A stretch of DNA of 64,000 bases from the NCBI GenBank assembly GCA_030272155.1, contig CP126206.1, forward strand, positions 806,001 to 870,000, given 5' to 3'. The first letter of the stretch is position 1. Each line of letters opens with the position of its first letter. This document shows positions 1-64,000 of the stretch, piece after piece. The position numbers and the translations under genes are program-made. The notes beneath the pieces were generated by a model, which was not told where the DNA came from, ran no database searches, and saw nothing but the letters and a program-made list of their open reading frames with translations. The stretch is from Tetradesmus obliquus (taxonomy: Eukaryota > Chlorophyta > Chlorophyceae > Sphaeropleales > Scenedesmaceae).

Positions 1-1480
1 GCCATCCGCATTTAAAACCATCCTGTACGCCATCATAACAGCAAACCAGACACTACTTCGGACACTGCAAAACTGAGGTCAGCGTGCTGCCATTGGACGG
101 ACTCAGCACAACTTCCCCACACTGTGCAGGTTCAATGCATCATCACGTGGACACAGCACAGCACACACCCGCCAAAGAAAGAACACCGCATTTGAAACCT
201 CCCTACAAGTTGAAACATCTTTCTCCACAATCTCGAACACGCCTCGGCACTGTGTATTTGCCCGACCACATTCTTAGTTGACACAACTCCAGTGTGACCC
301 GTGTGCCACGCCCAGCTGTGTTCTGTGAAGCGTGTCAGCATCATTTGCCGGCACCGCACTCACACAAACCAGCAGCCCACCCATTACAACCATGCCCAAG
401 CACCCGCTGCTGATATTGCCGCCACCAAGATCACGCCTGTAAGACCGCATGATCTTAGGCAATTATGCCCAACTCTGCATCACAGACAACAAGCTAGGCA
501 TGCCCGAACAATTGCTGCCGTTTATGATTCCCACTTCTTCCACACCAACCAAAGTGAAGCTTGACTGCTGCACACGACCTGGCAAATTACTGCCAAGCAA
601 TGAGCCCTGATAAGGTGGCAAAGGTACAAGCGCATTTGACGGCTGTCGGCAGTAAACAACACAGCCAACATCCTCCCACCAACCTCTGTTTGTGTGTGTA
701 CTGCAGCGCTCAGCAGCATTCTTCACACTGTGAAGTTCACAGGCACATGGCGGGCAATCAACACCAGCCTATTCTCCATGTTGCAAGGACCTGTCTCCCC
801 CCCCCCAATCACCACCACCAAAAAAAAAACGCAGACCCAGTGAACCAAGGCCACAAGTGCAGGAGTGCAGTGTACGTACGCCTGCGATACTGCATAAGCA
901 GCAGTACTGCCCTTAAAGCAGCACAGCTGTGCCACTTGCGCGCCTGTGAGAAGCGCTTGATTCTAAATGTGAACAAGCAGCATGTTGGCTGTAACGCTGC
1001 ATTGCTCTATTGTGTGCTCTAAAAGCGAACGGTGTCAGAACCCAATGCACCGGCTGTGCCTCCAGAGGCACATGTTCTGCCTGCCTCCCTAATACAACCG
1101 GCCCACACCTCCAAGCGGCATACAGCAGCCACAGTTTTCAACCATCTCATGGGACAGAGCCGCACGAAGCCATCCTGTGTCACAAAGCCACATGTTATAC
1201 CAGACACCATCCCTAATAAGAATTGGGCCGATTGGCCCGAGAACCCAGGGTGCACACCTTGGTGCGAAGTGCATCTACACATGCGCCTGATCCTCTAAAC
1301 GCATGTGTATCCCGCCACCAGCCGATCGGCAGCTCCAGCCAAACCCTAAACTATGGACACACCTGAACCCTGCCACATGCCTAAACCTTGCCACCAGCTC
1401 ATCAAACCCTGAACCTGCACAAACAGCCGTTGCTGCCAGGACCCCCGCAACCTATGCAACCTTCCTCCAGGCGCATGCGT
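1..1480. other. Region without recognisable gene
   Basis: I find no conserved protein motif, RNA gene or mobile element here. The frames are open for up to about 150 codons (561-1022, plus strand), but without a convincing start, splice structure or family motif. There is a C-run and A-run at about 797-830. It could be intergenic sequence or the remote 3' side of a gene outside the window. Confidence 0.5.
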
Positions 1481-2760
1481 CAGCCCAGCCCGGCCGCCAG
1501 CGCACTGCACAGATGCAGCACACATATGCATCACCACACAGCCGTAAAATACTCAATGCATGCATTGCTGTCACAAGCGTTGATGAACACAAAGCCCAGC
1601 ATATTTTTGTTTGCCTGAGCCCTGCCACCCGCTGCCAGCAAGTTCAACGATCAAGCATGCATTGGCGTGCAGGAATCTTCAACACTCAAACCCTAACAGT
1701 GCTTGTCACCTCCCGCCAGGTGCTTGCTTACTGCCAGCATCAGCCCAGCCCTGCCGCCATCGCACTGCACAGCTGCAGCACCCAGAAAAAAGCCACACAG
1801 CCGTAAAGTAATCGATGCATGCATTGCTGTCACCAGCTACCCCAGGCCCTGGGCAGCACTGAAAACAACACCCTGCACATGTTGTGTGCCTAAGCCAGCA
1901 CCAACTTCACCATTAAGCGCACGCAGCAGCCATGGATGCATAGACCCTCTCCATCACAGAATGTGCCTGCATCAGGCCAGCCCTGCCACCAGCGCACTGC
2001 ACAGCTGCAGCACACATACGCATCACCACACAGCCGTAAAGCAATCGATGCATGCATTGCTGTGACGATCCACCCCAGGCCCTGGGCAGCACTGGAAACA
2101 ACACCCTGCACATGTTCATGCCTAAGCCAGCACCAACGCCACCAATAACCGCACGCAACAGCCATGCATGCGTAGACGCTCGCTATCACAGATTGTGCCT
2201 GCATCAGCCCAGCCCGGCCGCCAGCGCACTGCACAGTTGCAGCACACATACGCATCCGCACACAGCCGTAAAGTACTCGATGCATGCATTTCTGTCACAA
2301 GCTACCCCAGACCCTGGGCAGCACTGAAAACAACACCCTGCACATTGTGTGCATGCCTGAGCCCTGCCACTCGCCGCCAGCAGCTCCGGATTTCAACCGC
2401 ACGCAGCAGCCATGGATGCACAGACCCTCCTTCAGAGATCGGCACATTGCCTGCGTCAGGCCAGGCCTGCCACCAGCGCACTGCACAGCTGCAGCCCACA
2501 TACGCATCACCACACAGCCGTAAAGCAATCGATACATGCATTGCTGTGACAATCCACCCCAGGCCCTGGGCAGCACTGAAGTCAACACCCTGCACATTGT
2601 GCATGCCTAAAGCCCTGCCACCCGCCACCCTCCACCAGCAACTCTGAATTTCAACCGCACGCAGCAGCAATGGATGCATAGACCCTCCTTCGGAGATCGG
2701 CACATTGCCTGCATTAGGCCAGCCCTGCCACCAGCGCACTGCACAGCTGCAGCACAGACA
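1480..2760. repeat. Tandem satellite, about 235-255 bp unit, about five copies
   Basis: Blocks such as CACACAGCCGTAAAG (about 1538, 1795, 2030, 2265, 2510) and GCGCACTGCACAGCTGCAGC (about 1499, 1760, 1990, 2224, 2476, 2734) recur in the same order roughly every 240 bp. The last unit contains the final codons and stop of the AP2-type gene on the minus strand (stop near 2716). The array therefore looks like serial copies of that gene's 3' coding end spread into its 3' flank. The copies have diverged and carry no splice-competent gene of their own. Confidence 0.85.
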
Positions 2761-5048
2761 CGTCTGCTCCGCCACCCCTCGCAGCCAGCTGCTGCAGGCC
2801 TGCCAGCCAGCCAGCCGCAACGTGTGCGCTAATGCTGCTGGAAGGAGCTGCGCCGCTGCACATCAGCGCCTGCCCCAGGCTAGCCAGTGCAGCCAGCAGG
2901 CTGTCAACCAGGGCCTTCACTGCAGGCCTTGCAGCCAGCACGCCAGCAGCATATGCATTGCTGGCGCCAGCAGGCACGCTCAAGCTGCGTGAGAAATGCA
3001 GCATCAGCTGGCACAGCAGCTGCGTGGCGCACGCGCACGCGCTGCTCTGCTGCTGGCCGTTGTTTTGGGCAGAGGCTGCGGCTGCCTCCAGCTGCCGGCG
3101 GGCCTGTGACATCCAGGCAGACACTTCGCCAAATGCGCAGCCGTTGTCGCGGTGCAGCATCAGGGTTGCATTGAGCTGCAGCAGGTGCGCAGCACTGACC
3201 CGGACAAAGCCCAGCACATCCTCACACCTGCAATGCTCGGCCTGCCAGCAGCAGCTGCAGCAAGCATGGGTGCTGCTGCTGCAGCAGCAGCAGCAGCAGC
3301 AGCAGAAGAGCTTGCGCCCATCAGCTGTGGTGTTGCTGGCAGCACGTACGCCGTGCCAAAGAGCTGCGGCTGCTGCTGTTGCTGCTGCAGCGGCGGCAGA
3401 TTGTACAGGTACTGCTGCTGCTGCTGTTGTTGCCCTTGCATGCTGCTTGGCAGAGGCACCTGCTGCAGAATTATGTCCCACTCAGCATTGGCCTGTGGTG
3501 CCAAGAAGACACCATGCTGCTGCTGCTGCTGCTGAAAGAGGCTGGCTGTGCCGGCAGTTTGAGATGATGTGCCGGCTGCTGCTGGCATGCCCACAACAGC
3601 AGCCCCGGGGCCCGGCTCAATGACAGCCGCCCTCAACCCAGCATGCCCCTGCTGCTGCTGCTGCTGCTGCTGCAGTGCAGCGAGGTTGTGTGGTGCAGCA
3701 GCAAAGGCGCCGGCAACGCTGTTGTTGCCCCGGCCGTCGCTGCTGATGCCAAAGTTGCTGCTGCCGCTCCTCTCAAGAGGCGCGTACACGTTGGGTGCAA
3801 AGTTGTAGTCGTGTTCACCAGCTGCGTGGAATGGTGCAGCGCCAGCAAATGCAGGCGCATTCATGCCGTGCATTGCTGCCCAGGGGTCTGCTGCAGCTGG
3901 CATCGGGTCAAACCAGCCTAGCCCAAGGCCAAGGCTGTCAGCTGCTCCTCTGTTGTGTGGCATGCCGCCCGCCGCAGCGCCCTGGAACGCTGCTGCTGAC
4001 GCATGCTGTGCTGCGCGGCTGGTGCTGGCTGGTGCGCCCGCTGCTGCTGCTGCTACTGCGCCAGCAGCCACAGAGTGCCCAGAAGCTCCGGGAGATGACG
4101 GCCCTGGGTCAGGCATCCCCATCTGAGCTTGCAGCAACTGCAGATCTGGCAGTGCGTGCTGCTGGTGCCCCAGCAGCTGCTGCTGGTCATTTGGCAGTGG
4201 GCCGAGCTGCTGCATGAAGGCTGCAGCAGAGAGAGCCATGTCAGGATCCTCATCTGGCTGCTCACTGTCACAGATGGCAACAAGGCCCGTCAGGCCGCTG
4301 CTGCTGCTCAGCAGCAGCTGCTCAGCCAGATGCTGCTGGGCAGCAGCTTGCTCAGCAGCTGCCGCCGCTTGAGCTGCAGCCGCTGCTTCTGCGGCCGCAA
4401 CTGCTGCCGCCGCCACCTCTGCTGCCGCGGCCGCTGCTGCTGCTGCCTCCTGCTCCACTGCATTGTTGCCGTATCTGCTGCTGCCGTGCTGCTCCAGCAT
4501 CCGCAGCACGAAGACCTTCACCTTCGACAGTGCTGCGGAGTCTCTCAGCCGATGAAACCTGGGATCGTAGTTTGTGCGGGATCCTGGCCGCAGCTCTGTG
4601 ATGGCTGCGTCGTACGCAAGACGGGCTGTGATGACTTCCGCGAACCTGCGGTGATACGCCAGTGAAGACACATCAGTGTGTTGGTTAAAGGTCAATGAAA
4701 CTTGAAGTACAGCCACTCCATGGCTGCTATGGATGCGCGTGCAGTGAGGGTGCTGAGGTGCCAGGGCACTGCTTCAACGCTGTAAACACCAGAGATGACG
4801 CCGGGACAGCGAGCAAACATAATTTATAATGTTTGGTAATTTCATCGAGGCACATTTGAAGCGAATCGTGGAATATTATAAAGGAGGGTGCGTCCGGTCC
4901 CATTGCACTTTACCCACCTGCCCAGGAATTGGGCCTTGCCATGGACGCAGACGCGCACTTTGAAGCAGATTCCATCGGGTCGGTTCTCATGGCTAACGCC
5001 AATGCCCCACGCGCCCCAAGCCATGTGGCCTTCCGCTGCACCGGCCAT
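2714..5048 (-). CDS. AP2/ERF-domain transcription factor with AP2 domain split by an intron
   Basis: Three exons on the minus strand join in phase: 5048-4918, 4645-3350 and 3227-2714, giving 646 aa. The first exon has a start-proximal AP2 half (GVSHEN, then FKVRVCVHGKAQFLGR). Exon 2 completes it (F-AEVITARLAYDAAITELRPG then SRTNYDP), matching the AP2 helix and its Ala/Tyr/Asp and TN(F/Y) ends. The junction restores LGRF. An in-frame TGA lies seven codons before the ATG at 5048, supporting that start. The middle is polyAla, polyGln and Gly/Pro-rich low complexity, as in algal regulators. The last 170 residues (from CEDVLGFVRVSAAHLLQL) look structured but I do not recognise them. Intron 1 is 272 bp; intron 2 (3349-3228) is carried by a CTG-rich stretch. 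Expected role: sequence-specific DNA binding in the nucleus. The target is unknown. The AP2 call rests on motif reading, not a search. Confidence 0.8.
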
Positions 5049-5905
5049 TTCTGCAAGAGCGGTGCTTCACGTTGATCCGTTAAAGAGCTTAATATATGCT
5101 GATATTGCGGCCAATAAGACAGGGTTTCTTGGTTCACTGTGTGGTAGGACTAGATGCAGTCAGCACTTCTCAACACGCGTCGATCAGCGAACGTAAAGCA
5201 AGTTACCAGGTCAGCTGATCCACATTGTTATGTGCCGGCGTTCTCGAACAAGCACGCACACCGAGGCTCAGATGGGTTTTTGTTATTAGTCATGTCACCG
5301 GTGGGCGCCCGGTCCGAACGGCCGAAGCGTCTGCTTGACTGTATGATGGGTAATTTAACAAAGTACAAAAAAAACTTTGCATCAATGTTCCATGCTGGGC
5401 ATGTGATGATTCCGTGAAGTCAGTCACTAGCGTTGGCTCAACGTCACTGACGATCACTGACATGATGTAAAATACAACATGAGTTCAAACACATCACGAG
5501 TACAGCCCGGCTGTACCTGGCCCGAGCAGGGCCCAGGTCAGGGCTTAGACCAGAAGGTAGCGATGCAGATCCTAAAGGCAGTACTACCGTAGCCCAAGTG
5601 ACTGGCCCAGTCATGACTGATCACTGGGCCGCCCAGTGGGGCCCACTGATTGTTGCTGCGCATCTGGCATGTGACAGGCACCTGCCACAGTGTCAGGCCG
5701 CCTGATCAGTCAGTGACGTCAGGTCGACCTTGGTAACGGTGCTGACCTTCAAGCCATCACGCAGCCTGGGAGCGGCTCCGAGCTTGAGTCAACTGTGCAG
5801 GCTGCCCAGCTGAGCTTGGTGCCTAGGCACTGTAGTGCGCCTGCAGCAGCATGTGTGTGCATCTGCATCATCACTTCTGGCAGTGCTGCTGCTGCCATCT
5901 GGCAG

Positions 5906-5950
<45 letters not shown>

Positions 5951-6039
5951 GTAGATGCATACAGAGGCTGTGGCCCTGGCTCAACTTGAGACACTTGTCA
6001 CCTGTGACACACAACGCCTCAGTGACTCCGTGATGCAGT
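5049..6039. other. Intergenic region with (CAG)n tract
   Basis: No gene recognised. A perfect (CAG)n run lies at about 5908-5950. The stretch 5430-5760 is rich in short inverted TCACTGAC/GTCAGTGA and GGCCCAG/CTGGGCC words and may be an old foldback element, but I could not define its ends. Confidence 0.5.
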
Positions 6040-6689
6040 GTGCAGCAGCACCGGTGGTACCACCCCTGGTTCTCTTGAAGATATTATACGTTTATGAATG
6101 ATGCAGGTAAATACATGCCATGTTCCTGGTGTGTGTCCTTACATACAACAAACATACAACACTGCTTACATGTACAGCAAACACGTGAGTGCACTCTCTG
6201 TAACTGGCACGTACAATGACACTTGCGGGCACAGCGCCTGCTTGCTCAGCAGGGTCAGCATGATGCAGCCGCTGCGGCTGCATCCGCACAGCTGTCACAG
6301 CTGCACGGTTCGGCACAGCTGCGTGGCAGCAGCAGCTGTGCGGCAGCAGCAGCAGCAGCGGCTGTGCACTGTCAGACCCTGCCGCACAGCTGTGCGGCAG
6401 CAGCAGCGGCTGTGCACTATTGCAGTGCTGGTAAATCTTTCCTTGCAGGAGCAGGCATGTTGCTGTATGGCACAAAAAACAACACCCGTGTTGCTGCAGC
6501 TGCATGCAGTAACAAGCTTGTCCTGCACACGGTTCAGCTGATACAGCTGCTGCATCACTTTTGTCTGTTTGCATATGGATCCACGCACTCGATGATGGCT
6601 GCAATCGCCATTTCCATGTGGCACGCAAGCACCCCCGCCTGCCGTTCAGACTCTGAACATATGATATGTACATGCCGCATGCACCCCCG

Positions 6690-6905
6690 CCTGCTGTGCA
6701 GATACCTACAGAGCACGATCATTACCGCCTGCTGTGCAGATATGTACAAAGCACGATCATTCCCACCTGCTGTGCAGCCATGTACAAAGCACGATTATTC
6801 CCGCCTGCTGTGCAGCCATGTACAAAGCACGATCATTACCGCCTGCTGTGCAGCCATGTACAAAGCACGATCATTCCCGCCTGCTGTGCAGCCATGTACG
6901 AGCCG
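6690..6905. repeat. 38-bp VNTR downstream of ALG14 copy 1
   Basis: Units containing CGCCTGCTGTGCAGCCATGT followed by ACAAAGCACGATCATT repeat about six times. The matching place in block copy 2 (about 51025-51085) has only about two units, so the array has changed length since the duplication. It lies about 140 bp or more past the ALG14 stop. I see no coding function. Confidence 0.85.
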
Positions 6906-7041
6906 CAAGCACCACCGCCTGCCGCTCAGAGTTGCACAAGCCGCCCAAAATGTGTCGATGACATGCGTGACAGCACATTGGCTGCCACATTCATCACGTG
7001 CCAGACAGATGTTCAACAGTGTGTGTATGCACTGACGGCAT

Positions 7042-9038
7042 TCAGTACAGTCTTCCTGCGTATATACTGCAAGGAAATCGGACCTGCAGCTCCGGCCACT
7101 GCACTAGGAACCTATCCACCATCCTGCCGTAGTAGAGGATCTTGCCTGACAGGCTCAACTTGCGCACTCGCGCAATGCTCTCCACATAGACAACCCTGCA
7201 GTCAAACAGCGCCAGCATCCTGCACCAGCAAACCGTGCAGCAAGCATTCAATGTACAAGCAAGAAGCAGAACAGGACAGACAGCTCAAGATGGGGCTTGC
7301 GGCGCGCTGGAATGCTGCGTTAGTGTAGCAGCAACAGCTTCAGGTGCTGTTGCAGCAGCCTATGCTAGCGAAGCGATGACAGTTCAAAGAAGAACATGGG
7401 GAGAAACGCAGTGTCTGCATAAGCATTGCTCAAGCATCCTGCAAGCCAGCATGCAAGAAGGCAGCAACAGGATGACCACCATAGGATGACAGCCACAGCG
7501 ATGCATGCATTACATCCGTCCTGACAGCGCAGCCCCGTATGAAAACCAGCAAATCAAAAGAAATAAGACTAAGGAAGCACACAACATTGGTGCGGTCAGC
7601 TGGTTGGACTTGCAGCACTCTTATTTTGCCGGCAGTCTTGCACCCTGTATCCTGACTTGCGAGCAAAGCTACACGACACATACTAATCCTGCTTGCACTG
7701 ACAGGCATATTTCTGGTGTACATACTAGAGGAGTGCTCTGGGGTGCCATGACCCAACATGCGAGGCCACCATGCAGGCTGCTTGCCCTGCTAGCCCACCT
7801 GTACAAGCACGCCATGGCACACACTGGCACACATGTACTTGGGCCATTCACCAGCACCTGCAGACACATGCAGAGAAATTGCACAATCAAGGGACTTCTG
7901 TACAACTGATCCCGCCACTCCCATTCTCCAAAATTCATTTTGTGTGAAATTGATCCCACAAAGCAGTACTTGATCGATAATATTGTGCCGCAGCACCACC
8001 CGCGCAGCACACAGCAGCGAGTACAGCACTCACAACTCTCTAGCCGGGACTTTTGTCGTACAGAACTCACCAGCTGTCGTACAGGACTCACCAGCTGGGG
8101 CTTGTGCCGCAGCACCACCCGCGCAGCAACCAGCAGCGAGTACAGTACTCCGAGCTCACTAGCCGAAGCTGTTGTCGTGCAGGACGCACCAACTGTCGTA
8201 CAGGACTCACCAGCTGGGGCTTGTGCCGCAGCCCCACCCGCGCAGCACACAGCAGCGAGTATAGCGCTCAGAACTCACTAGCCGAAGCTGTTGTCAGACA
8301 AAACACACCAGTTGTCGTACAGGGCTCACCAGCTGGGGCTTGTGCCGCTGCCCCACCCGCGCAGCACACAGCAGAGTTGCGAATAAAAAGCAGTTGATTT
8401 GGACTGTTGAAAAGCAGTGACAGCCAGTCGGCAGCTAACCCTTAAAAAAGGTGGCTCACCAGCTGGGGCTTGTGCCGCAGCACCACCCGGGCAGCACACA
8501 GCAGCGAGTACAAGGTGGAGAAGGCGGAGGTGAAGTACGACTGGCCCACCTCCCTGCCACGAGGGATCTGCTCAACTGACACATCTCCTGGGGTGTCCTG
8601 CAAGAGTAGTCACCAGGCAGAGCAAGCAGCAGCAGCAGCAGCAGAAGCAGCAGCAGTGGCACCCTGCCAGTGCTGAGCAGGACGCCCACCTCCCTGCCAC
8701 GAGGGATGCTTTCAACTGTTAGTGCCAAGGGCGGCCCCTGCTGACACAACAGCAACAGCAGCAGCAGCAACATGGACAACAACATCAGGGGCAGCACCAA
8801 GGTGGTGAAGGCGGAGGTGATGTACGACCGGCCCACCTCCCTGCCACGTGGGATTGCCTCAACTGTCAGTGCCACGGACGACCCCTGCTGACACAACAGC
8901 AACAGCAGCAGCAGCAACATGGATACAACACCAGGGGCAGCAGCAAGGTGGTGAAGGCAGAGGTGAAGTACGACTGGCCCACCTCCCTGCCACGAGGGAT
9001 CGTCTCAATTGTTAGTGCCACGGACGACCCCTGCTGAC

Positions 9039-9084
<46 letters not shown>

Positions 9085-9995
9085 GGGTTAGGTTGGGTTG
9101 TATTAGAGGGTTTAGTTTTAAACTCTAAACCCTAAAGCCAACAGCAGGAGGCGGCACATGTGCCAGTTGCAACGTGCTTGTAAGAGTGCTGCCACGGGCC
9201 ATGCCAACTGCCAGTGACAGGCAATCACTGCGGCATGGGTGCCACACTATAAGTATGTCTATCGCATGACCGTGCTACTGGACTGCGTGATCAGACCACT
9301 TGGAGCGCCAGAAGCCATCAAACAGGGGGGCTTCTGGTCCAGCATCGCATGCAGGTGCGCAGTGGTGCATTTACCATGCCTGAAACTGTCATTTTGCACG
9401 TTACACTACTGGTAGCCTCCCACTGGCCATTGCTAGCCTGCATTGCTGCAATGCAGCTGTTGAACAGCTGACCTACAGTCATATGCTAGGGGAGGGCTTA
9501 CATGTACAGCATGACTGTGTGCAGCTGTGCAGCTGTGCGACATGCTGGACTGCTGTGGGCTGCGGACGTGCCACTTTGTGGGGATGTTTGAGTGTCCTCA
9601 TCTGTAACCACTGCAGCAGGCGTGACTGCTGCTGCAAATATCCGCAAAATACTCTAGATAATTCTCTCTAGAAATCACCTTGCTGACAGCCCACTCTTGC
9701 TCCCTGCTGAGAGCTCTTGTGGCGCTCATGTGGTCCGTGTTTGCTGCAACATACACCCTGGGGCAGTAGAAGGCCCTGTCCATGCTTTCCAGCAGCATCA
9801 ACATCTCCGCTGTGTGCCCTCCTACAGTTTGCAACAATGTGCGTGTTGCTGAAGCAGATGCAATTCGTTATACTGCATCCTGCAGCCTCAGCGAGCCTTA
9901 TCAATCACGTGCAGAGAGCCTTTTTATCACATGCACTCACCAGACCCCAGCACGATCATGGTCTTCACAGGCCCGGTTGTTATGAATGGTTGCAT
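7042..9995 (-). CDS. ALG14: ALG14, membrane subunit of UDP-GlcNAc transferase (copy 1)
   Basis: Five minus-strand exons, 9995-9941, 9821-9679, 8597-8460, 7857-7799 and 7219-7042, sum to 573 nt with consistent phases and a single stop: 190 aa, the usual ALG14 size. Motifs in order: MIVLGSGGHTAEML (made across the exon 1-2 join), PRVYVAANTDHMSA, IPRGREVGQSYFTSAFSTL, LVNGPSTCVPVC, VVYVESIARV, LSLSGKILYY, FLVQWPEL, and the C-terminal SIYAGRLY. In the family, ALG14 anchors ALG13 to the cytosolic ER face, and the pair adds the second GlcNAc to dolichol-PP-GlcNAc. The N-terminus is short, so I see no strong separate anchor. Intron 2 holds three partial copies of the first half of exon 3, and intron 3 about four copies of its second half with donor. 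ALG13 lies 1.1 kb upstream on the same strand. Confidence 0.95.
7985..8400 (-). repeat. Echo copies of the 3' half of ALG14 exon 3 plus donor site
   Basis: About four units of roughly 120 bp, each reading on the minus strand as YSLL-AARVVLRHKPQL followed by a GTGAGCC donor, lie downstream of the true exon end at 8460. Starts are visible near 7988, 8088, 8208 and 8328. They lie in intron 3 and each keeps the exon's terminal codons and 5' splice site. Block copy 2 has the same arrangement with fewer units (52455-52730). Confidence 0.9.
8660..9040 (-). repeat. Echo copies of the 5' half of ALG14 exon 3
   Basis: Three units of about 135-145 bp in intron 2 each encode IPRGREVG plus part of SYFTSAFTTL on the minus strand (DNA landmark CTCCCTGCCACGAGGGAT at about 8690, 8838 with one change, and 8981). 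Each is preceded by a CAG-type acceptor and followed by CTG-rich sequence. The true exon 3 at 8597-8460 is the only copy that continues into the second half of the exon. Confidence 0.9.
9082..9136. repeat. Telomere-like TTTAGGG/CCCTAAA palindromic island
   Basis: GGGTTAGG and GAGGGTTTAG are followed within about 15 bp by CTCTAAACCCTAAA, giving a short head-to-head telomere-like palindrome in ALG14 intron 2. The same island is in block copy 2 (about 53425-53495), with a slightly longer left side. It suggests a plant-type TTTAGGG telomere repeat in this organism, or may simply be a degenerate palindrome. Confidence 0.6.
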
Positions 9996-11092
9996 GGTAA
10001 TATATAGGCCTAATCAGATTGAGCTGATCATCGCCAAATAGAACGACGCTGCTGCTGTACCCCTGTGCAATCAGCCCGTCAGCTCAGACTGCAGGGCGAC
10101 TTGATTTACTATACATAAACCGATCATTTGACCGTCGCTGTCATGCTAAACTGTTCGGGAGCTTGCAGCGTGTTGCCCGGCTGTCGGGTGACACGGGTGT
10201 TTTTCTAACATTTTCAGACAGGTCTACATGAGGACGGTCGGTTTGAGCCATTTCGCCGTTTTGCAGTGCTGTTTTGCATTAGCATTTGTGTGGCTGCACT
10301 TCCTGGCTGGTATAGGGGGCATAGAGATCCTTCTCAGCAGAAAACAGGGAAAAAAGTTACAGTGACAACAGTCTGGTTAGTAGTGACACCACTAGTGACT
10401 ACTAGTCACAACACGGTGACAACGTTGACCAGTGTGTGCCACCGCACAGCAGAGCAACAGCACAGCAGAAAAGAGCAGCTGGGAGATGTGGCCAAATGAT
10501 TGCTGGTTGTGCAGTTGCTACGATTGCAACATCACAATCTTCCCCTCCCTCCTCTTCCCCTGCACTGAGTTAGGGACAGGCCACTGGCTGCTGCTTACGG
10601 TCTCGATCTTCACCAATTGACCCACCCACGCCACCCCTCCAGTTTAGAAGAGGGGCAGTCAAGTGCACATGCAGCCTGCTTCTGCAAGGGGGCTGGGGCT
10701 CATGGCAAAACAAACAAACAAACATGGCAATCACTTGCTAGCAGCACCAGCACGCATGCACGCAAGATGCCCTACGCTATGCACAAATTCCGACTACCAC
10801 ATGTGCAGGAAGCAGCTGAGCAAAACATTGGATGGCTCGATAATTGGCTGTGTTGCGGTTGTGTAACACATAAATGTCTCATCAATCGTGAAGCTTCACT
10901 TAAGCCACTCAAGGCACCAGACCAGTTCGAGGGTGGCGCGTGCATATTGGAGGGCTGGGAGCCCGGATACATAACAGTGCTTTTGAAATGACAGAAGTAC
11001 AGCAGTGTGCCACAAGAACACTCAACAATCCCTCTCTTGCTTCAACATGCAGATATGAATAGCTGAAGCTGTCTCAGCTATGCAGAGGCCTC
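9996..11092. other. Intergenic region between ALG13 and ALG14 (copy 1)
   Basis: About 1.1 kb separates the ALG13 stop from the ALG14 start, both on the minus strand, so it should hold the ALG14 promoter and ALG13 terminator. Short GTGACAACA/TAGTGACTACTAGT inverted words occur near 10355-10425. It is alignable to 54351-55463 at clearly lower identity than the ALG14 core. No other gene recognised. Confidence 0.55.
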
Positions 11093-12739
11093 CTATACAC
11101 ACTCATCGCCAGCTGCTGCTGATCTGCCCATAAGTTGATCCAGCAGCTCAGCTATGCCACAAGCAGCCTTTGCAGGGAAGGGTTTTAGCTGCATGCAGTC
11201 CAGGCTGGCCACAGCTGACAGCAGCCCCTCAGGCGTAGTGCTGATCTGCAGCAACGGCAGCAGCAGTGGCAGCAGCAGCAGCAGATGTGTTGCAGGGAAG
11301 GGTTTGAGCTGCGTGGAGCCCAGGCTGGCCACAGCTGACAGCAGCTGGTCAGGCGTAGTGCTGATCTGCAGCAACGGCAGCAGCAGTGGCAGCAGCAGCA
11401 GCAGATGTGTTGCAGGGAAGGGTTTGAGCTGCGTGGTGCCCAGCTGGCCACAGCTGATGGCAGCTGGTCAGGCGTAGTGCTGATCTGCAGCAACGGCAGC
11501 AGCAGTGGCAGCAGCAGCAGCAGATGTGTTGCAGAGAACGCTTTGCAAGGGTTCTTAGCTGCATGGAGCCCAGGCTGGCCACAGCTGACAGCAGCTGGTC
11601 AGGCGTAGTGCTGATGTACAACAGCAGCAGCAGTGGCAGCAGCAGCAGCAGCAGCAGAAGCAGCAGCAAGCATCTACTCACAAGCTGCCACAAGCTCCAG
11701 GCACTGCTGGTCAAACATCAGTCAGCAAGCATCGGCTTTATCCCCAGCGTGCACAGGCAGCCTTCGCATCAAGTTCACTAGCCGGACCAGAGTACAGCGC
11801 CTTACCACCACCTGCATGGATGCCAGATGATCTGCCAGCTCAGCATCCAAGCGACACATCCGCACTGCTGATGAAGCACGGGTAAGCAAGCATCTACTCC
11901 CAAGCTGCCGCAAGCAAGCATCTACTCCCAAGCTGTCGCAAGCTCCAGGCACTGCTGGTAAAGCAATACAATACAATACAATACAGTACACTTTCGGGAC
12001 TGAACCCGCCCCCAGGCACTAGCCCAGCGAGCCGCTAATCCGCTCATGGGGGGTAGTAGTAATTGTACTTAGTCTTTCCTTCGTTGTTTGGGCATCGAAA
12101 CCACCCGCGCAAGTCCGTCAATTCCAGTTGCTTTTTATCCCCAGCCACGGGCCATAGTCGCAAGCTTTTTAGGCCCAGCCACGGGCGGTTGGACCAGGAT
12201 TCGAACCAGCATCAGCCAGCAAGCATCATCTTCTATCCCCAGCGCCCAAGGGTAGCCTTCAGATCAAATACACCAGCAAAACCTGCTTCAAGCGCCTCAC
12301 CACGACCTGCATGGATGCCAGATGATCTGCCAGCTCAGCTTGATGGTTGTCCATCATCAGAGGGTTGGCCACCACGATCAACGGCTTTTGCGCCAGCAGC
12401 GCTTCAAACACACTGCCAGCACCTAGCAGCACACAACAGCAGCGGCATCCATGGGGTTGGCCACCACGATCAATGGCTTCTGCGCCAGCAGTGCTTCAAA
12501 CACACTGCCAGCACCTAGCAGCACACAGCAGCAGCAGCAGCCATGGTCAGTGCTCGGCACATGCAGCAGCGCATGAGCAAGGCTCTCCTTGGCCAGCATT
12601 GCTTCAGGGTGCGCAGCCTTGCATTCAAGGTGTAAACTGCTTGTGTCTACATCATGGATCATCATGATGCGGCTGCCTGCAGCAGCGACCGTGGTCTCTT
12701 ACAGCCCCCACAGCTCACCTGCATGACAGACAGCGTTGT

Positions 12740-12817
<78 letters not shown>

Positions 12818-13000
12818 GCCTAAGCTTATCGCCCCTCCAGCTCACCTGCATGACAGACAGCATCACTATGCTGCTGCTGCTGCTGCCTCATCAGCCCCCA
12901 CAGCTCACCTGCATGACAGACAGCATTACTCTGCTGCTGCTGCTGCAGCTGCTGCTGCCTCGTCAGCCCCCACAGCTCACCTGCATGACAGACATCATGT

Positions 13001-13049
<49 letters not shown>

Positions 13050-13097
13050 TCGTCAGCCCCCACAGCTCACCTGCATGACAGACAGCGTTATTAAGCA

Positions 13098-13163
<66 letters not shown>

Positions 13164-13281
13164 GCCTAAGCTTATCGCCGCTCCAGCTCACCTGCATGCC
13201 AGACAGCATTACTATGCTGCTGCTGCTGCTGCTGCCTCGGCAACCCCCACAGCTCACCTGCATGACAGACAGCGTTACTAA

Positions 13282-13317
<36 letters not shown>

Positions 13318-14021
13318 TCGTCACCCCCACAGCTTACCTGCATGGCTGATGACGAGGCCCGCTGAGGACATGTACGCAGCCAGACTTGGGCAGAAGTCAA
13401 AGTACCTGAGGGCAACAACACCAACAAGGATTACCATCACCGGCTGATTGGCAAGTCCATTGCCAGGGACCGTGAACATTAGTATTATTACTGCTGGCGG
13501 CAATGGATTTGCTGGAAGTCGTGCATTTTTGACTTTGGCATCAGTGCCAATACATCCGGCTCCAGGCGAGCTGATGTTTTGGCTGGACAAACAGATGCAC
13601 AAAGAAACCACGTTTTTAAAAAGATCGGCTGTGGCAATGTCTGTACGTTGGAAGCGACAGTGCATTGCAATGGTGTAAGGATATGCTTTATATCCTCTGC
13701 ATGTTTTGATTGCAACCTGGCTAGCATGCTGCTGCTGCAGTGCGTGCCCTAAACACCAGCAAACTTTGCACACTCACGTAACCCGCGCGCCACTGGTATG
13801 TATTAACTGACAACTCACTCAACAGATACAGGCACCACGCGACAAAACACTCAACCCACACTCACTCAACGCACACGCCACTGGCATGCTGTGCTGCGGT
13901 TGTGCCGGCAGGCACCAGCTGACACGGCACGTATTTGCCTGCGCCCTTCTGTATCATCAGCCGCGTGTAACCCTTGGCTGCCAGTGCTGCTGCAAATTCA
14001 GGCCTGTCTACTGCTCTGCGC

Positions 14022-14092
<71 letters not shown>

Positions 14093-14449
14093 GCAGCAGC
14101 AGAAGCAGCAGCAGGCCAACAGCATGTTTCAAAGCAACATTGGAGGCTGGCATCATACCCCAACAAGCGCCTGCCACAGGGCAGGCAGGGGCTGCCGTGT
14201 CAGGCAGTGTATCCTGTGCATTGGCTGTTGCAGGAGGGTGCAGAAGCTCATACCGCGCTTGTCTCCTGTTGTGAGCAACACTTGAGCGACTGCTAGTTGT
14301 GACCATAACTAGCAAAGAGCAGGTTGCAAGCAAGCTGGCTGTGCGCCACGTAGCTGTATACAGCGTGCTGCTGCTCACCTGATCAACGCCTCAAACTTTG
14401 AGGTGCCAACGGTGACAAAGACTGTGCGGCTTTTGCCTGCCTCATCCAT
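11093..14449 (-). CDS. ALG13: ALG13, catalytic subunit of UDP-GlcNAc transferase (copy 1)
   Basis: Five minus-strand exons, 14449-14379, 14015-13866, 13405-13338, 12422-12301 and 11245-11093, join in phase to 564 nt: 187 aa. Motifs: [16 protein letters not shown] at the start, [19 protein letters not shown], then [23 protein letters not shown], and [14 protein letters not shown] with [14 protein letters not shown]. These are the ALG13 nucleotide-sugar binding features (VISHAG.GS and MDNHQ). The tail from [16 protein letters not shown] to GDECV is the family's C-terminal helix region. ALG13 is cytosolic and acts only when bound to ALG14 at the ER. The exon 4 donor could be either side of GTCGTG; I chose the site before GTGAGG. 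Introns hold echo copies of exons 3, 4 and 5, CTG arrays and a copy-1-specific SINE-like insertion. Confidence 0.94.
11246..11625 (-). repeat. Echo copies of the 5' half of ALG13 exon 5
   Basis: Three units of about 120 bp upstream of the real exon 5 each encode [16 protein letters not shown] on the minus strand, preceded by a CTGCAG acceptor and followed by a CTG-rich stretch. Starts are at about 11365, 11484 and 11604. The unit adjoining the true exon stays open in frame through its CTG tract into exon 5, so it could be retained as extra coding sequence. Confidence 0.9.
11964..12205 (-). mobile_element. SINE-like insertion in ALG13 copy 1 intron 4
   Basis: On the minus strand this reads GGTTCGAATCC (a perfect tRNA-type B box, about 12190-12200), a body with ATGAGCGGATTAGCGGCTCG and GGGTTCAGTCCC, and a 3' tail of TATTG repeats (11964-11990). 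It is absent from the corresponding intron of the second ALG13 copy. Two other sites share the 3' end (33058-33125 minus and 40060-40136 plus). I infer a tRNA-derived, LINE-mobilised SINE; no clear target duplication was found. Confidence 0.6.
12423..12545 (-). repeat. Echo copy of ALG13 exon 4 (copy 1)
   Basis: A second start of exon 4 (GTGCTGGCAGTGTGTTTGAA on the minus strand, near 12512) with its GCTAG acceptor continues through the [10 protein letters not shown] codons and then breaks into GCATCC sequence. A 3'-end echo of exon 4 ([10 protein letters not shown] plus donor) also lies downstream at about 11790-11850. The block-2 gene has many more of these. Confidence 0.85.
12711..13325 (-). 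repeat. CTG arrays interleaved with echo copies of ALG13 exon 3 donor end
   Basis: CAGCTCACCTGCATGACAGA recurs about seven times (about 12711, 12838, 12898, 12970, 13060, 13186, 13250; the real one is at 13330). On the minus strand each is the last codons of exon 3 (CATGCAG) plus a GTGAGCTGTGGGG donor. Between them sit (CTG)n tracts of about 5 to 26 units, the longest at about 12739-12815 and 13098-13160. Intron 3 is essentially built from this unit. Confidence 0.92.
14022..14115. repeat. Long (CAG)n tract in ALG13 copy 1 intron 1
   Basis: A run of about 22 perfect CAG units followed by CAG/AAG mixtures sits immediately before the exon 2 acceptor. The homologous tract of the second copy (about 59600-59632) is about half as long, so it has changed since duplication. 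Confidence 0.9.
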
Positions 14450-15605
14450 ACTGCTGTTCAAAAACCGTACGTTCAAACGTAAGTTGATCTGCTGCAGGGG
14501 CAGGCTCACATCATCACCCTAGTATGTGTACTGCAGCCCAGGGGGTGCTGCCACGCTGCTGCAGCAGCTGGTGCTGTGGAAGATGACACCAAGAAGACCA
14601 CAACAGGTGTTACCCGAGGGGTTGGCAACACAAAAGGCAGAGGACACATCAATACATCAGCGGCTATCTACGCAGGGGTAGTGTGTATTCGTAAGGCAAG
14701 ACTGTTTTGTGATGGGAGGGCCTTGACAGTGTGAAGGGACTCGCTTGCCTACGACTGCTGTGCTGGTGTGTTCCTGCTTAACATGCGCTTGCGGCCCTAA
14801 AACAGCAAATGAATCGTCAGGGTTGAGCTCGAAGCAATGGCGCGACCTCAGATTCTATCTTCCGAACAGAACAGCCCGTGGCGCGGTTCGCACACATACG
14901 GCAGTGTACAGCAAGTGGTGCTGGCATGCTAACATCTAAGCATGTCATTGTTTTCTTGAACAAGAGCTGATGCTCTAGGCAAGACACGCTGGGGCCGTTC
15001 GCCCATGTTTCCATGCACCGTCACTGCCTTTCCGGGGTGACAAGCCTGTGTTGCAGCGTATGCTGGTAAACAGTGCAGAAACATGATTTAACGCAAACTA
15101 TGCGGAAAACTACATTTTTTTTCTCGCGCTGCTTGCTGCATCAAGCGAGCAACACAGCCACACTGGGTGGTACTGCCAGTGCTCTGGCAGCACTGCTGCT
15201 GGTGGGTGACCCACGCCGCCTCAACCCACGCTGTGCCTGCAGTGATCCTGTACACCATCACAAGCTTTGCTGGCACCGAAAGGCACTTGGTAATCTGTGG
15301 TGTGTTTTTCAAGACAAGTATACGCAGTAAATGCAAGGCTTTGCACATTTAAGCAAAGCAGTACACATACACAGTCACTGTGAAAATTTGTCCTGTTACA
15401 CATCTCCAGGACTGCCACCGCCAACTATCAGTGACTGCTTCAACAACAGCCAATGCTGCATACTCACTTCACCATGGTTGGCCAACCACCATCACCATTG
15501 TCCACACTTTGTGATTGCAGGTGCCCTTGAGTGTTTGGGCAGTGCCAATTAGCTGCAGCCGCCCGCTCAGCCACCGGCATGCTGGCCAGAGCGCCAGCAG
15601 CTGTC
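14450..15605. other. Upstream part of duplicated block, possible conserved exon
   Basis: This region is alignable to 60268-62253, except for about 0.84 kb present only in the second copy. On the minus strand a segment near 15180-15290 reads PAKLVMVYRITAGTAWVEAAW; the other copy reads the same with conservative changes (V-I, W-R). A second segment near 15560-15600 reads AGALASMPVAERAA. This pattern could mean a coding exon, but I recognise no family and no complete gene. Confidence 0.35.
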
Positions 15606-17200
15606 GTGGACTGTGTGCTGAGTATTCAAGACACACTGACTGAACAACTCGAGCCGCTGAATTGCACCACACCACACGCACGCCATCTGCCTGTTGTGCG
15701 CCAGTAACAGCAGCATCCCATGGGATGCCACGCTGGCCAGTGTGGCAGTCAGAACGGCTGCCATGCTCGGTTCATAGAATTGGTAACATCCATTGGCAGT
15801 GGCAACCTGTCGATGCACACAAGCACCACACCTACGTCAGCACCATCCACACAGGCACAGCTCCCAGCCATGTGCACGCACCCTGGCACACCACAGCAGC
15901 AACCGCAGACCCCCAGCTGTAGCATGTCCCAGCCTCCCTTCTGCCTTTCATCAATGGGAGTAATAGCAGTACAGAAACCTAACATCCGTTGTGTCTGTAA
16001 CAATAGTAACATCTGCCGCGCAAGCCGGTGCCCGCTGAGCTGCAAACATGCTGGCCTGGCGGGTGTTACTGACGGCATGCTGGCAGTGTTTGAAATGACA
16101 ACAGCTGCCATCCCACAGCAGGCAACAGGCACATCACAGGCGGTGCCAACCTTTTGCTGTAGTTGCTCGATTCAACAGTAGTAGTGGCAATGCAACAGAT
16201 GCACCTCTGTCTGCTGTTCTGACATACACAAGCCTTGGATAGCACCCAATCGGTTCTTACAGCCGCCAGTACATTGCCGGGCTGCATGCATGCCTGCCTG
16301 CTTGGTGTGGGCCAAGCTGCGCCTCGCGCACCACCGGCTACACAGCCAAGCTGCCATTGCTCCAACTTTCACAACTGCTCTGCTGTCAGCCAGTCGCACA
16401 TCTCAGAACCCCGTCCCTGATGCAGTACTGCCACCTAATGGGTGACGCGTGTACAACTGTGGTCGCTGTATACACTGGCTGCCGCGCGTGCATCCTAGAA
16501 CGCAAGACATGCACGGTCGTTGCCCTGACATGCTGCAAAACAAGCCTTTCAAAGTGTCGTGCCCACACCCCGCTAGTGGAACACCTCTCCTCAAGCTGAC
16601 GGTACATGCATGTGCGTCTCGCACAAGCATACATATGATCCCAAACCCTCATGCATGACCTCCCGTCGCGTGAGATATGCAAACAGTTTCTGGATTCTTC
16701 CACCACGCACCACAGTAGGTTTGCTGCACCCCACACAGCCAGACAGCAGCAGGCTGTGCATTGCGCAACGCATGCTGCGACAGCTGCACCACCACCACCA
16801 ACTGCATGCTGCAGCCGCGTGCCAGTCACAGCCAGCACCACCTCAGGCTGCATCAGGCACAGCAGCCAAGCCATAACAGCCATAGACAGCAGCACCAAGG
16901 TGTAAGTCACAGCCAGCACCACCTCAGGCTGCAACATGGCACCAGCAGCCAAGCCAAGACAGCCATCAAGGGCTACACCAAAGGTCAGAAGCGGCTGATT
17001 GCTGCACCTGCAGGTGCCGCACATCACTCCTCTTCACACAATGCCTCAGGGCATAACACATGGCATAACACATGGCATAACACAATGCCTAAGGGCATAG
17101 AAGAACATGCTGGTCGCTGCAGGAAGCGTGAGGCTCCCTTGCATCCACTGCTGCTGCTGGTTGTGGCTGGTGCTGCCGCTGATGCTGGTAGCAGAGAGTA
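15606..17200. other. Region with a hydrophobic minus-strand ORF of unknown status
   Basis: An open minus-strand frame at 16386-17027 begins with hydrophobic sequence (LLTFGVALDGCLGLAAGAML) and contains QPEVVLAVT twice, about 90 bp apart at the DNA level. That would suit a repeated exon edge in a membrane-protein gene. No start, splice set or family could be fixed. The rest shows nothing I recognise. Confidence 0.25.
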
Positions 17201-17205
17201 ACAGA

Positions 17206-17763
17206 TCATTTGTTCGGCTGCACGTCTTCGTTCAGCTGCTCGTCTGGTGCTGCGTTAGCAGGCAGCACTCCCAGGCCCTGAATCATCCCCAGCAGCATGG
17301 CTTGGTTGCCAGCAAGCATCTCATTGCCAGCAGCACCAGCCGCAGCTGCAGCAGGCGGGCCATTCAACTGGTGAGCACCAGCAGCAGGTGCTGCTGCTTC
17401 TGCCGCTGCTGCTGCTGCCGCCGCTGCTGCTGCTACGATTTCAGCAGCTGCTGCCAGTGCCTGGTGCTGTGCTCCAGCAGCTCCCGCATTCGCCATTGCA
17501 GCTGCCATGGCAGCAGCTGCTGCTGCCAAGGCGTCTGCAGCATGCTGGGGCAGCACCATGCCACTGGCTGCAGCGGCAGCTGCTGCTGCCTGTGCATTGG
17601 CAGCAGCAGCTGCCATAGCTTCAGCTGCAGCGGCTGAAGCTGCAGCAGCATGCACCTGGGCCGTTGGTTGAGGGAACTTGCCAGCCATTTGGACCTGGAT
17701 GTTGGGATGTTTCGGCAGGGAAGGTCGTGGTGCAGTCAGATGAACTGTATTGAACAGGCACAA
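17206..17763 (-). CDS. Alanine-rich protein or exon, unknown function
   Basis: An open minus-strand frame of 185 codons ends with DEQLNEDVQPNK and a stop. It is more than half alanine, with interspersed Met, Gln and Asn. A likely internal start is the Met of MAGKFPQPTAQVH. Such stretches are typical of activation or linker regions of green algal regulators. It may be the last exon of a larger gene, whose upstream exons I could not find. GCT/GCA-rich DNA makes accidental open frames easy, so confidence is modest. Confidence 0.4.
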   Translation of the reverse strand: MCLFNTVHLTAPRPSLPKHPNIQVQMAGKFPQPTAQVHAAAASAAAAEAMAAAAANAQAAAAAAAASGMVLPQHAADALAAAAAAMAAAMANAGAAGAQHQALAAAAEIVAAAAAAAAAAAEAAAPAAGAHQLNGPPAAAAAGAAGNEMLAGNQAMLLGMIQGLGVLPANAAPDEQLNEDVQPNK

Positions 17764-18451
17764 ACGACAAATCGAATCACGATAAAATCAATGAGGCACT
17801 GCAGGCGGGCTGATCACACGTATGCTCGCGATATGACTGGGCGAGGCAGTGGTGGTTGATCCTGAACATGCAGCATCACACAGCCTAAGCGGATGATTAA
17901 CTGCAAGATGCATCAAAGTGATTATTCGCGCCCTTCCTGGCTTGGCAGAGTAAGGGTATCGCATGATCTGCTGGTAAACACAGCAAACTACCAACCCACG
18001 GTGTTGAGGCAAGCACGAGACACCACTGACGGCGTGCATCTAGCGGTTTTAAAGCATGGTTTGCATTTCAGCTTCTCACCTGGTCGCTCTTCAACTCTCT
18101 CCGAGCAGTTCTGGTGAACTGCTGTGCGAGTGCCAACTCTGCGCAGGACTGAGCTGTATGCAGAGCACGGGTAACAGCTGATCTTTTTTGTGATGGAGCT
18201 TTGAAGGAGGACGTGAGGCCACGCGAATAGATATGACAGACGTGGCCATCACTCAGTCAACCATACCATGTCACATGGTGGTTTAAACTTTGAAAGTTCA
18301 ACCCCTTGTACTCAAGAACCAGCGATGGAGTTCGTGCGGCTGCTGATGCAATGAAAAACACAACCGCAATTGCTGCAAGTCACCTGGGCATGCCTCACGC
18401 ACCAGCACACCTTCGTGCTCCAATCAGCGCAAGCCAACATCATGCCTGATG
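17764..18451. other. Intergenic, nothing recognised
   Basis: No conserved coding motif, repeat or RNA was seen between the Ala-rich ORF and the MITE. Confidence 0.5.
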
Positions 18452-19040
18452 AAGGGGGTGGTGATCACGCTTAAGTACTGTAACCAGTGTGGTAGCAGGC
18501 ATGTACCTCTGTGTACTTAAGGGATCTGGCTCGGCAGAAATAATTGGCATAGGCCACCCACACCAAAGCCACCTTGGGTACACCAAAAGTCGGTACCGTT
18601 GAAAATTTCTGCCTTTTCGGCCTGTATTTTGTACCTCCTCCAATGCTGTACAGCGCAAAATGGCTGTACTTTGTACCTTTTGCACTGAAGGCTCTGGCTC
18701 AGGTACACCGAGTGTACCCCAAACACGTACTTTGGCGCTCAAGGGTTCAGGGTTTCTGAGGGTTTTGTTCACAATGTAGTACACTTTCATAAGTGTACCT
18801 AATTAGGTACACCAAAGTACACAGCAGGTGCGCTTTATACCTCAAGTTGACCTGCACTGGCCGCCAGGCCTGTACTTTGTACCTCTGCGTACCTCAGGGT
18901 ACACGTGTGTACCTACTCATTGGAATTAAAATGGGCATAGTACATATATTATATTGGTGCCAGCAGATCCCTTAGGTACACAGGGGTACATGCCCACTAC
19001 CACACTGGTTACCGTACTTAAGTGTAGTCACCACCCCCTT
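18452..19040. mobile_element. Foldback MITE with 8-bp target site duplication
   Basis: The left end AAGGGGGTGGTGATCACGCT and the right end read in reverse (AAGGGGGTGGTGACTACACT) begin inverted repeats of about 85-90 bp that continue through GTAACCAGTGTGGTAG to GGGATCTG. GCCTGATG flanks both sides directly (18444-18451 and 19041-19048). The interior is rich in GTACC/GGTAC words and encodes nothing. An 8-bp duplication suggests a hAT-type mobiliser; one more matching base on the right means 9 bp (Mutator-like) cannot be fully excluded. Confidence 0.92.
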
Positions 19041-19549
19041 GCCTGATGATCAGGCAGAGTACTACTATTATAGTCTAGTAGGCCAGTAGGCCAGCCTATT
19101 AGGCCAGCTGGCCAGCTGCAGCACATGCATATCAAGTCAGTGACACACAACCTTCAATTAGGTTGTACTCTTTCCAAGCTGCTTTCACAAGCAACCCAAC
19201 ACCACCACCACCACCTCCAACCCTGCCTCCCAGGCCACCATATCATATAACTGGGTTATGCATCACCACGCCACCAGGCAGCACCAAGCACCAGCATTTC
19301 TTTTGTTTTTTCGATGCACCAGCATGTCTTTTGTTTTTTTCCGATGCACCAGAATTTCTAAATTTTTTTTGATGCACCAGCATTTCAGCATGAAAACAGC
19401 TGCAAACGCAAAAACAAAGGGGGGCAGCTCTTGACACTGTGATCACAACAGTCACAGCTGCCGCATGCCAGTGCCCGTGTTCACTGCGAGCCCCCCTCTC
19501 TCACTCCTCACAGCCCATCCAGTGCGGCGGCTAGCACAGCATGCGCTTG
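19041..19549. other. Intergenic plus an echo of the MYB gene 3' end
   Basis: At 19506-19549 the sequence CACAGCCCATCCAGTGCGGC and onward matches 24632-24675, the last codons and 3' flank of the MYB-like gene. This copy is interrupted by the composite transposon starting at 19550. A repeated ATTTCT/GATGCACCAG word occurs three times at about 19288-19385. Confidence 0.8.
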
Positions 19550-20272
19550 CAGCTGGGCATGGTACAAACGTAGCGAACAAGTGGCCTACATATAAATGTC
19601 AAGCTTTCAACGACGAATCTAAATCAATTTGAGCTGTTAGCAGTGGCACAGTGTGCTGCAAGAAAAGAGCTAAAAACACGTTGCCTTGAAGTGCCCCGAC
19701 TCGACTGTTACATATGTTAACTTGCGCTGTAGAGTGTTGCTGTGGGTGCTGCTGCCTGCAACATGTTTTGATGTGTAATGTACTACTTCTGGGCTTCCCT
19801 TGCTGGCTGATCAGGCACTGCAGTTCTGGTGTGCCAAGTGCCCTGCCGCTGCTGTTGCGCTCTGCTGCTTGGCGCTGTGCGCTGCACATACAGTTTCAAC
19901 TGTCATATCTGTTACAAAGTGCGCAACACCGCTTCAGGCCCACCGGCAGCTGCTGCGCGCGTGCAGCTAGTGTGGCTGCACAGAGTTTGTTGAGGACTAG
20001 TATTCCACACAGTCTCCTGCAAACATCCTTCTTGTGTGATCAAGGCGAATTCTGGAGCTCAAAATTACTAGCAGTTTGAAGCTGCTGCTGCTGGCAGGTG
20101 GGGGCCCTGCTGTGCAGTTGGGATGCAAGCAAACCAAAGCAGCAGCACTGGCAGCTGTGCCTTACTGTGCCTGCCACATACAGCAGGTTGCTATGCCAGC
20201 ATGGCTGTCTGCTTGCAAGCTGTGTTGATTTGTTGCAAAATGCAGATGCTACGTTTGTACCATGCCCAGCTG
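19550..20272. repeat. 723-bp terminal element, left copy
   Basis: A non-coding element with perfect short terminal inverted repeats, apparently identical to the right copy. No transposase of its own. The apparent identity suggests recent insertion or homogenisation by gene conversion. Confidence 0.9.
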
Positions 20273-21332
20273 AGACTGTGATTGCATGCCAGCCTTTGCT
20301 GCAGCAGTTCTTAGCCTGCACTGCATCCCTTCTGTTGCTGTTCCTGGACTTGGTGCCTGAAGTGCACACCTACCTTTTTATGCTATGGCTGATGTGCTCC
20401 TGCTGCTGCTGGGTATGCAGCTGATTTTACTGCGGCAGTAGCACTGTTTGCAATATATGATATCTGCCTGGGCAGGAGCAGCAGCAGCAGCAGACAACAG
20501 GAAACGTTACAGATATGTGTGCTGTGAATCACGGTGGCATGTGTTTTTCAACTGCAGTTGTTGGTGGGCGTGACAGCAGCAGCATGTGCCAGCAGGTGCC
20601 TCACTGCTGCCACCTAATTTTTGGCGAAGCCTTTCAGCACTGCGCTGTGTTTAACGTCGTTCAATGTTCAAAACAAATTGTATGCAGGTGCTGCAGCAAC
20701 GCGATCGAGCTGCAGTGCTCTGGACATCCGTGTTGACCCGTCAGGCTCACCTGCAACGTGGGCTTGCGAGGGCCCGTCAGGATTGGTTTTCTGCTTCAAC
20801 CAAAGGTACGTTGCATAATGTGTCGACGATGATAAGTTGGCAGCGTGGCAGCTGTGTGGCTCGGAGCAGGCTTGTTTCAGGGCACCTTTCCGTCTTGAAG
20901 TTCTTCACCATATCGCAGTTTATTTCGGCTCAAGCCATGCTTAAATCAATCATCAAATTTAACAGTTAATCGACCGCAAGGTTTCTTGCAGGCTCCGTGC
21001 ATATCGCTTGGCAGGCCAACAGTCGTCACAACCAACGCGAGTGACAGCAGCAGGAGCCATGCTCAAGAGCTACGAGCGTAGTTGAATTATGTCAGGAATT
21101 TTACCATTACATTCGGCAATTCAGCATGACTGCAAATGCCTGTATGTGAAATGGGCACCAAGTGCCGTGCTGCCTTGCAGCAGTCGTTTGAAGCAGGAAC
21201 CACTCCTGACAAGTCTGAGCACCAAAGCACAACATCCACATGTAGTTTACTCATACAATAAGCTTCTGAACATGCCATTTTGTTCCCACACTCGCTCTCA
21301 GGTGAACACCAGGAAGTAACCACCCTACAGCA

Positions 21333-22829
21333 GCATGGTGCCAGCACCTCCCAAGCCCCGGGCGGTGCGAACATGCAGGACGGCGACAAGCGCAGGTGCC
21401 CTCAAACAGGTGAGCTCAAGGGCTATCTGAGTGACACCCTGTGCACTGCTGGCCAGCCATCTTGCATGCAGCTGACAGCCACAATCCCTACATGCCATGC
21501 AGCAGCACAACAGCAGACTCAGCGCTGGTCTTTCCTGGGGTAGTCGCCAGCAGTGCCGCGGCGCTGCTTCCCGTCTCGGCACACACAAAGACTCCTCTTG
21601 CGGCTGCGCACCATGTTCCACAAATCTGGCAGCTTCAACACATCAGCCATGACAGATGCAGCTGTGATCTTCATAAAGGTGTTGTACAGGCCGCGCTGCA
21701 GGTCTCGCGGCTTCACATCAGCACCACCCAGCTGGCAGCTGTTATACAAGTAGTTGCGGAAGGCTGCTTTGAGGCTGCCAAATGCATGTTCAATGGGCTT
21801 GTTGAAATCTGGGGAGTAGGGTGCAATGTGCAGCAGTTGATCTTCATTGATGCCACCTGCAACCAACATCTGTAGGCCATCCTTCCCCAGGTGAACACTT
21901 GGGTTGTCAAAGATGTACAGCGGCGTAGTGCCGCGCTGCGCCTGCTGTTGGTTGGCTATGTCTTTGACGTCCATCATGCAGTGAACAAACTCCAGCTGAG
22001 TCATGCTCTTGGCCTGCTGGGTTGGTTTGTCCTTCAACTGCAGGTGCAAGAATTGCCGGATTGGCAGCGCGCAGCCTTGTTAGCAGCGCAGGAGCGCAAC
22101 GCAGCGGTGCGGATGGATGCGATGGGACGCTTCTACATCAGGCTCAGTGCAGACAAGGTCAGATACATCACCAAGTCTATGAGGGGGCAGAGATTGTTCT
22201 GGGGCTTGACTGGCTGCTTGCCAGGTGTGCAGCACTTCAAGTTCTGCGCGCCGCGTGCAGTCGCCACAGCAGCAGCGCTTCATTGCAAGATGTGTGCATG
22301 TGTGCTGGCTGATATGGTTGGCACATGCATGGGCTACATGCACACAAGCGAGGAGCAGCTGGTGTGCATGCTGTACTGGTTAGGCATCAGCAGCAGTATG
22401 TGTGCTCAGGTAGCAGTGGACTGGTGGGATGGGCGGATTGATTTCCTCCATGCACAGCACAACATGCTGATTCAAGCTGATGGCTCATGTCATGACAAGG
22501 GTTATTACAGCAGCAGCAGGCAGCAGGTGCTGGAGCGCGACTTTGAGTTCTGCGCTGCAGCATATGACAACTGGCTGCAGCCAGGGGGCAGTGTGCTGCG
22601 CGTGAGCACGCACGGATGTGACATGCACCAATCCTTGCACATTGGTTTCCAGCTTGCTGTTGCAGGTGGTGTCGTTGTACTGTCACCAAGTTACTCTGCT
22701 GTTATGTTCACAGCAGAGGACGGGCAGCGCTGCAGCTTCACTACAGCACTAAAAAAAGCACTGCGGGACTGTTACTACACAGTACAGCAGGGCTGGCATG
22801 TCTTTCGATGGCAGGCGCCTGCGCAGTAG
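21333..22829 (+). CDS. Putative PD-(D/E)XK-like nuclease nested in the transposase gene
   Basis: The plus-strand frame from about 22044 to a stop at 22827-22829 is open for about 260 codons and fills almost exactly the transposase intron (22038-22843), on the opposite strand. It contains GRIDFLHAQHNMLIQADG-SCHD, then a RDFEFCAAAYDN block and SVLRVS. This order (D in RIDF, a Q/E-x-DG strand, a basic/aromatic helix, a VLR strand) resembles DUF559/very-short-patch-repair-type PD-(D/E)XK folds; the usual E is Q here. A possible first exon is 21333-21410 (start MVPAPPKPRAVRTCR), ending at a GTGAGC donor, which would join in phase to the acceptor at 22044. That exon is inference. What it cuts, if anything, is unknown. 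Confidence 0.5.
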
Positions 22830-23722
22830 CAGCGCACACTCACCATGTACGGTACATTGAGGTTGCCAGCATGGTCCTTGTTGTCTGTTGTGCCGGTGAC
22901 AAACTTGCAGTAGACGGGCCCGTGCACAGCGTTGACGGCGCAGACAAAGTGCAACTTGACCGGCTCTGCGTCCTTGCCCTTGCGCATCCATTTGCATGGC
23001 AGCACAGCATGCACGTTTTCATCGTGTGCATCACAATAGACCTTGACGGAGCCGCCTGCCAGGTCTGACATCCAGAATTTGCACTCATCAATGAAATATA
23101 TGCGCTGCAGCATGTCGGGGTCACTTTGGTACTTCTGCCACAGCGCCGCAGCTGCTGCCTTTCGCCTTTGTTTCTGTATCTTTGTCAAGTCCAGCTTCAC
23201 ATCTATTCTCCTGCGCACCAGGTCGGGGTCAGCCCATTTCATGTACTTCAGCAGTCTCTTGGGTGTGATGTTGTAGTCAGTGCACAGCTGGCGCAGTGTG
23301 TCATTTTCCTGACATGCGACTTCGATTGAAGTCCACCACACGTGCACATCAACCTTTCTCTTTGAATCTGCAGATGGGTAGGCCTTTACCACCTTGCCAG
23401 CCTTGAATATTGTGCTGGCATGGAAGGCGACAGCATGTGGGACATTTGAGGGCCTGCCGCCATGCTTGGGTGTAGCCACTGTGCCGTTTGCTGTGAAGTT
23501 CTTGTGATGAAGTTTGCAGAACCGGTTCAGGTCCCCGTGTACCTCCTTGGCGTAGTCAGGGTACTGCTCTCTGTAATAATATGCGGGCGTAAACTTTTCG
23601 TCAGCTGTGGTCAAAGCCATTATCACACACACCACCGCCGCCACCCTCATGGCCGTGGTGCTGCGGTTGCTCTTCCATCCTGAAGAGTGCTTGCGCACCA
23701 TGGACAGCCCCCCTGCAGGCAT
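21519..23722 (-). CDS. Tc1/mariner-like DDE transposase, one intron
   Basis: Exons 23722-22844 and 22037-21519 join in phase 0 to 465 aa. Exon 1 carries an N-terminal DNA-binding-like part and the first catalytic Asp (YFIDECKFW). Exon 2 has the second Asp (FDNPSVH) and the Glu (HIAPYSPDFNKPIEHAFGSL), the DDE_3 signature, with 38 residues between second Asp and Glu. The intron runs from GTGAGTG to a CTGCAG acceptor and is 806 bp. No stop or frameshift was seen, so it may be active. The 3-bp duplication around the composite is not the TA duplication expected of Tc1/mariner. Either this transposase is a passenger between two other elements, or the family differs. Confidence 0.9.
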
Positions 23723-23830
23723 GAATCCAAAACGTATGGATATGTTAGCTGTGCTTCTAGCAGCAGTGTGAACAGAAGTAACTGGTCAGGTCAAACAACA
23801 GCCTGCGGCATCATGGAGTTTGACCGGTCT

Positions 23831-24553
23831 CAGCTGGGCATGGTACAAACGTAGCGAACAAGTGGCCTACATATAAATGTCAAGCTTTCAACGACGAATC
23901 TAAATCAATTTGAGCTGTTAGCAGTGGCACAGTGTGCTGCAAGAAAAGAGCTAAAAACACGTTGCCTTGAAGTGCCCCGACTCGACTGTTACATATGTTA
24001 ACTTGCGCTGTAGAGTGTTGCTGTGGGTGCTGCTGCCTGCAACATGTTTTGATGTGTAATGTACTACTTCTGGGCTTCCCTTGCTGGCTGATCAGGCACT
24101 GCAGTTCTGGTGTGCCAAGTGCCCTGCCGCTGCTGTTGCGCTCTGCTGCTTGGCGCTGTGCGCTGCACATACAGTTTCAACTGTCATATCTGTTACAAAG
24201 TGCGCAACACCGCTTCAGGCCCACCGGCAGCTGCTGCGCGCGTGCAGCTAGTGTGGCTGCACAGAGTTTGTTGAGGACTAGTATTCCACACAGTCTCCTG
24301 CAAACATCCTTCTTGTGTGATCAAGGCGAATTCTGGAGCTCAAAATTACTAGCAGTTTGAAGCTGCTGCTGCTGGCAGGTGGGGGCCCTGCTGTGCAGTT
24401 GGGATGCAAGCAAACCAAAGCAGCAGCACTGGCAGCTGTGCCTTACTGTGCCTGCCACATACAGCAGGTTGCTATGCCAGCATGGCTGTCTGCTTGCAAG
24501 CTGTGTTGATTTGTTGCAAAATGCAGATGCTACGTTTGTACCATGCCCAGCTG
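23831..24553. repeat. 723-bp terminal element, right copy
   Basis: Apparently identical to 19550-20272, same orientation, with the same inverted-repeat ends. The right flank begins TTGGCAGCAG, which continues the interrupted echo of the MYB 3' end. Confidence 0.9.
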
Positions 24554-24657
24554 TTGGCAGCAGCCACCATCATAGCCAACATGATAATGCGTTGTCAAAC
24601 AAGTCAGCTGGTGGCAGCAACTGCACATCACTGCTCACAGCCCATCTAGTGCGGCGG

Positions 24658-25231
24658 CTAGCACAGCATGCGCTTGGCAGCCGGCATGCTGCCATGCAGC
24701 AGCACACTGGCGGGCCGCTTGCTGCCGACTGCCCGCTGCGCTGCTGCCTGCCGCGCTGCGCCACCAGCCGCCCTCTCCTCTGATGGACTGGCAGCAGCAG
24801 CAGCAGCAGCAACAGACTGCTGCTGGTCCTTGAGGACCCCCTGTGTGTCAGCAGCAGAGATGCACGCGCTGCTGCGCAAACCGGCTTTGTTGCCCCTGCT
24901 CTTGCTGCTGTGGCTGCTGCCGCCGCGCGTATACGTTGCGTCGCGCTTTTGAACGTCAATGTTGCTGCCATCTACCGCTGCTGCTGCTGCTGCTGCTTTC
25001 ATACAGCCGCTATCAGCCATTGCGCCAACAGCAAGCCTGCGGAGCCGCTCACGCCGCGCAGCAATGCTGTTGTCGGCAGCACCCTGCTGCTGCTGCTGCT
25101 GCTGGGGCCAGCTGCCATCACCAGCTGCCACCTCATACCCCTGAGCAGCAGCAGCAGCAGCACGTACCTTGCCGCTGCTGCTGCCATGCACTGGAGCCCA
25201 GGCAGCTCTAGCAACCCATTGCTGGTGCTGC

Positions 25232-25264
<33 letters not shown>

Positions 25265-25358
25265 GGGGATACACTGTGGGCAACCGGCCGTGCCAGAGCC
25301 ATGGCAGTGACGGTGTGCACATCGCCTGCTGCTGCTGCAGCAGCTCCATCATGCAGCG

Positions 25359-25393
<35 letters not shown>

Positions 25394-26815
25394 AGCCTTG
25401 CACTGTGGGTACCCGGCCGTGCCAAGGCCATAGCAGTGACGCCGCTGTGCACAACGCCTGCAGCAGCAGCAGCAGCTCCATCATGCAGCGCCCGCTGCAG
25501 CTTGCCGAGCAGCGGAGCTGCTGCTGCTGCTGCTGCTGCAAGCTTCGTGGCAATAGCTAGTGCCGCAGCAACGCCGTCCCAGTCTCCTGCTTCTACTGCT
25601 GCCTCTACAGCGTGCAGCACCTGCTGCAGCTTGCTGTCGAGCTCAGCGGCTGCTGCCATTTCGGCCGATGCTGGCTGCGTGCCCTTAGGGCTTGCTGCTG
25701 CTGGCTTTGAGCCAGCAGCAGCAGCAGCGTCCGCCTGGTTTTTTGGCCAAATGGCTGCTGCTGCAGGCTGTTCAACGCCCTGACTGTTTGCTGCTGCTGC
25801 TGACTGAAAGGCAGCAGCAGGGGCAGGTGATGCAGGGTTTACCACTGGCGCCTGCAGCGGCAGCGGCAGATCCTGTGCGGGAAACGCAGCCGCACCAGCA
25901 GCTGCTGCTGGTGACAGCTCAGGCAGGGGTGCCTCAGGTGCAGCAGCCAGCATCTGTGCCATCAGCGCCCGGTGGGCCATGTCCCGCTGCTGCTGCTGCT
26001 GCTGCTGCCGCTGCCGGCTCATGGTCCCCCAATGAGGAGCCTCCTGCTGCTGGCTGCTGTACACATCTAGCATCTCCTCTGCAGCATGCAGCACAGGCTC
26101 AGGCGGGCCGTCTGCTGCTGCTGCTGCTGCCGCTGCTGGAACTGCAGCAGCAGCAGCAGCAGCAGCCACATCCTGCTGCGCGTCTGAGTCAGTGAGCAGG
26201 TGCTGCTTAGATGCCGGCACCTTTGCCACTGCTGCTGCTAGTGCCTCTGCAGGCAGCATGCCGTTGCCAAGGCCGTGTATGTACTGCCAGAGGAACCCGC
26301 TCCTGGCACTGCTGCTGCTGCTGCTGGAGCACAGGCCCTGTTTCGACACAGTGTGCCATCGCCCCCTCACAGAACTGACAGAGCGCCCGGGTATTGCTGC
26401 GGCAATCTTCACCCAGCTAAGAGTGCAGGGAGGAGTGAGCATACATGCAGCAGCGGCAGAAGGGTTGGTGAGGCCATTGGAAACAGGGAGGAGCAGCTAC
26501 GCAGTCCATGCACAGTCAGTGCACAGTCAATGCACAGTCCATGTACAGTCAACGCATGGTCAATGCACGGTGATTGCACAACCAATGTACAATGAAGTGC
26601 ACAGTCAATGCACAGTCACTGCACGGTCACTGCACGGTCAATGCACGGTCAATGCACAATCAATGAGCCTCGAGGAAGGCGGCGAAGGCAGTGGGGCAAA
26701 TGCACTGTGATACAGGCCGGCTTAGTCATGAATAGAACATGTTAGTCCGCTCACTTGTTTCCTAGCCGTGCGTGCATTGAGGCCATGCGGAAGTCCTCCG
26801 TCAGCGTCCATAGCT

Positions 26816-26860
<45 letters not shown>

Positions 26861-28061
26861 GCAGCGGCAGGAAGGTGGGTGAGTTTGCGCATGTGGCGTA
26901 TGCATGCAGGGCTGCAGTGTGCTGGCAATGCGGCAGTTGCGCCCACCTGCAGCGAAGCTCAGTCACACAGCCCGGCACAGTCAAATGCTTGGTCAGTGCA
27001 CGGTCAAAGCACGGTCAATGCGCGGTCATTGCGCGGTCAATGCACGGCTGACGCACAGTCGATGCCCCAGCCATGCTCACCTGCTTTGTCTCAGCCACAT
27101 GCAGCTCGTAGCATTCCCTGCACTGGTTGCTGCTGCGCCCACGCAGCTTCGCAGCCACTGCAGTCCAATTGCGCCCGTGCGGCTACACATGTGGTGCACA
27201 CCAGTGCACACCAGCCATGCCCACCTGCTTCTTCTTGGCCACATGCAGCTCATAGCATCCCTTGCACTGGTCAGCTGTATACACACTGTTCACACACAGC
27301 ATCTTGAACAAAACACATCCAGTGCACAACAGCCATGCTCACCTGCTTCTGCTCAGCCACATGCAGCTCGTAGCACTCCCTGAACTGCTTGCTGCTGCGC
27401 CCACGTAGCTTCGCAGCCACGGCAGGCCAATTGTGCCCATGCTGCGCCACCAGCTTTAGCAGCTTGCCCTGCTCAGCAGCAGACCAGGGCTCAGAATCAG
27501 GCAGCTGCGGCGGCGGCGGCGCCACCAGCTTCAGTGACTTGCTGTACTTAGCAAGAGACCAGGGCTGAGACGCAGGCAGCAGCTGCTGCTGCTGCAGCGG
27601 CCGGCTGCTGCCACCTGCAGCAGCAGCAGCAGCAGGGTGGCTGCTGTGCCTGTCAGCATTGCCAGCTTCTGCTTCGCAGCCAGTCAGGCGTGTTGAACAA
27701 AGTGGCAGAGGGGCATCAAAGCCTGCAGCCTGCTGCTGGTGCGCCTCCACTGCTGCTGCTGCTGCTGCTGCTGCTGCCGGCACTGCAGCGGCAGCAGCAG
27801 CGGCATCCTGCTGCTCGTCTGCCTCTGTCACCAGGTGCTGCTCACATGCCGGCACTGCTGCTGCTGCTGCCGCGAGGGCCTCAGCAGGCGTCACGCTGTG
27901 CTGCCGAATGCAGCAGCAATATGTCCGCAGAAAGCGGCTGGTGACACGCGAAGCGCTGCTTGCGCCTAGCCAGCGGTTTTTCACACAAGCCTGAGAGCGC
28001 CCAGGCAGCGCTGCGGCAATGTGGTTCCACCTGCACATGCAGGGAGACGCGTGAGGATGCA

Positions 28062-28095
<34 letters not shown>

Positions 28096-28306
28096 GTGGC
28101 CACACTGTTGCAAGGCAGGCGGCAGCGCTTGCACAGTCAAGAAGCAGCAGGGTAGGTAGCAGAGGCTGTGGCAGTGGTAAAGGTTCCTATCCATTCTGTA
28201 GAGATATCTTGTATCTTAAGCAAAACACATCGTTTGGCACACCTGCTTCCCAGCTGTGCGTGCAGTGAGGCCAGGCGGAAGTCCTCTGTCAGCGTCCAGC
28301 CACCCT

Positions 28307-28342
<36 letters not shown>

Positions 28343-30251
28343 GCAACAGCAGCAGCGGCAGCAGCAGGACGAATAGGTAAGCATGTGCCTGATGTTGCAT
28401 GCATGCAGAGCTGCACTGTGGTGGGGTTGCAGCCATGCAACACTCCCACTAATTGGCGCTTTGGTAATCCAGGCTGCGCTGTTGCAGCTGACCGCACAGG
28501 ATCACTCTGTCAATCTAAATTGATTTCCAGCTGCTGGGAAACACACGCAACACAACACAACCAACACAAGCAGCAGCTGCAGTGTGTTGGTGTTGCAGCA
28601 TTGAGACCCTCACCAATGCAGAGCTGCTAGACCACACAATCTTGTCACCAAGCTTGTCACCCATCTTGTCACAACCTTTTGACAACCTTGTTAGCGCACA
28701 CGGCAGGACTCGACAGCACTCGGCAGCTATACACTCGCCGGCACGCTGTGTCATTCTTGTCACAAGCATACACACACAGCACATGTCATGTGCACCCATA
28801 AAACCCATCTTGCACACCAGCACACCAGCCGCACGCACCTGCTTCGTCTTGGTCACATGCAGCGCATGGCGGCCCCTGCACTGCCTGCGGTCCCGCCCAG
28901 GCATCTCGGCAGCCACGCTAGGCCAGTGGCAGCCGTGCTGCGCTATATGCACTTACCGGCACACCGCAACATCCTCGTCACAAGCATACACAAACAGCGC
29001 ATGTCAAGTGCGCCCATAAAACCCATCTTGCACACCAGCACACCAGCCGCACGCACCTGCTTCGTCTTGGTCACATGCAGCGCATAGCGGCCCCTGCACT
29101 GCCTGCGGTCCCGCCCAGGCATCTCGGCAGCCACGCTAGGCCAGTGGCAGCCGTGCTGCGCCACCAGCGCCAGCAGCCGCTCATCCTCCGCGGCGGACCA
29201 GTGCTGACGCTGCTGCCGCTGCCGCTCCTGCTGCTGCCGCTGCTGCTGCTGCTGCTGCCGGATGCCCCGCACTGCGCGTGTGCGGCGTCGCTGACGGCGC
29301 AGCGTGTTTGAAGCAGCCTCGTCACTCTGCTCGTGATCCTCGCTGTCATCATCATCCGCTGCTGCCGATGAGTGATTTGAGTCCTCACTCGATGCCCCTT
29401 TTGCGCGGAATTCCTGCTGCTGCTGCTGCTGGAGTGCGTTGTCTGCGCTTTCAGCCATCGGCGCATTCAGGCAGGCGTGTCTGCTGCTACTGGCAACGGC
29501 GTCAGCAGCAGCAGCAGTAGCGGGTGCAGCTGCTGCTGCAGGGGTGCTCTGCTGCGCCTGTGTTGCAGGCAGCATGAGCTGACTGGGCAAGCCTGCACGC
29601 TGCCGCCGCTTGCCCATGCTGTTGGGCCTGGCAGCTGCTGCTGCTGCAGCTGCTGCTGGGTGGTGCATTTCGGGCGCAGCTGCTGCTGTGAAGTCTAGCT
29701 GCAGGTTGTAGGCAGCTGGGGCTGATGGTGTAGCGGCAGCAGCAGCAGCAGCAGCAGCATCCCAGGACATGGTGTGAGGCATGCCTGGTGCTGCTGCTGC
29801 ACCTCCCCACTGGTACTGCTGCTGCTGATGTTGCTGATGCAGCTGCCACACCTGATGCTGCTGAGAGTGCCGCTGTGCAAATGCTGGACAGTCCTGGTCC
29901 TGCTGCAGCACCTGCTGCTGCTGCTGCTGCTGCCAGTCTGGCTCTGCTGCTGCAGCCTCCTGCATGTTATGACTGTCACCTGCTGCGCCTGGCTCTGGGC
30001 TAGCCTGCTCAACAGTCTGCTCTGGCTGGGCACCTGCGCGCCCAGCCTGCAGCTCACTCAGCTGCTGCTGCTGCTGCTGCTGTTCTGCGATTGCCCTCAG
30101 CATCTTCCCATGCGGGTTCAGTGTGCAGTCCTGCCCTCGCTGCTGCTGCTGCTGCTGCTGCTGCAGCGGCAGCAATCGTACTGCTTGCTGCTGGGGTTGC
30201 CCTGCCGGGGCCTGTTGCTGGGAAGGTGCGATGTGGATGTGTGCATCTGGC
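24658..30251 (-). CDS. Four-repeat MYB-like DNA-binding protein (SNAPC4/MYB4R-type arrangement)
   Basis: Five minus-strand exons join in phase: about 30251-29057, 28304-28243, 28030-27343, 26813-26755 and 26416-24658, about 1250 aa. Four MYB repeats: WSAAEDERLLALVAQHGCHW with PSVAAEMPGRDRRQCRGR; GWTLTEDFRLASLHAQLGSR joined by splicing to WNHIAAALPGRSQACVKNRW; WSAAEQGKLLKLVAQHGHNW with PAVAAKLRGRSSKQFREC; and WTLTEDFRMASMHARLGN joined to NWVKIAAAIPGRS. Repeats 3-4 with the following linker (AEALAAAV-KVPA and similar) copy repeats 1-2 plus linker, so the gene arose by internal duplication. The remainder is polyGln/polyAla. The first exon's true start is uncertain: the frame is open to an acceptor near 30251 and no initiator was fixed. 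Expected role: nuclear DNA binding, perhaps snRNA-type promoter or general transcription. Target is inference. Confidence 0.86.
26500..26680. repeat. 10-11 bp tandem repeat (GTCAATGCAC) in MYB gene intron 4
   Basis: Units of CAGTCAATGCA/CGGTCAATGCA repeat about 15 times with small changes between exons 4 and 5. A related shorter array lies in the preceding intron at about 26985-27062, so the same motif has spread in two neighbouring introns. Confidence 0.9.
27095..27265 (-). repeat. Echo copies of the MYB repeat 3 exon 3' end
   Basis: Two partial copies downstream of the true exon end at 27343 encode AAKLRGRSSNQCRECYELHV and a shorter ELHVAKKKQ, each followed by a GTGAGC or GTGGGC donor. They lie in intron 3. 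Confidence 0.85.
28838..28955 (-). repeat. Echo copy of the MYB repeat 1 exon 3' end
   Basis: This stretch repeats almost exactly the end of exon 1 (AQHGCHWPSVAAEMPGRDRR through HVTKTKQ and the GTGCGTGCGG donor), about 210 bp downstream of the true donor at 29056. It would compete as a splice donor if its own upstream sequence were exonic. Confidence 0.88.
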
Positions 30252-31239
30252 GAAACAAAATATACTCTACATGTATCTACGCGTTGCTGCAGAAATTGGT
30301 GTGCGTAGCCAGGCGTGGGAGCAAGAGCTGTGGTTCTTGCAGCAAGAGTCCTGCTGCTGGTGCTGGTGCCACTGCTTCCGCTGCTGCTTCTACTGCTGCA
30401 ACAGCAACTGGAACTAAAAGTGTGGATTTTTGTGGAATGGCGTGTCCAAAAGCCAGTGAGCCGTGAAGCATCGGCTTAGGCCTCACCAGAAGTTTGTGTT
30501 TTGTTGTAAGGCGTGATCGTTGTGCAGCCAAGCGGCTGCCTGCAGACAATATACAATATACACAGCAGATAAACTACGTAGCGCTGCAAGCTATACGATC
30601 ACACGATGCTTGCAGATAGAATGTCACCGTAGTTCTACGCCATACGACAGTGTTTGAAATTCCTGTGTTTACGGACCCTAGGATCGATCCTAGGACGCCG
30701 CAAACAGCCTTTATATTGAATTAGAGTCATAATGTTGCATGCTCCACACTTCAAACCCTTATATGTGTGTCGTGCGTGCTGGTGCCCAGCTGTGCTGTGC
30801 CCACTGGGCCAGCATAACATGGGTGATCACACACAGTGTGATTTTCTGCTGTCACGCTTGGCCCTAGGGCCTGCCTGCCTCGTTAAAATGAAATGAGACA
30901 GGTACTTCCTAGCCGGATTCCAGCCATCAAAGTGAATAGCATCAATGACAGAAGTAGGATTTACACCTGCCAGCCTGGCAGCTGAGCTGGCATCACGAAA
31001 ATGGCATCAAAGACTCCTTCTGAAAATGGCATCAATGCATTGATGCGCTTCCGCAAAAGCAGACATGTCCAGAATTCTTGCAGTGAAGGCATTGCCGCGT
31101 GCCACACAAATTCATGTGTCAGTGACACAATTGCGCAATTGCATGCATGCAAGCCTTGCACACTGTGGTGGCGGCCCCCACAGGAGCACAGCAGGCATTT
31201 CCACCTGAAACACGGCCCACACAAGTGCTTTGTTTCTGT

Positions 31240-31460
31240 TAATAGGAACACAGCAGGCATTGCCGTGCAACACAAGGCCCCCACAGGAGCACAGCAGGCA
31301 TGGCCGCGCGACACAAGGCCCCAACAGGAACACAGCAGGCATCGCCGCGCAGCACAAGGCCCCCACAGGAGCAAAGCAGGCATTGCTGCCTTGTGCGAAT
31401 CCCCCACAAGGCCACAGCAGACATTGCCGCGCGGCACAAGGCCCCCACAGGAACACAATT
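31240..31460. repeat. 47-bp VNTR
   Basis: Units built on CACAGCAGGCATTGCCGCGC followed by ACAAGGCCCCCACAGGA repeat about four to five times. No coding or splice-site content was identified. Confidence 0.85.
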
Positions 31461-32219
31461 CCATGTTAAGAGCAGGCATTGCAGCCTTGTACACATCCCC
31501 CACAAGGCCAAAGCAAATGCCTGCGGCCATAGTACTCCCTCACTGCTGCGCCATCTACTAGCAGCACAGAGAGTTGTACCGTCCTGGACAGACAGCACCA
31601 ATCTTTGCCCAAGCAGCAATGTATGGTGCGCAACACACGCACAAAGAAGGCGGAAGGACTGCAAACAGCACGGGCAACTTGCCTGTTTCGAGAACACATG
31701 TCAGTATGCAGCGGCATGTCATCAACGGCTCGATGGCAAGATAATGATGTTGTGTCCAGTAGGCCTGCCCATCCACAAACAAAACAACTTCCACATTTGC
31801 AGAAGTGCAGCCCAATCAGCACAACCCCAGTAGGCGTTCACCAACCAAACCGTTTGGGTTGGCTGACAGCTTCCACATTTGCAGAAGCGCAGCCCAATCA
31901 GCACAACCTTATGTGCTCTGCAGACATTCTGCAGGCCAGATGATACTATCTACTGTGCTCGGATGTACTATCAGCTGGTACTATCAACTGATACTCAGAT
32001 GATACTATCATCTGATCCTGCAGGCCAGATGATACTTTCAACTGTGCTCAGGAACAGGCCACAGCACACATGCATTACACTGCTGTTCGTATCCTTCGCG
32101 TGTTGCGAGGCGTAACTGAGCCATACTGGCTCATCACCACAGCACAACTGCGCAAACGTAAAAAAGTTTTCTCCACCCCCACACACCAACCAGTCCAGCT
32201 GCCATGCATGCCAACAATC

Positions 32220-32400
32220 AAAGCCAGCAGCAGAGCATGCAGCCACCTGTTGCTACCACCCAGCTGCAGACAGTCACGTTCAGCAGCAGAGCATATAGCA
32301 ACCCGCTCCTACCACCCAGCTGCAGACAACAGAAGCCAGCAGCAGAGCATATAGCAACCCGCTCCTACCACCCCGCTGCAGAGTCACCAAAGCTTGGCAA
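32220..32400. repeat. About 55-bp tandem repeat, three units
   Basis: CCAGCAGCAGAGCATATAGC followed by AACCCGCTCCTACCACC recurs three times with CAGCTGCAGACA joints. Function unknown. Confidence 0.8.
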
Positions 32401-32435
32401 GCTGCAGCCACTCAAGCTGCAACCACCACAAGCAC

Positions 32436-32520
32436 AGCAGGCAGCTTGGCAGCTGGTGTCGTCTGCCCTGGCTGCAGTGGCTGCCCAGCAGACAGCATGC
32501 ACTGCTGTTGCACTGCGGCA
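32436..32520. repeat. Remote echo of the second AP2-type gene's coding sequence
   Basis: About 85 bp (AGGCAGCTTGGCAGCTGGTG through TGGCTGCCCAGCAGACA) match 35453-35537, inside the coding region of the AP2-type gene 3 kb to the right, in the same orientation, with few changes. Confidence 0.9.
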
Positions 32521-33057
32521 AGCCCTGCAGTGCAGAGTCACCAAGCTTGGCAAGCTGCAGCCACTCAAGCTGCACCCACCGTTCAAGCTTCTTGCACCCC
32601 TGTGAACATACTGCCCACAAACACTGCCCATTCTTGCACCCCTGTGAATACAACACCCCTGTGAATTTACAAACGCTGTCCCCTTCTTGCACCCCTGTGA
32701 AAATACTGCCCACAAACAGGGCTGCAGCAATATTGACACCACACGCTGAGTGCTACACACCAGTTTCTGTGTCCAGGTGTTTATTCCTTGCGCACGTCAG
32801 CAAGAAGCCTGATCCACAGCACACACACACGCACAATTTACGCGGCAGATGTACACCCCCGTGCATGCCTCAGTGCTGGCAGCGTCTCAGCCACCACAGA
32901 CACAAGCCGCCTCAGCATCCCCCCCCCCCCCCAGGAAAAAACACCCACCCACCCACACCCACCCCACCATCACCACCACCACCACCAAATGCACTCAACA
33001 AAGCGCTGCCGCTTGCTCCATGTGTCTGCGACTGCAGGATGATATTATACGGCATCA

Positions 33058-33125
33058 ATGCAGCACAATACAACACACCACAGGACTGACACCTGCCTCA
33101 GGCATTAGCCTAGCGAGCCTATATA
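33058..33125 (-). mobile_element. SINE-like 3' end fragment
   Basis: On the minus strand GGCTCGCTAGGCTAATGCCT is followed by a B-box-like GGTGTCAGTCC and a TGTATTGTG tail. It matches the 3' ends at 11964-12055 and 40060-40136. Confidence 0.55.
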
Positions 33126-34954
33126 TTTATATCAAACGGTAAAATAACTCCATGCCACTCCGGCCCACCACATAAACAACACATATGTTAGGAGCCTTTG
33201 TGCATGTTTGCCCATGCAGCACAGGAGGCTACGATAAAGTGTCATTAGCACAGGAGGCAATGATATCATCATAGCATATGCATGCAGCACCCTTCTTGCC
33301 TACAACACACGCGCTTTGAAGTTTCCATGCACACAAGCAATTGTCCTTGCAAGATGCCGCCCACTGTGGGAAAACAATACACACATCACAGCAAAGCAAC
33401 GTGTTGACATGCACATTCCATGCGGCCATGCACACAAGCAAACGTCTTTGCGAGATGGGGCCTTCTGTGGGGCAGACTACACACAGCACAGTAAAGCATC
33501 ATGCACATTCCATGCGGCCAAAAGGAGCCATGCAAGGCTAGATGATGACCCAGAAAACATATGCCGGGACGTTGGCCGTGTAAAGTCCCGTTGGTATGTT
33601 GTTGACCAGCAGTCAATGCATACCCATGACACACCACCCAGCATGCAACTCCCATTACAAACATGCAACAGCGTTACTGCACAGCTGCGGCACAACTCCT
33701 ACTTTCCAGGGTGCTGCCAGCAGCAGCGGATGTTTTATCATGCACTGACGTGGCAACACCGCACATTTGCAGCAGCAGCAGCAGCAGCAGCAGCTGCAGA
33801 AGATGACCAAGTAGCCAGCCTCTACTCCATCTATATTACCATCAGTAGTCCTGCAGGAGGCCTGCATCCATGGCAAGCATTCACAAAGGCCAATGCATGG
33901 CACACGCTGATGTGCGCAGCACCAGACGCCAGCGTGCGCCCATACTGCTGTGCAGACACACCCGGTCATGCACTACTTGATGATATCTGTGCAGACACAC
34001 CATGCCAGGGTCATGGCACTCTCAGATCAGCACTATTTTATGTTATCTGCAGCACCACCATGCCATCGGTTGTGTGATACAACTCCTATGATACACAGCA
34101 CAGCCTTCAAAACCTGTCCTTTTGACAAATACACACGACCTTAGAAAACTCTTCCACTGCCACTGCCAGCACCAGCACTGCTCATGCCTATGATGTTTCA
34201 TCGCATGCCCTGGCATGATGCAGGATATATAAGAACGAATTTACACATCCGCTGAGTCCTTACGGACTGCATTGGATGCGAAACATGCAAGCAAAGCTGC
34301 GCCAGAAGACCTCTCGGATGTGAAACAGACGTCTTCATGCGTTGTATGCATACGCTTCATGCGGTAAACCGCTTTCCAGCCACAATGCACATGCCAGCCC
34401 GCTTTTGTCGCCAGCTGATGCAGCAGCTGTGATCAGCAGCCAGCCGCAACAACAGAGTTGGCATTAGTGTTGGCAATCATGGTGGGGTTGACAGACAATT
34501 TGCTGGGCCCGCACCATCGATTAAACTCTGTCCTGCACACATGAGGACAGTGTAGCTAGTCTAGTTGCAGTTGAGAAACATGCATTGCACAATGGCCAGC
34601 ATACAATGCACTCGAGGCCCCAAACTCTGCCTGCCTGAGCAAGCGTATGCACAGCAACCAGGGGCAAGCACTGTCCACCAGTGCCAGCGCATGCAAATCA
34701 TCCAAGGCCAACCAGAGCTGCTGGCAGCCAATTTACTGAACTCGCAGTCACCAAACTTCATGTGCTACTAGCACAACAATGTGGAAAGGTAAGCCCTGGA
34801 TTTTAGAATTAAGCAGCTCAACTCACCACCCAGCAGGTGGGTTGAGGCAGGCAGCTGCATTTCGCTCAACTAGCAGCAGCCTTGCAGCAACTGGGCCGGC
34901 AGCTACCACCAATGGTGAACTGCACACCCCCACTTGCTGCTGTTGAGCAGGCAC

Positions 34955-35549
34955 CTACCGGTTACGCATATTTACCTGCTGCTGCTGCCGCTGCTGCAGC
35001 CCAGGCACATGAGGTGACAGTAACAGCGGGGCATCCCTGCTTGCTGCGCCACCCACCAAGGATGGCAGCGGCCACTGCTGCAGCGCAGCAGTGCTGAGTG
35101 CTGGCGGCGTTGCTGCAGGAAATGGCATAGCTGCTGTCAACTGTGCGGGCTGCAGTGACAGCTGCAGTGGTAGGGTGTCAGCCGACACAGCAAAGCGAGG
35201 CCCTGCCAGCAGGCCTGCACTGCACTGCACAGCTCTGCTGCTGTAAGCTCCCTGCTGCTGTAGGGGCACCTCAGCCGGCACAGCATAGTGAGGCCCTGCC
35301 AGGAGGCCTGCACTGCACTGGCCAGCTCTGCTGTTGTAAGCCTGCACTGCCTGCACTGCACTGCAGCCTGCACTGCCTGCACTGGATTGCACTGCACAGC
35401 TCTGCGGAGGCCCTGCCAGGAGGCCTGCACTGGCCAGCTCTGCTGCTGTAAGCACAGCAGGCAGCTTGGCAGCTGGTGTCATCTGCCCTGGCTGCAGTGG
35501 CTGCCCAGCAGACAACATGCACTGCTGCTGCAGCTGGTACTGCAGACTG

Positions 35550-35587
<38 letters not shown>

Positions 35588-36646
35588 AAGCAGCAGGGCT
35601 GCGCTGCAGGTGTTGGTCACTGGCAGTGCTGCTGACGCCTCCAGCCAGGCATCTGACAGGCCAGATGGTGTGGAGCTTAACAGATAGCCGCCAGCACTGC
35701 CAGCACTGCTGGCATATCCGCCGGCACTGCTTGGTAAGTGCAGTAAGCTGTTGCTGCCAGCACTGCTTGCATAGCCGCAAGGCCGGCTTGCATAGCTGAC
35801 TGCTTGCATGCTGGCATTGCTGACAGCGGCCGCCAGAAAGGTTGAAGCAGTAGCCAGCGGCAGCAGCAAGCTGTCAGCCTGCTCAACTGTGACCAGCATA
35901 TGTTGCTGCTGCTGCTGCTGCAGCAGCAGCAGGTTTGGTGTGCCTGACGGTGCAGTGCGTGCGTCCCATGAGATCGGAGATCTGCCCGCTGCAGGCAGCA
36001 GCTGCTGCGGCTGGTTCCCCACAGTGGTAACTGGCAGCACCAGCTGCTGCTGCTGCTGCTGCTGCTGCAGCTGCTTATGCATGGGTTGCGCTGCGTACAT
36101 GGGTAGCTGGGATGTGTGTGCAGCTGCTGCCAGCTCCAGCCTACCGGCCACTGCTGCGCCAGGTGCTTGGTGTGCCTGCTGCAGCTGCTGCGCTGCCGAT
36201 ATTGCCCCAACCAGGTGTGGCGTCTGCGGAGGCGGTTGTCGCACTTTCAGGTGGCTGTTTGCCTTGGCTTGGACAATGAAGTCGCTGACCTGTACAAACG
36301 ACCAGCGGCACAGGCAGGGGTAGCAGCTTCAGCACAGGTCAAACTTCAGGATTTGGCCACGTCCCGCCTGCTACTGGACACATCTCACGTCCTGTCTTCT
36401 GCTGACAGCTGATACAACTGTATCGTTGGTTGTGGCGTAGAAAGGATACCAGATAGGAGCAGGTGGCTGTAGCTGATGTTTTGGAGGAGGCAGCAGCAGC
36501 AGCAGCAGCAGCAGCGGCAGTGCGCACCTCTGTTGGGTCCTCCTGGCACGCCGCAAGCCCAAAGTTGGTGACAGCGCCGGCACCATATAGGTAGACTGCC
36601 GCCTTGTCATACGCCTTGGCAGCTTCTCCCTCATCTTCGTAGCGGC
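34955..36646 (-). CDS. AP2-type transcription factor (second gene), 5' end incomplete
   Basis: Exon 36646-36528 encodes an AP2 C-terminal half, GRYEDEGEAAKAYDKAAVYL then YGAGAVTNF, with the hallmark AYD-AA and TNF residues. It ends at a GTGCGC donor (phase 0) and joins exon 36289 onward, which starts VSDFIVQAKANSHLKVRQPP and runs about 440 codons of Gln/Ala/Leu/Ser-rich sequence to a stop near 34955, or to a donor at GTAAATATG near 34975. The first AP2 half should lie upstream. The best candidate is a minus-strand stretch near 37640-37760 reading RYKGLSWDEKYH, but the phase does not join directly, so one more exon is needed. An echo of the exon's start lies at about 36690-36795. Nuclear DNA-binding role expected. 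Confidence 0.7.
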
Positions 36647-38300
36647 CTACACGGCAGCAAGCAGCAAGACAGCAACGAGATGCGCCTTTTTAAATGGCGC
36701 CAGGATGCAGGCGCAACTGTTCATGACTGATGACACAGCCTTGCCAGCGGCTGAGCCCTGCAGCAGCATCCCGCTCGTCTTTGTAGCGGCCTGAAAGGCA
36801 GTAAGGCAGCGAGGCAGCGAGGCAGCAAGGCAGCGAGGCAGCAACAAGATGTGTCTCCTTCAGGCGGCGTCATGATGCAGGCACAACTGATTATGAGCGC
36901 TGTAGCAGCACCATCCTGAATGCAGAGCAGCTGGCAGGGCTGTGACGATTCCAGCGCAATCTGTGAACTCTTTTTATTTTGACTGGGCAGCTGCAGGCAG
37001 CGCCGCCACAGAGTGTTGCGTGCACATGAGGGTGTGAGTGAGCCCGTTCCTGCAAGCGTGCCACAACTCCTAAGCACGAGCGAATTGCTGTTATTGGGTA
37101 GTGTGCTTGGACACAATACCACAGGCATCAGCACACCCACCCTCAACTGCATCCGCTGTCTTGGTGTAAGCTGGCGATGTAGCTGGACAGCAATGCTGAT
37201 GATGGTCAGGCACCCAATCCATTACACCATGCTGTACCAGTGCCATGATGCGCTGTTGCCGTAAACATAGCATTGATTAATCTCCGTTTGAAGCCATCGT
37301 ACATCAAACACGGCTGTGCTGGCACTGCAAGTTCCGCTGTCGCGGGCGTACATATGAAACCCCAACTGCTACTGTTTCGCACCCCCACAGCCATGCCACC
37401 TACCAACGTGCCGCTGCTTCCCAGCAAATTATATCCTGCAGAAAAAGCACTTGACGTCAACGGAACTGCTGCTGGCGCAATGTCGAGCCATTCTACCAGA
37501 GTGCAGCATGCAGTGCGGTGACGCTTTTGCGTGTTGATCACCCTGGGGTCCTACATTTCCGATGATTCTGTTCTGCGCACCTCACTCTCCACACTGGTCG
37601 CAGTCAGAAGGCCAGGAAGTAGGTGAAGGCAGCAACAATATAAAGACGGTTCAGTTTGGTTGAACGCATACCGTCCGTGCAAGTCTGAAACGGCAGTATA
37701 ACTTTCAAAACTACCATGATACTTCTCATCCCAGCTGAGGCCTTTGTATCTAGCTGGATGATGGGGCTGTCCGCCATCCAACCCTACAGAATCATCAAGG
37801 GACATGCTGCAGTGCTGATACGATATTGAATACAACAATAGTAAACCTTGATGATCGGAGAGCTGCGGCTCAGGTGCCGCCCCTTAGACAACCTGCATAT
37901 GGTGGGTCTGTTCAAATTACCTCTAATTGGAGGTTCTTGCAGAAACCAACTGGTCAGGACCCCAGCCTTCAAGTGAGGTAATGATCCCCACACACTATTT
38001 GAATTGTAGTGTTATTTAGTGATTGGATATGAACTGTTGTTATCAAACTTCAGGGCTGCATGCACACAGTGAAGTACCAAACAGTCTCCTGCTGCTGCTG
38101 TGCTTAGTCACCGGGGTTACACCACACCATTGGCTTGAAAACAATCGTCAAGCACCCAGATGTTTTTAAGCTAAAGCGATTGTGCAGTGTTACTGAATGA
38201 CACCAGGCTTGTGAGTGTGAGAACGTGCACGTGCAACAGGCCCAACTTTCCTGCCCTTTGCTTGCTGTTGGGTCTGCTCCCCGTTGATACAGCTCGCATT
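36647..38300. other. Interval upstream of AP2-type gene; possible first AP2 exon
   Basis: It contains an echo of the AP2 exon start (GRYKDERDAAAG, about 36750-36795) and, near 37640-37760 on the minus strand, RYKGLSWDEKYHG, which resembles the start of an AP2 domain (YRGVSW). If both belong to one gene, the intron region is about 1 kb. Nothing else recognised. Confidence 0.4.
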
Positions 38301-39690
38301 TATCCCAAAGTACGCTATTTTCCCCGCTTTTTGTTAACATTAGCGACCTGTTTGCGAGGAAGCCCTCTCAGCTGCTGTCTGCGAACATACTGTGGTGTGT
38401 CCGGAGCCTGGTTGCCATGCTGCTTGCGGGGGCAGCAACTGCCGCAGCACGTTGCGTTTATTCCAGATGGCAACAGGCGGTTCGCAGCGCAGCTCGGACT
38501 CAAGGCCGTCATAGGCCACTATCTGGGCAACAAAAAGGTGAGGGCCAGAGGTGCACGGCGACACCAGCCCAGCGAGAGGCTAGACGGGTCGTATTGTGTG
38601 GAAAGCATTCTTTGTTGAGTGTGTTTGCATTTAAATGCACTTTATATTGCCATACAAAGCCAGCGCTTGAGAGGCAGCAGCAGCAGCAGCAGCAGTAGGA
38701 GCAGCAGGAGCAGCACAGCAACCTGCTGTCTTTTTGCATGGCACTCTGTACTGTGCAGCATGCAGATAGTATACCACACGTGGTCTGCACTTCACATGTA
38801 CCTGGCTGTACCCACCACCTGGGACTGCTCTGATAGCAGCAAGTTGCTTCAGACACTGGCCATGGTGTAAGTTAACACCAGCACTGCTTTTTATTTGCAT
38901 CCCAGTGCGCTTCACTGAGCGTGCTGCAAAAACACACCCGCTGCATCCCATTGTGTGATGCTGGCAGCTTCTTGAGTCCATGTCCACCTGCAGCAGCCAG
39001 CATGCACTGTTCGCCTCACACCACCTGCACCGCCATTTTTGGCCGACGCTGACTCCACCCCACACCTGGCTTCAACCGCGCTGCAGCTGAAGAACGTCGT
39101 GCATTGGTGCCGGGAGCTTGGCATTCGCTACGTCACCATATACGCCTTCAGCACAGACAACTTCAAACGCTCAGCAGAGGAAGTGGCGAGGCTCATGAAG
39201 CTGGCAAGAGCACAGTTTGAAGCGCTTGTGAATGTGAGTGCGACACAGCTGCAGCCAGCTCAATAGGTGCAGCACCTGTGGCGCATTGAAGTTGCCCAGC
39301 AGCAATAGCTGCTGCTGAAAGCTTTCAGCAGCAGCTGCAGGAGCATGTTACTCCTTTCTCAGCAGGTTGCAGCGTTTGTATGTTCTCTTCAAAAACGTGG
39401 CTCAGAGGGGGCGGTTTAGTTGAAGCTGAGACACCCAGTTCGTCTGTGGAGGGGTAACAATCGCTTACCGGGGGTCAGCTAGGCAACAGGTGTTGCCTGA
39501 AAAAGTCGCTTGCCGCTTCACCCCCCTCCCCTGTGAGGCTTTCACTGTACTTCAGTGTGTTGACTGGCAGTGACCAGTTCGCTTTCCGCTTACCCCCCCC
39601 CCCTGAAGCACAGCAAGACCCGCCCTCGCTGGTCGCTGACCCCCGGTACAAACGAACTGGGTGTCGCAGCTTCAACTAAACCGCCCCCAG

Positions 39691-39728
<38 letters not shown>

Positions 39729-42356
39729 GCGTTGCTGCGGCAACATTTCATGCCTGAGACTGCTGCAGCAGCGCACTAGCCTGCAACCTGAAAGCAATTC
39801 TGTCATCAATGAACACGCCAGCTGCATCAACTGCATGCAGTAGGCACCCTGCCGCTTCTCATCTGTGACATCACAGACCTCAAAATAGACGCGCGACAGG
39901 TGTTGCTGGTGGCCACAGTACACGCCAGCTACGCGTTATGATCAGGGCAGGTACTCAACTGTTATCTGACCCCATTGCCAACTGTAACCGTCCTGCGCTG
40001 CTGCTGCCTGTGCAGTGTCTAACACTGTTGCTGACGCTGACGCCATTGCTACGCTAATCCTCATGAGCGGAGTATCGGCTCGCTGGGCTTGTGTCTGAGG
40101 GAGGTTTCAATCCTCAAAGTTTTGTATTGTATTGTATGGCTGTTGCTGCTGCTGGCAGGACGAGGACATACCAATGTGGAGGGCGGAGGTCCGTGTCATC
40201 GGCGACCTGCCCACGCTGCCGCCAGCAGTAGCAGCAGCAGCAGCACATGCCATGACAAGCTCCCAGGAGCGCAGCCAGACCATCTCTGTGCTGAACGTCA
40301 GCTTTTCATACACGTGAGTCGCCTGGCGTGCTGCAGCAGCAGCGGCAGCGCAGCGGCAGCGGCGGGCACCAGCCGCCTGTTGATGGTGAAGTGCGTGCTT
40401 GCAGCAGCACAACAGGCAGGCAGGATGGAGCATGTGATGCCATCAAGCAGAGTAATGTTGCAGCAGCTGCAGCCGTCACGTATGCTCCAGCAGTCATGCA
40501 GCAGCCCCGCAGGCAGGCCATGATCATCCAACACGCCGCGCTGTTTGTTACAAATAAAGCCATAGCGTCATCGCCATCAGCCCCGCGCCCCACAGACAGG
40601 GCATGATGAAACATGCCCAGAACTGAAGAGATGGATCAAGCCAGCAGGCTAGGCAGGCCAGGCCAGCAAGCAAGCAGTGCAGACAGGTGTGCCGGCCGGC
40701 AACAGCAGCAGCAGCAGGCAGCAGCAGGCAGTGCAGACAGGTGTGCCGGCCCGCGGCAGCAGCAGCAGCAGCAGCAGCAGGCAGTGCAGACAGGTGTGCC
40801 CGCGGGCAGCAGCAACTAGCCGTGTCTGTGCTGGTTGAGTATGCGTCGCTCTTTCAATACAATAGCAAGCACAAGGAGTGAAAAGGGATCCTCTTCAGCG
40901 GCTGCGTGGCGTGATGCCGTCCTGCTGTAATGCTGCCAAACAATCACTGCTTCATCATGTCGTGATTATTGCAGGTCAAGTGAGGATCTGCAGAGTGCAG
41001 TGCAGCAGGTGGTGGCTAGTGTGGAACAGGGCCAGCTGCTGCATAGTGTGATGCCGTCCTGCTTTCTTGCTGCCAAAGTGATGTTCATCGTGTGTTGATT
41101 GCAGGTCAAGTCAGGATCTGCATAGTGCAGTGCAGCAGGTCGTGGCCAGTGTGGAACAGGGCCAGCTGCTGCCAAGTGACATCACCCCGGGCCTGCTTCA
41201 ACAGGTGAGGTGTGCGGCATTTTGCCAAGATGTCTGTAAATCTTTTTTAAATCACCACTCAGCACAGCACAGCACAGCACTCTCAGCACAGCACAGCACA
41301 CTCAGCACAGCACAGCACAGCCCAGCCGGTGTCAACACCAAAGGCAGTGCATGTAATTGTGTGCAGATGTCACTAAACTTGGCAGAGAAGCTGACCTTTC
41401 CACAAGCACCGTGCCGCAGCCATCTGCCTGTGTCGGCTGCACGCGGCAGGCATATGCGCACTGGCAATTAACCACCAGTCGATCTGCGCATACGCATTTC
41501 AAGCGAGCAGCTTTCACAGATCTTGCCGAAATGCGCTGTACCATGTGATACATGACATCGTGCCGTTGACATGTCACACAACATCATGTTGTGCATGATG
41601 CTGCATGCTGCTATGGTAGGAGGCGTGGAGGCGCATGGGGTATCCTCATCGCCACATACGTCCCCTTCCTTAACTCACGCAGGTGTATGAACACACCACG
41701 CGTAGCTCAACCATTCATTAATACATGCATGCCGCATGCAGGTGATGCACACGCGCGATGTTTGTAACGTGTCACATGCAGGTGATGCACACGCGCGATG
41801 TTTGTAACGTGTCACATGCAGGTGATGCACACGCGCGATGTTTGTAACGTGTCACATGCAGGTGATGCACACGCGCGATGTTTGTAACGTGTCACATGCA
41901 GGTGATGCACACGCGCGATGTTTGTAACGTGTCACATGCAGGTGATGCACACGCGCGATGTTTGTAACGTGTCACATGCAGGTGATGCACACGCGCGATT
42001 GCCCGCCAGTGGACCTGCTCATCCGCACGTCAGGCGAGCAGCGCCTATCTGACTTCCTGCTGTGGCAGAGCAGTTATGCGCTGCTGCACTGGGAGCGCTG
42101 CCTCTGGCCGGAGTTTGGGTATGCGCAGCTGCTGCGAGCCCTGTTGGCATGGCAGACTGCTGCTGCAGAGCTGCTGCTGCTGAAGCAGGCCGCAGGCAGG
42201 GCCACGCAGCACCTGTGGGGGCAGCCACCATGCCAAGAGGAGGGCAGCGTCGAGCAGCAAGCCAGCACAAACTTGGTCATTGCCAGCAGCAGCAGCAGCA
42301 GCAGCTGGCGGGAGATTCGTCAAGCGGCATGCAGCTGCGTGTTGCCAGCTTCTTAG
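38300..42356 (+). CDS. Cis-prenyltransferase (dehydrodolichyl diphosphate synthase type)
   Basis: Five plus-strand exons: first ending at 38537 (start not fixed; frame open from about 38187, no ATG), then 39087-39233, 40159-40313, 41105-41204 and 41982-42356, all in phase. Motifs in order: [20 protein letters not shown] (the catalytic DGNRR loop), GHYLGNKK joined to [52 protein letters not shown], and [20 protein letters not shown] with LWPEF. Human DHDDS shows the same spacing across the first join. The enzyme condenses isopentenyl diphosphate in cis to long polyprenyl diphosphate for dolichol, at the ER with a NUS1-type partner; a plastid paralogue making shorter chains is possible. An Ala/Ser-rich tail follows the core. 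Exon 4 has a truncated echo at 40975, and exon 5 starts after six 40-bp copies of its own acceptor. Confidence 0.92.
39690..39730. repeat. (CAG)n tract in cis-prenyltransferase intron 2
   Basis: A run of about 12 CAG units with flanking C-runs (39594-39603). The intron, 39234-40158, also contains a mirrored segment: GTCGCTGACCCCCGG/CCGGGGGTCAGC words occur on both strands (39469-39480 and 39636-39646). Confidence 0.75.
40060..40136 (+). mobile_element. SINE-like 3' end in cis-prenyltransferase intron 2
   Basis: CATGAGCGGAGTATCGGCTC, GCTGGGC, a B-box-like GGTTTCAATCC and a TTGTATTGTATTG tail match the minus-strand element at 11964-12055. It lies about 20 bp before the exon 3 acceptor at 40158. 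Confidence 0.6.
40970..41100 (+). repeat. Echo of cis-prenyltransferase exon 4
   Basis: From 40975 a GCAG acceptor and [20 protein letters not shown] codons repeat the first two thirds of the true exon (41105), then diverge into GATGCCGTCC sequence; the two copies are about 130 bp apart. Only the second copy continues into [11 protein letters not shown] and a donor. Confidence 0.9.
41741..41981 (+). repeat. 40-bp minisatellite copying the exon 5 acceptor
   Basis: Six near-perfect 40-bp units, each GTGATGCACACGCGCGATGT then TTGTAACGTGTCACATGCAG, end exactly at the true exon 5 start (41982), which begins with the same GTGATGCACACGCGCGAT before departing to TGCCCGCC. Every unit offers an identical CATGCAG acceptor and the exon's first six codons. 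Confidence 0.97.
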
Positions 42357-42422
42357 CTGACTTTGACAAAAGGATCGCCAGCCAAGTGCAGCAACTGGCA
42401 GCAGGTGCAGGTGCATTGTCAT

Positions 42423-42456
<34 letters not shown>

Positions 42457-44715
42457 AGATGCAAACTGCATGATCGAGTCCTTGAAGCATAACATCACAT
42501 CATGAAATCACTAACAGCATACTGTACAATACTGCATGTCAGTTAGTGCAATCTGAAGCAGGACCTTGGAAACTGGCGAGTTGTCATTGGTGTTGTTTGC
42601 CCCAGGTGACGGCCCTGTTTTCCCCTGTATTATTATTACCAGGGCCCCCTGGGGGACGAAAGTTTTTTCTTTATGAGTCTGTCGTTGGCTCCTGACTGGG
42701 GTTCCCACTCCCCGTTTGGGTGGAGCATGTAATGTAATGTAACATGATGTTCTCCAAAAGCATGAGCTGAGTCAATCAAGTTGCCACCATTAGTGTGCAC
42801 ATGCCATCATGCGTAGGGTAGGATTATGTATGCGTTGGCAATTCCTACTGTCGATGATCACACAATAACCTGGCCCGTGTGCTGATCCAGGTTGACATGT
42901 AGTTGCTCTGTTATACATGCCACGTGGCAAACATTCGCAGGTGATACTAGGACAAATAGGAGGAGCAGCAGCACCAGAACATCTGAAGTAGCCATGATTA
43001 TACACAGCGCCCGGCGCAGGGGTCCCCTGTAAGGATCATGCGTTGCGGATACAACAGGTGTCTCCTGCGCCAAGAACAGCATGAGCATATGCGTAAAGAT
43101 GGACAGTCTAGCATGGCACATGCAAATCCGCGCACTTTCAAGCATTGCTGGACCATGGGTACAAGGCTCATACTCCTTGGATACTGCCAAGTGTAGGCAT
43201 GATCAAGGCCTGACATTGCAAGTGTGGGGGAAGCCACAGCATACTCGCTGCAGCTTGGGCGGCAGCGGCAGTCACACACTGGCTGACCCTGGAACCACAT
43301 GTCTGCTGCTGACTGCTGCCAGCCACACGGCAAAGTCAACATCCGTGCAGGCTCCTGTGCACAAAACACACATCACACACCTGTTCATCCTCATGTGGCC
43401 AGTTCTCCAACCATTCAACCAGTCATACTGGCAATGCTAATGCTCCTGTGCCACAAGGCACACCCATGCAGGCAGTTATGCCATACACACCCATGCAAGT
43501 TCCTGTGCAAACGCACGTCCATGCAAGCTCCCGTGTAGAGACACTTCAACCGCAAATGCGAACAAGCCCCAAGCCCGCTTTCCCCTGCAAGCTCCTGTGC
43601 AAACCATGCCTGTGCAGGACCCTTTATAACAACCTTTCAATCGCAAAATATATTACACACCCAAGCCTGCTTCACAGGGGGCCGGCTACCAACCAGCCAG
43701 CCAACCAGTCATACTGGCAATGCTAATGCGCCTGCGCCAAAAGGCACATGTGGGTGTACACCCATGCAGGCAATCATGCCATACACACCCATGCTGGCTC
43801 CCTGTGCAAATACACAATCATGAAGGCTCCTGTGTAAAGACACTTCAACCACAAGTCCCACCTGGCACCCAAGCCAGCTCCATGACTCGGCTACCAAGCA
43901 ACTAGCCATGGCCAGATGGTAGGAGGTGTGAAGGCGCATGGGGTATGCTCATTGTCAAACACACACCCTCCCTTAACTTACACAGGTGGCCAGTATTAAC
44001 ACACCACGTGTAGGTCATTCATTCATTCACCAACCAGCCAATGCTGGCCTCAGATGCTGACCTGCAGAAAATAAAGCTTGGGTTGCAACCCAACTGGCGC
44101 CACTGCAAGGCGGTCGTGGGGCTGAGCAGACAAACACTGCTGGTCTCATACAGCCCAATGCTGCTGATCACATTGTCCTGCAATCCACAGTTTCACAGTG
44201 CCACGGGAACCTCAGCAGGCAGTACTGGTCGCACTGCTGCGCATAGCACTGGCTTCATGCCAGTCAAGCCGACCCCTCACAGTTGACCAGCCTTGTCCCT
44301 ACCAACGCCTGTACCGTCATAAATAAGCCATCTGCAGTTGGTTATGAATTGCTACAAAACATCCGCCTGCGCCTATTTCAAAGCAACAGCCCATGGACAA
44401 CAAACAATGTTTCAAACGTCAACAGCCATTCACCCCATGAAACCCACGCGTGTGCCATAGGTACCAGGTGTCTGTGGTGGCGTATGCCGCATGAACACAC
44501 CATGTAACCCCTCTATCTATCTGGGTGTGTCATATGCACCCAGGCCACCACAATTTGAATGAGCTCGTCGTCGCCATGGTGTCATCACGCCCCAAGAGCA
44601 GCCCGGCTGAACAAACCTTCCTTACGCCTACAGCTGCGCAAATTTACTTTTTTTGTGACAGACTGTCCATCTTCAACAATGTTGAAGGCTGCAATATTGC
44701 TGGCAAACCTTCCCT
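42357..44715. other. Intergenic with retroelement tail and tandem duplications
   Basis: (CAG)n at 42423-42455; a non-LTR or SINE 3' end at 42597-42745; an approximately 285-bp duplication (about 43406-43555 against 43690-43855, with words such as CAGTCATACTGGCAATGCTA); and a 110-bp segment at 43915-44035 that echoes 41619-41730 inside cis-prenyltransferase intron 4. No gene recognised. Confidence 0.6.
42597..42745 (+). mobile_element. Non-LTR retroelement or SINE 3' end
   Basis: CTCCTGACTGGGGTTCCCAC followed by a GTGGAGCATG box and a tail of TAATG repeats. The same 3' end with a longer tail occurs at 49664-49735. Pentamer tails of this kind are usual for LINE or LINE-mobilised insertions. 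No coding capacity remains. Confidence 0.65.
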
Positions 44716-45404
44716 TCAGGGCACTGCTGCCAGATCAGCCAGCATGTACTGCCAACTCACAGCAGCCGCAGCAGCAGCAGATGTGTGCAGCACGTTGACC
44801 GCGTCATTCGTCATCCAGGCAAACCGCCCCTGCAGTGTTGCACCTAGGTAGCTCTCCAGCAGGTTAGCGGCAGCAGCTACCACAGTGGTCAGCAGCGCTG
44901 TGCCGACCAAGGGCTCCTGCAAAAAGGGAGCAGAGAGGATGATTGGGGTGATCAACGTGCGAGATGAAGTAACGTGTTTGATGGTGTGAGGCGCACCGGC
45001 AGTGCACATGTCAACAATAGGGCGGCTGTCTGTGCCTTCTATGCTTCTTGGGAGTGACGTGTAGTAGCATGCATGGTAGGTTTTACCACCAACCTAGGGT
45101 CTCGGGCTATCTATACCAGTACAGTATGTGGCTAGCCTGCTTGCATGCTTTCAAACGCACTACGCCTGTTGTGCACATAGAGACTACAAATGGTTACCAA
45201 TGTACATGTAAGCAAGGACATAAACTGGCTTCAGCATGTAAGCAAGGACCTGACTGACGCCCATCCCTCTGGCAGCCCCTCTCTCGTAACTAGCTAACTC
45301 GCTGCAGTGACAACATTCTGCATTGTGGGTCGTGAGTTCCCTGCACTGTGTAGAGATGGTGCAGCAGCCCTAAAGCTCCCCAGCTGCCTGCTCTGGCCCA
45401 GAGG

Positions 45405-45512
45405 TGTGTCCCACCCGGGGTGTGTCCCTCCCGGGGTGTGTCCCTCCCGGGGTGTGTCCCTCCCGGGGTGTGTCCCTCACGGGGTGTGTCCCTCCCGGGG
45501 TGCGTCCCACCT
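45405..45512. repeat. 17-bp minisatellite adjoining a VTE6 donor site
   Basis: GGGTGTGTCCCTCCCGG repeats about six times starting at the donor of exon 45651-45511. The first unit contains the donor itself (GTGGGACGCACC on the minus strand). Confidence 0.9.
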
Positions 45513-46589
45513 GGTAAGCCAGCATCGCGGTGACAGGAAACCCAGCTGCCGCAATGACGCCTGCGAGCGTGCCCTGCAGGCTCACGGCTCCTTCTGTCCC
45601 TCGTGGCACCTCTTTGAGGGATGTTATCAGGTACGTCGAGGTGCCGTATGCCTGTGAAGCAGCAGCAGACGCAGCAGCAGCAGCAGCAGCAGCAGAAGTT
45701 GCGGCAGCATTATGCCAGACATTGTCTTGCAAAGGCGTAATGGAGTGCAGCTGAATAGCGCGGTGATCCATGTCCTGGTAGGCACACATACTAGTCTGGG
45801 TGGGATTGTTTTGATTGTTTTCAGACCAACATGACTCTTGCATCAGCTGTCAGCAACAGCACACTCAAGATTTCAAAGGTCCTCCTCGCTGGTCTTCCGT
45901 ACCTTTCCTATCTCAGAGGACACTGTGTCTGCCAGCTTACTAGCCAAGCTTGCGACATAGCCAACCTGTAGTCAGCCGCATAACAACATCACGTTAGTGC
46001 TGCACACCAGTGAGCAAATAACAGCAGCAGGAAAACAAACATGCCCCAAGGCCAGCCATGCAAAAAAGACAGCGCAGCTGCGGTACAAGAGAAGTTGTGA
46101 TCAAACGCATCAGCACAAGATGTACTCTGTATCGCTGGCGCAAAACATAACGTTGTGTTTGGAACTGCTGCCACTGTACAACATGCCGCTTTGTTATTTG
46201 TGGCTGGCACAAACCTACCGGCTGCTGCCTGTATGTGTGCTGCTGCTGGTTATACCTACATTAGCACACCTCCTGCTGACACAGTGGCGGGACAGAGTTG
46301 GCGCGTCAACAGTCACCCAGCGCCACAAATAACAAGGTCAGTGATGGTGATGCATTGCGCTTTGCAAATGCCTTTGCTTGACACGAGATGTAACAAGCAT
46401 CCTTATGCTTACTCCCTAACAGTGATGGTGATGCGGCATGCTCACCTGCCAGATGTCTGGCCGCCGTGTCATCATTGCAAGGGCGGCGCATGTGAGGGCA
46501 GCTGCCCCAGAGCCCCACACACTGCCCTGCACACAACGAAACACATTGGGGCGCGGGGCCGGTGGCATTGATGCTATGGCTTGATGCGT

Positions 46590-46660
46590 AACATGATGAT
46601 GATGAGGGCAGCACATGTGAGGCTGCTGCCCCAGAACCCAACACACTGCCCTGCACACAA
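46590..46660 (-). repeat. Echo of VTE6 exon start (GSVWGSGAA)
   Basis: The acceptor GTGTGCAG and the first 40 nt of the exon beginning at 46526 recur at about 46650-46600, then pass into GATGATGATG repeats. Confidence 0.85.
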
Positions 46661-46823
46661 CGAGACACACTTCAGCGGCTTGGTTGACCGACGCAAAGAG
46701 AGCACAGCAGGTGATGACCCTAGCTGCGAAACTTGTGACAAACGTGATGACTACACCGTTCTTCATTAGTCGTGCTGCTGCTGCACACATGCTGGCAAGG
46801 TGCTGGCAAGCAGGCAGCAGCAA

Positions 46824-46855
<32 letters not shown>

Positions 46856-46909
46856 ACAGCGAAGCCACCACATGCAGGAGGCTTGGATTGCTGTGAGCAG
46901 TTAGTTGCA

Positions 46910-46940
46910 GGCACGCTTCATGCAACGCACCACTCCTCTT

Positions 46941-46985
<45 letters not shown>

Positions 46986-46990
46986 ACTGC
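46910..46990 (-). repeat. (CAG)n plus echo of VTE6 exon 3' end
   Basis: A run of about 13 CAG units (46943-46985) adjoins a copy of the GAGGAGTGGTGCGT end and donor of the exon finishing at 47051. Confidence 0.85.
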
Positions 46991-47430
46991 ACGACACTGC
47001 AGATGGCCGAAATATGCTGTGAGCACGGCATGCATGCTCCAGCGACGCACCACTCCTCTCCGTCCCCCATGTGCCTCGGCAATATGCTCCTGCTGCTTCT
47101 GCTGCAGCTTGACACGCGTTACCTGCAAGATACACCACAACAAAAGACAGCGCATCTCAGCAATGGGACTCGCCTCAAGCAATAGCCGAGCAAGGCTTTC
47201 TGGTCAGGACAGCGGCAGTAGGGTTGCCGGTCAGGACGGCCGCAGTAGGATTGCTGGTCAGGAAGCTCACCAGGGTGCCGACGATGAAGTACAGGCACAT
47301 CAACAGGGTGCCAACATGACTCATTGTACAGGCGGTACTGGCGGTACATGTGGTGCACTTGATACACTTGATGCAGGCAAAACACCAGGGTGGCAGCTCA
47401 CCAGGGTGCCGATGATGAAGTACAGGCACT

Positions 47431-48066
47431 GTGCCGTCACTGAATGGCAAACATCAAATCTTGCCGGCTATGCCTGTGAAGTGGGCGCAGTTTCAGACGG
47501 ATGCATCTTTGACAGGTGCAGGCGGTGAGCCATGTGTGGGCATTTGGCTGCAGGGTGCGTACAACTCATTGTCGTGCACGCAGCTCTGCAGTTGCTTTGC
47601 TGATGTACCAGAGAAGACTGCGCATATCTCTGTGTGGGAGATGTATGCGGTGGTGGTGTGTGTGCGTTTGTATGGAGATTACATGGCAGGCCGCTACTGG
47701 CGGGTGCGGACGGATAATAGCCAGGTGGTGGCATGGTTCATGAAAGGTGATGCGCCGCCTCACCTAGTGTCTTTGTGGCTGAAGGAGATGGCCACACTGT
47801 CCGTGCCGCTCAGGTTCCGTATCGGGGCGAAGCACATCCCTGGTGCTGCCAACTGTATGGCAGACGCGTTGAGTCGATGTGCTTGGAGTGTGGTGCATAC
47901 GCTACTGCAGCGCTGGGTTGTTTCACAGTCAGAAGATTGGCTGCTGGTACCTGACGCTGCTGCGCCTCCTTTGACCTACAGGGGCGGAGTGCTTCCCGCC
48001 AGGGGTGGCGGCGACACAGCCGAGGCTGGCGCTGCATCAGGAGGCGCTGGGCTATTTGAAGCATGA
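47431..48066 (+). CDS. DIRS RNase H domain (3' part of the RT-RH ORF)
   Basis: The frame begins in the truncated left edge and reads FQTDASLTGAGG, SVWEMYAVVVCVRLYGDYMA, RTDNSQVVAWFMKGDAPP and HIPGAANCMADALSR. These are the RNase H catalytic and RT-tail motifs of DIRS-like pol proteins, with Asp in TDAS, Glu in WEMYA, Asp in TDNS and the final ADALSR. It degrades the RNA strand during reverse transcription. The start codon is not the native one. It overlaps the recombinase frame by about 60 nt. Confidence 0.9.
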   Translation: MPSLNGKHQILPAMPVKWAQFQTDASLTGAGGEPCVGIWLQGAYNSLSCTQLCSCFADVPEKTAHISVWEMYAVVVCVRLYGDYMAGRYWRVRTDNSQVVAWFMKGDAPPHLVSLWLKEMATLSVPLRFRIGAKHIPGAANCMADALSRCAWSVVHTLLQRWVVSQSEDWLLVPDAAAPPLTYRGGVLPARGGGDTAEAGAASGGAGLFEA

Positions 48067-49021
48067 CTTGGCTGACTCCACTCTGGGGCAGTATCAGCAG
48101 TCGCTGAAGTATGTGGTGCGCGTGCTGCTGCTGCTGGGTTTGCTGCCGATGCTGTGGGCCCCGCAGGAGCTGGTAGTGTGTTGGGTAGTGGCGTTTTTTG
48201 CGCGGTCCGCGTCTTACAAGACCATTGTGAACTACTTGAAGGCTTGGAAATACTTCCTGGGCGTGCATGGCTGGGATGTGAGTGTGTGGCAAGGTTGGCA
48301 GCTGCTGCCAAGGCTGTTGAGGGGGGTGAAGCGTGTGAAAGGCGATGCGGCAAAGCCCAAGCTGCCCATCACCCCGGCCCTGTTACTCAAGTTTGTGCGG
48401 GCGCTGCCGCTGGGCGGCCCTGCACTTGCTCTGTGGGCAGCAATACTGGTGGGATTCTTTGGCTTTCTCCGCAAAGGGCATTTGTGTGTGGACGGTGTTG
48501 GGCTTGGAGCTGTGTCTATGGCAGTGTTGCGGCGCAAAAACTTTGTGTTTGACCATGCGGCTTACTGTGTGCATATCACAGTTACCATGTCAAAGACCAA
48601 CCAGTTTCGGCAGCGGCAGCAGGTAATCACCATTCAAGGGGTGAAGGGACACGTTTTGGACCCGTACGCCTGGCTGCAGAAGCTGTTCACGTTGCATCCT
48701 GCAGATGGGGATGCACCGGCGTTTGGTCATGTGCAGGGTGGTGTGTATGTGCCCCTGACATACTCTCGTCTGCTGGTGGGTCTGAAGGATTTGATTAAGG
48801 CGTGTGGCCTGGACCCCTCTGCATATGGTGGGCACTCGCTGCGGCAAGGCGGCGCCACGTGGGCCTTTCAATGCGGGGTGCATCCGCTGTTCATTCGCAT
48901 ACAAGGTGACTGGCAGTCTGACACGTGGTTGCTGTATGTCGGCATGTCGGCAGCGCAGAAATGTGCTGTCACGCGCATGATGCAGGAGAAGATCGCAAGC
49001 CTGCCTGGTGCAGCAATATGA
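48005..49021 (+). CDS. DIRS tyrosine recombinase
   Basis: About 338 codons, open to a stop at 49019-49021. It has an N-terminal SAM-like part (STLGQYQQSLKYVVRVL; KTIVNYLKAWKYFLGVHGWD) and a catalytic part with R in GFLRKGHL, K in TMSKTNQF, HSLRQGG (the HxxR box), W/Asp in GDWQSDTW and the nucleophile Tyr in LLYVGMS. All expected catalytic residues are visible, so the domain may be functional although the element is truncated. It begins in another frame than RNase H, with no clear ATG, which suggests translation by frameshift or reinitiation. Confidence 0.93.
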   Translation: MAATQPRLALHQEALGYLKHDLADSTLGQYQQSLKYVVRVLLLLGLLPMLWAPQELVVCWVVAFFARSASYKTIVNYLKAWKYFLGVHGWDVSVWQGWQLLPRLLRGVKRVKGDAAKPKLPITPALLLKFVRALPLGGPALALWAAILVGFFGFLRKGHLCVDGVGLGAVSMAVLRRKNFVFDHAAYCVHITVTMSKTNQFRQRQQVITIQGVKGHVLDPYAWLQKLFTLHPADGDAPAFGHVQGGVYVPLTYSRLLVGLKDLIKACGLDPSAYGGHSLRQGGATWAFQCGVHPLFIRIQGDWQSDTWLLYVGMSAAQKCAVTRMMQEKIASLPGAAI

Positions 49022-49039
49022 GTGAGGTGGGGAGTGGGT

Positions 49040-49222
49040 TGGGATGTGTGCTGTGTGCTGCTCAGCTGAGAATGCTGAGCTGTCACTGCTCTGGCGGCTG
49101 CTGTGTGCGCGGCACACGAGTAGCCTGCCCGCTTCTGGCCCAACCTCACTCATTGCTGGCATGTCTGTTGTTATGTTAAGTCAGGATGGGGATATTGTAA
49201 CACACCTAAGGCAATCATGATC
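49040..49222. repeat. DIRS 183-bp direct repeat, first copy
   Basis: TGGGATGTGTGCTGTGTGCT through AAGGCAATCATGATC. It recurs at 49483-49665 (offset 443 bp) with very few differences. Confidence 0.95.
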
Positions 49223-49482
49223 TGGTAAGCACGTTTTGTGCTGCAGGGATCATGAGGACTGACAGGTGTTAGTTTGACTAGGCTGTTGTCATCAGGGTTC
49301 AAGTGCATGGTAGTGTGATTTTGCTCTATTAAAGCAGATACAGATTGGCTTGAATGCCAGCTGTTTGATTGTACGGGAGCAACGTTTGTGCATGCGCGTT
49401 TCCCTCCCACCCACCCTTGATACTCCATTGATGGGCTGTCATTTGCCTCTGCTTGACTACATACCACCATGTCAGTACTGTT

Positions 49483-49665
49483 TGGGATGTGTGCTGTGTG
49501 CTGCTCAGCTGAGAATGCTGAGCTGTCACTGCTCTGGCGGCTGCTGTGTGCGCGGCACACACGTAGCCTGCCCGCTTCTGGCCCAACCTCACTCATTGCT
49601 GGCATGTCTGTTGTTATGTTAAGTCAGGATGGGGATATTGTAACACACCTAAGGCAATCATGATC
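49483..49665. repeat. DIRS 183-bp direct repeat, second copy
   Basis: Second copy of the terminal repeat. The 260 bp between the copies are unique and could be the B segment of an A-B-A-B split-repeat layout. Confidence 0.9.
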
Positions 49666-49735
49666 CTCCTGACTGGGGTTCCCACTCCTCGTTGAGTGGA
49701 GCATGTAATGTAATGTAATGTAATGTAATGTTATG
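49664..49735 (+). mobile_element. Non-LTR retroelement or SINE 3' end
   Basis: CCTGACTGGGGTTCCCACTC, GTGGAGCATG and four to five TAATG units follow directly on the DIRS repeat. Same family as 42597-42745. Confidence 0.65.
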
Positions 49736-50499
49736 AAGTGCATTTGAATATCGTGGATCAAGCTTTTCATGAAGATAGAGGCATGTTGAGGTGGTACCAG
49801 AGTACCTTCCAGCCAAGCAATACGCATGCTGTGCACACAAAGCGCATTTGGTGTTTTACAGGTTTTGAATTATGGCACGGTCATGCTATGTGGCCAGTGT
49901 CCCTGATGGCCGGACTTGGTGCAAGCAGCTTGTTACTTCAGACTCAGCTAAACACTTTTGGGCAAGCCCCACTGAACTTGTGTGCTGGTGTGTATTTATT
50001 ATTGCAATTAACTGCAGCCTGTATGGGCGCTGCAAGGACTGCTGCCTGGCTCAGAAGGTGACAAAAATGTGGCAAGGACCTTCCCTCACTCCGGGAGCCA
50101 TGCCAGTGATTTTGCACACCATTGTGTTGTGCACGGTACTGCCGTATGGTGCCGTGCATGTCACTGCATTTGGCGGAGTTCAGCAGGGCTGCAGGCATCA
50201 GTAGCTGTGGCAGTAGCCTATGCGGCGGCTGACCCCTCAACTGATTGCAATTAGGCGTGGTTTGTCACTGCTGTGATTACGTACTTGGGTGATGCCACTG
50301 GACAATTTTCCAGTGGCTCTCACCCTGTGCTGGATACAAACACTGCTTGGCTGTTACAATCATGTAAAGCAAATGGCCCACATGGTGGATTCAAGGCGTC
50401 TAGACGATCTGCTATAGCCCTTTGATACTGATCTGCTAGCGAAACACAACACCTGCGCTTCTCAGGGCAGGTGCAGCGATGATGGGTAACAGCGTAGTC
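49736..50499. other. Intergenic; one unexplained open frame
   Basis: A plus-strand stretch (about 49862-50059) between a TTTTACAG acceptor and an AAGGTGACA donor is open in two frames, one reading SVPDGRTWCKQLVTSDSAKH. It looks exon-like but I recognise no family. Confidence 0.3.
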
Positions 50500-51233
50500 T
50501 GATGCCCACCCATGGTCCACCCCTGGTCCCCTTCAAAATACTGTACTATTTTGAATGACGCAGGTAAATACATGTGATGTTTCTGGTGTGTGTTGTTACA
50601 CACAACAAACACACAGCACTGCTCACATGCTAACAGGAAACACTTTCTGTCACTGCACTGGCTGGCACGTACAGTGACACTCTCGGTCGCTGTTGACAGC
50701 GCCTGCTGGCTCAGCAGGCTCAGTATGATGCAGGCGCTGCGGCTGTGCAGCAGCAGCAGCGCCTGTGCACTATTGCAGTGCTGGTACATCTTCTCTTGCT
50801 GAAGCAGGCATGCTGCTGCATGGCATGAACTAAACACCCGTGCCGCTGCAGCTGCATGCAGTAACAAGCTTTCCTGCACACTGTTCAGCTGATACAGCTG
50901 CTGCATCACTTTCGTGTGTTTGTATATGGATCCACGCAATTAATGATGGCTGCAACCGCCATTCTCAAGTAGCACGCAAGCACCCCCGCCTGCCGCTAAC
51001 ATATGTACATGCCGCAACACCCTTGCCTGCTGTGCAGATATGTACAAAGCACAATCATTCCCGCCTGCTGTGCAGGCATCTACGAGCCGCAAGCAGCACC
51101 GCCTGCCGTGAAAAGTTGTACAAGCCGCCCAATATGTGTCATTGACATGCGTGTCAGCACATTGGCTGCCACATTCATCACGCGCCAGACAGATGTTCAA
51201 CAGTGTACACATGTGTGTATGCACTGACGGCAT

Positions 51234-53390
51234 TCAATACAGTCTTCCTGCATATATACTGCGAGGAAATCGGACCTGCAGCTCTGGCCACTGTACCAGG
51301 AACCTATCCACCATCCTGCCATAGTAAAGGATCTTGCCTGATAGGCTCAGCTTGCGCACTCGCGCAATGCTTTCCACATAAACAACCCTGCAGTCAAACA
51401 GCGCCAGCATCCTGCAGCAAGACATACGGGCAGCATTTACAGCACAAGCAAACCAGTCACTGCAGGACAACAGACAGCTCAGGTTGGGGCTTGCGGCGCG
51501 CTGGGATGCTGTGTCAGTGTAGCAGCGATAGCTTCAGGCGCTGCTGTTGCAGCAGCAGCCTGTGTCAGCTAAGCGTGGACAGTTCCAAAAAAAAACATGG
51601 GGAGAAACGCAGTGTCTGCATATGACATGTCTCCATTGCTGAAGCATCCAGCAAGCCAGCATGCATGAAGGCAGCAACAGGATGACCACCATAGGATGAC
51701 AGTCACAACGATGCATGCATTACATCCGTCCTGACAGCGCAGCCCCGTATGAAAACCGACAAGTTGCAAGAAACAAGTTGCAAGAAACAAGACTGAGGAA
51801 ACACACAAGATTGGTGCGGGCAGCTGGTTCAACTTGCAGCACTCTTATTTGCCGGCAGTGCCGCATCCTGTATCCCGACTTTCAATCACAGCTACACAAC
51901 ACATACGAATGCTGCTTGCACTAGACAGGCATACTGGAGGAGTGCTCTGGGGTGCAATAACCCAACATGCGAGGCGATCATGCCCTGCTAGCGCACCTGT
52001 ACAAGCACGCCATGGCACACACAGGCACACAAGTACTGGGGCCATTCACCAGCACCTGCAGACACATGAAGAAAAATGGCAGGATCAGGGGAAATCAGTA
52101 CAATGTACTGATCCCACCACACCCATTTGCCAAAGTTAGGTTTGTGTGAAACTGATCCCACAAAGCAGTATATAATCTTCTGTATATGATCAATGCGCCT
52201 GCTGCAGGCATGCGGGGCGCGGGTGGCCCACCAGCCGAGGCATTGTGAGGGGTAGTTGCAGACTGGCTTTCACTGCTTCATCAACGAATTGTACATTACA
52301 CCATGTTACTTGCTTGCTGTAAGTAGTGTTACACGTGAGCTCGCTGTAGCAGGTGGCTCACCAGCTGAGGCTTGAGTTGCAAATAAAAAAAACCTAGAGT
52401 CGGGTTGTTGAAAAGCATTGACAGCCAGTCGGCAACCAAACCCTCACAAAGAGTGGCGCACCAGCTGGTGAGGTTTGTGCCGCTGCACCACCCGCGCAGC
52501 AAACAGCAACGAGTGCAGTACTCAGAGCTCACTAGCCGAAGCTTTTGTCGTACAGGGCTCACCAGCTGGGGCTTGTGCCGCAGCCCCATCCGCGCAGCGC
52601 ACAGCAGCGAGTACAGCGCTCAGAACTCACTAGCCGAAGCTGTTGTCAGACAAAACACACCAGTTGTCGTACAGGGCTCACCAGCTGGGGCTTGTGCCGC
52701 AGCCCCACCCGCGCAGCACACAGCAGAGTTGCGAATAAAAAGCAGTTGATTTGGACTGTTGAAAAGCAGTGACAGCCAGTCGGCAGCTAACCCTTAAAAA
52801 AGGTGGCTCACCAGCTGGGGCTTGTGCCGCAGCACCACCCGGGCAGCACACAGCAGCGAGTACAAGGTGGAGAAGGCGGAGGTGAAGTACGACTGGCCCA
52901 CCTCCCTGCCACGAGGGATCTGCTCAACTGACACATCTCCTGGGGTGTCCTGCAAGAGTAGTCACCAGGCAGAGCAAGCAGCAGCAGCAGCAGCAGAAGC
53001 AGCAGCAGTGGCACCCTGCCAGTGCTGAGCAGGACGCCCACCTCCCTGCCACGAGGGATGCTTTCAACTGTTAGTGCCAAGGGCGGCCCCTGCTGACACA
53101 ACAGCAACAGCAGCAGCAGCAACATGGACAACAACATCAGGGGCAGCACCAAGGTGGTGAAGGCGGAGGTGATGTACGACCGGCCCACCTCCCTGCCACG
53201 TGGGATTGCCTCAACTGTCAGTGCCACGGACCACCCCTGCTGACACAACAGCAACAGCAGCAGCAGCAACATGGATACAACACCAGGGGCAGCAGCAAGG
53301 TGGTGAAGGCAGAGGTGAAGTACGACTGGCCCAACTCCCTGCCACGAGGGATCGTCTCAATTGTTAGTGCCACGGACGACCCCTGCTGAC

Positions 53391-53424
<34 letters not shown>

Positions 53425-54350
53425 GGGTTAGGTGAAGGGGCTTAGGTTGGGTTGTATTAGAGGGTTTAGGTTTAAACTCTAAACCCTAAAGCCAACAGCA
53501 GGAGGCGGCACATGTGCCAGTTGCAACGTGCTTGTAAGAGTGCTGCCACGGGCCATGCCAACTGCCAGTGACAGGCAATCACTGCGGTACGGGTGCCACA
53601 CTCTAAGTATGTCTATCGCATGACCGTGCTACTGGACTGCGTGATCAGACCACTTGGAGCGCCAGAAGCCATCAAACAGGGGGGCTTCTGGTCCAGCATC
53701 GCATGCAGGTGCGCAGTGGTGCATTTACCATGCCTGAAACTGTCATTTTGCACGTTACACTACTGGCAGCCTCCCACTGGCCATTGCTAGCCTGCATTGC
53801 TGCAATGCAGCTGTTGAACAGCTGACCTACAGTCATATGATAGGGGAGGGCTTACATGTACAGCATGACTGTGTGCAGCTGTGCAGCTGTGCAACATGCT
53901 GGACTGCTGTGGGCTGCGGACGTGCCACTTTGTGGGGATGTTTGAGTGTCCTCATCTGTAATCACTGCAGCAGGCGTGACTGCTGCTGCAAATATCCGCA
54001 AAATACTCTAGATAACTCTCTCTAGAAATCACCTTGCTGACAGCCCACTCTTGCTCCCTGCTGAGAGCTCTTGTGGCGCTCATGTGGTCCGTGTTTGCTG
54101 CAACATACACCCTGGGGCAGTAGAAGGCCCTGTCCATGCTTTCCAGCAGCATCAACATCTCCGCTGTGTGCCCTCCTACAGTTTGCAACAATGTGCGTGT
54201 TGCTGAAGCAGATGCAATTCGTTATACTGCATCCTGCAGCCTCAGAGAAGACGCTTTTATCACGTGCAGAGAGCCTTTTCATCACATGCACTCACCGGAC
54301 CCCAGCACGATCATGGTCTTCACAGGCCCAGTTGTTAGAAATGGTTGCAT
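51234..54350 (-). CDS. ALG14: ALG14, membrane subunit of UDP-GlcNAc transferase (copy 2)
   Basis: Exons 54350-54296, 54175-54033, 52949-52812, 52055-51997 and 51411-51234 have exactly the same lengths (55, 143, 138, 59, 178 nt) and phases as copy 1, giving 190 aa. All motifs are present (GSGGHTAEML, IPRGREVGQSYF, LVNGPSTCVPVC, YVESIARV, FLVQWPEL). Seen differences are few: FLTTG for FITTG near the N-terminus, YRC for YRW context at the exon 4 end (intronic side), and FPRSIYAGRLY for FPCSIYAGRLY. The same TTTAGGG island and exon 3 echoes lie in its introns. ALG13 copy 2 sits 1.1 kb upstream on the same strand. Both copies look functional. Confidence 0.95.
52455..52735 (-). repeat. Echo copies of ALG14 exon 3 3' half (copy 2)
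   Basis: About three units carrying AARVVLRHKPQL plus donor lie downstream of the true end at 52812 (about 52456, 52558 and 52678). Fewer units than in copy 1. Confidence 0.88.
53013..53420 (-). repeat. Echo copies of ALG14 exon 3 5' half (copy 2) and (CAG)n
   Basis: The same three IPRGREVG units as in copy 1, near-identical, ending in a shorter (CAG)n tract (53394-53420) than copy 1 (9038-9080). Confidence 0.9.
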
Positions 54351-55463
54351 GGTAATCAATAGGCCTAATCAGCTAGAGCTGATCATCGCCAACTGGAACG
54401 ACGCTGCTGCTGTACTCCTGTGCAATCAGCCTGTAAAGTCAGACTGCAGGGCGACTTCAAATTGCAATACGGAAAACCGATCACTTGACCGTAGCGGTCA
54501 TGCTAAACTGTTCGGGGGCTTGCAGCGTGTTGCCCGGCTGTCGGGTGACACGGGTGTTTTTCTAACATTTTCAGACAGGTCTACATGAGGACGGTCTGCT
54601 TGACGCATGTCGCCTTTGAAGTGCTGGTTTGCATTGGCATTTGTCTTGCTGCACTTTCACAAGACTTCCTGGCTGGTATAGAGCTCCTTCTCAGCAGGAA
54701 TCAGGTGAAAAGTTACACTGTAACTTTTTTATCTGTGACAACAGTCACTACTAGTGACTACTAGTCACAACATGGTGACAACGTTGACCAGTGTGTGCCA
54801 CCGCACTGCAGAGCAGCAGCGCAGCAGTAAAGAGCAGCTGGCAGATTTGGCCAAATCATTGCTGGTCACCAGCAAGTTGTGCAGACCCCGCATGGCGCAC
54901 ATGCTGCCTGCTTCTGCAAGGTGGCTCCTCGCAAACAACATGGAAATAAATCGCCAGCAGCACCAGCACACATGCACGCAAGATTCCCTGCGCTATGCAC
55001 AACTCCCGACTACCAGTGGTAGTACCACATGTGCAGGACTCCTGCTGCTTGAAGCAGCGGAGCGAAACATTGGATGGCTCGAACATGGGCTGTGTTGCGG
55101 CCATATCACACACAAATGTCTGATCAAGCTTGAAGCTTCACTAAAGCCACTCCGAGTCCTTGAGTCAAGGTACCACACCAGTTTTAGAGTGGCGCGTGCA
55201 TGATGCACGGCTCTGAGCCCAGATACAAAAGATTTCTTTTGAGATGACACACGCACAGCATTGTGCCGCAAGAGCACTGAACAATACCCCACATAATCAC
55301 CACCTGCCGCTGATCTGCCCAATCGCTCAAGGCATGTGCACTGTAGACCTAGCATTCCTTCAACATGCAGCTGCATGTCTGTTTCAATATGCATTATGCA
55401 TGTCTGCATAACTGCAGATACGGAAGAAAACAGTTGAAGCTGTCTCAGCTATGCAGAGGCCTC

Positions 55464-56321
55464 TTACACACACTCATCACCCGCTGCTGCAGATCTGCCC
55501 ATCAGCTGATCCAGCAGTTTAGCTATGCCACATGCAGCCTTTGCAGGAAAGGGCTTGAGTTGCATGGAGCCCAGGCTGGCCACAGCTGACAGCAGCCCCT
55601 CAGGCGAAGTGCTGATCTACAGCAACGGCAGCAGCAGTGACAGCAGCAGCAGCAGCAGGTGTGTTGCATACAACGGTTTGCAAGGGTTTTAGTTGCATAG
55701 AGCCCAGGTTGGCTACAGCTGACAGCAGCCCCTCAGGCGTAGTGCTGATCTAAAGCAGCGGCAGCAGCAGTGGCAGCAGCAGCAGCAGCAGCAGCAGATG
55801 TGTTGCAGAGCACGCTTTGCAGGAAAGGTCTTTAGCTGCATGGAGCCCAGGCTGGCCACAGCTGACAGCAGCCCCTCAGGCGAAGTGCTGATCTACAGCA
55901 GCGGCAGCAGCAGTGGCAGCAGCAGCAGCAGCAGCAGATGTGTTGCAGAGCACGCTTTGCAGGCAAGGTCTTTAGCTGCATGGAGCCCAGGCTGGCTACA
56001 GCTGACAGCAGCTGGTCAGGCGAAGTGCTGATCTGCAGCAACGACAGCAGCAGTGGCAGCAGCAGCAGCAGCAGATGTGTTGCAGAGAACAGTTTGCAGG
56101 GAAGGGTTTTAGCTGCATGGAGCCCAGGCTGGCCACAGCTGACAGCAGCCCCCTCAGGCGACGTGCTGATCTACAGCAGCAGTAGCAGCAGCAGTGGCAG
56201 CAGCAGCAGATGTGTTGCAGAGAACGCTTTGCAAGGGTTTGAGCTGCATGCAGCCCAGGGTGGCTACAGCTGATAGCAGCTGGGCAGGCGTAGTGCTGAT
56301 CTACAGCAACGGCAGCAGCAG

Positions 56322-56372
<51 letters not shown>

Positions 56373-57353
56373 CAGCAGCAGGTGCACTTCAGCACACGGT
56401 TTGCAAGGTCATGATGCAACGCATTGTGGATGCCATCCAGGGAACACACCACTTTGCATCCAGCAGTCGAGCATTGCATGGCTGCTTCAAAAAAAGTCCA
56501 ATGCAGGACATAAACAATGCATTCTGGATGGCCGTCCTACGCCTGATTGTTTGTCACGGTGTCACCAGCTCCAGGAGCTATCGGTGATTGTGGCGCAATG
56601 CACAGCACACTGCTACCCTCTTTGAGCAATGTGCAAGAGCTTGTTTGCTGCAGCTAGTGCTGCCAACATCACAACACTGCAGAGCGAAGCATGCTATTCT
56701 AGCGACAGAGCTGCACTGAAGCTGTCACAAGGTCCTGGCACTGCTGTAGAGCATCAGTCAGCAAGCATCTGCTTGTATTCCCAGCGTGCACGGGCAGTCT
56801 TCGCATCAGGTTTACCAGCCGGACCAGCGTACAGCGCCCAAGGGTAGCCTTACGCATCAGTTTTACCAGCAAAGCCAGCTTAAGGCGCCTTACCACGACC
56901 TGCATGGATGTCAGATGGTCTGCCAGCTCAGCCTGATGGTTGTCCATCATCAGCGGTTGGTCATCAGACTACCCACTGAGCATAGCAACAAACCCATGGG
57001 CATAGCAACAAACCCAGTGGCCACTGGCCCCACTGAGCATAGCAACTACGCCACTGGCCCCAATGAGCACAGCAACAACGCCACTGGCCCCAACAACGCC
57101 ACTGGCCCCGCTCACCACGACCTGCATGGATGCCAAGTGATCTGCCAGCTCAGCCTGATGGTTGTCCATCATCAGCGGGTTGGCCACCACAATCAACGGC
57201 TTCTGCGCCAGCAGCGCTTCAAACACACTGCCAGCACCTAGCAGCACACAACAGCAGCCGCAGCCACTTCCTGGTTCAGCGGGGTGGCCACCGCGATACA
57301 TGGCTTTTGTGCCAGCAGCGCTTCAAACACAATACCAGTACCTAGCAGCAATC

Positions 57354-57387
<34 letters not shown>

Positions 57388-57474
57388 ACCTCTGAGTTCA
57401 GCGGGTTGGCCACCAAGATATATGGCTTCTGCGCCAGCAACGCCTCAAACACACTGCCAGCACCTGCCAGCACA

Positions 57475-57536
<62 letters not shown>

Positions 57537-57715
57537 ACTTCCTAGTTCAGCGGGGTGGCCACCACGATCAAAGGCTTTTGCGCCATCAGCGCTTCAAACA
57601 CACTGCCAGCACCTAGCAGCACACAACAGCAGCCGCAGCCATGGGGTTAGTAACAACGATCAATGGCTTGTGCGCCAGCAGCGCTTCAAACACACTGCCA
57701 GCACCTGCCAGCACA

Positions 57716-57752
<37 letters not shown>

Positions 57753-58254
57753 TACTTTTGAGTTCAGCGGGTTGGCCACCACAATAAATGGCTTTTGCGC
57801 CAGCAGCGCTTCAAACACACTCCCAGCACCTAGCAGCACACAACAGCAGCAGGAGCCATGGGGTTAGCCACCACGATCAATGGCTTCTGCGCCAGCAGCG
57901 CCTCAAACACACTCCCAGCAACTAGCAGCACACAACAGCAGCCGCAGCCATGGTAAGTGCTCGGCACATGCAGCAGCTTTTAGGCGAGGCTCTCCTAGGC
58001 CAGAATTGCTTCGAAGCAATAAAACCTAATACTTAGCCAAGCATTGCTTCGAAGCAATAAGCCTCAACCCTGAATTCAGGGTGCGCAGCCTTGCATTCAA
58101 GGTGTAAACAGCTTGTTCTACAGGCGGCTGCCTGCAGCAGCCACGGCCGCTGTCACCTACAGCCTAAGGCATTGACTTCACTCAAACGCTACCACCAGCC
58201 CCAGCCAGTGTAAAGCTGCATATGCCAGCTGTGGACACTTCTAGCAGTGCTGCG

Positions 58255-58288
<34 letters not shown>

Positions 58289-58570
58289 TCGTGCTAGCGC
58301 TGCGTGCTGCCACTGTCGCCTACAGCCCAGAGCATCTCTCATCATCAGACCACCCACTGAGCATAGCAACAACGCCATTGGGCCCGTGCCCCTGTGGAGC
58401 AGCAAACAGCTTAAGCGGTGCCCCAACTCAAACACTGACACCACCCCCAGCAAGTGACAAGCTGCAATGCCAGCTGTTGACATACAGCGCTGGCAGCGCT
58501 ACGTGTTCAGCTGGCTGTGGTGGTTACATCTCAGCATGCAAGGCGTCCATGAGCAACATACAGCGTTATT

Positions 58571-58603
<33 letters not shown>

Positions 58604-58648
58604 CCTCATTGCCCCCCACAGCTCACCTACACGACAGACAGCGTTACC

Positions 58649-58710
<62 letters not shown>

Positions 58711-58755
58711 TAACCTTATTGCCCCCACAGCTCACCTGCGTGACATACTGCGTTA

Positions 58756-58813
<58 letters not shown>

Positions 58814-59596
58814 TCGTCACCCCCCCCTCCCCCGCCAGATCACCTGCATGACAGACACCATTACTATGCTGCTGTTGCTGCTGCTGCTGTTGCCTCGTCA
58901 CCCCCCACAGCTCACCTGCATGGCTGATGACAAGGGCCGCTGAGGAGATGTACGCAGCCAGACTTGGGCAGAAGTCAAAGTACCTGATGGCAACAACACC
59001 AACAAGGATTGCCATAACCGACTGGTGAGGGACCATGAATACTGCTGGCGGCAATGGGTTTGCTGGAAGTTGCATGCAGTTTTGACTCACGCATCATTGC
59101 CTAAGTATGTACATCCTGCTCCAGGCGAGCTATGCAGCTTGCCTGCTGCTGATGTTTGGGCTTGACAAACAGATGCACAAGAAACCACATTCGAAAATGC
59201 TCCGCTGTGACAATGTCTGTGCGTTGTAAGCAAAGGTGCACTGCAAATGGTGTAAGGGTATGCTTTACACTGCTCTGCATGCAGTGCGTGCCCTGCGACA
59301 CCAGCACACTCACTCAACCCACACGCCACTGGCATGCTGTGCTGCGGTTGTGCCGGCAGGCAGCAGCTGACAACTCACTCAAATGAGACAGGCACCAATC
59401 AGCAACACACTGAACCCACACTCACTCGACCCACACTCACTCAACCCACACGCCACTGGCATGCTGTGCTGCGGTTGTGCCGGCAGGAACCAGCTGGCAT
59501 GGCACATATTTGCCAGCGCCCTTCTGTATTATCAGCCGTGTGTAGTCCTTGGCTGCCAGTGCTGCTGCAAACTCAGGCCTGTCTACTGCTCTGCGC

Positions 59597-59634
<38 letters not shown>

Positions 59635-60267
59635 CCAAAAGCATGCTTTATGCAGCATCTGAGGCTGGCATCATACCCCAGTGAATGCCTGGCACATGGC
59701 AGGCAGGGGCTGCCGTGCCAGGCACGGCACGCTGTAGCGCACATCAGCTTGCTTGCTTGCTTGCTTGCTTGTGGCATGGCAGGCAGGGCTGCACATGGCA
59801 GGCTGACACGGCACATGGCAGGCACATGGCAGGCGGGGCTGCACATAGCAGCCCTGCCGTGTCAGGCAGCATTGCTGTACAGCATTTCCAGCAGAGCCTG
59901 TGCATCGGCTGCTGCTTGGCGCCAGGGTGAGGAAGCTTACACCGCACTTGTCTCCTGTCGGTAAGAAGCAACACATCTACTGCTGACTGTGACCGTGCTG
60001 CAGCAAAAAGCAGGTCACATGCAAGCAAGCTGGCTGTGCGCTACAGTGCAGTTGTGCTTTTACCATGCCTAAAACTGTCATATTACAGCGTGCTGCTACT
60101 CACCTGATCAAGGCCTCAAACTTTGATGTGCCGACGGTGACAAAGACAGTGCGCCTTTTGGCTGCCTCATCCTGCTGCTGCTGCTGCCCCCTCTGCTGCT
60201 CCGCTGATGCACGGCTTTCGCCCGAATTGCTGCTAGCTGCACTATCCTTGGCGGCCTCATCCATCAT
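55464..60267 (-). CDS. ALG13: ALG13, catalytic subunit of UDP-GlcNAc transferase (copy 2)
   Basis: Exons 60267-60104, 59590-59441, 58983-58916, 57237-57116 and 55616-55464 join in phase to 657 nt: 218 aa. Exons 2-5 have the same lengths as in copy 1 (150, 68, 122, 153 nt). Motifs [53 protein letters not shown] and [13 protein letters not shown] are intact. Exon 1 is 93 nt longer: between MMDEAAK and a second DEAAK lies a Ser/Gln-rich insert ending in QQQQ. This is either expansion here or loss in copy 1. The stop is TAA against TAG in copy 1. Introns 3 and 4 are swollen by echo copies of exons 3, 4 and 5. Same reaction as copy 1, with ALG14 as membrane partner. Confidence 0.94.
55617..56395 (-). 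repeat. Echo copies of ALG13 exon 5 5' half (copy 2)
   Basis: Five further starts of exon 5 ([14 protein letters not shown] or ISTTPAQ forms, minus strand) lie at about 55748, 55891, 56031, 56169 and 56299, each with a CTG-rich tract and a TGTAG or CTGCAG acceptor. Copy 1 has three. The outermost ends in (CAG)n at about 56323-56378. Confidence 0.9.
57238..57960 (-). repeat. Expanded echo array of ALG13 exon 4 (copy 2)
   Basis: Six extra copies of the exon 4 start (landmark GCGCTTCAAACACACTGCCA or CCTCAAACACA at about 57323, 57446, 57592, 57691, 57812 and 57902) each keep the acceptor and [10 protein letters not shown] codons and are separated by (CAG)n runs (57358-57385, 57479-57535, 57719-57752). 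Copy 1 has one. The 3' end of the exon is also echoed at 56890-56965. Confidence 0.92.
58251..58912 (-). repeat. CTG arrays with echoes of the ALG13 exon 3 donor (copy 2)
   Basis: The CAGCTCACCTGC-type donor unit occurs three times (about 58618, 58728, 58840) before the real one at 58910, separated by (CTG)n tracts at 58255-58285, 58576-58604, 58650-58709 and 58760-58812. Confidence 0.9.
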
Positions 60268-62253
60268 TGCTGTTTAATTAACATACGTTCATATGCTGCA
60301 GGGGCAGGCTCACAGCACCCTAGTATGTCTACTGCAGCACAGGGGGTGCTGCCACACTGCAGCAGCAGCTGGTGCTGTGGAAGATGACACCAAGAACACC
60401 ACCACAGGTGCTACCCAAGGGGTTGGAAATAATTAAGGCAGAGGACACATCAATAAGTCAGCACCTATCTACGCAGGGGTAGTGTGGGTTTGCAAGGCAA
60501 GACTGTTTTGTGATGGGAAGGCCTTGACAGTGTGAAGGGACTCCCTTGCCTACGACTGCTGTGCTGGTGTGTTGCTGCTTAACTGCGCTTGAAAATATCA
60601 ACCCCAAAGCAGCAAGGAATAATCAGGGTTGAGCTTGAAACAATGGTGCGGCCCTCAGGTCCTATCTTCCGAACAGAACAGCCCGTGGCGTGGTTCGCAC
60701 ACATACGGCAGTGTACAGCACGTATGCCTGGCATGTCAGCATCAAAAAGTGCAATACTGTAAAAGCTGATGTTATAGGCAAGACACACTGGGGCCGTTCG
60801 CCCATGTTTCATGCACCGGTACCGGCACTGCCTTCCCCGGGTGACAAGCCTGCGTTGCAGCGTATGCTGGTGAACAGTGCATAAAAATGATTCACCGCAG
60901 ATTATGCGGAAAACTACATATTTATCTGGCGCTGCTTGCTGCATCACGGGAGCAACACTAGCCAGGGGTCACCCCTGAGGGGTGCAGATCGAGGCCATGC
61001 AATGAAGCTGGGGGCACTTTTGCAGTCACGTACTTTGTAAAGCCTTTGACCAGCTGCAGGCTGCACACCACACAGCATCACTGGCGCCCCGCTCTGGTTG
61101 ACCTTCCTGCCTCTGCATGTTGTGCTGTCAGCAGTTGTCGATTTTCCAGTTTCTGTCAAGGGCATGTTGCATGTGGTGGGTGTCGCAGCGCTGGTTTCTC
61201 AGCTCTTTCCTCCGTGCTGCATGTTTCTGTCCTTGTCAGCAGTGAGGATTGCAGAAGCAGCAGAGCCCTAGTTTGCCTTAGTTTGCCTTAGTTTGCTTTG
61301 ATTTGCCTGTCGGTCGTACACCGCGTCAGTTATGCATGCTCCTGCTTGCTGCAGTCTGGTGAGTACAGCAGTGCCTTGATGCAATCATGCCAGACATTTA
61401 TGGTGAGCAGCACCTTTGTGCACCCCGCTTGCTGTTTGGACTATGCTTGTCCTTCCCTGTGCGCTTTCTGCCTGGTGCGTGGAGCACATGCTGCTTTTCG
61501 TGCTGCATTTCGCACTTGCTGCCCTGCATGTACATGTTCGTTTATGGGGAGATAGAGGCTGCGAGACGCCTCTGGAGTTTTCTTTGGTGGCGTCTTGTGG
61601 CTTGCTATCGAGTTCATACGATATGTGAGCTGAAAGTAGGGCAAGTGACTCACTCTCGGGTGATAGCTTGCCTTCTCCTGTAACAAGCCTCTCTCTCTCT
61701 CAAGCAGTTTAGCATGCCATTGAACTGTTGATTTACAGTGACAGTGACAGTGGATGCGTGCAATCGCATGCTCATGTGTACATCAACCAGACTGCCACTG
61801 GCACTGGCGAAGTTTGCTGGCAGCACTGCTGCTGGTGGGTGACCCACGCCGCCTCCACCCGCGCTGTGCCTGCAGTGATCCTGTACACAATCACAAGCTT
61901 TGCTGGAACCCAACGGCACGTGGTATTCTTTGAAGTGTATCCAGACAAATTTACGCAGTAAATGCAAGGCTTTGCACATTCAAGCAAAGCAGTACAATAT
62001 CCTGGCTTTGTATCAAAATCGTTATTTTTACAATATACATTCACTGTGAAATCCTGTCCTGTTACACATCTCCAGGACTGCCACCGTCAACTATCAGTGA
62101 CTGCTTCAACACCAGCCAATGCTGCATACTCACTTCACCAACCACCATCACCATCGTCCACACTTTGTAACTGCAGGTGCCCTTGAAGTTTGGGCAGCGC
62201 CAACCAGCTGCCCGCTCAGCCGCCGGCATGCTGGCCAGAGCGCCAGCAGCTGT
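60268..62253. other. Upstream part of block copy 2, with copy-specific segment
   Basis: Alignable to 14450-15605, except that about 0.84 kb at about 60955-61790 has no counterpart there. That segment has TTAGTTTGCC repeats near 61272-61306 and no recognised gene; its edges show no clear terminal repeats. As in copy 1, a minus-strand stretch reads PAKLVIVYRITAGTARVEAA, and another (62060-62250) reads AGALASMPAAERAAGWRCPN. A conserved but unidentified exon is possible. Confidence 0.4.
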
Positions 62254-62329
62254 CATAAATTGTATCTGCTGGGTATCAAAAACGCTAAATTAGCAGGTGG
62301 CAGCAGTTGAGCCACGTGCTGAAGTTTCT

Positions 62330-62620
62330 GGGAACTGTAGCGGACAGGGCTGGCTGATGTGGCAGGCAGCAGGTGAGCCACAGGCCAAGTATCTTACCAG
62401 GCAGGCAGCAAGTGAGCCACAGGCCAAGTATCTTACCAGGCAGGCAGCAAGTGAGCCTTGTGCTGCAATATCTGAAGCGGACGGGCTGGCTGATGTGGCA
62501 GGCAGCAGGTGATCTGAAAATAATACAAATTGTTTCAGGAGTGTCCTGCTGCCTCTCTTCAACGATGCTTGCAAGACTTTGTTTTTCATCTGATGCTTGC
62601 AGGTGGGGCAAGGGTAAGTA
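62330..62620 (+). repeat. Echoes of VTE5 exon edges
   Basis: The exon ending GGCTGATGTGGCAGGCAGCA plus GGTGA donor occurs twice (about 62348-62374 with a frame-breaking extra base, and 62480-62508), with two further GGCAGGCAGCAAGTGAGCC donor units between. The start of the next exon (TTGCAGGTGGGGCAAGGG) is echoed at about 62597-62616 before the true one at 62707-62724. Confidence 0.88.
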
Positions 62621-64000
62621 AACAGACAGACGTACGCACGGTGATTGCCACAAAGTATCTTGGATAAGATATCTGGAAGGCAATTGTCTTGCATTTCATC
62701 TGCTGCTTGCAGGTGGGGCAAGGGCAGGCCGCTGCCGTGGAACAGCAGCAAGAGCTGGCCCGGCAGTGCTGCCATGCTGCTGGGGTCGTTTGTAACAGCA
62801 GTCGGGTGAGTGGCCACAAAATCATCAACAAATGACAATGACCTTGACTGATGTTTTAAGTGGTGTTAGAAGGCTTGGTTTGCCAACAGCATCGTTTGGC
62901 TGCTGACCTGCTGTGGCGTCTCATCAAGCAGCCTTACCGTATGATTGACAGTCACAAGCCACAGCATCAAATCACCCATTACGGCAGGGATCTGCATGTC
63001 TGTTGTCGCCGTTGTTTTGCAATTGGCGTGCCGGGAGGATTGATGCAGCTCTTTGCAGTTTTCTTGTGCTATTTCAGTGCCACGTAACAGCCAACCACGG
63101 CACCGCAGCGCGCATGGGTGCTGGATTCTGACGTGGCATTATCATACAGGATTTGTGTTGTTACCACCTTCAAGCAATGCTGGGCTGTGCCTGCAGGATG
63201 CTCTCCCACTTAAAGTGCATGCCGCCATAGCATCAGCCACTATTTTCAACATCCACCAGCATTCATGTCAATCTTTTTGATGTGTGCCTGGACTGTGCCT
63301 GCAGAATGCTATCCTACTTCACAGCCATGGGGTGCATGCAGCCCCTACAAGCACTTGGATTGGCTGCAACGGTGCAGCGGGTGGCGCTGATTGCCGCTGC
63401 CTGCACGCTTGTGGAGTCCCTCCCTTCCTGGTGGCTTGATGACAACATAACAGTGCCAGCTGCTGCTGTAGCACTCGGCGAGGCATGGCTGCCAGGGGCC
63501 TGGCCGGCAGCAGCACACATGAGCACACTATGGCAGGCGGCTCATGCAGCAGCAGTACGCGCTGCTGCTGCACAGCCGGGCCTGCTGGTGGGAGCTGCTG
63601 CCAACAGCCTGGTGTTTGCTGTGGGGCTGCCGGTGCTGCGCAAGGGCCTGTCAGATCAGGCCATCGGCCATGCCTGGCTGCTGGGCAGTGCTGTGTATGG
63701 CGTGTTTAGAGCCGGGAGCTACTTGCTGATGTGCCTGTACTTCATCATCGGCACCCTGGTGAGTGGTCAATTTGTCATCTTGTGACGCGTGTCACCGTTG
63801 CCACCTTGTCATTTTCGCTAGTGTGTCACCCTGGCGGTGGGGGCCGCTGCCAACAGCCTGGCGTTTGCTGTGGGGCTGCCGGTGCTGCGCAAGGGCCTGT
63901 CAGATCAGGCCATCGCGCATGCCTGGCTGCTGGGCAGTGCTGTGTATGGCGCGTTTGGAGCCGGGAGCTACTTGCTGATGTGTATGTACTTCATCATTGG
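62460..64000 (+). CDS. Fused phytol kinase (VTE5-like) and phytyl-phosphate kinase (VTE6-like), partial
   Basis: Plus-strand exons in phase: one ending at 62508 (SEADGLADVAGS), 62713-62805 (WGKGRPLPWNSSKSWPGSAA), 63305-63758, and a further exon from 63822 to the window end. The first two and the start of the third match the C-terminal half of VTE5/farnesol/dolichol kinase-type enzymes (GDGLAD, WG.G.PLPWN..KSW.GS, LVESLPSWWLDDNITVPAAA). Without a stop the same exon passes into the N-terminus of a VTE6/DUF92 protein (NSLVFAVGLPVLRKGLSDQA, HAWLLGSAVYG, LLMCLYFIIGTL). VTE5 makes phytyl phosphate and VTE6 phytyl diphosphate, so one polypeptide would do consecutive plastid-membrane steps. The 5' exons of VTE5 are not found; the 3' end is beyond the window. 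Confidence 0.85.
63822..64000 (+). repeat. In-frame tandem duplicate of the VTE6 N-terminal exon
   Basis: From a GCTAG acceptor the sequence repeats codons for VGAAANSLAFAVGLPVLRKG onward to MCMYFIIG with a few changes (V-A, G-A, R-G). It is in phase 0, as is the preceding donor at 63758, so inclusion of both exons, or use of one or the other, keeps the frame. It is cut by the window edge. Confidence 0.88.

Follow-up and report, generated by a model that had tools for sequence, protein, structure and literature searches.

Exon ends and their splice signals recur as echoes in neighbouring introns of Tetradesmus obliquus

The 64-kb stretch of Tetradesmus obliquus DNA analysed here (contig C16; the window) raises the question of how the ends of exons, together with their splice sites, come to be repeated in the introns beside them, as the original prediction on this DNA had claimed for almost every gene. 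Searches with exon peptides recovered the real exons of ALG14, ALG13 and CPT relatives together with partial copies of them in the adjacent introns, and in ALG14, ALG13, CPT and MYB these echoes are real at both the protein and the DNA level (Table 1). The echo peptides span one exon end, e.g. residues 6-29 or 29-46 of the 46 of ALG14 exon 4, and on the donor side of this exon in segmental duplicate A four echoes are seen by DNA, with starts near 7983, 8087, 8206 and 8323. Acceptor-side echo number differs between duplicates A and B (1 vs. 6 for ALG13 exon 4; 3 vs. 5 for exon 5), and the exon-peptide search found no echo of ALG13 exon 2 in duplicate A. The gene model P0121 of T. obliquus hints that strains may differ as well. 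CAG-type tracts occur in several ALG13/ALG14 arrays of the window. The array at CPT exon 5 consists of 6.6 copies of a 40-bp unit, 100% identical, each comprising the acceptor and 19 exonic bases. For the proposed echo of ALG13 exon 3, a CTG-rich array does lie at 12665-13344 in duplicate A, but by eye only ~7 of its exonic bases are common with the real exon end. The AP2-type genes and VTE5, also named as echo-bearing, found no counterpart, with none of 13 PF00847 matches in all, and none of 7 matches in all to CTP_transf_1 (PF01148), which we take to be the family expected for VTE5, lying in the window.

Table 1. Positions of exons, echoes and related repeats in the window
Feature	Position	Strand	Basis or remark
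ALG14-A exon 4, real (duplicate A)	8460..8597	-	tblastn with C1 paralogue exon; PF08660 match
ALG14-A exon 4, three acceptor-side echoes	8639-8731, 8765-8869, 8944-9015 (span 8639..9015)	-	TRF period 146
ALG14-A exon 4, donor-side echoes	7983..8374	-	three by protein; TRF period 119
ALG14-B exon 4, real (duplicate B)	52812..52949	-	PF08660 match; exon-peptide search
ALG14-B exon 4, three acceptor-side echoes	52991..53367	-	exon-peptide search
ALG14-B exon 4, three donor-side echoes	52471..52729	-	exon-peptide search
ALG13-A exon 4, real	12301..12420	-	exon-peptide search
ALG13-A exon 4, one acceptor-side echo	12450..12512	-	exon-peptide search
ALG13-A exon 4, donor-side echo	11806-11844	-	exon-peptide search
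ALG13-A exon 5, real	11129..11233	-	exon-peptide search
ALG13-A exon 5, three acceptor-side echoes	11291..11603	-	exon-peptide search
ALG13-B exon 4, real	57116..57235	-	exon-peptide search
ALG13-B exon 4, six acceptor-side echoes	57277..57919	-	exon-peptide search
ALG13-B exon 4, donor-side echo	56894-56956	-	exon-peptide search
ALG13-B exon 5, real	55500..55607	-	exon-peptide search
ALG13-B exon 5, five acceptor-side echoes	55684..56288	-	mosaic with real exon
ALG13-B exon 2, donor-side echo	59316..59378	-	exon-peptide search; real exon 59443-59589
CPT exon 4, acceptor-side echo	40976..41041	+	real exon 41106-41204
40-bp perfect tandem array	41735..41999	+	ends in start of CPT exon 5 (41982-)
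Tandem duplication of MYB-repeat exon end with donor	28759..29161	-	218-bp unit, 97%
Repeat copies near second MYB exon end	27068-27176 vs. 27330-27438; 27201-27257 vs. 27319-27375 (27068..27438)	-	

The comparison set comprised 200 kb from ten other contigs (C1-C10), taken as 20 chunks of 10 kb, of which one (L009) was picked for its ALG14 paralogue and the other 19 lay at preset round-number positions; except in the window, L029 and CPT2, the exon models are predictions of a self-trained HMM, and exons with a coding score of 8 or less were left out of the junction and edge sets. With the search covering both sides of each edge, 46/302 predicted edges on these contigs were echoed vs. 0/302 decoys under the same rule, showing that the pattern reaches beyond the window. 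The 8/19 echoed edges of the window are an underestimate, because the edges dropped from this count for lack of GT/AG (12 of 359, all curated edges of the window or L029) had approximate boundaries. Echoed edges are clustered, being found in 13 of the 20 chunks, with 28 of the 46 in L024, L017 and L027. That almost every gene should be affected is not a general rule, since the paralogues of ALG14 on C1, ALG13 on C2 and CPT on C1 yielded no coding-frame echo matches (for CPT on C1, with CPT2 peptides only); likewise, 35 matches in a DEAD-helicase family search included no partial double matches by eye, so protein-level echoes are too rare to show there. A copy spanning the junction within 1.5 kb was found at 29/244 predicted junctions of the 20 chunks, compared to 0/244 and 0/400 against unrelated chunks, 207/3343 at intron positions, 105/1379 in exon interiors and 49/1591 elsewhere. 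The supposed excess of exon edges over intron positions was thus present (1.92, CI 1.14-3.12), but stood at 1.41 (CI 0.45-3.13) without L017, L018 and L024.

Donor echoes lie downstream in 64/66 cases and acceptor echoes upstream in 43/50, which is the arrangement that a tandem duplication crossing the junction would leave; the offsets have a median of 142 at junctions (29 events, 28 of them between 68 and 276) and 137 in introns. Beyond position +10, the intron flank is homologous in about half of the nearest echoes (26/50, by a swapped-partner test set at 2%), while tandem origin is unproven for the other 24 (5 of them weak) because they lack flank homology at that level. Spacer homology was absent in 27/50 exon-echo pairs vs. 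9/50 intron-intron pairs, counts that rest on the same kind of shuffle comparison that gave 12/81 false positives in a control. Copies with both sides at least 20 were defined as young and one-sided copies as old: young copies are in no clear excess at junctions over intron positions (7/244 vs. 88/3343; ratio 1.09, CI 0.40-2.56), whereas old copies are (18/244 vs. 91/3343; ratio 2.71, CI 1.37-4.26). Between duplicates A and B, differences across ALG14 at 8150-9880 fell on 4/339 echo sites, 25/1092 other intron sites (14/1066 once one microsatellite is left out) and 0/279 exon sites, and across the whole aligned stretch on 25/425 echo and 155/1810 other sites. The tandem geometry, the homologous flanks, the lack of a clear birth excess and the ALG14 differences are what ordinary minisatellites would produce, i.e. 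random tandem duplications that cross junctions and decay neutrally, with the exon parts looking better kept by virtue of a conserved template.

We nevertheless regard ordinary minisatellites as an unlikely explanation of the whole pattern. Repeat coverage peaks over the last 40 exon bases and ~10 intron bases (ratio 3.67, CI 2.5-5.2; L018, a glycine-rich protein repeat, was excluded from this profile, its ratio and the flank test), whereas no peak appeared in a neutral simulation in which exon and splice site were conserved, the exon edge standing at ~0.8 of nearby intron. This simulation is a simple one: it covers only donors, allows each locus a single duplication and no array growth, draws ages uniformly up to 0.6 substitutions per site and sets indels at 0.10 per substitution. 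As the original prediction had argued, similarity does stop just past exon edges, and random tandem duplication with neutral decay fails, at least in this simple form, to yield such ends; we have therefore rejected purely neutral minisatellites, since neutral decay by itself leaves part of the pattern unaccounted for. Also at odds with minisatellites are a copy in L027 of 51 identical exonic bases with no detectable flank homology, and copies that are mosaics of exon and echo. Among six exon/echo arrays, chosen after inspection, three failed the four-gamete test: 1) ALG13 exon 5, with conflict in 35/66 pairs, one three-base change counting as three sites (so many were reached in 0.7% of tree-like simulations); 2) ALG13 exon 4, with 5/15 (0.3%); 3) CPT2 exon 2, with 2/3 (2.7%). 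Conflict was absent from the acceptor side of ALG14 (0/10 pairs) and from the ALG14 donor side and CPT2 exon 4 (0/1 each), where there is little power because each has a single pair.

Exon-echo differences by codon position amount to 39, 37 and 114 of 989, 991 and 977 sites, based on 57 independent edges (ratio 3.04, P(ratio<=2)=0.013), a position-3 bias that exceeds what a neutral echo allows; a pooled count of 58:70:200 from 93 pairs was set aside, as it counted shared exon changes repeatedly. This bias would be expected if echoes served as alternative splice sites or mini-exons under purifying selection, and the changes private to echoes (20:25:41, of which CPT2 contributes 3:2:13) point the same way, as do two public models that appear to use echo sites, P0121 of T. 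obliquus ALG14 with in-frame 16-residue echo segments, and P0001 of CPT2, which ends (VMHTRECR) as an echo acceptor would predict. However, such models can be prediction errors, P0002, P0122 and P0155 contain no echo segments, splice dinucleotides are lost in 21/66 donor and 8/50 acceptor echoes, and private changes in the window alone are 9:10:11 by codon position. As the window echoes look neutral, we rejected echoes as conserved exons, and a functional role appears to us distinctly unlikely. Conversion alone does not predict the position-3 bias, but exchange with diverged alleles might. An equally doubtful proposition is that the intron is a reservoir of exon-end variants recombining into the exon, in both directions, with some copies written by a transcription- or RNA-linked process that starts at exon edges.

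Copying of the exon edge as such into the adjacent intron, by transcription- or splicing-coupled repair or from an RNA template, would account for the sharp end ~10 bases beyond the edge, for the nearest echoes without flank homology and for the L027 copy. We find it highly unlikely, given that young copies show no clear excess at edges and nearly all copies lie on the tandem side. In addition, the match of several echoes includes 6-19 intron bases, which rules out mature mRNA as the template, and in L017 the echoed element is the end of a coding sequence, stop codon included, and not a splice site, indicating that an echo can stop at a coding boundary where there is no splice site. The splicing-coupled process put forward originally is hence unsupported, in view of the young copies, the stop-codon echo and the homologous flanks in about half of the echoes. 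Nor were CAG-type tracts, proposed as the usual separators, enriched between edge and echo (6/60 vs. 237/1190), which leaves triplet-hairpin template switching equally without support. Assembly artefact or mis-annotation is extremely improbable even though edges were predicted by the HMM everywhere except in the window and L029, for many echo copies diverge by several percent, the ALG14 echo peptide VALTVEAIPRGRE is found again in the T. obliquus protein P0121, which comes from sources other than the window's own models, and five chosen sampled genes with echoes bear clear Pfam domains.

On balance we lean, if only slightly, towards junction-spanning tandem duplications in which exchange with the selected exon preserves the likeness of the exon part and the intron parts drift. 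Short local tandem duplications would arise at random along genes, with offsets mostly of about 70-280 bp; if an exon-intron junction falls within one, the copy still attached to the rest of the exon would stay exon, and the other would become an intronic echo with a splice site. Because selection would hold the exon slot, exon and echo would retain a near-identical stretch, in which gene conversion or unequal exchange could be anchored, renewing the exon part and adding or removing copies. The intron parts, having lost their likeness, would meanwhile diverge, so that the echo comes to resemble a copy of nothing but the exon edge. We surmise that renewal takes place by conversion and that splicing uses the outermost sites. 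For classical gene conversion, the exon homology here is short, at about 20-90 bp.

With exon edges and their splice signals repeated in introns, many introns of T. obliquus bear look-alike splice sites; roughly one in seven of the sampled exon edges has such an intronic counterpart. Echoes may thus be a natural test bed for spliceosome choice among near-identical sites, for the concerted evolution of exons with intronic copies and for intron lengthening; mean introns of 230, 302, 462, 284 and 270 bp are given in a table whose title, by its column order, assigns 462 to T. obliquus (PMC5966456). They also call for caution in gene finding, as public model P0001 seems to be built on an echo acceptor.

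Echoes have partial counterparts elsewhere. Introner-type elements are dispersed related introns in many genes, whereas echoes match their own exon, and unlike whole-exon tandem duplication, in which both exon ends are kept, an echo peptide represents a single end. When introns are gained through tandem genomic duplication, a gene also acquires copied splice-like sites (PMC3443670, PMC4974935), the duplication making the intron; in contrast, ALG14 exon 4 (138 nt) aligns end to end with its C1 paralogue, which has matching exon ends without echoes. Internal tandem repeats of human segmental-duplication genes expand as minisatellites, some at exon-intron boundaries, and alter gene structure (PMC2812944); there, coding repeats become longer or new introns may form, whereas T. 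obliquus copies sit in pre-existing introns. In a known junction-spanning duplication allele two splice sites are left, the distal one is favoured and gene conversion has been discussed for the locus, but this is a single insertion allele as opposed to serial arrays. The human CBS 31-bp VNTR, c.1444_1467+7(16_21), lies at the exon 13/intron 13 boundary and varies in copy number (PMC2630376, PMC5188458). Its unit, judging by its name, comprises the last 24 exon bases and 7 intron bases, head to tail, and head-to-tail junction-spanning copies are likewise what the tandem-side placement, the flanks and the CPT exon 5 array reveal here. The CBS VNTR is one locus in one gene, whereas in T. obliquus such copies accompany 46 of 302 sampled edges, at donors and acceptors alike, and are degraded, spaced and mosaic.

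Searches with single-exon peptides of ALG14, ALG13 and cis-prenyltransferase (CPT) matched the true exons together with adjoining partial copies that span one exon end, bearing out the original prediction that exon edges with their splice sites are copied into neighbouring introns or 3' flanks (echoes). The second CPT gene (CPT2, at locus L029 on the same contig) also carries echoes: at exon 2 on both the acceptor and donor sides, at exon 3 on the donor side, and at exons 4 and 5 on the acceptor side. Exon peptides revealed no coding-frame echoes at the paralogues ALG14 (contig C1), ALG13 (contig C2) and CPT (contig C1, searched with CPT2 peptides only).

Within the genome (104.7 Mb, 17 contigs), the window (C16:806001-870000) harbors a segmental duplication (~6.4-15.6 kb vs. 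50.7-62.3 kb), each half with its own ALG14 and ALG13; identity is uneven, at 72-94% by piece and ~98% in 8150-9880, as if parts had recently been homogenised. The remaining genes comprise a CPT, a MYB gene and a DUF92 gene of VTE6 type; the AP2-type genes and VTE5 proposed earlier were not recovered, with the AP2 and CTP_transf_1 families finding no match in the window. Minisatellites cover 13% of the window vs. a mean of ~6% in 20 chunks sampled elsewhere, so the window is rich in them, not unique. In addition, the 3.6-kb stretch tabulated below looks like a young mobile element from its sequence, and the stretch with the RNase H match, which has direct repeats 443 bp apart, is possibly a retroelement; its long second ORF, with a sub-threshold IS66 C-terminal match as its sole hit, has a recombinase-like look in our own reading only.

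Repeats, open reading frames and an ambiguous exon-end copy in the window
Feature	Position	Strand	Remark
Direct repeats, 723 bp, 100% identical	19550-20272 and 23831-24553		Bracket a 3.6-kb stretch
Weak DDE_3 match, below cut-off	21522-22079	minus	Between the 723-bp repeats
ORF with sub-threshold RNase H (reverse transcriptase type) match, then long ORF	47419-49665		
35-bp copy, 97%	47264-47298 and 47395-47429	minus	Resembles exon end plus donor, near DUF92 gene; either copy may be real

Outside the window, we examined ten other contigs in 20 chunks of 10 kb; the positions of 19 were fixed, and one was chosen for ALG14. A small gene-finding HMM trained on 283 kb yielded 257 exons, 202 with a good coding score, and a splice consensus of donor ~CAG/GTGNG and acceptor ~TGCAG/G; among the predicted genes with echoed edges, five that were picked out have clear Pfam domains (E1_dh, GCS2, mTERF, Tra1_ring, Mannosyl_trans3). 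A junction-spanning copy was found at 29/244 junctions in the chunks, with the same test giving 207/3343 at intron, 105/1379 at exon-interior and 49/1591 at other positions, and 0/244 and 0/400 in decoys. Counting the exon side only, echoed edges numbered 46/302 in the chunks (decoy 0/302), 8/19 in the window and 5/9 in L029. Their distribution is patchy, with the 46 edges lying in 13 of the 20 chunks and 28 of them in three (L024, L017 and L027). Echoes are a real feature, present in chunks from nine of the ten other contigs.

Placement of the echoes, searched for within 1.5 kb either side of an edge, is that expected from tandem duplication across the junction, with 64/66 donor echoes downstream of the real donor and 43/50 acceptor echoes upstream. 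The intron flank past +10 was homologous in 26/50 nearest echoes (2% level vs. swapped partners), with 5 further weak cases, and repeat offsets were similar (median 142 at junctions, 137 in introns). As for the postulated excess at junctions, it held overall against intron positions (ratio 1.92, CI 1.14-3.12) but fell to 1.41 (CI 0.45-3.13) once L017, L018 and L024 were left out. Young two-sided copies occurred at 7/244 junctions vs. 88/3343 intron positions (ratio 1.09, CI 0.40-2.56), and old one-sided copies at 18/244 vs. 91/3343 (ratio 2.71, CI 1.37-4.26). In this small sample of young events, echo birth is not clearly directed at edges.

Plain decay is nevertheless insufficient to explain the echoes. 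Repeat cover around 287 edges stood at 11-13% over the final 40 bases of the exon and at 10% over the first 10 of the intron, then dropped to 3-4% between positions 10 and 100; farther into long introns it recovered (5.5% at 100-200, 9.5% at 200-400; all-intron mean 4.1%). Exon edge compared with intron 10-100 gave a ratio of 3.67 (CI 2.5-5.2), vs. ~0.8 and no step in simulated random tandem duplication with exon and splice site constrained. Homology in the spacer was missing from 27/50 exon-echo pairs vs. 9/50 intron-intron pairs, and in chunk L027 the final 51 exon bases are copied unchanged with no flank homology detected. The doubt that slippage alone would stop at exon edges was thus a fair one. 

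We surmise that copies exchange sequence, as evidenced by: 1) ALG13 exon 5, where true exons and echoes of both duplicates show all four combinations at nearby sites, with conflict in 35/66 informative pairs when a single three-base change is entered as three sites (simulated mean 0.042; attained in 0.7% of runs); 2) ALG13 exon 4, with 5/15 pairs (0.3% of runs); 3) CPT2 exon 2, with 2/3 pairs (2.7% of runs). No conflict was seen in the ALG14 acceptor (0/10) or donor array (0/1) or in CPT2 exon 4 (0/1). This pattern suggests that the copies, real exon among them, undergo conversion or unequal exchange. Such exchange would keep the exon part alike while flanks diverge, which would explain conserved exon parts beside unlike flanks.

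On the use of echoes, changes private to one echo split by codon position as 9:10:11 in the window, in line with neutral sequence, but as 3:2:13 in CPT2 and 20:25:41 overall, and the ALG14 duplicates differ at 4/339 sites in echoes, 25/1092 in other intron and 0/279 in exons. Exon-echo differences at 57 independent edges were 39:37:114 (ratio 3.04, CI 2.08-4.34); by our reasoning, a neutral echo next to a constrained exon should give at most ~2 (P=0.013). The third-position excess may stem from exchange with diverged alleles, from real exons that were missed or from true use of some echoes. Splice dinucleotides are kept in 45/66 donor and 42/50 acceptor echoes. Echo segments are absent from public protein models P0002, P0122 and P0155. 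P0001 (OEZ86_010430; gene in L029), probably a truncated model of CPT2, terminates in VMHTRECR, the product expected if spliced to the first 22-bp last-exon echo, and P0121, a T. obliquus ALG14 model, has repeated in-frame segments matching the window's intronic ALG14 echoes, either exonised echoes or prediction error.

Of the mechanisms first proposed, a splicing-linked one fits poorly with an echo in the 3' flank of a glutamate-cysteine ligase gene (chunk L017, ~5410-5590), which copies the gene's final coding exon together with the stop codon and has a boundary tracking coding constraint, not splicing. A triplet (CAG) mechanism is not supported either, with CAG-type tracts lying between edge and nearest echo in 6/60 cases vs. 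237/1190 at echo-free edges.

We recognised no description of genome-wide exon-edge echoes in algae in the open-licence literature searched, which is a weak sign of novelty. Isolated examples of tandem duplication across junctions are already known; what is new, as far as could be seen, is the prevalence of echoes and their exchange with exons. Exon-intron boundary repeats are described in human genes (PMC2812944), and intron gain via tandem duplication in PMC3443670. Human CBS (PMC2630376, PMC5188458) has a 31-bp VNTR of 24 exon and 7 intron bases in 16-21 copies as well as an intron/exon junction duplicated over 68 bp, with choice of the distal site; both forms thus occur there, but each at a single site.
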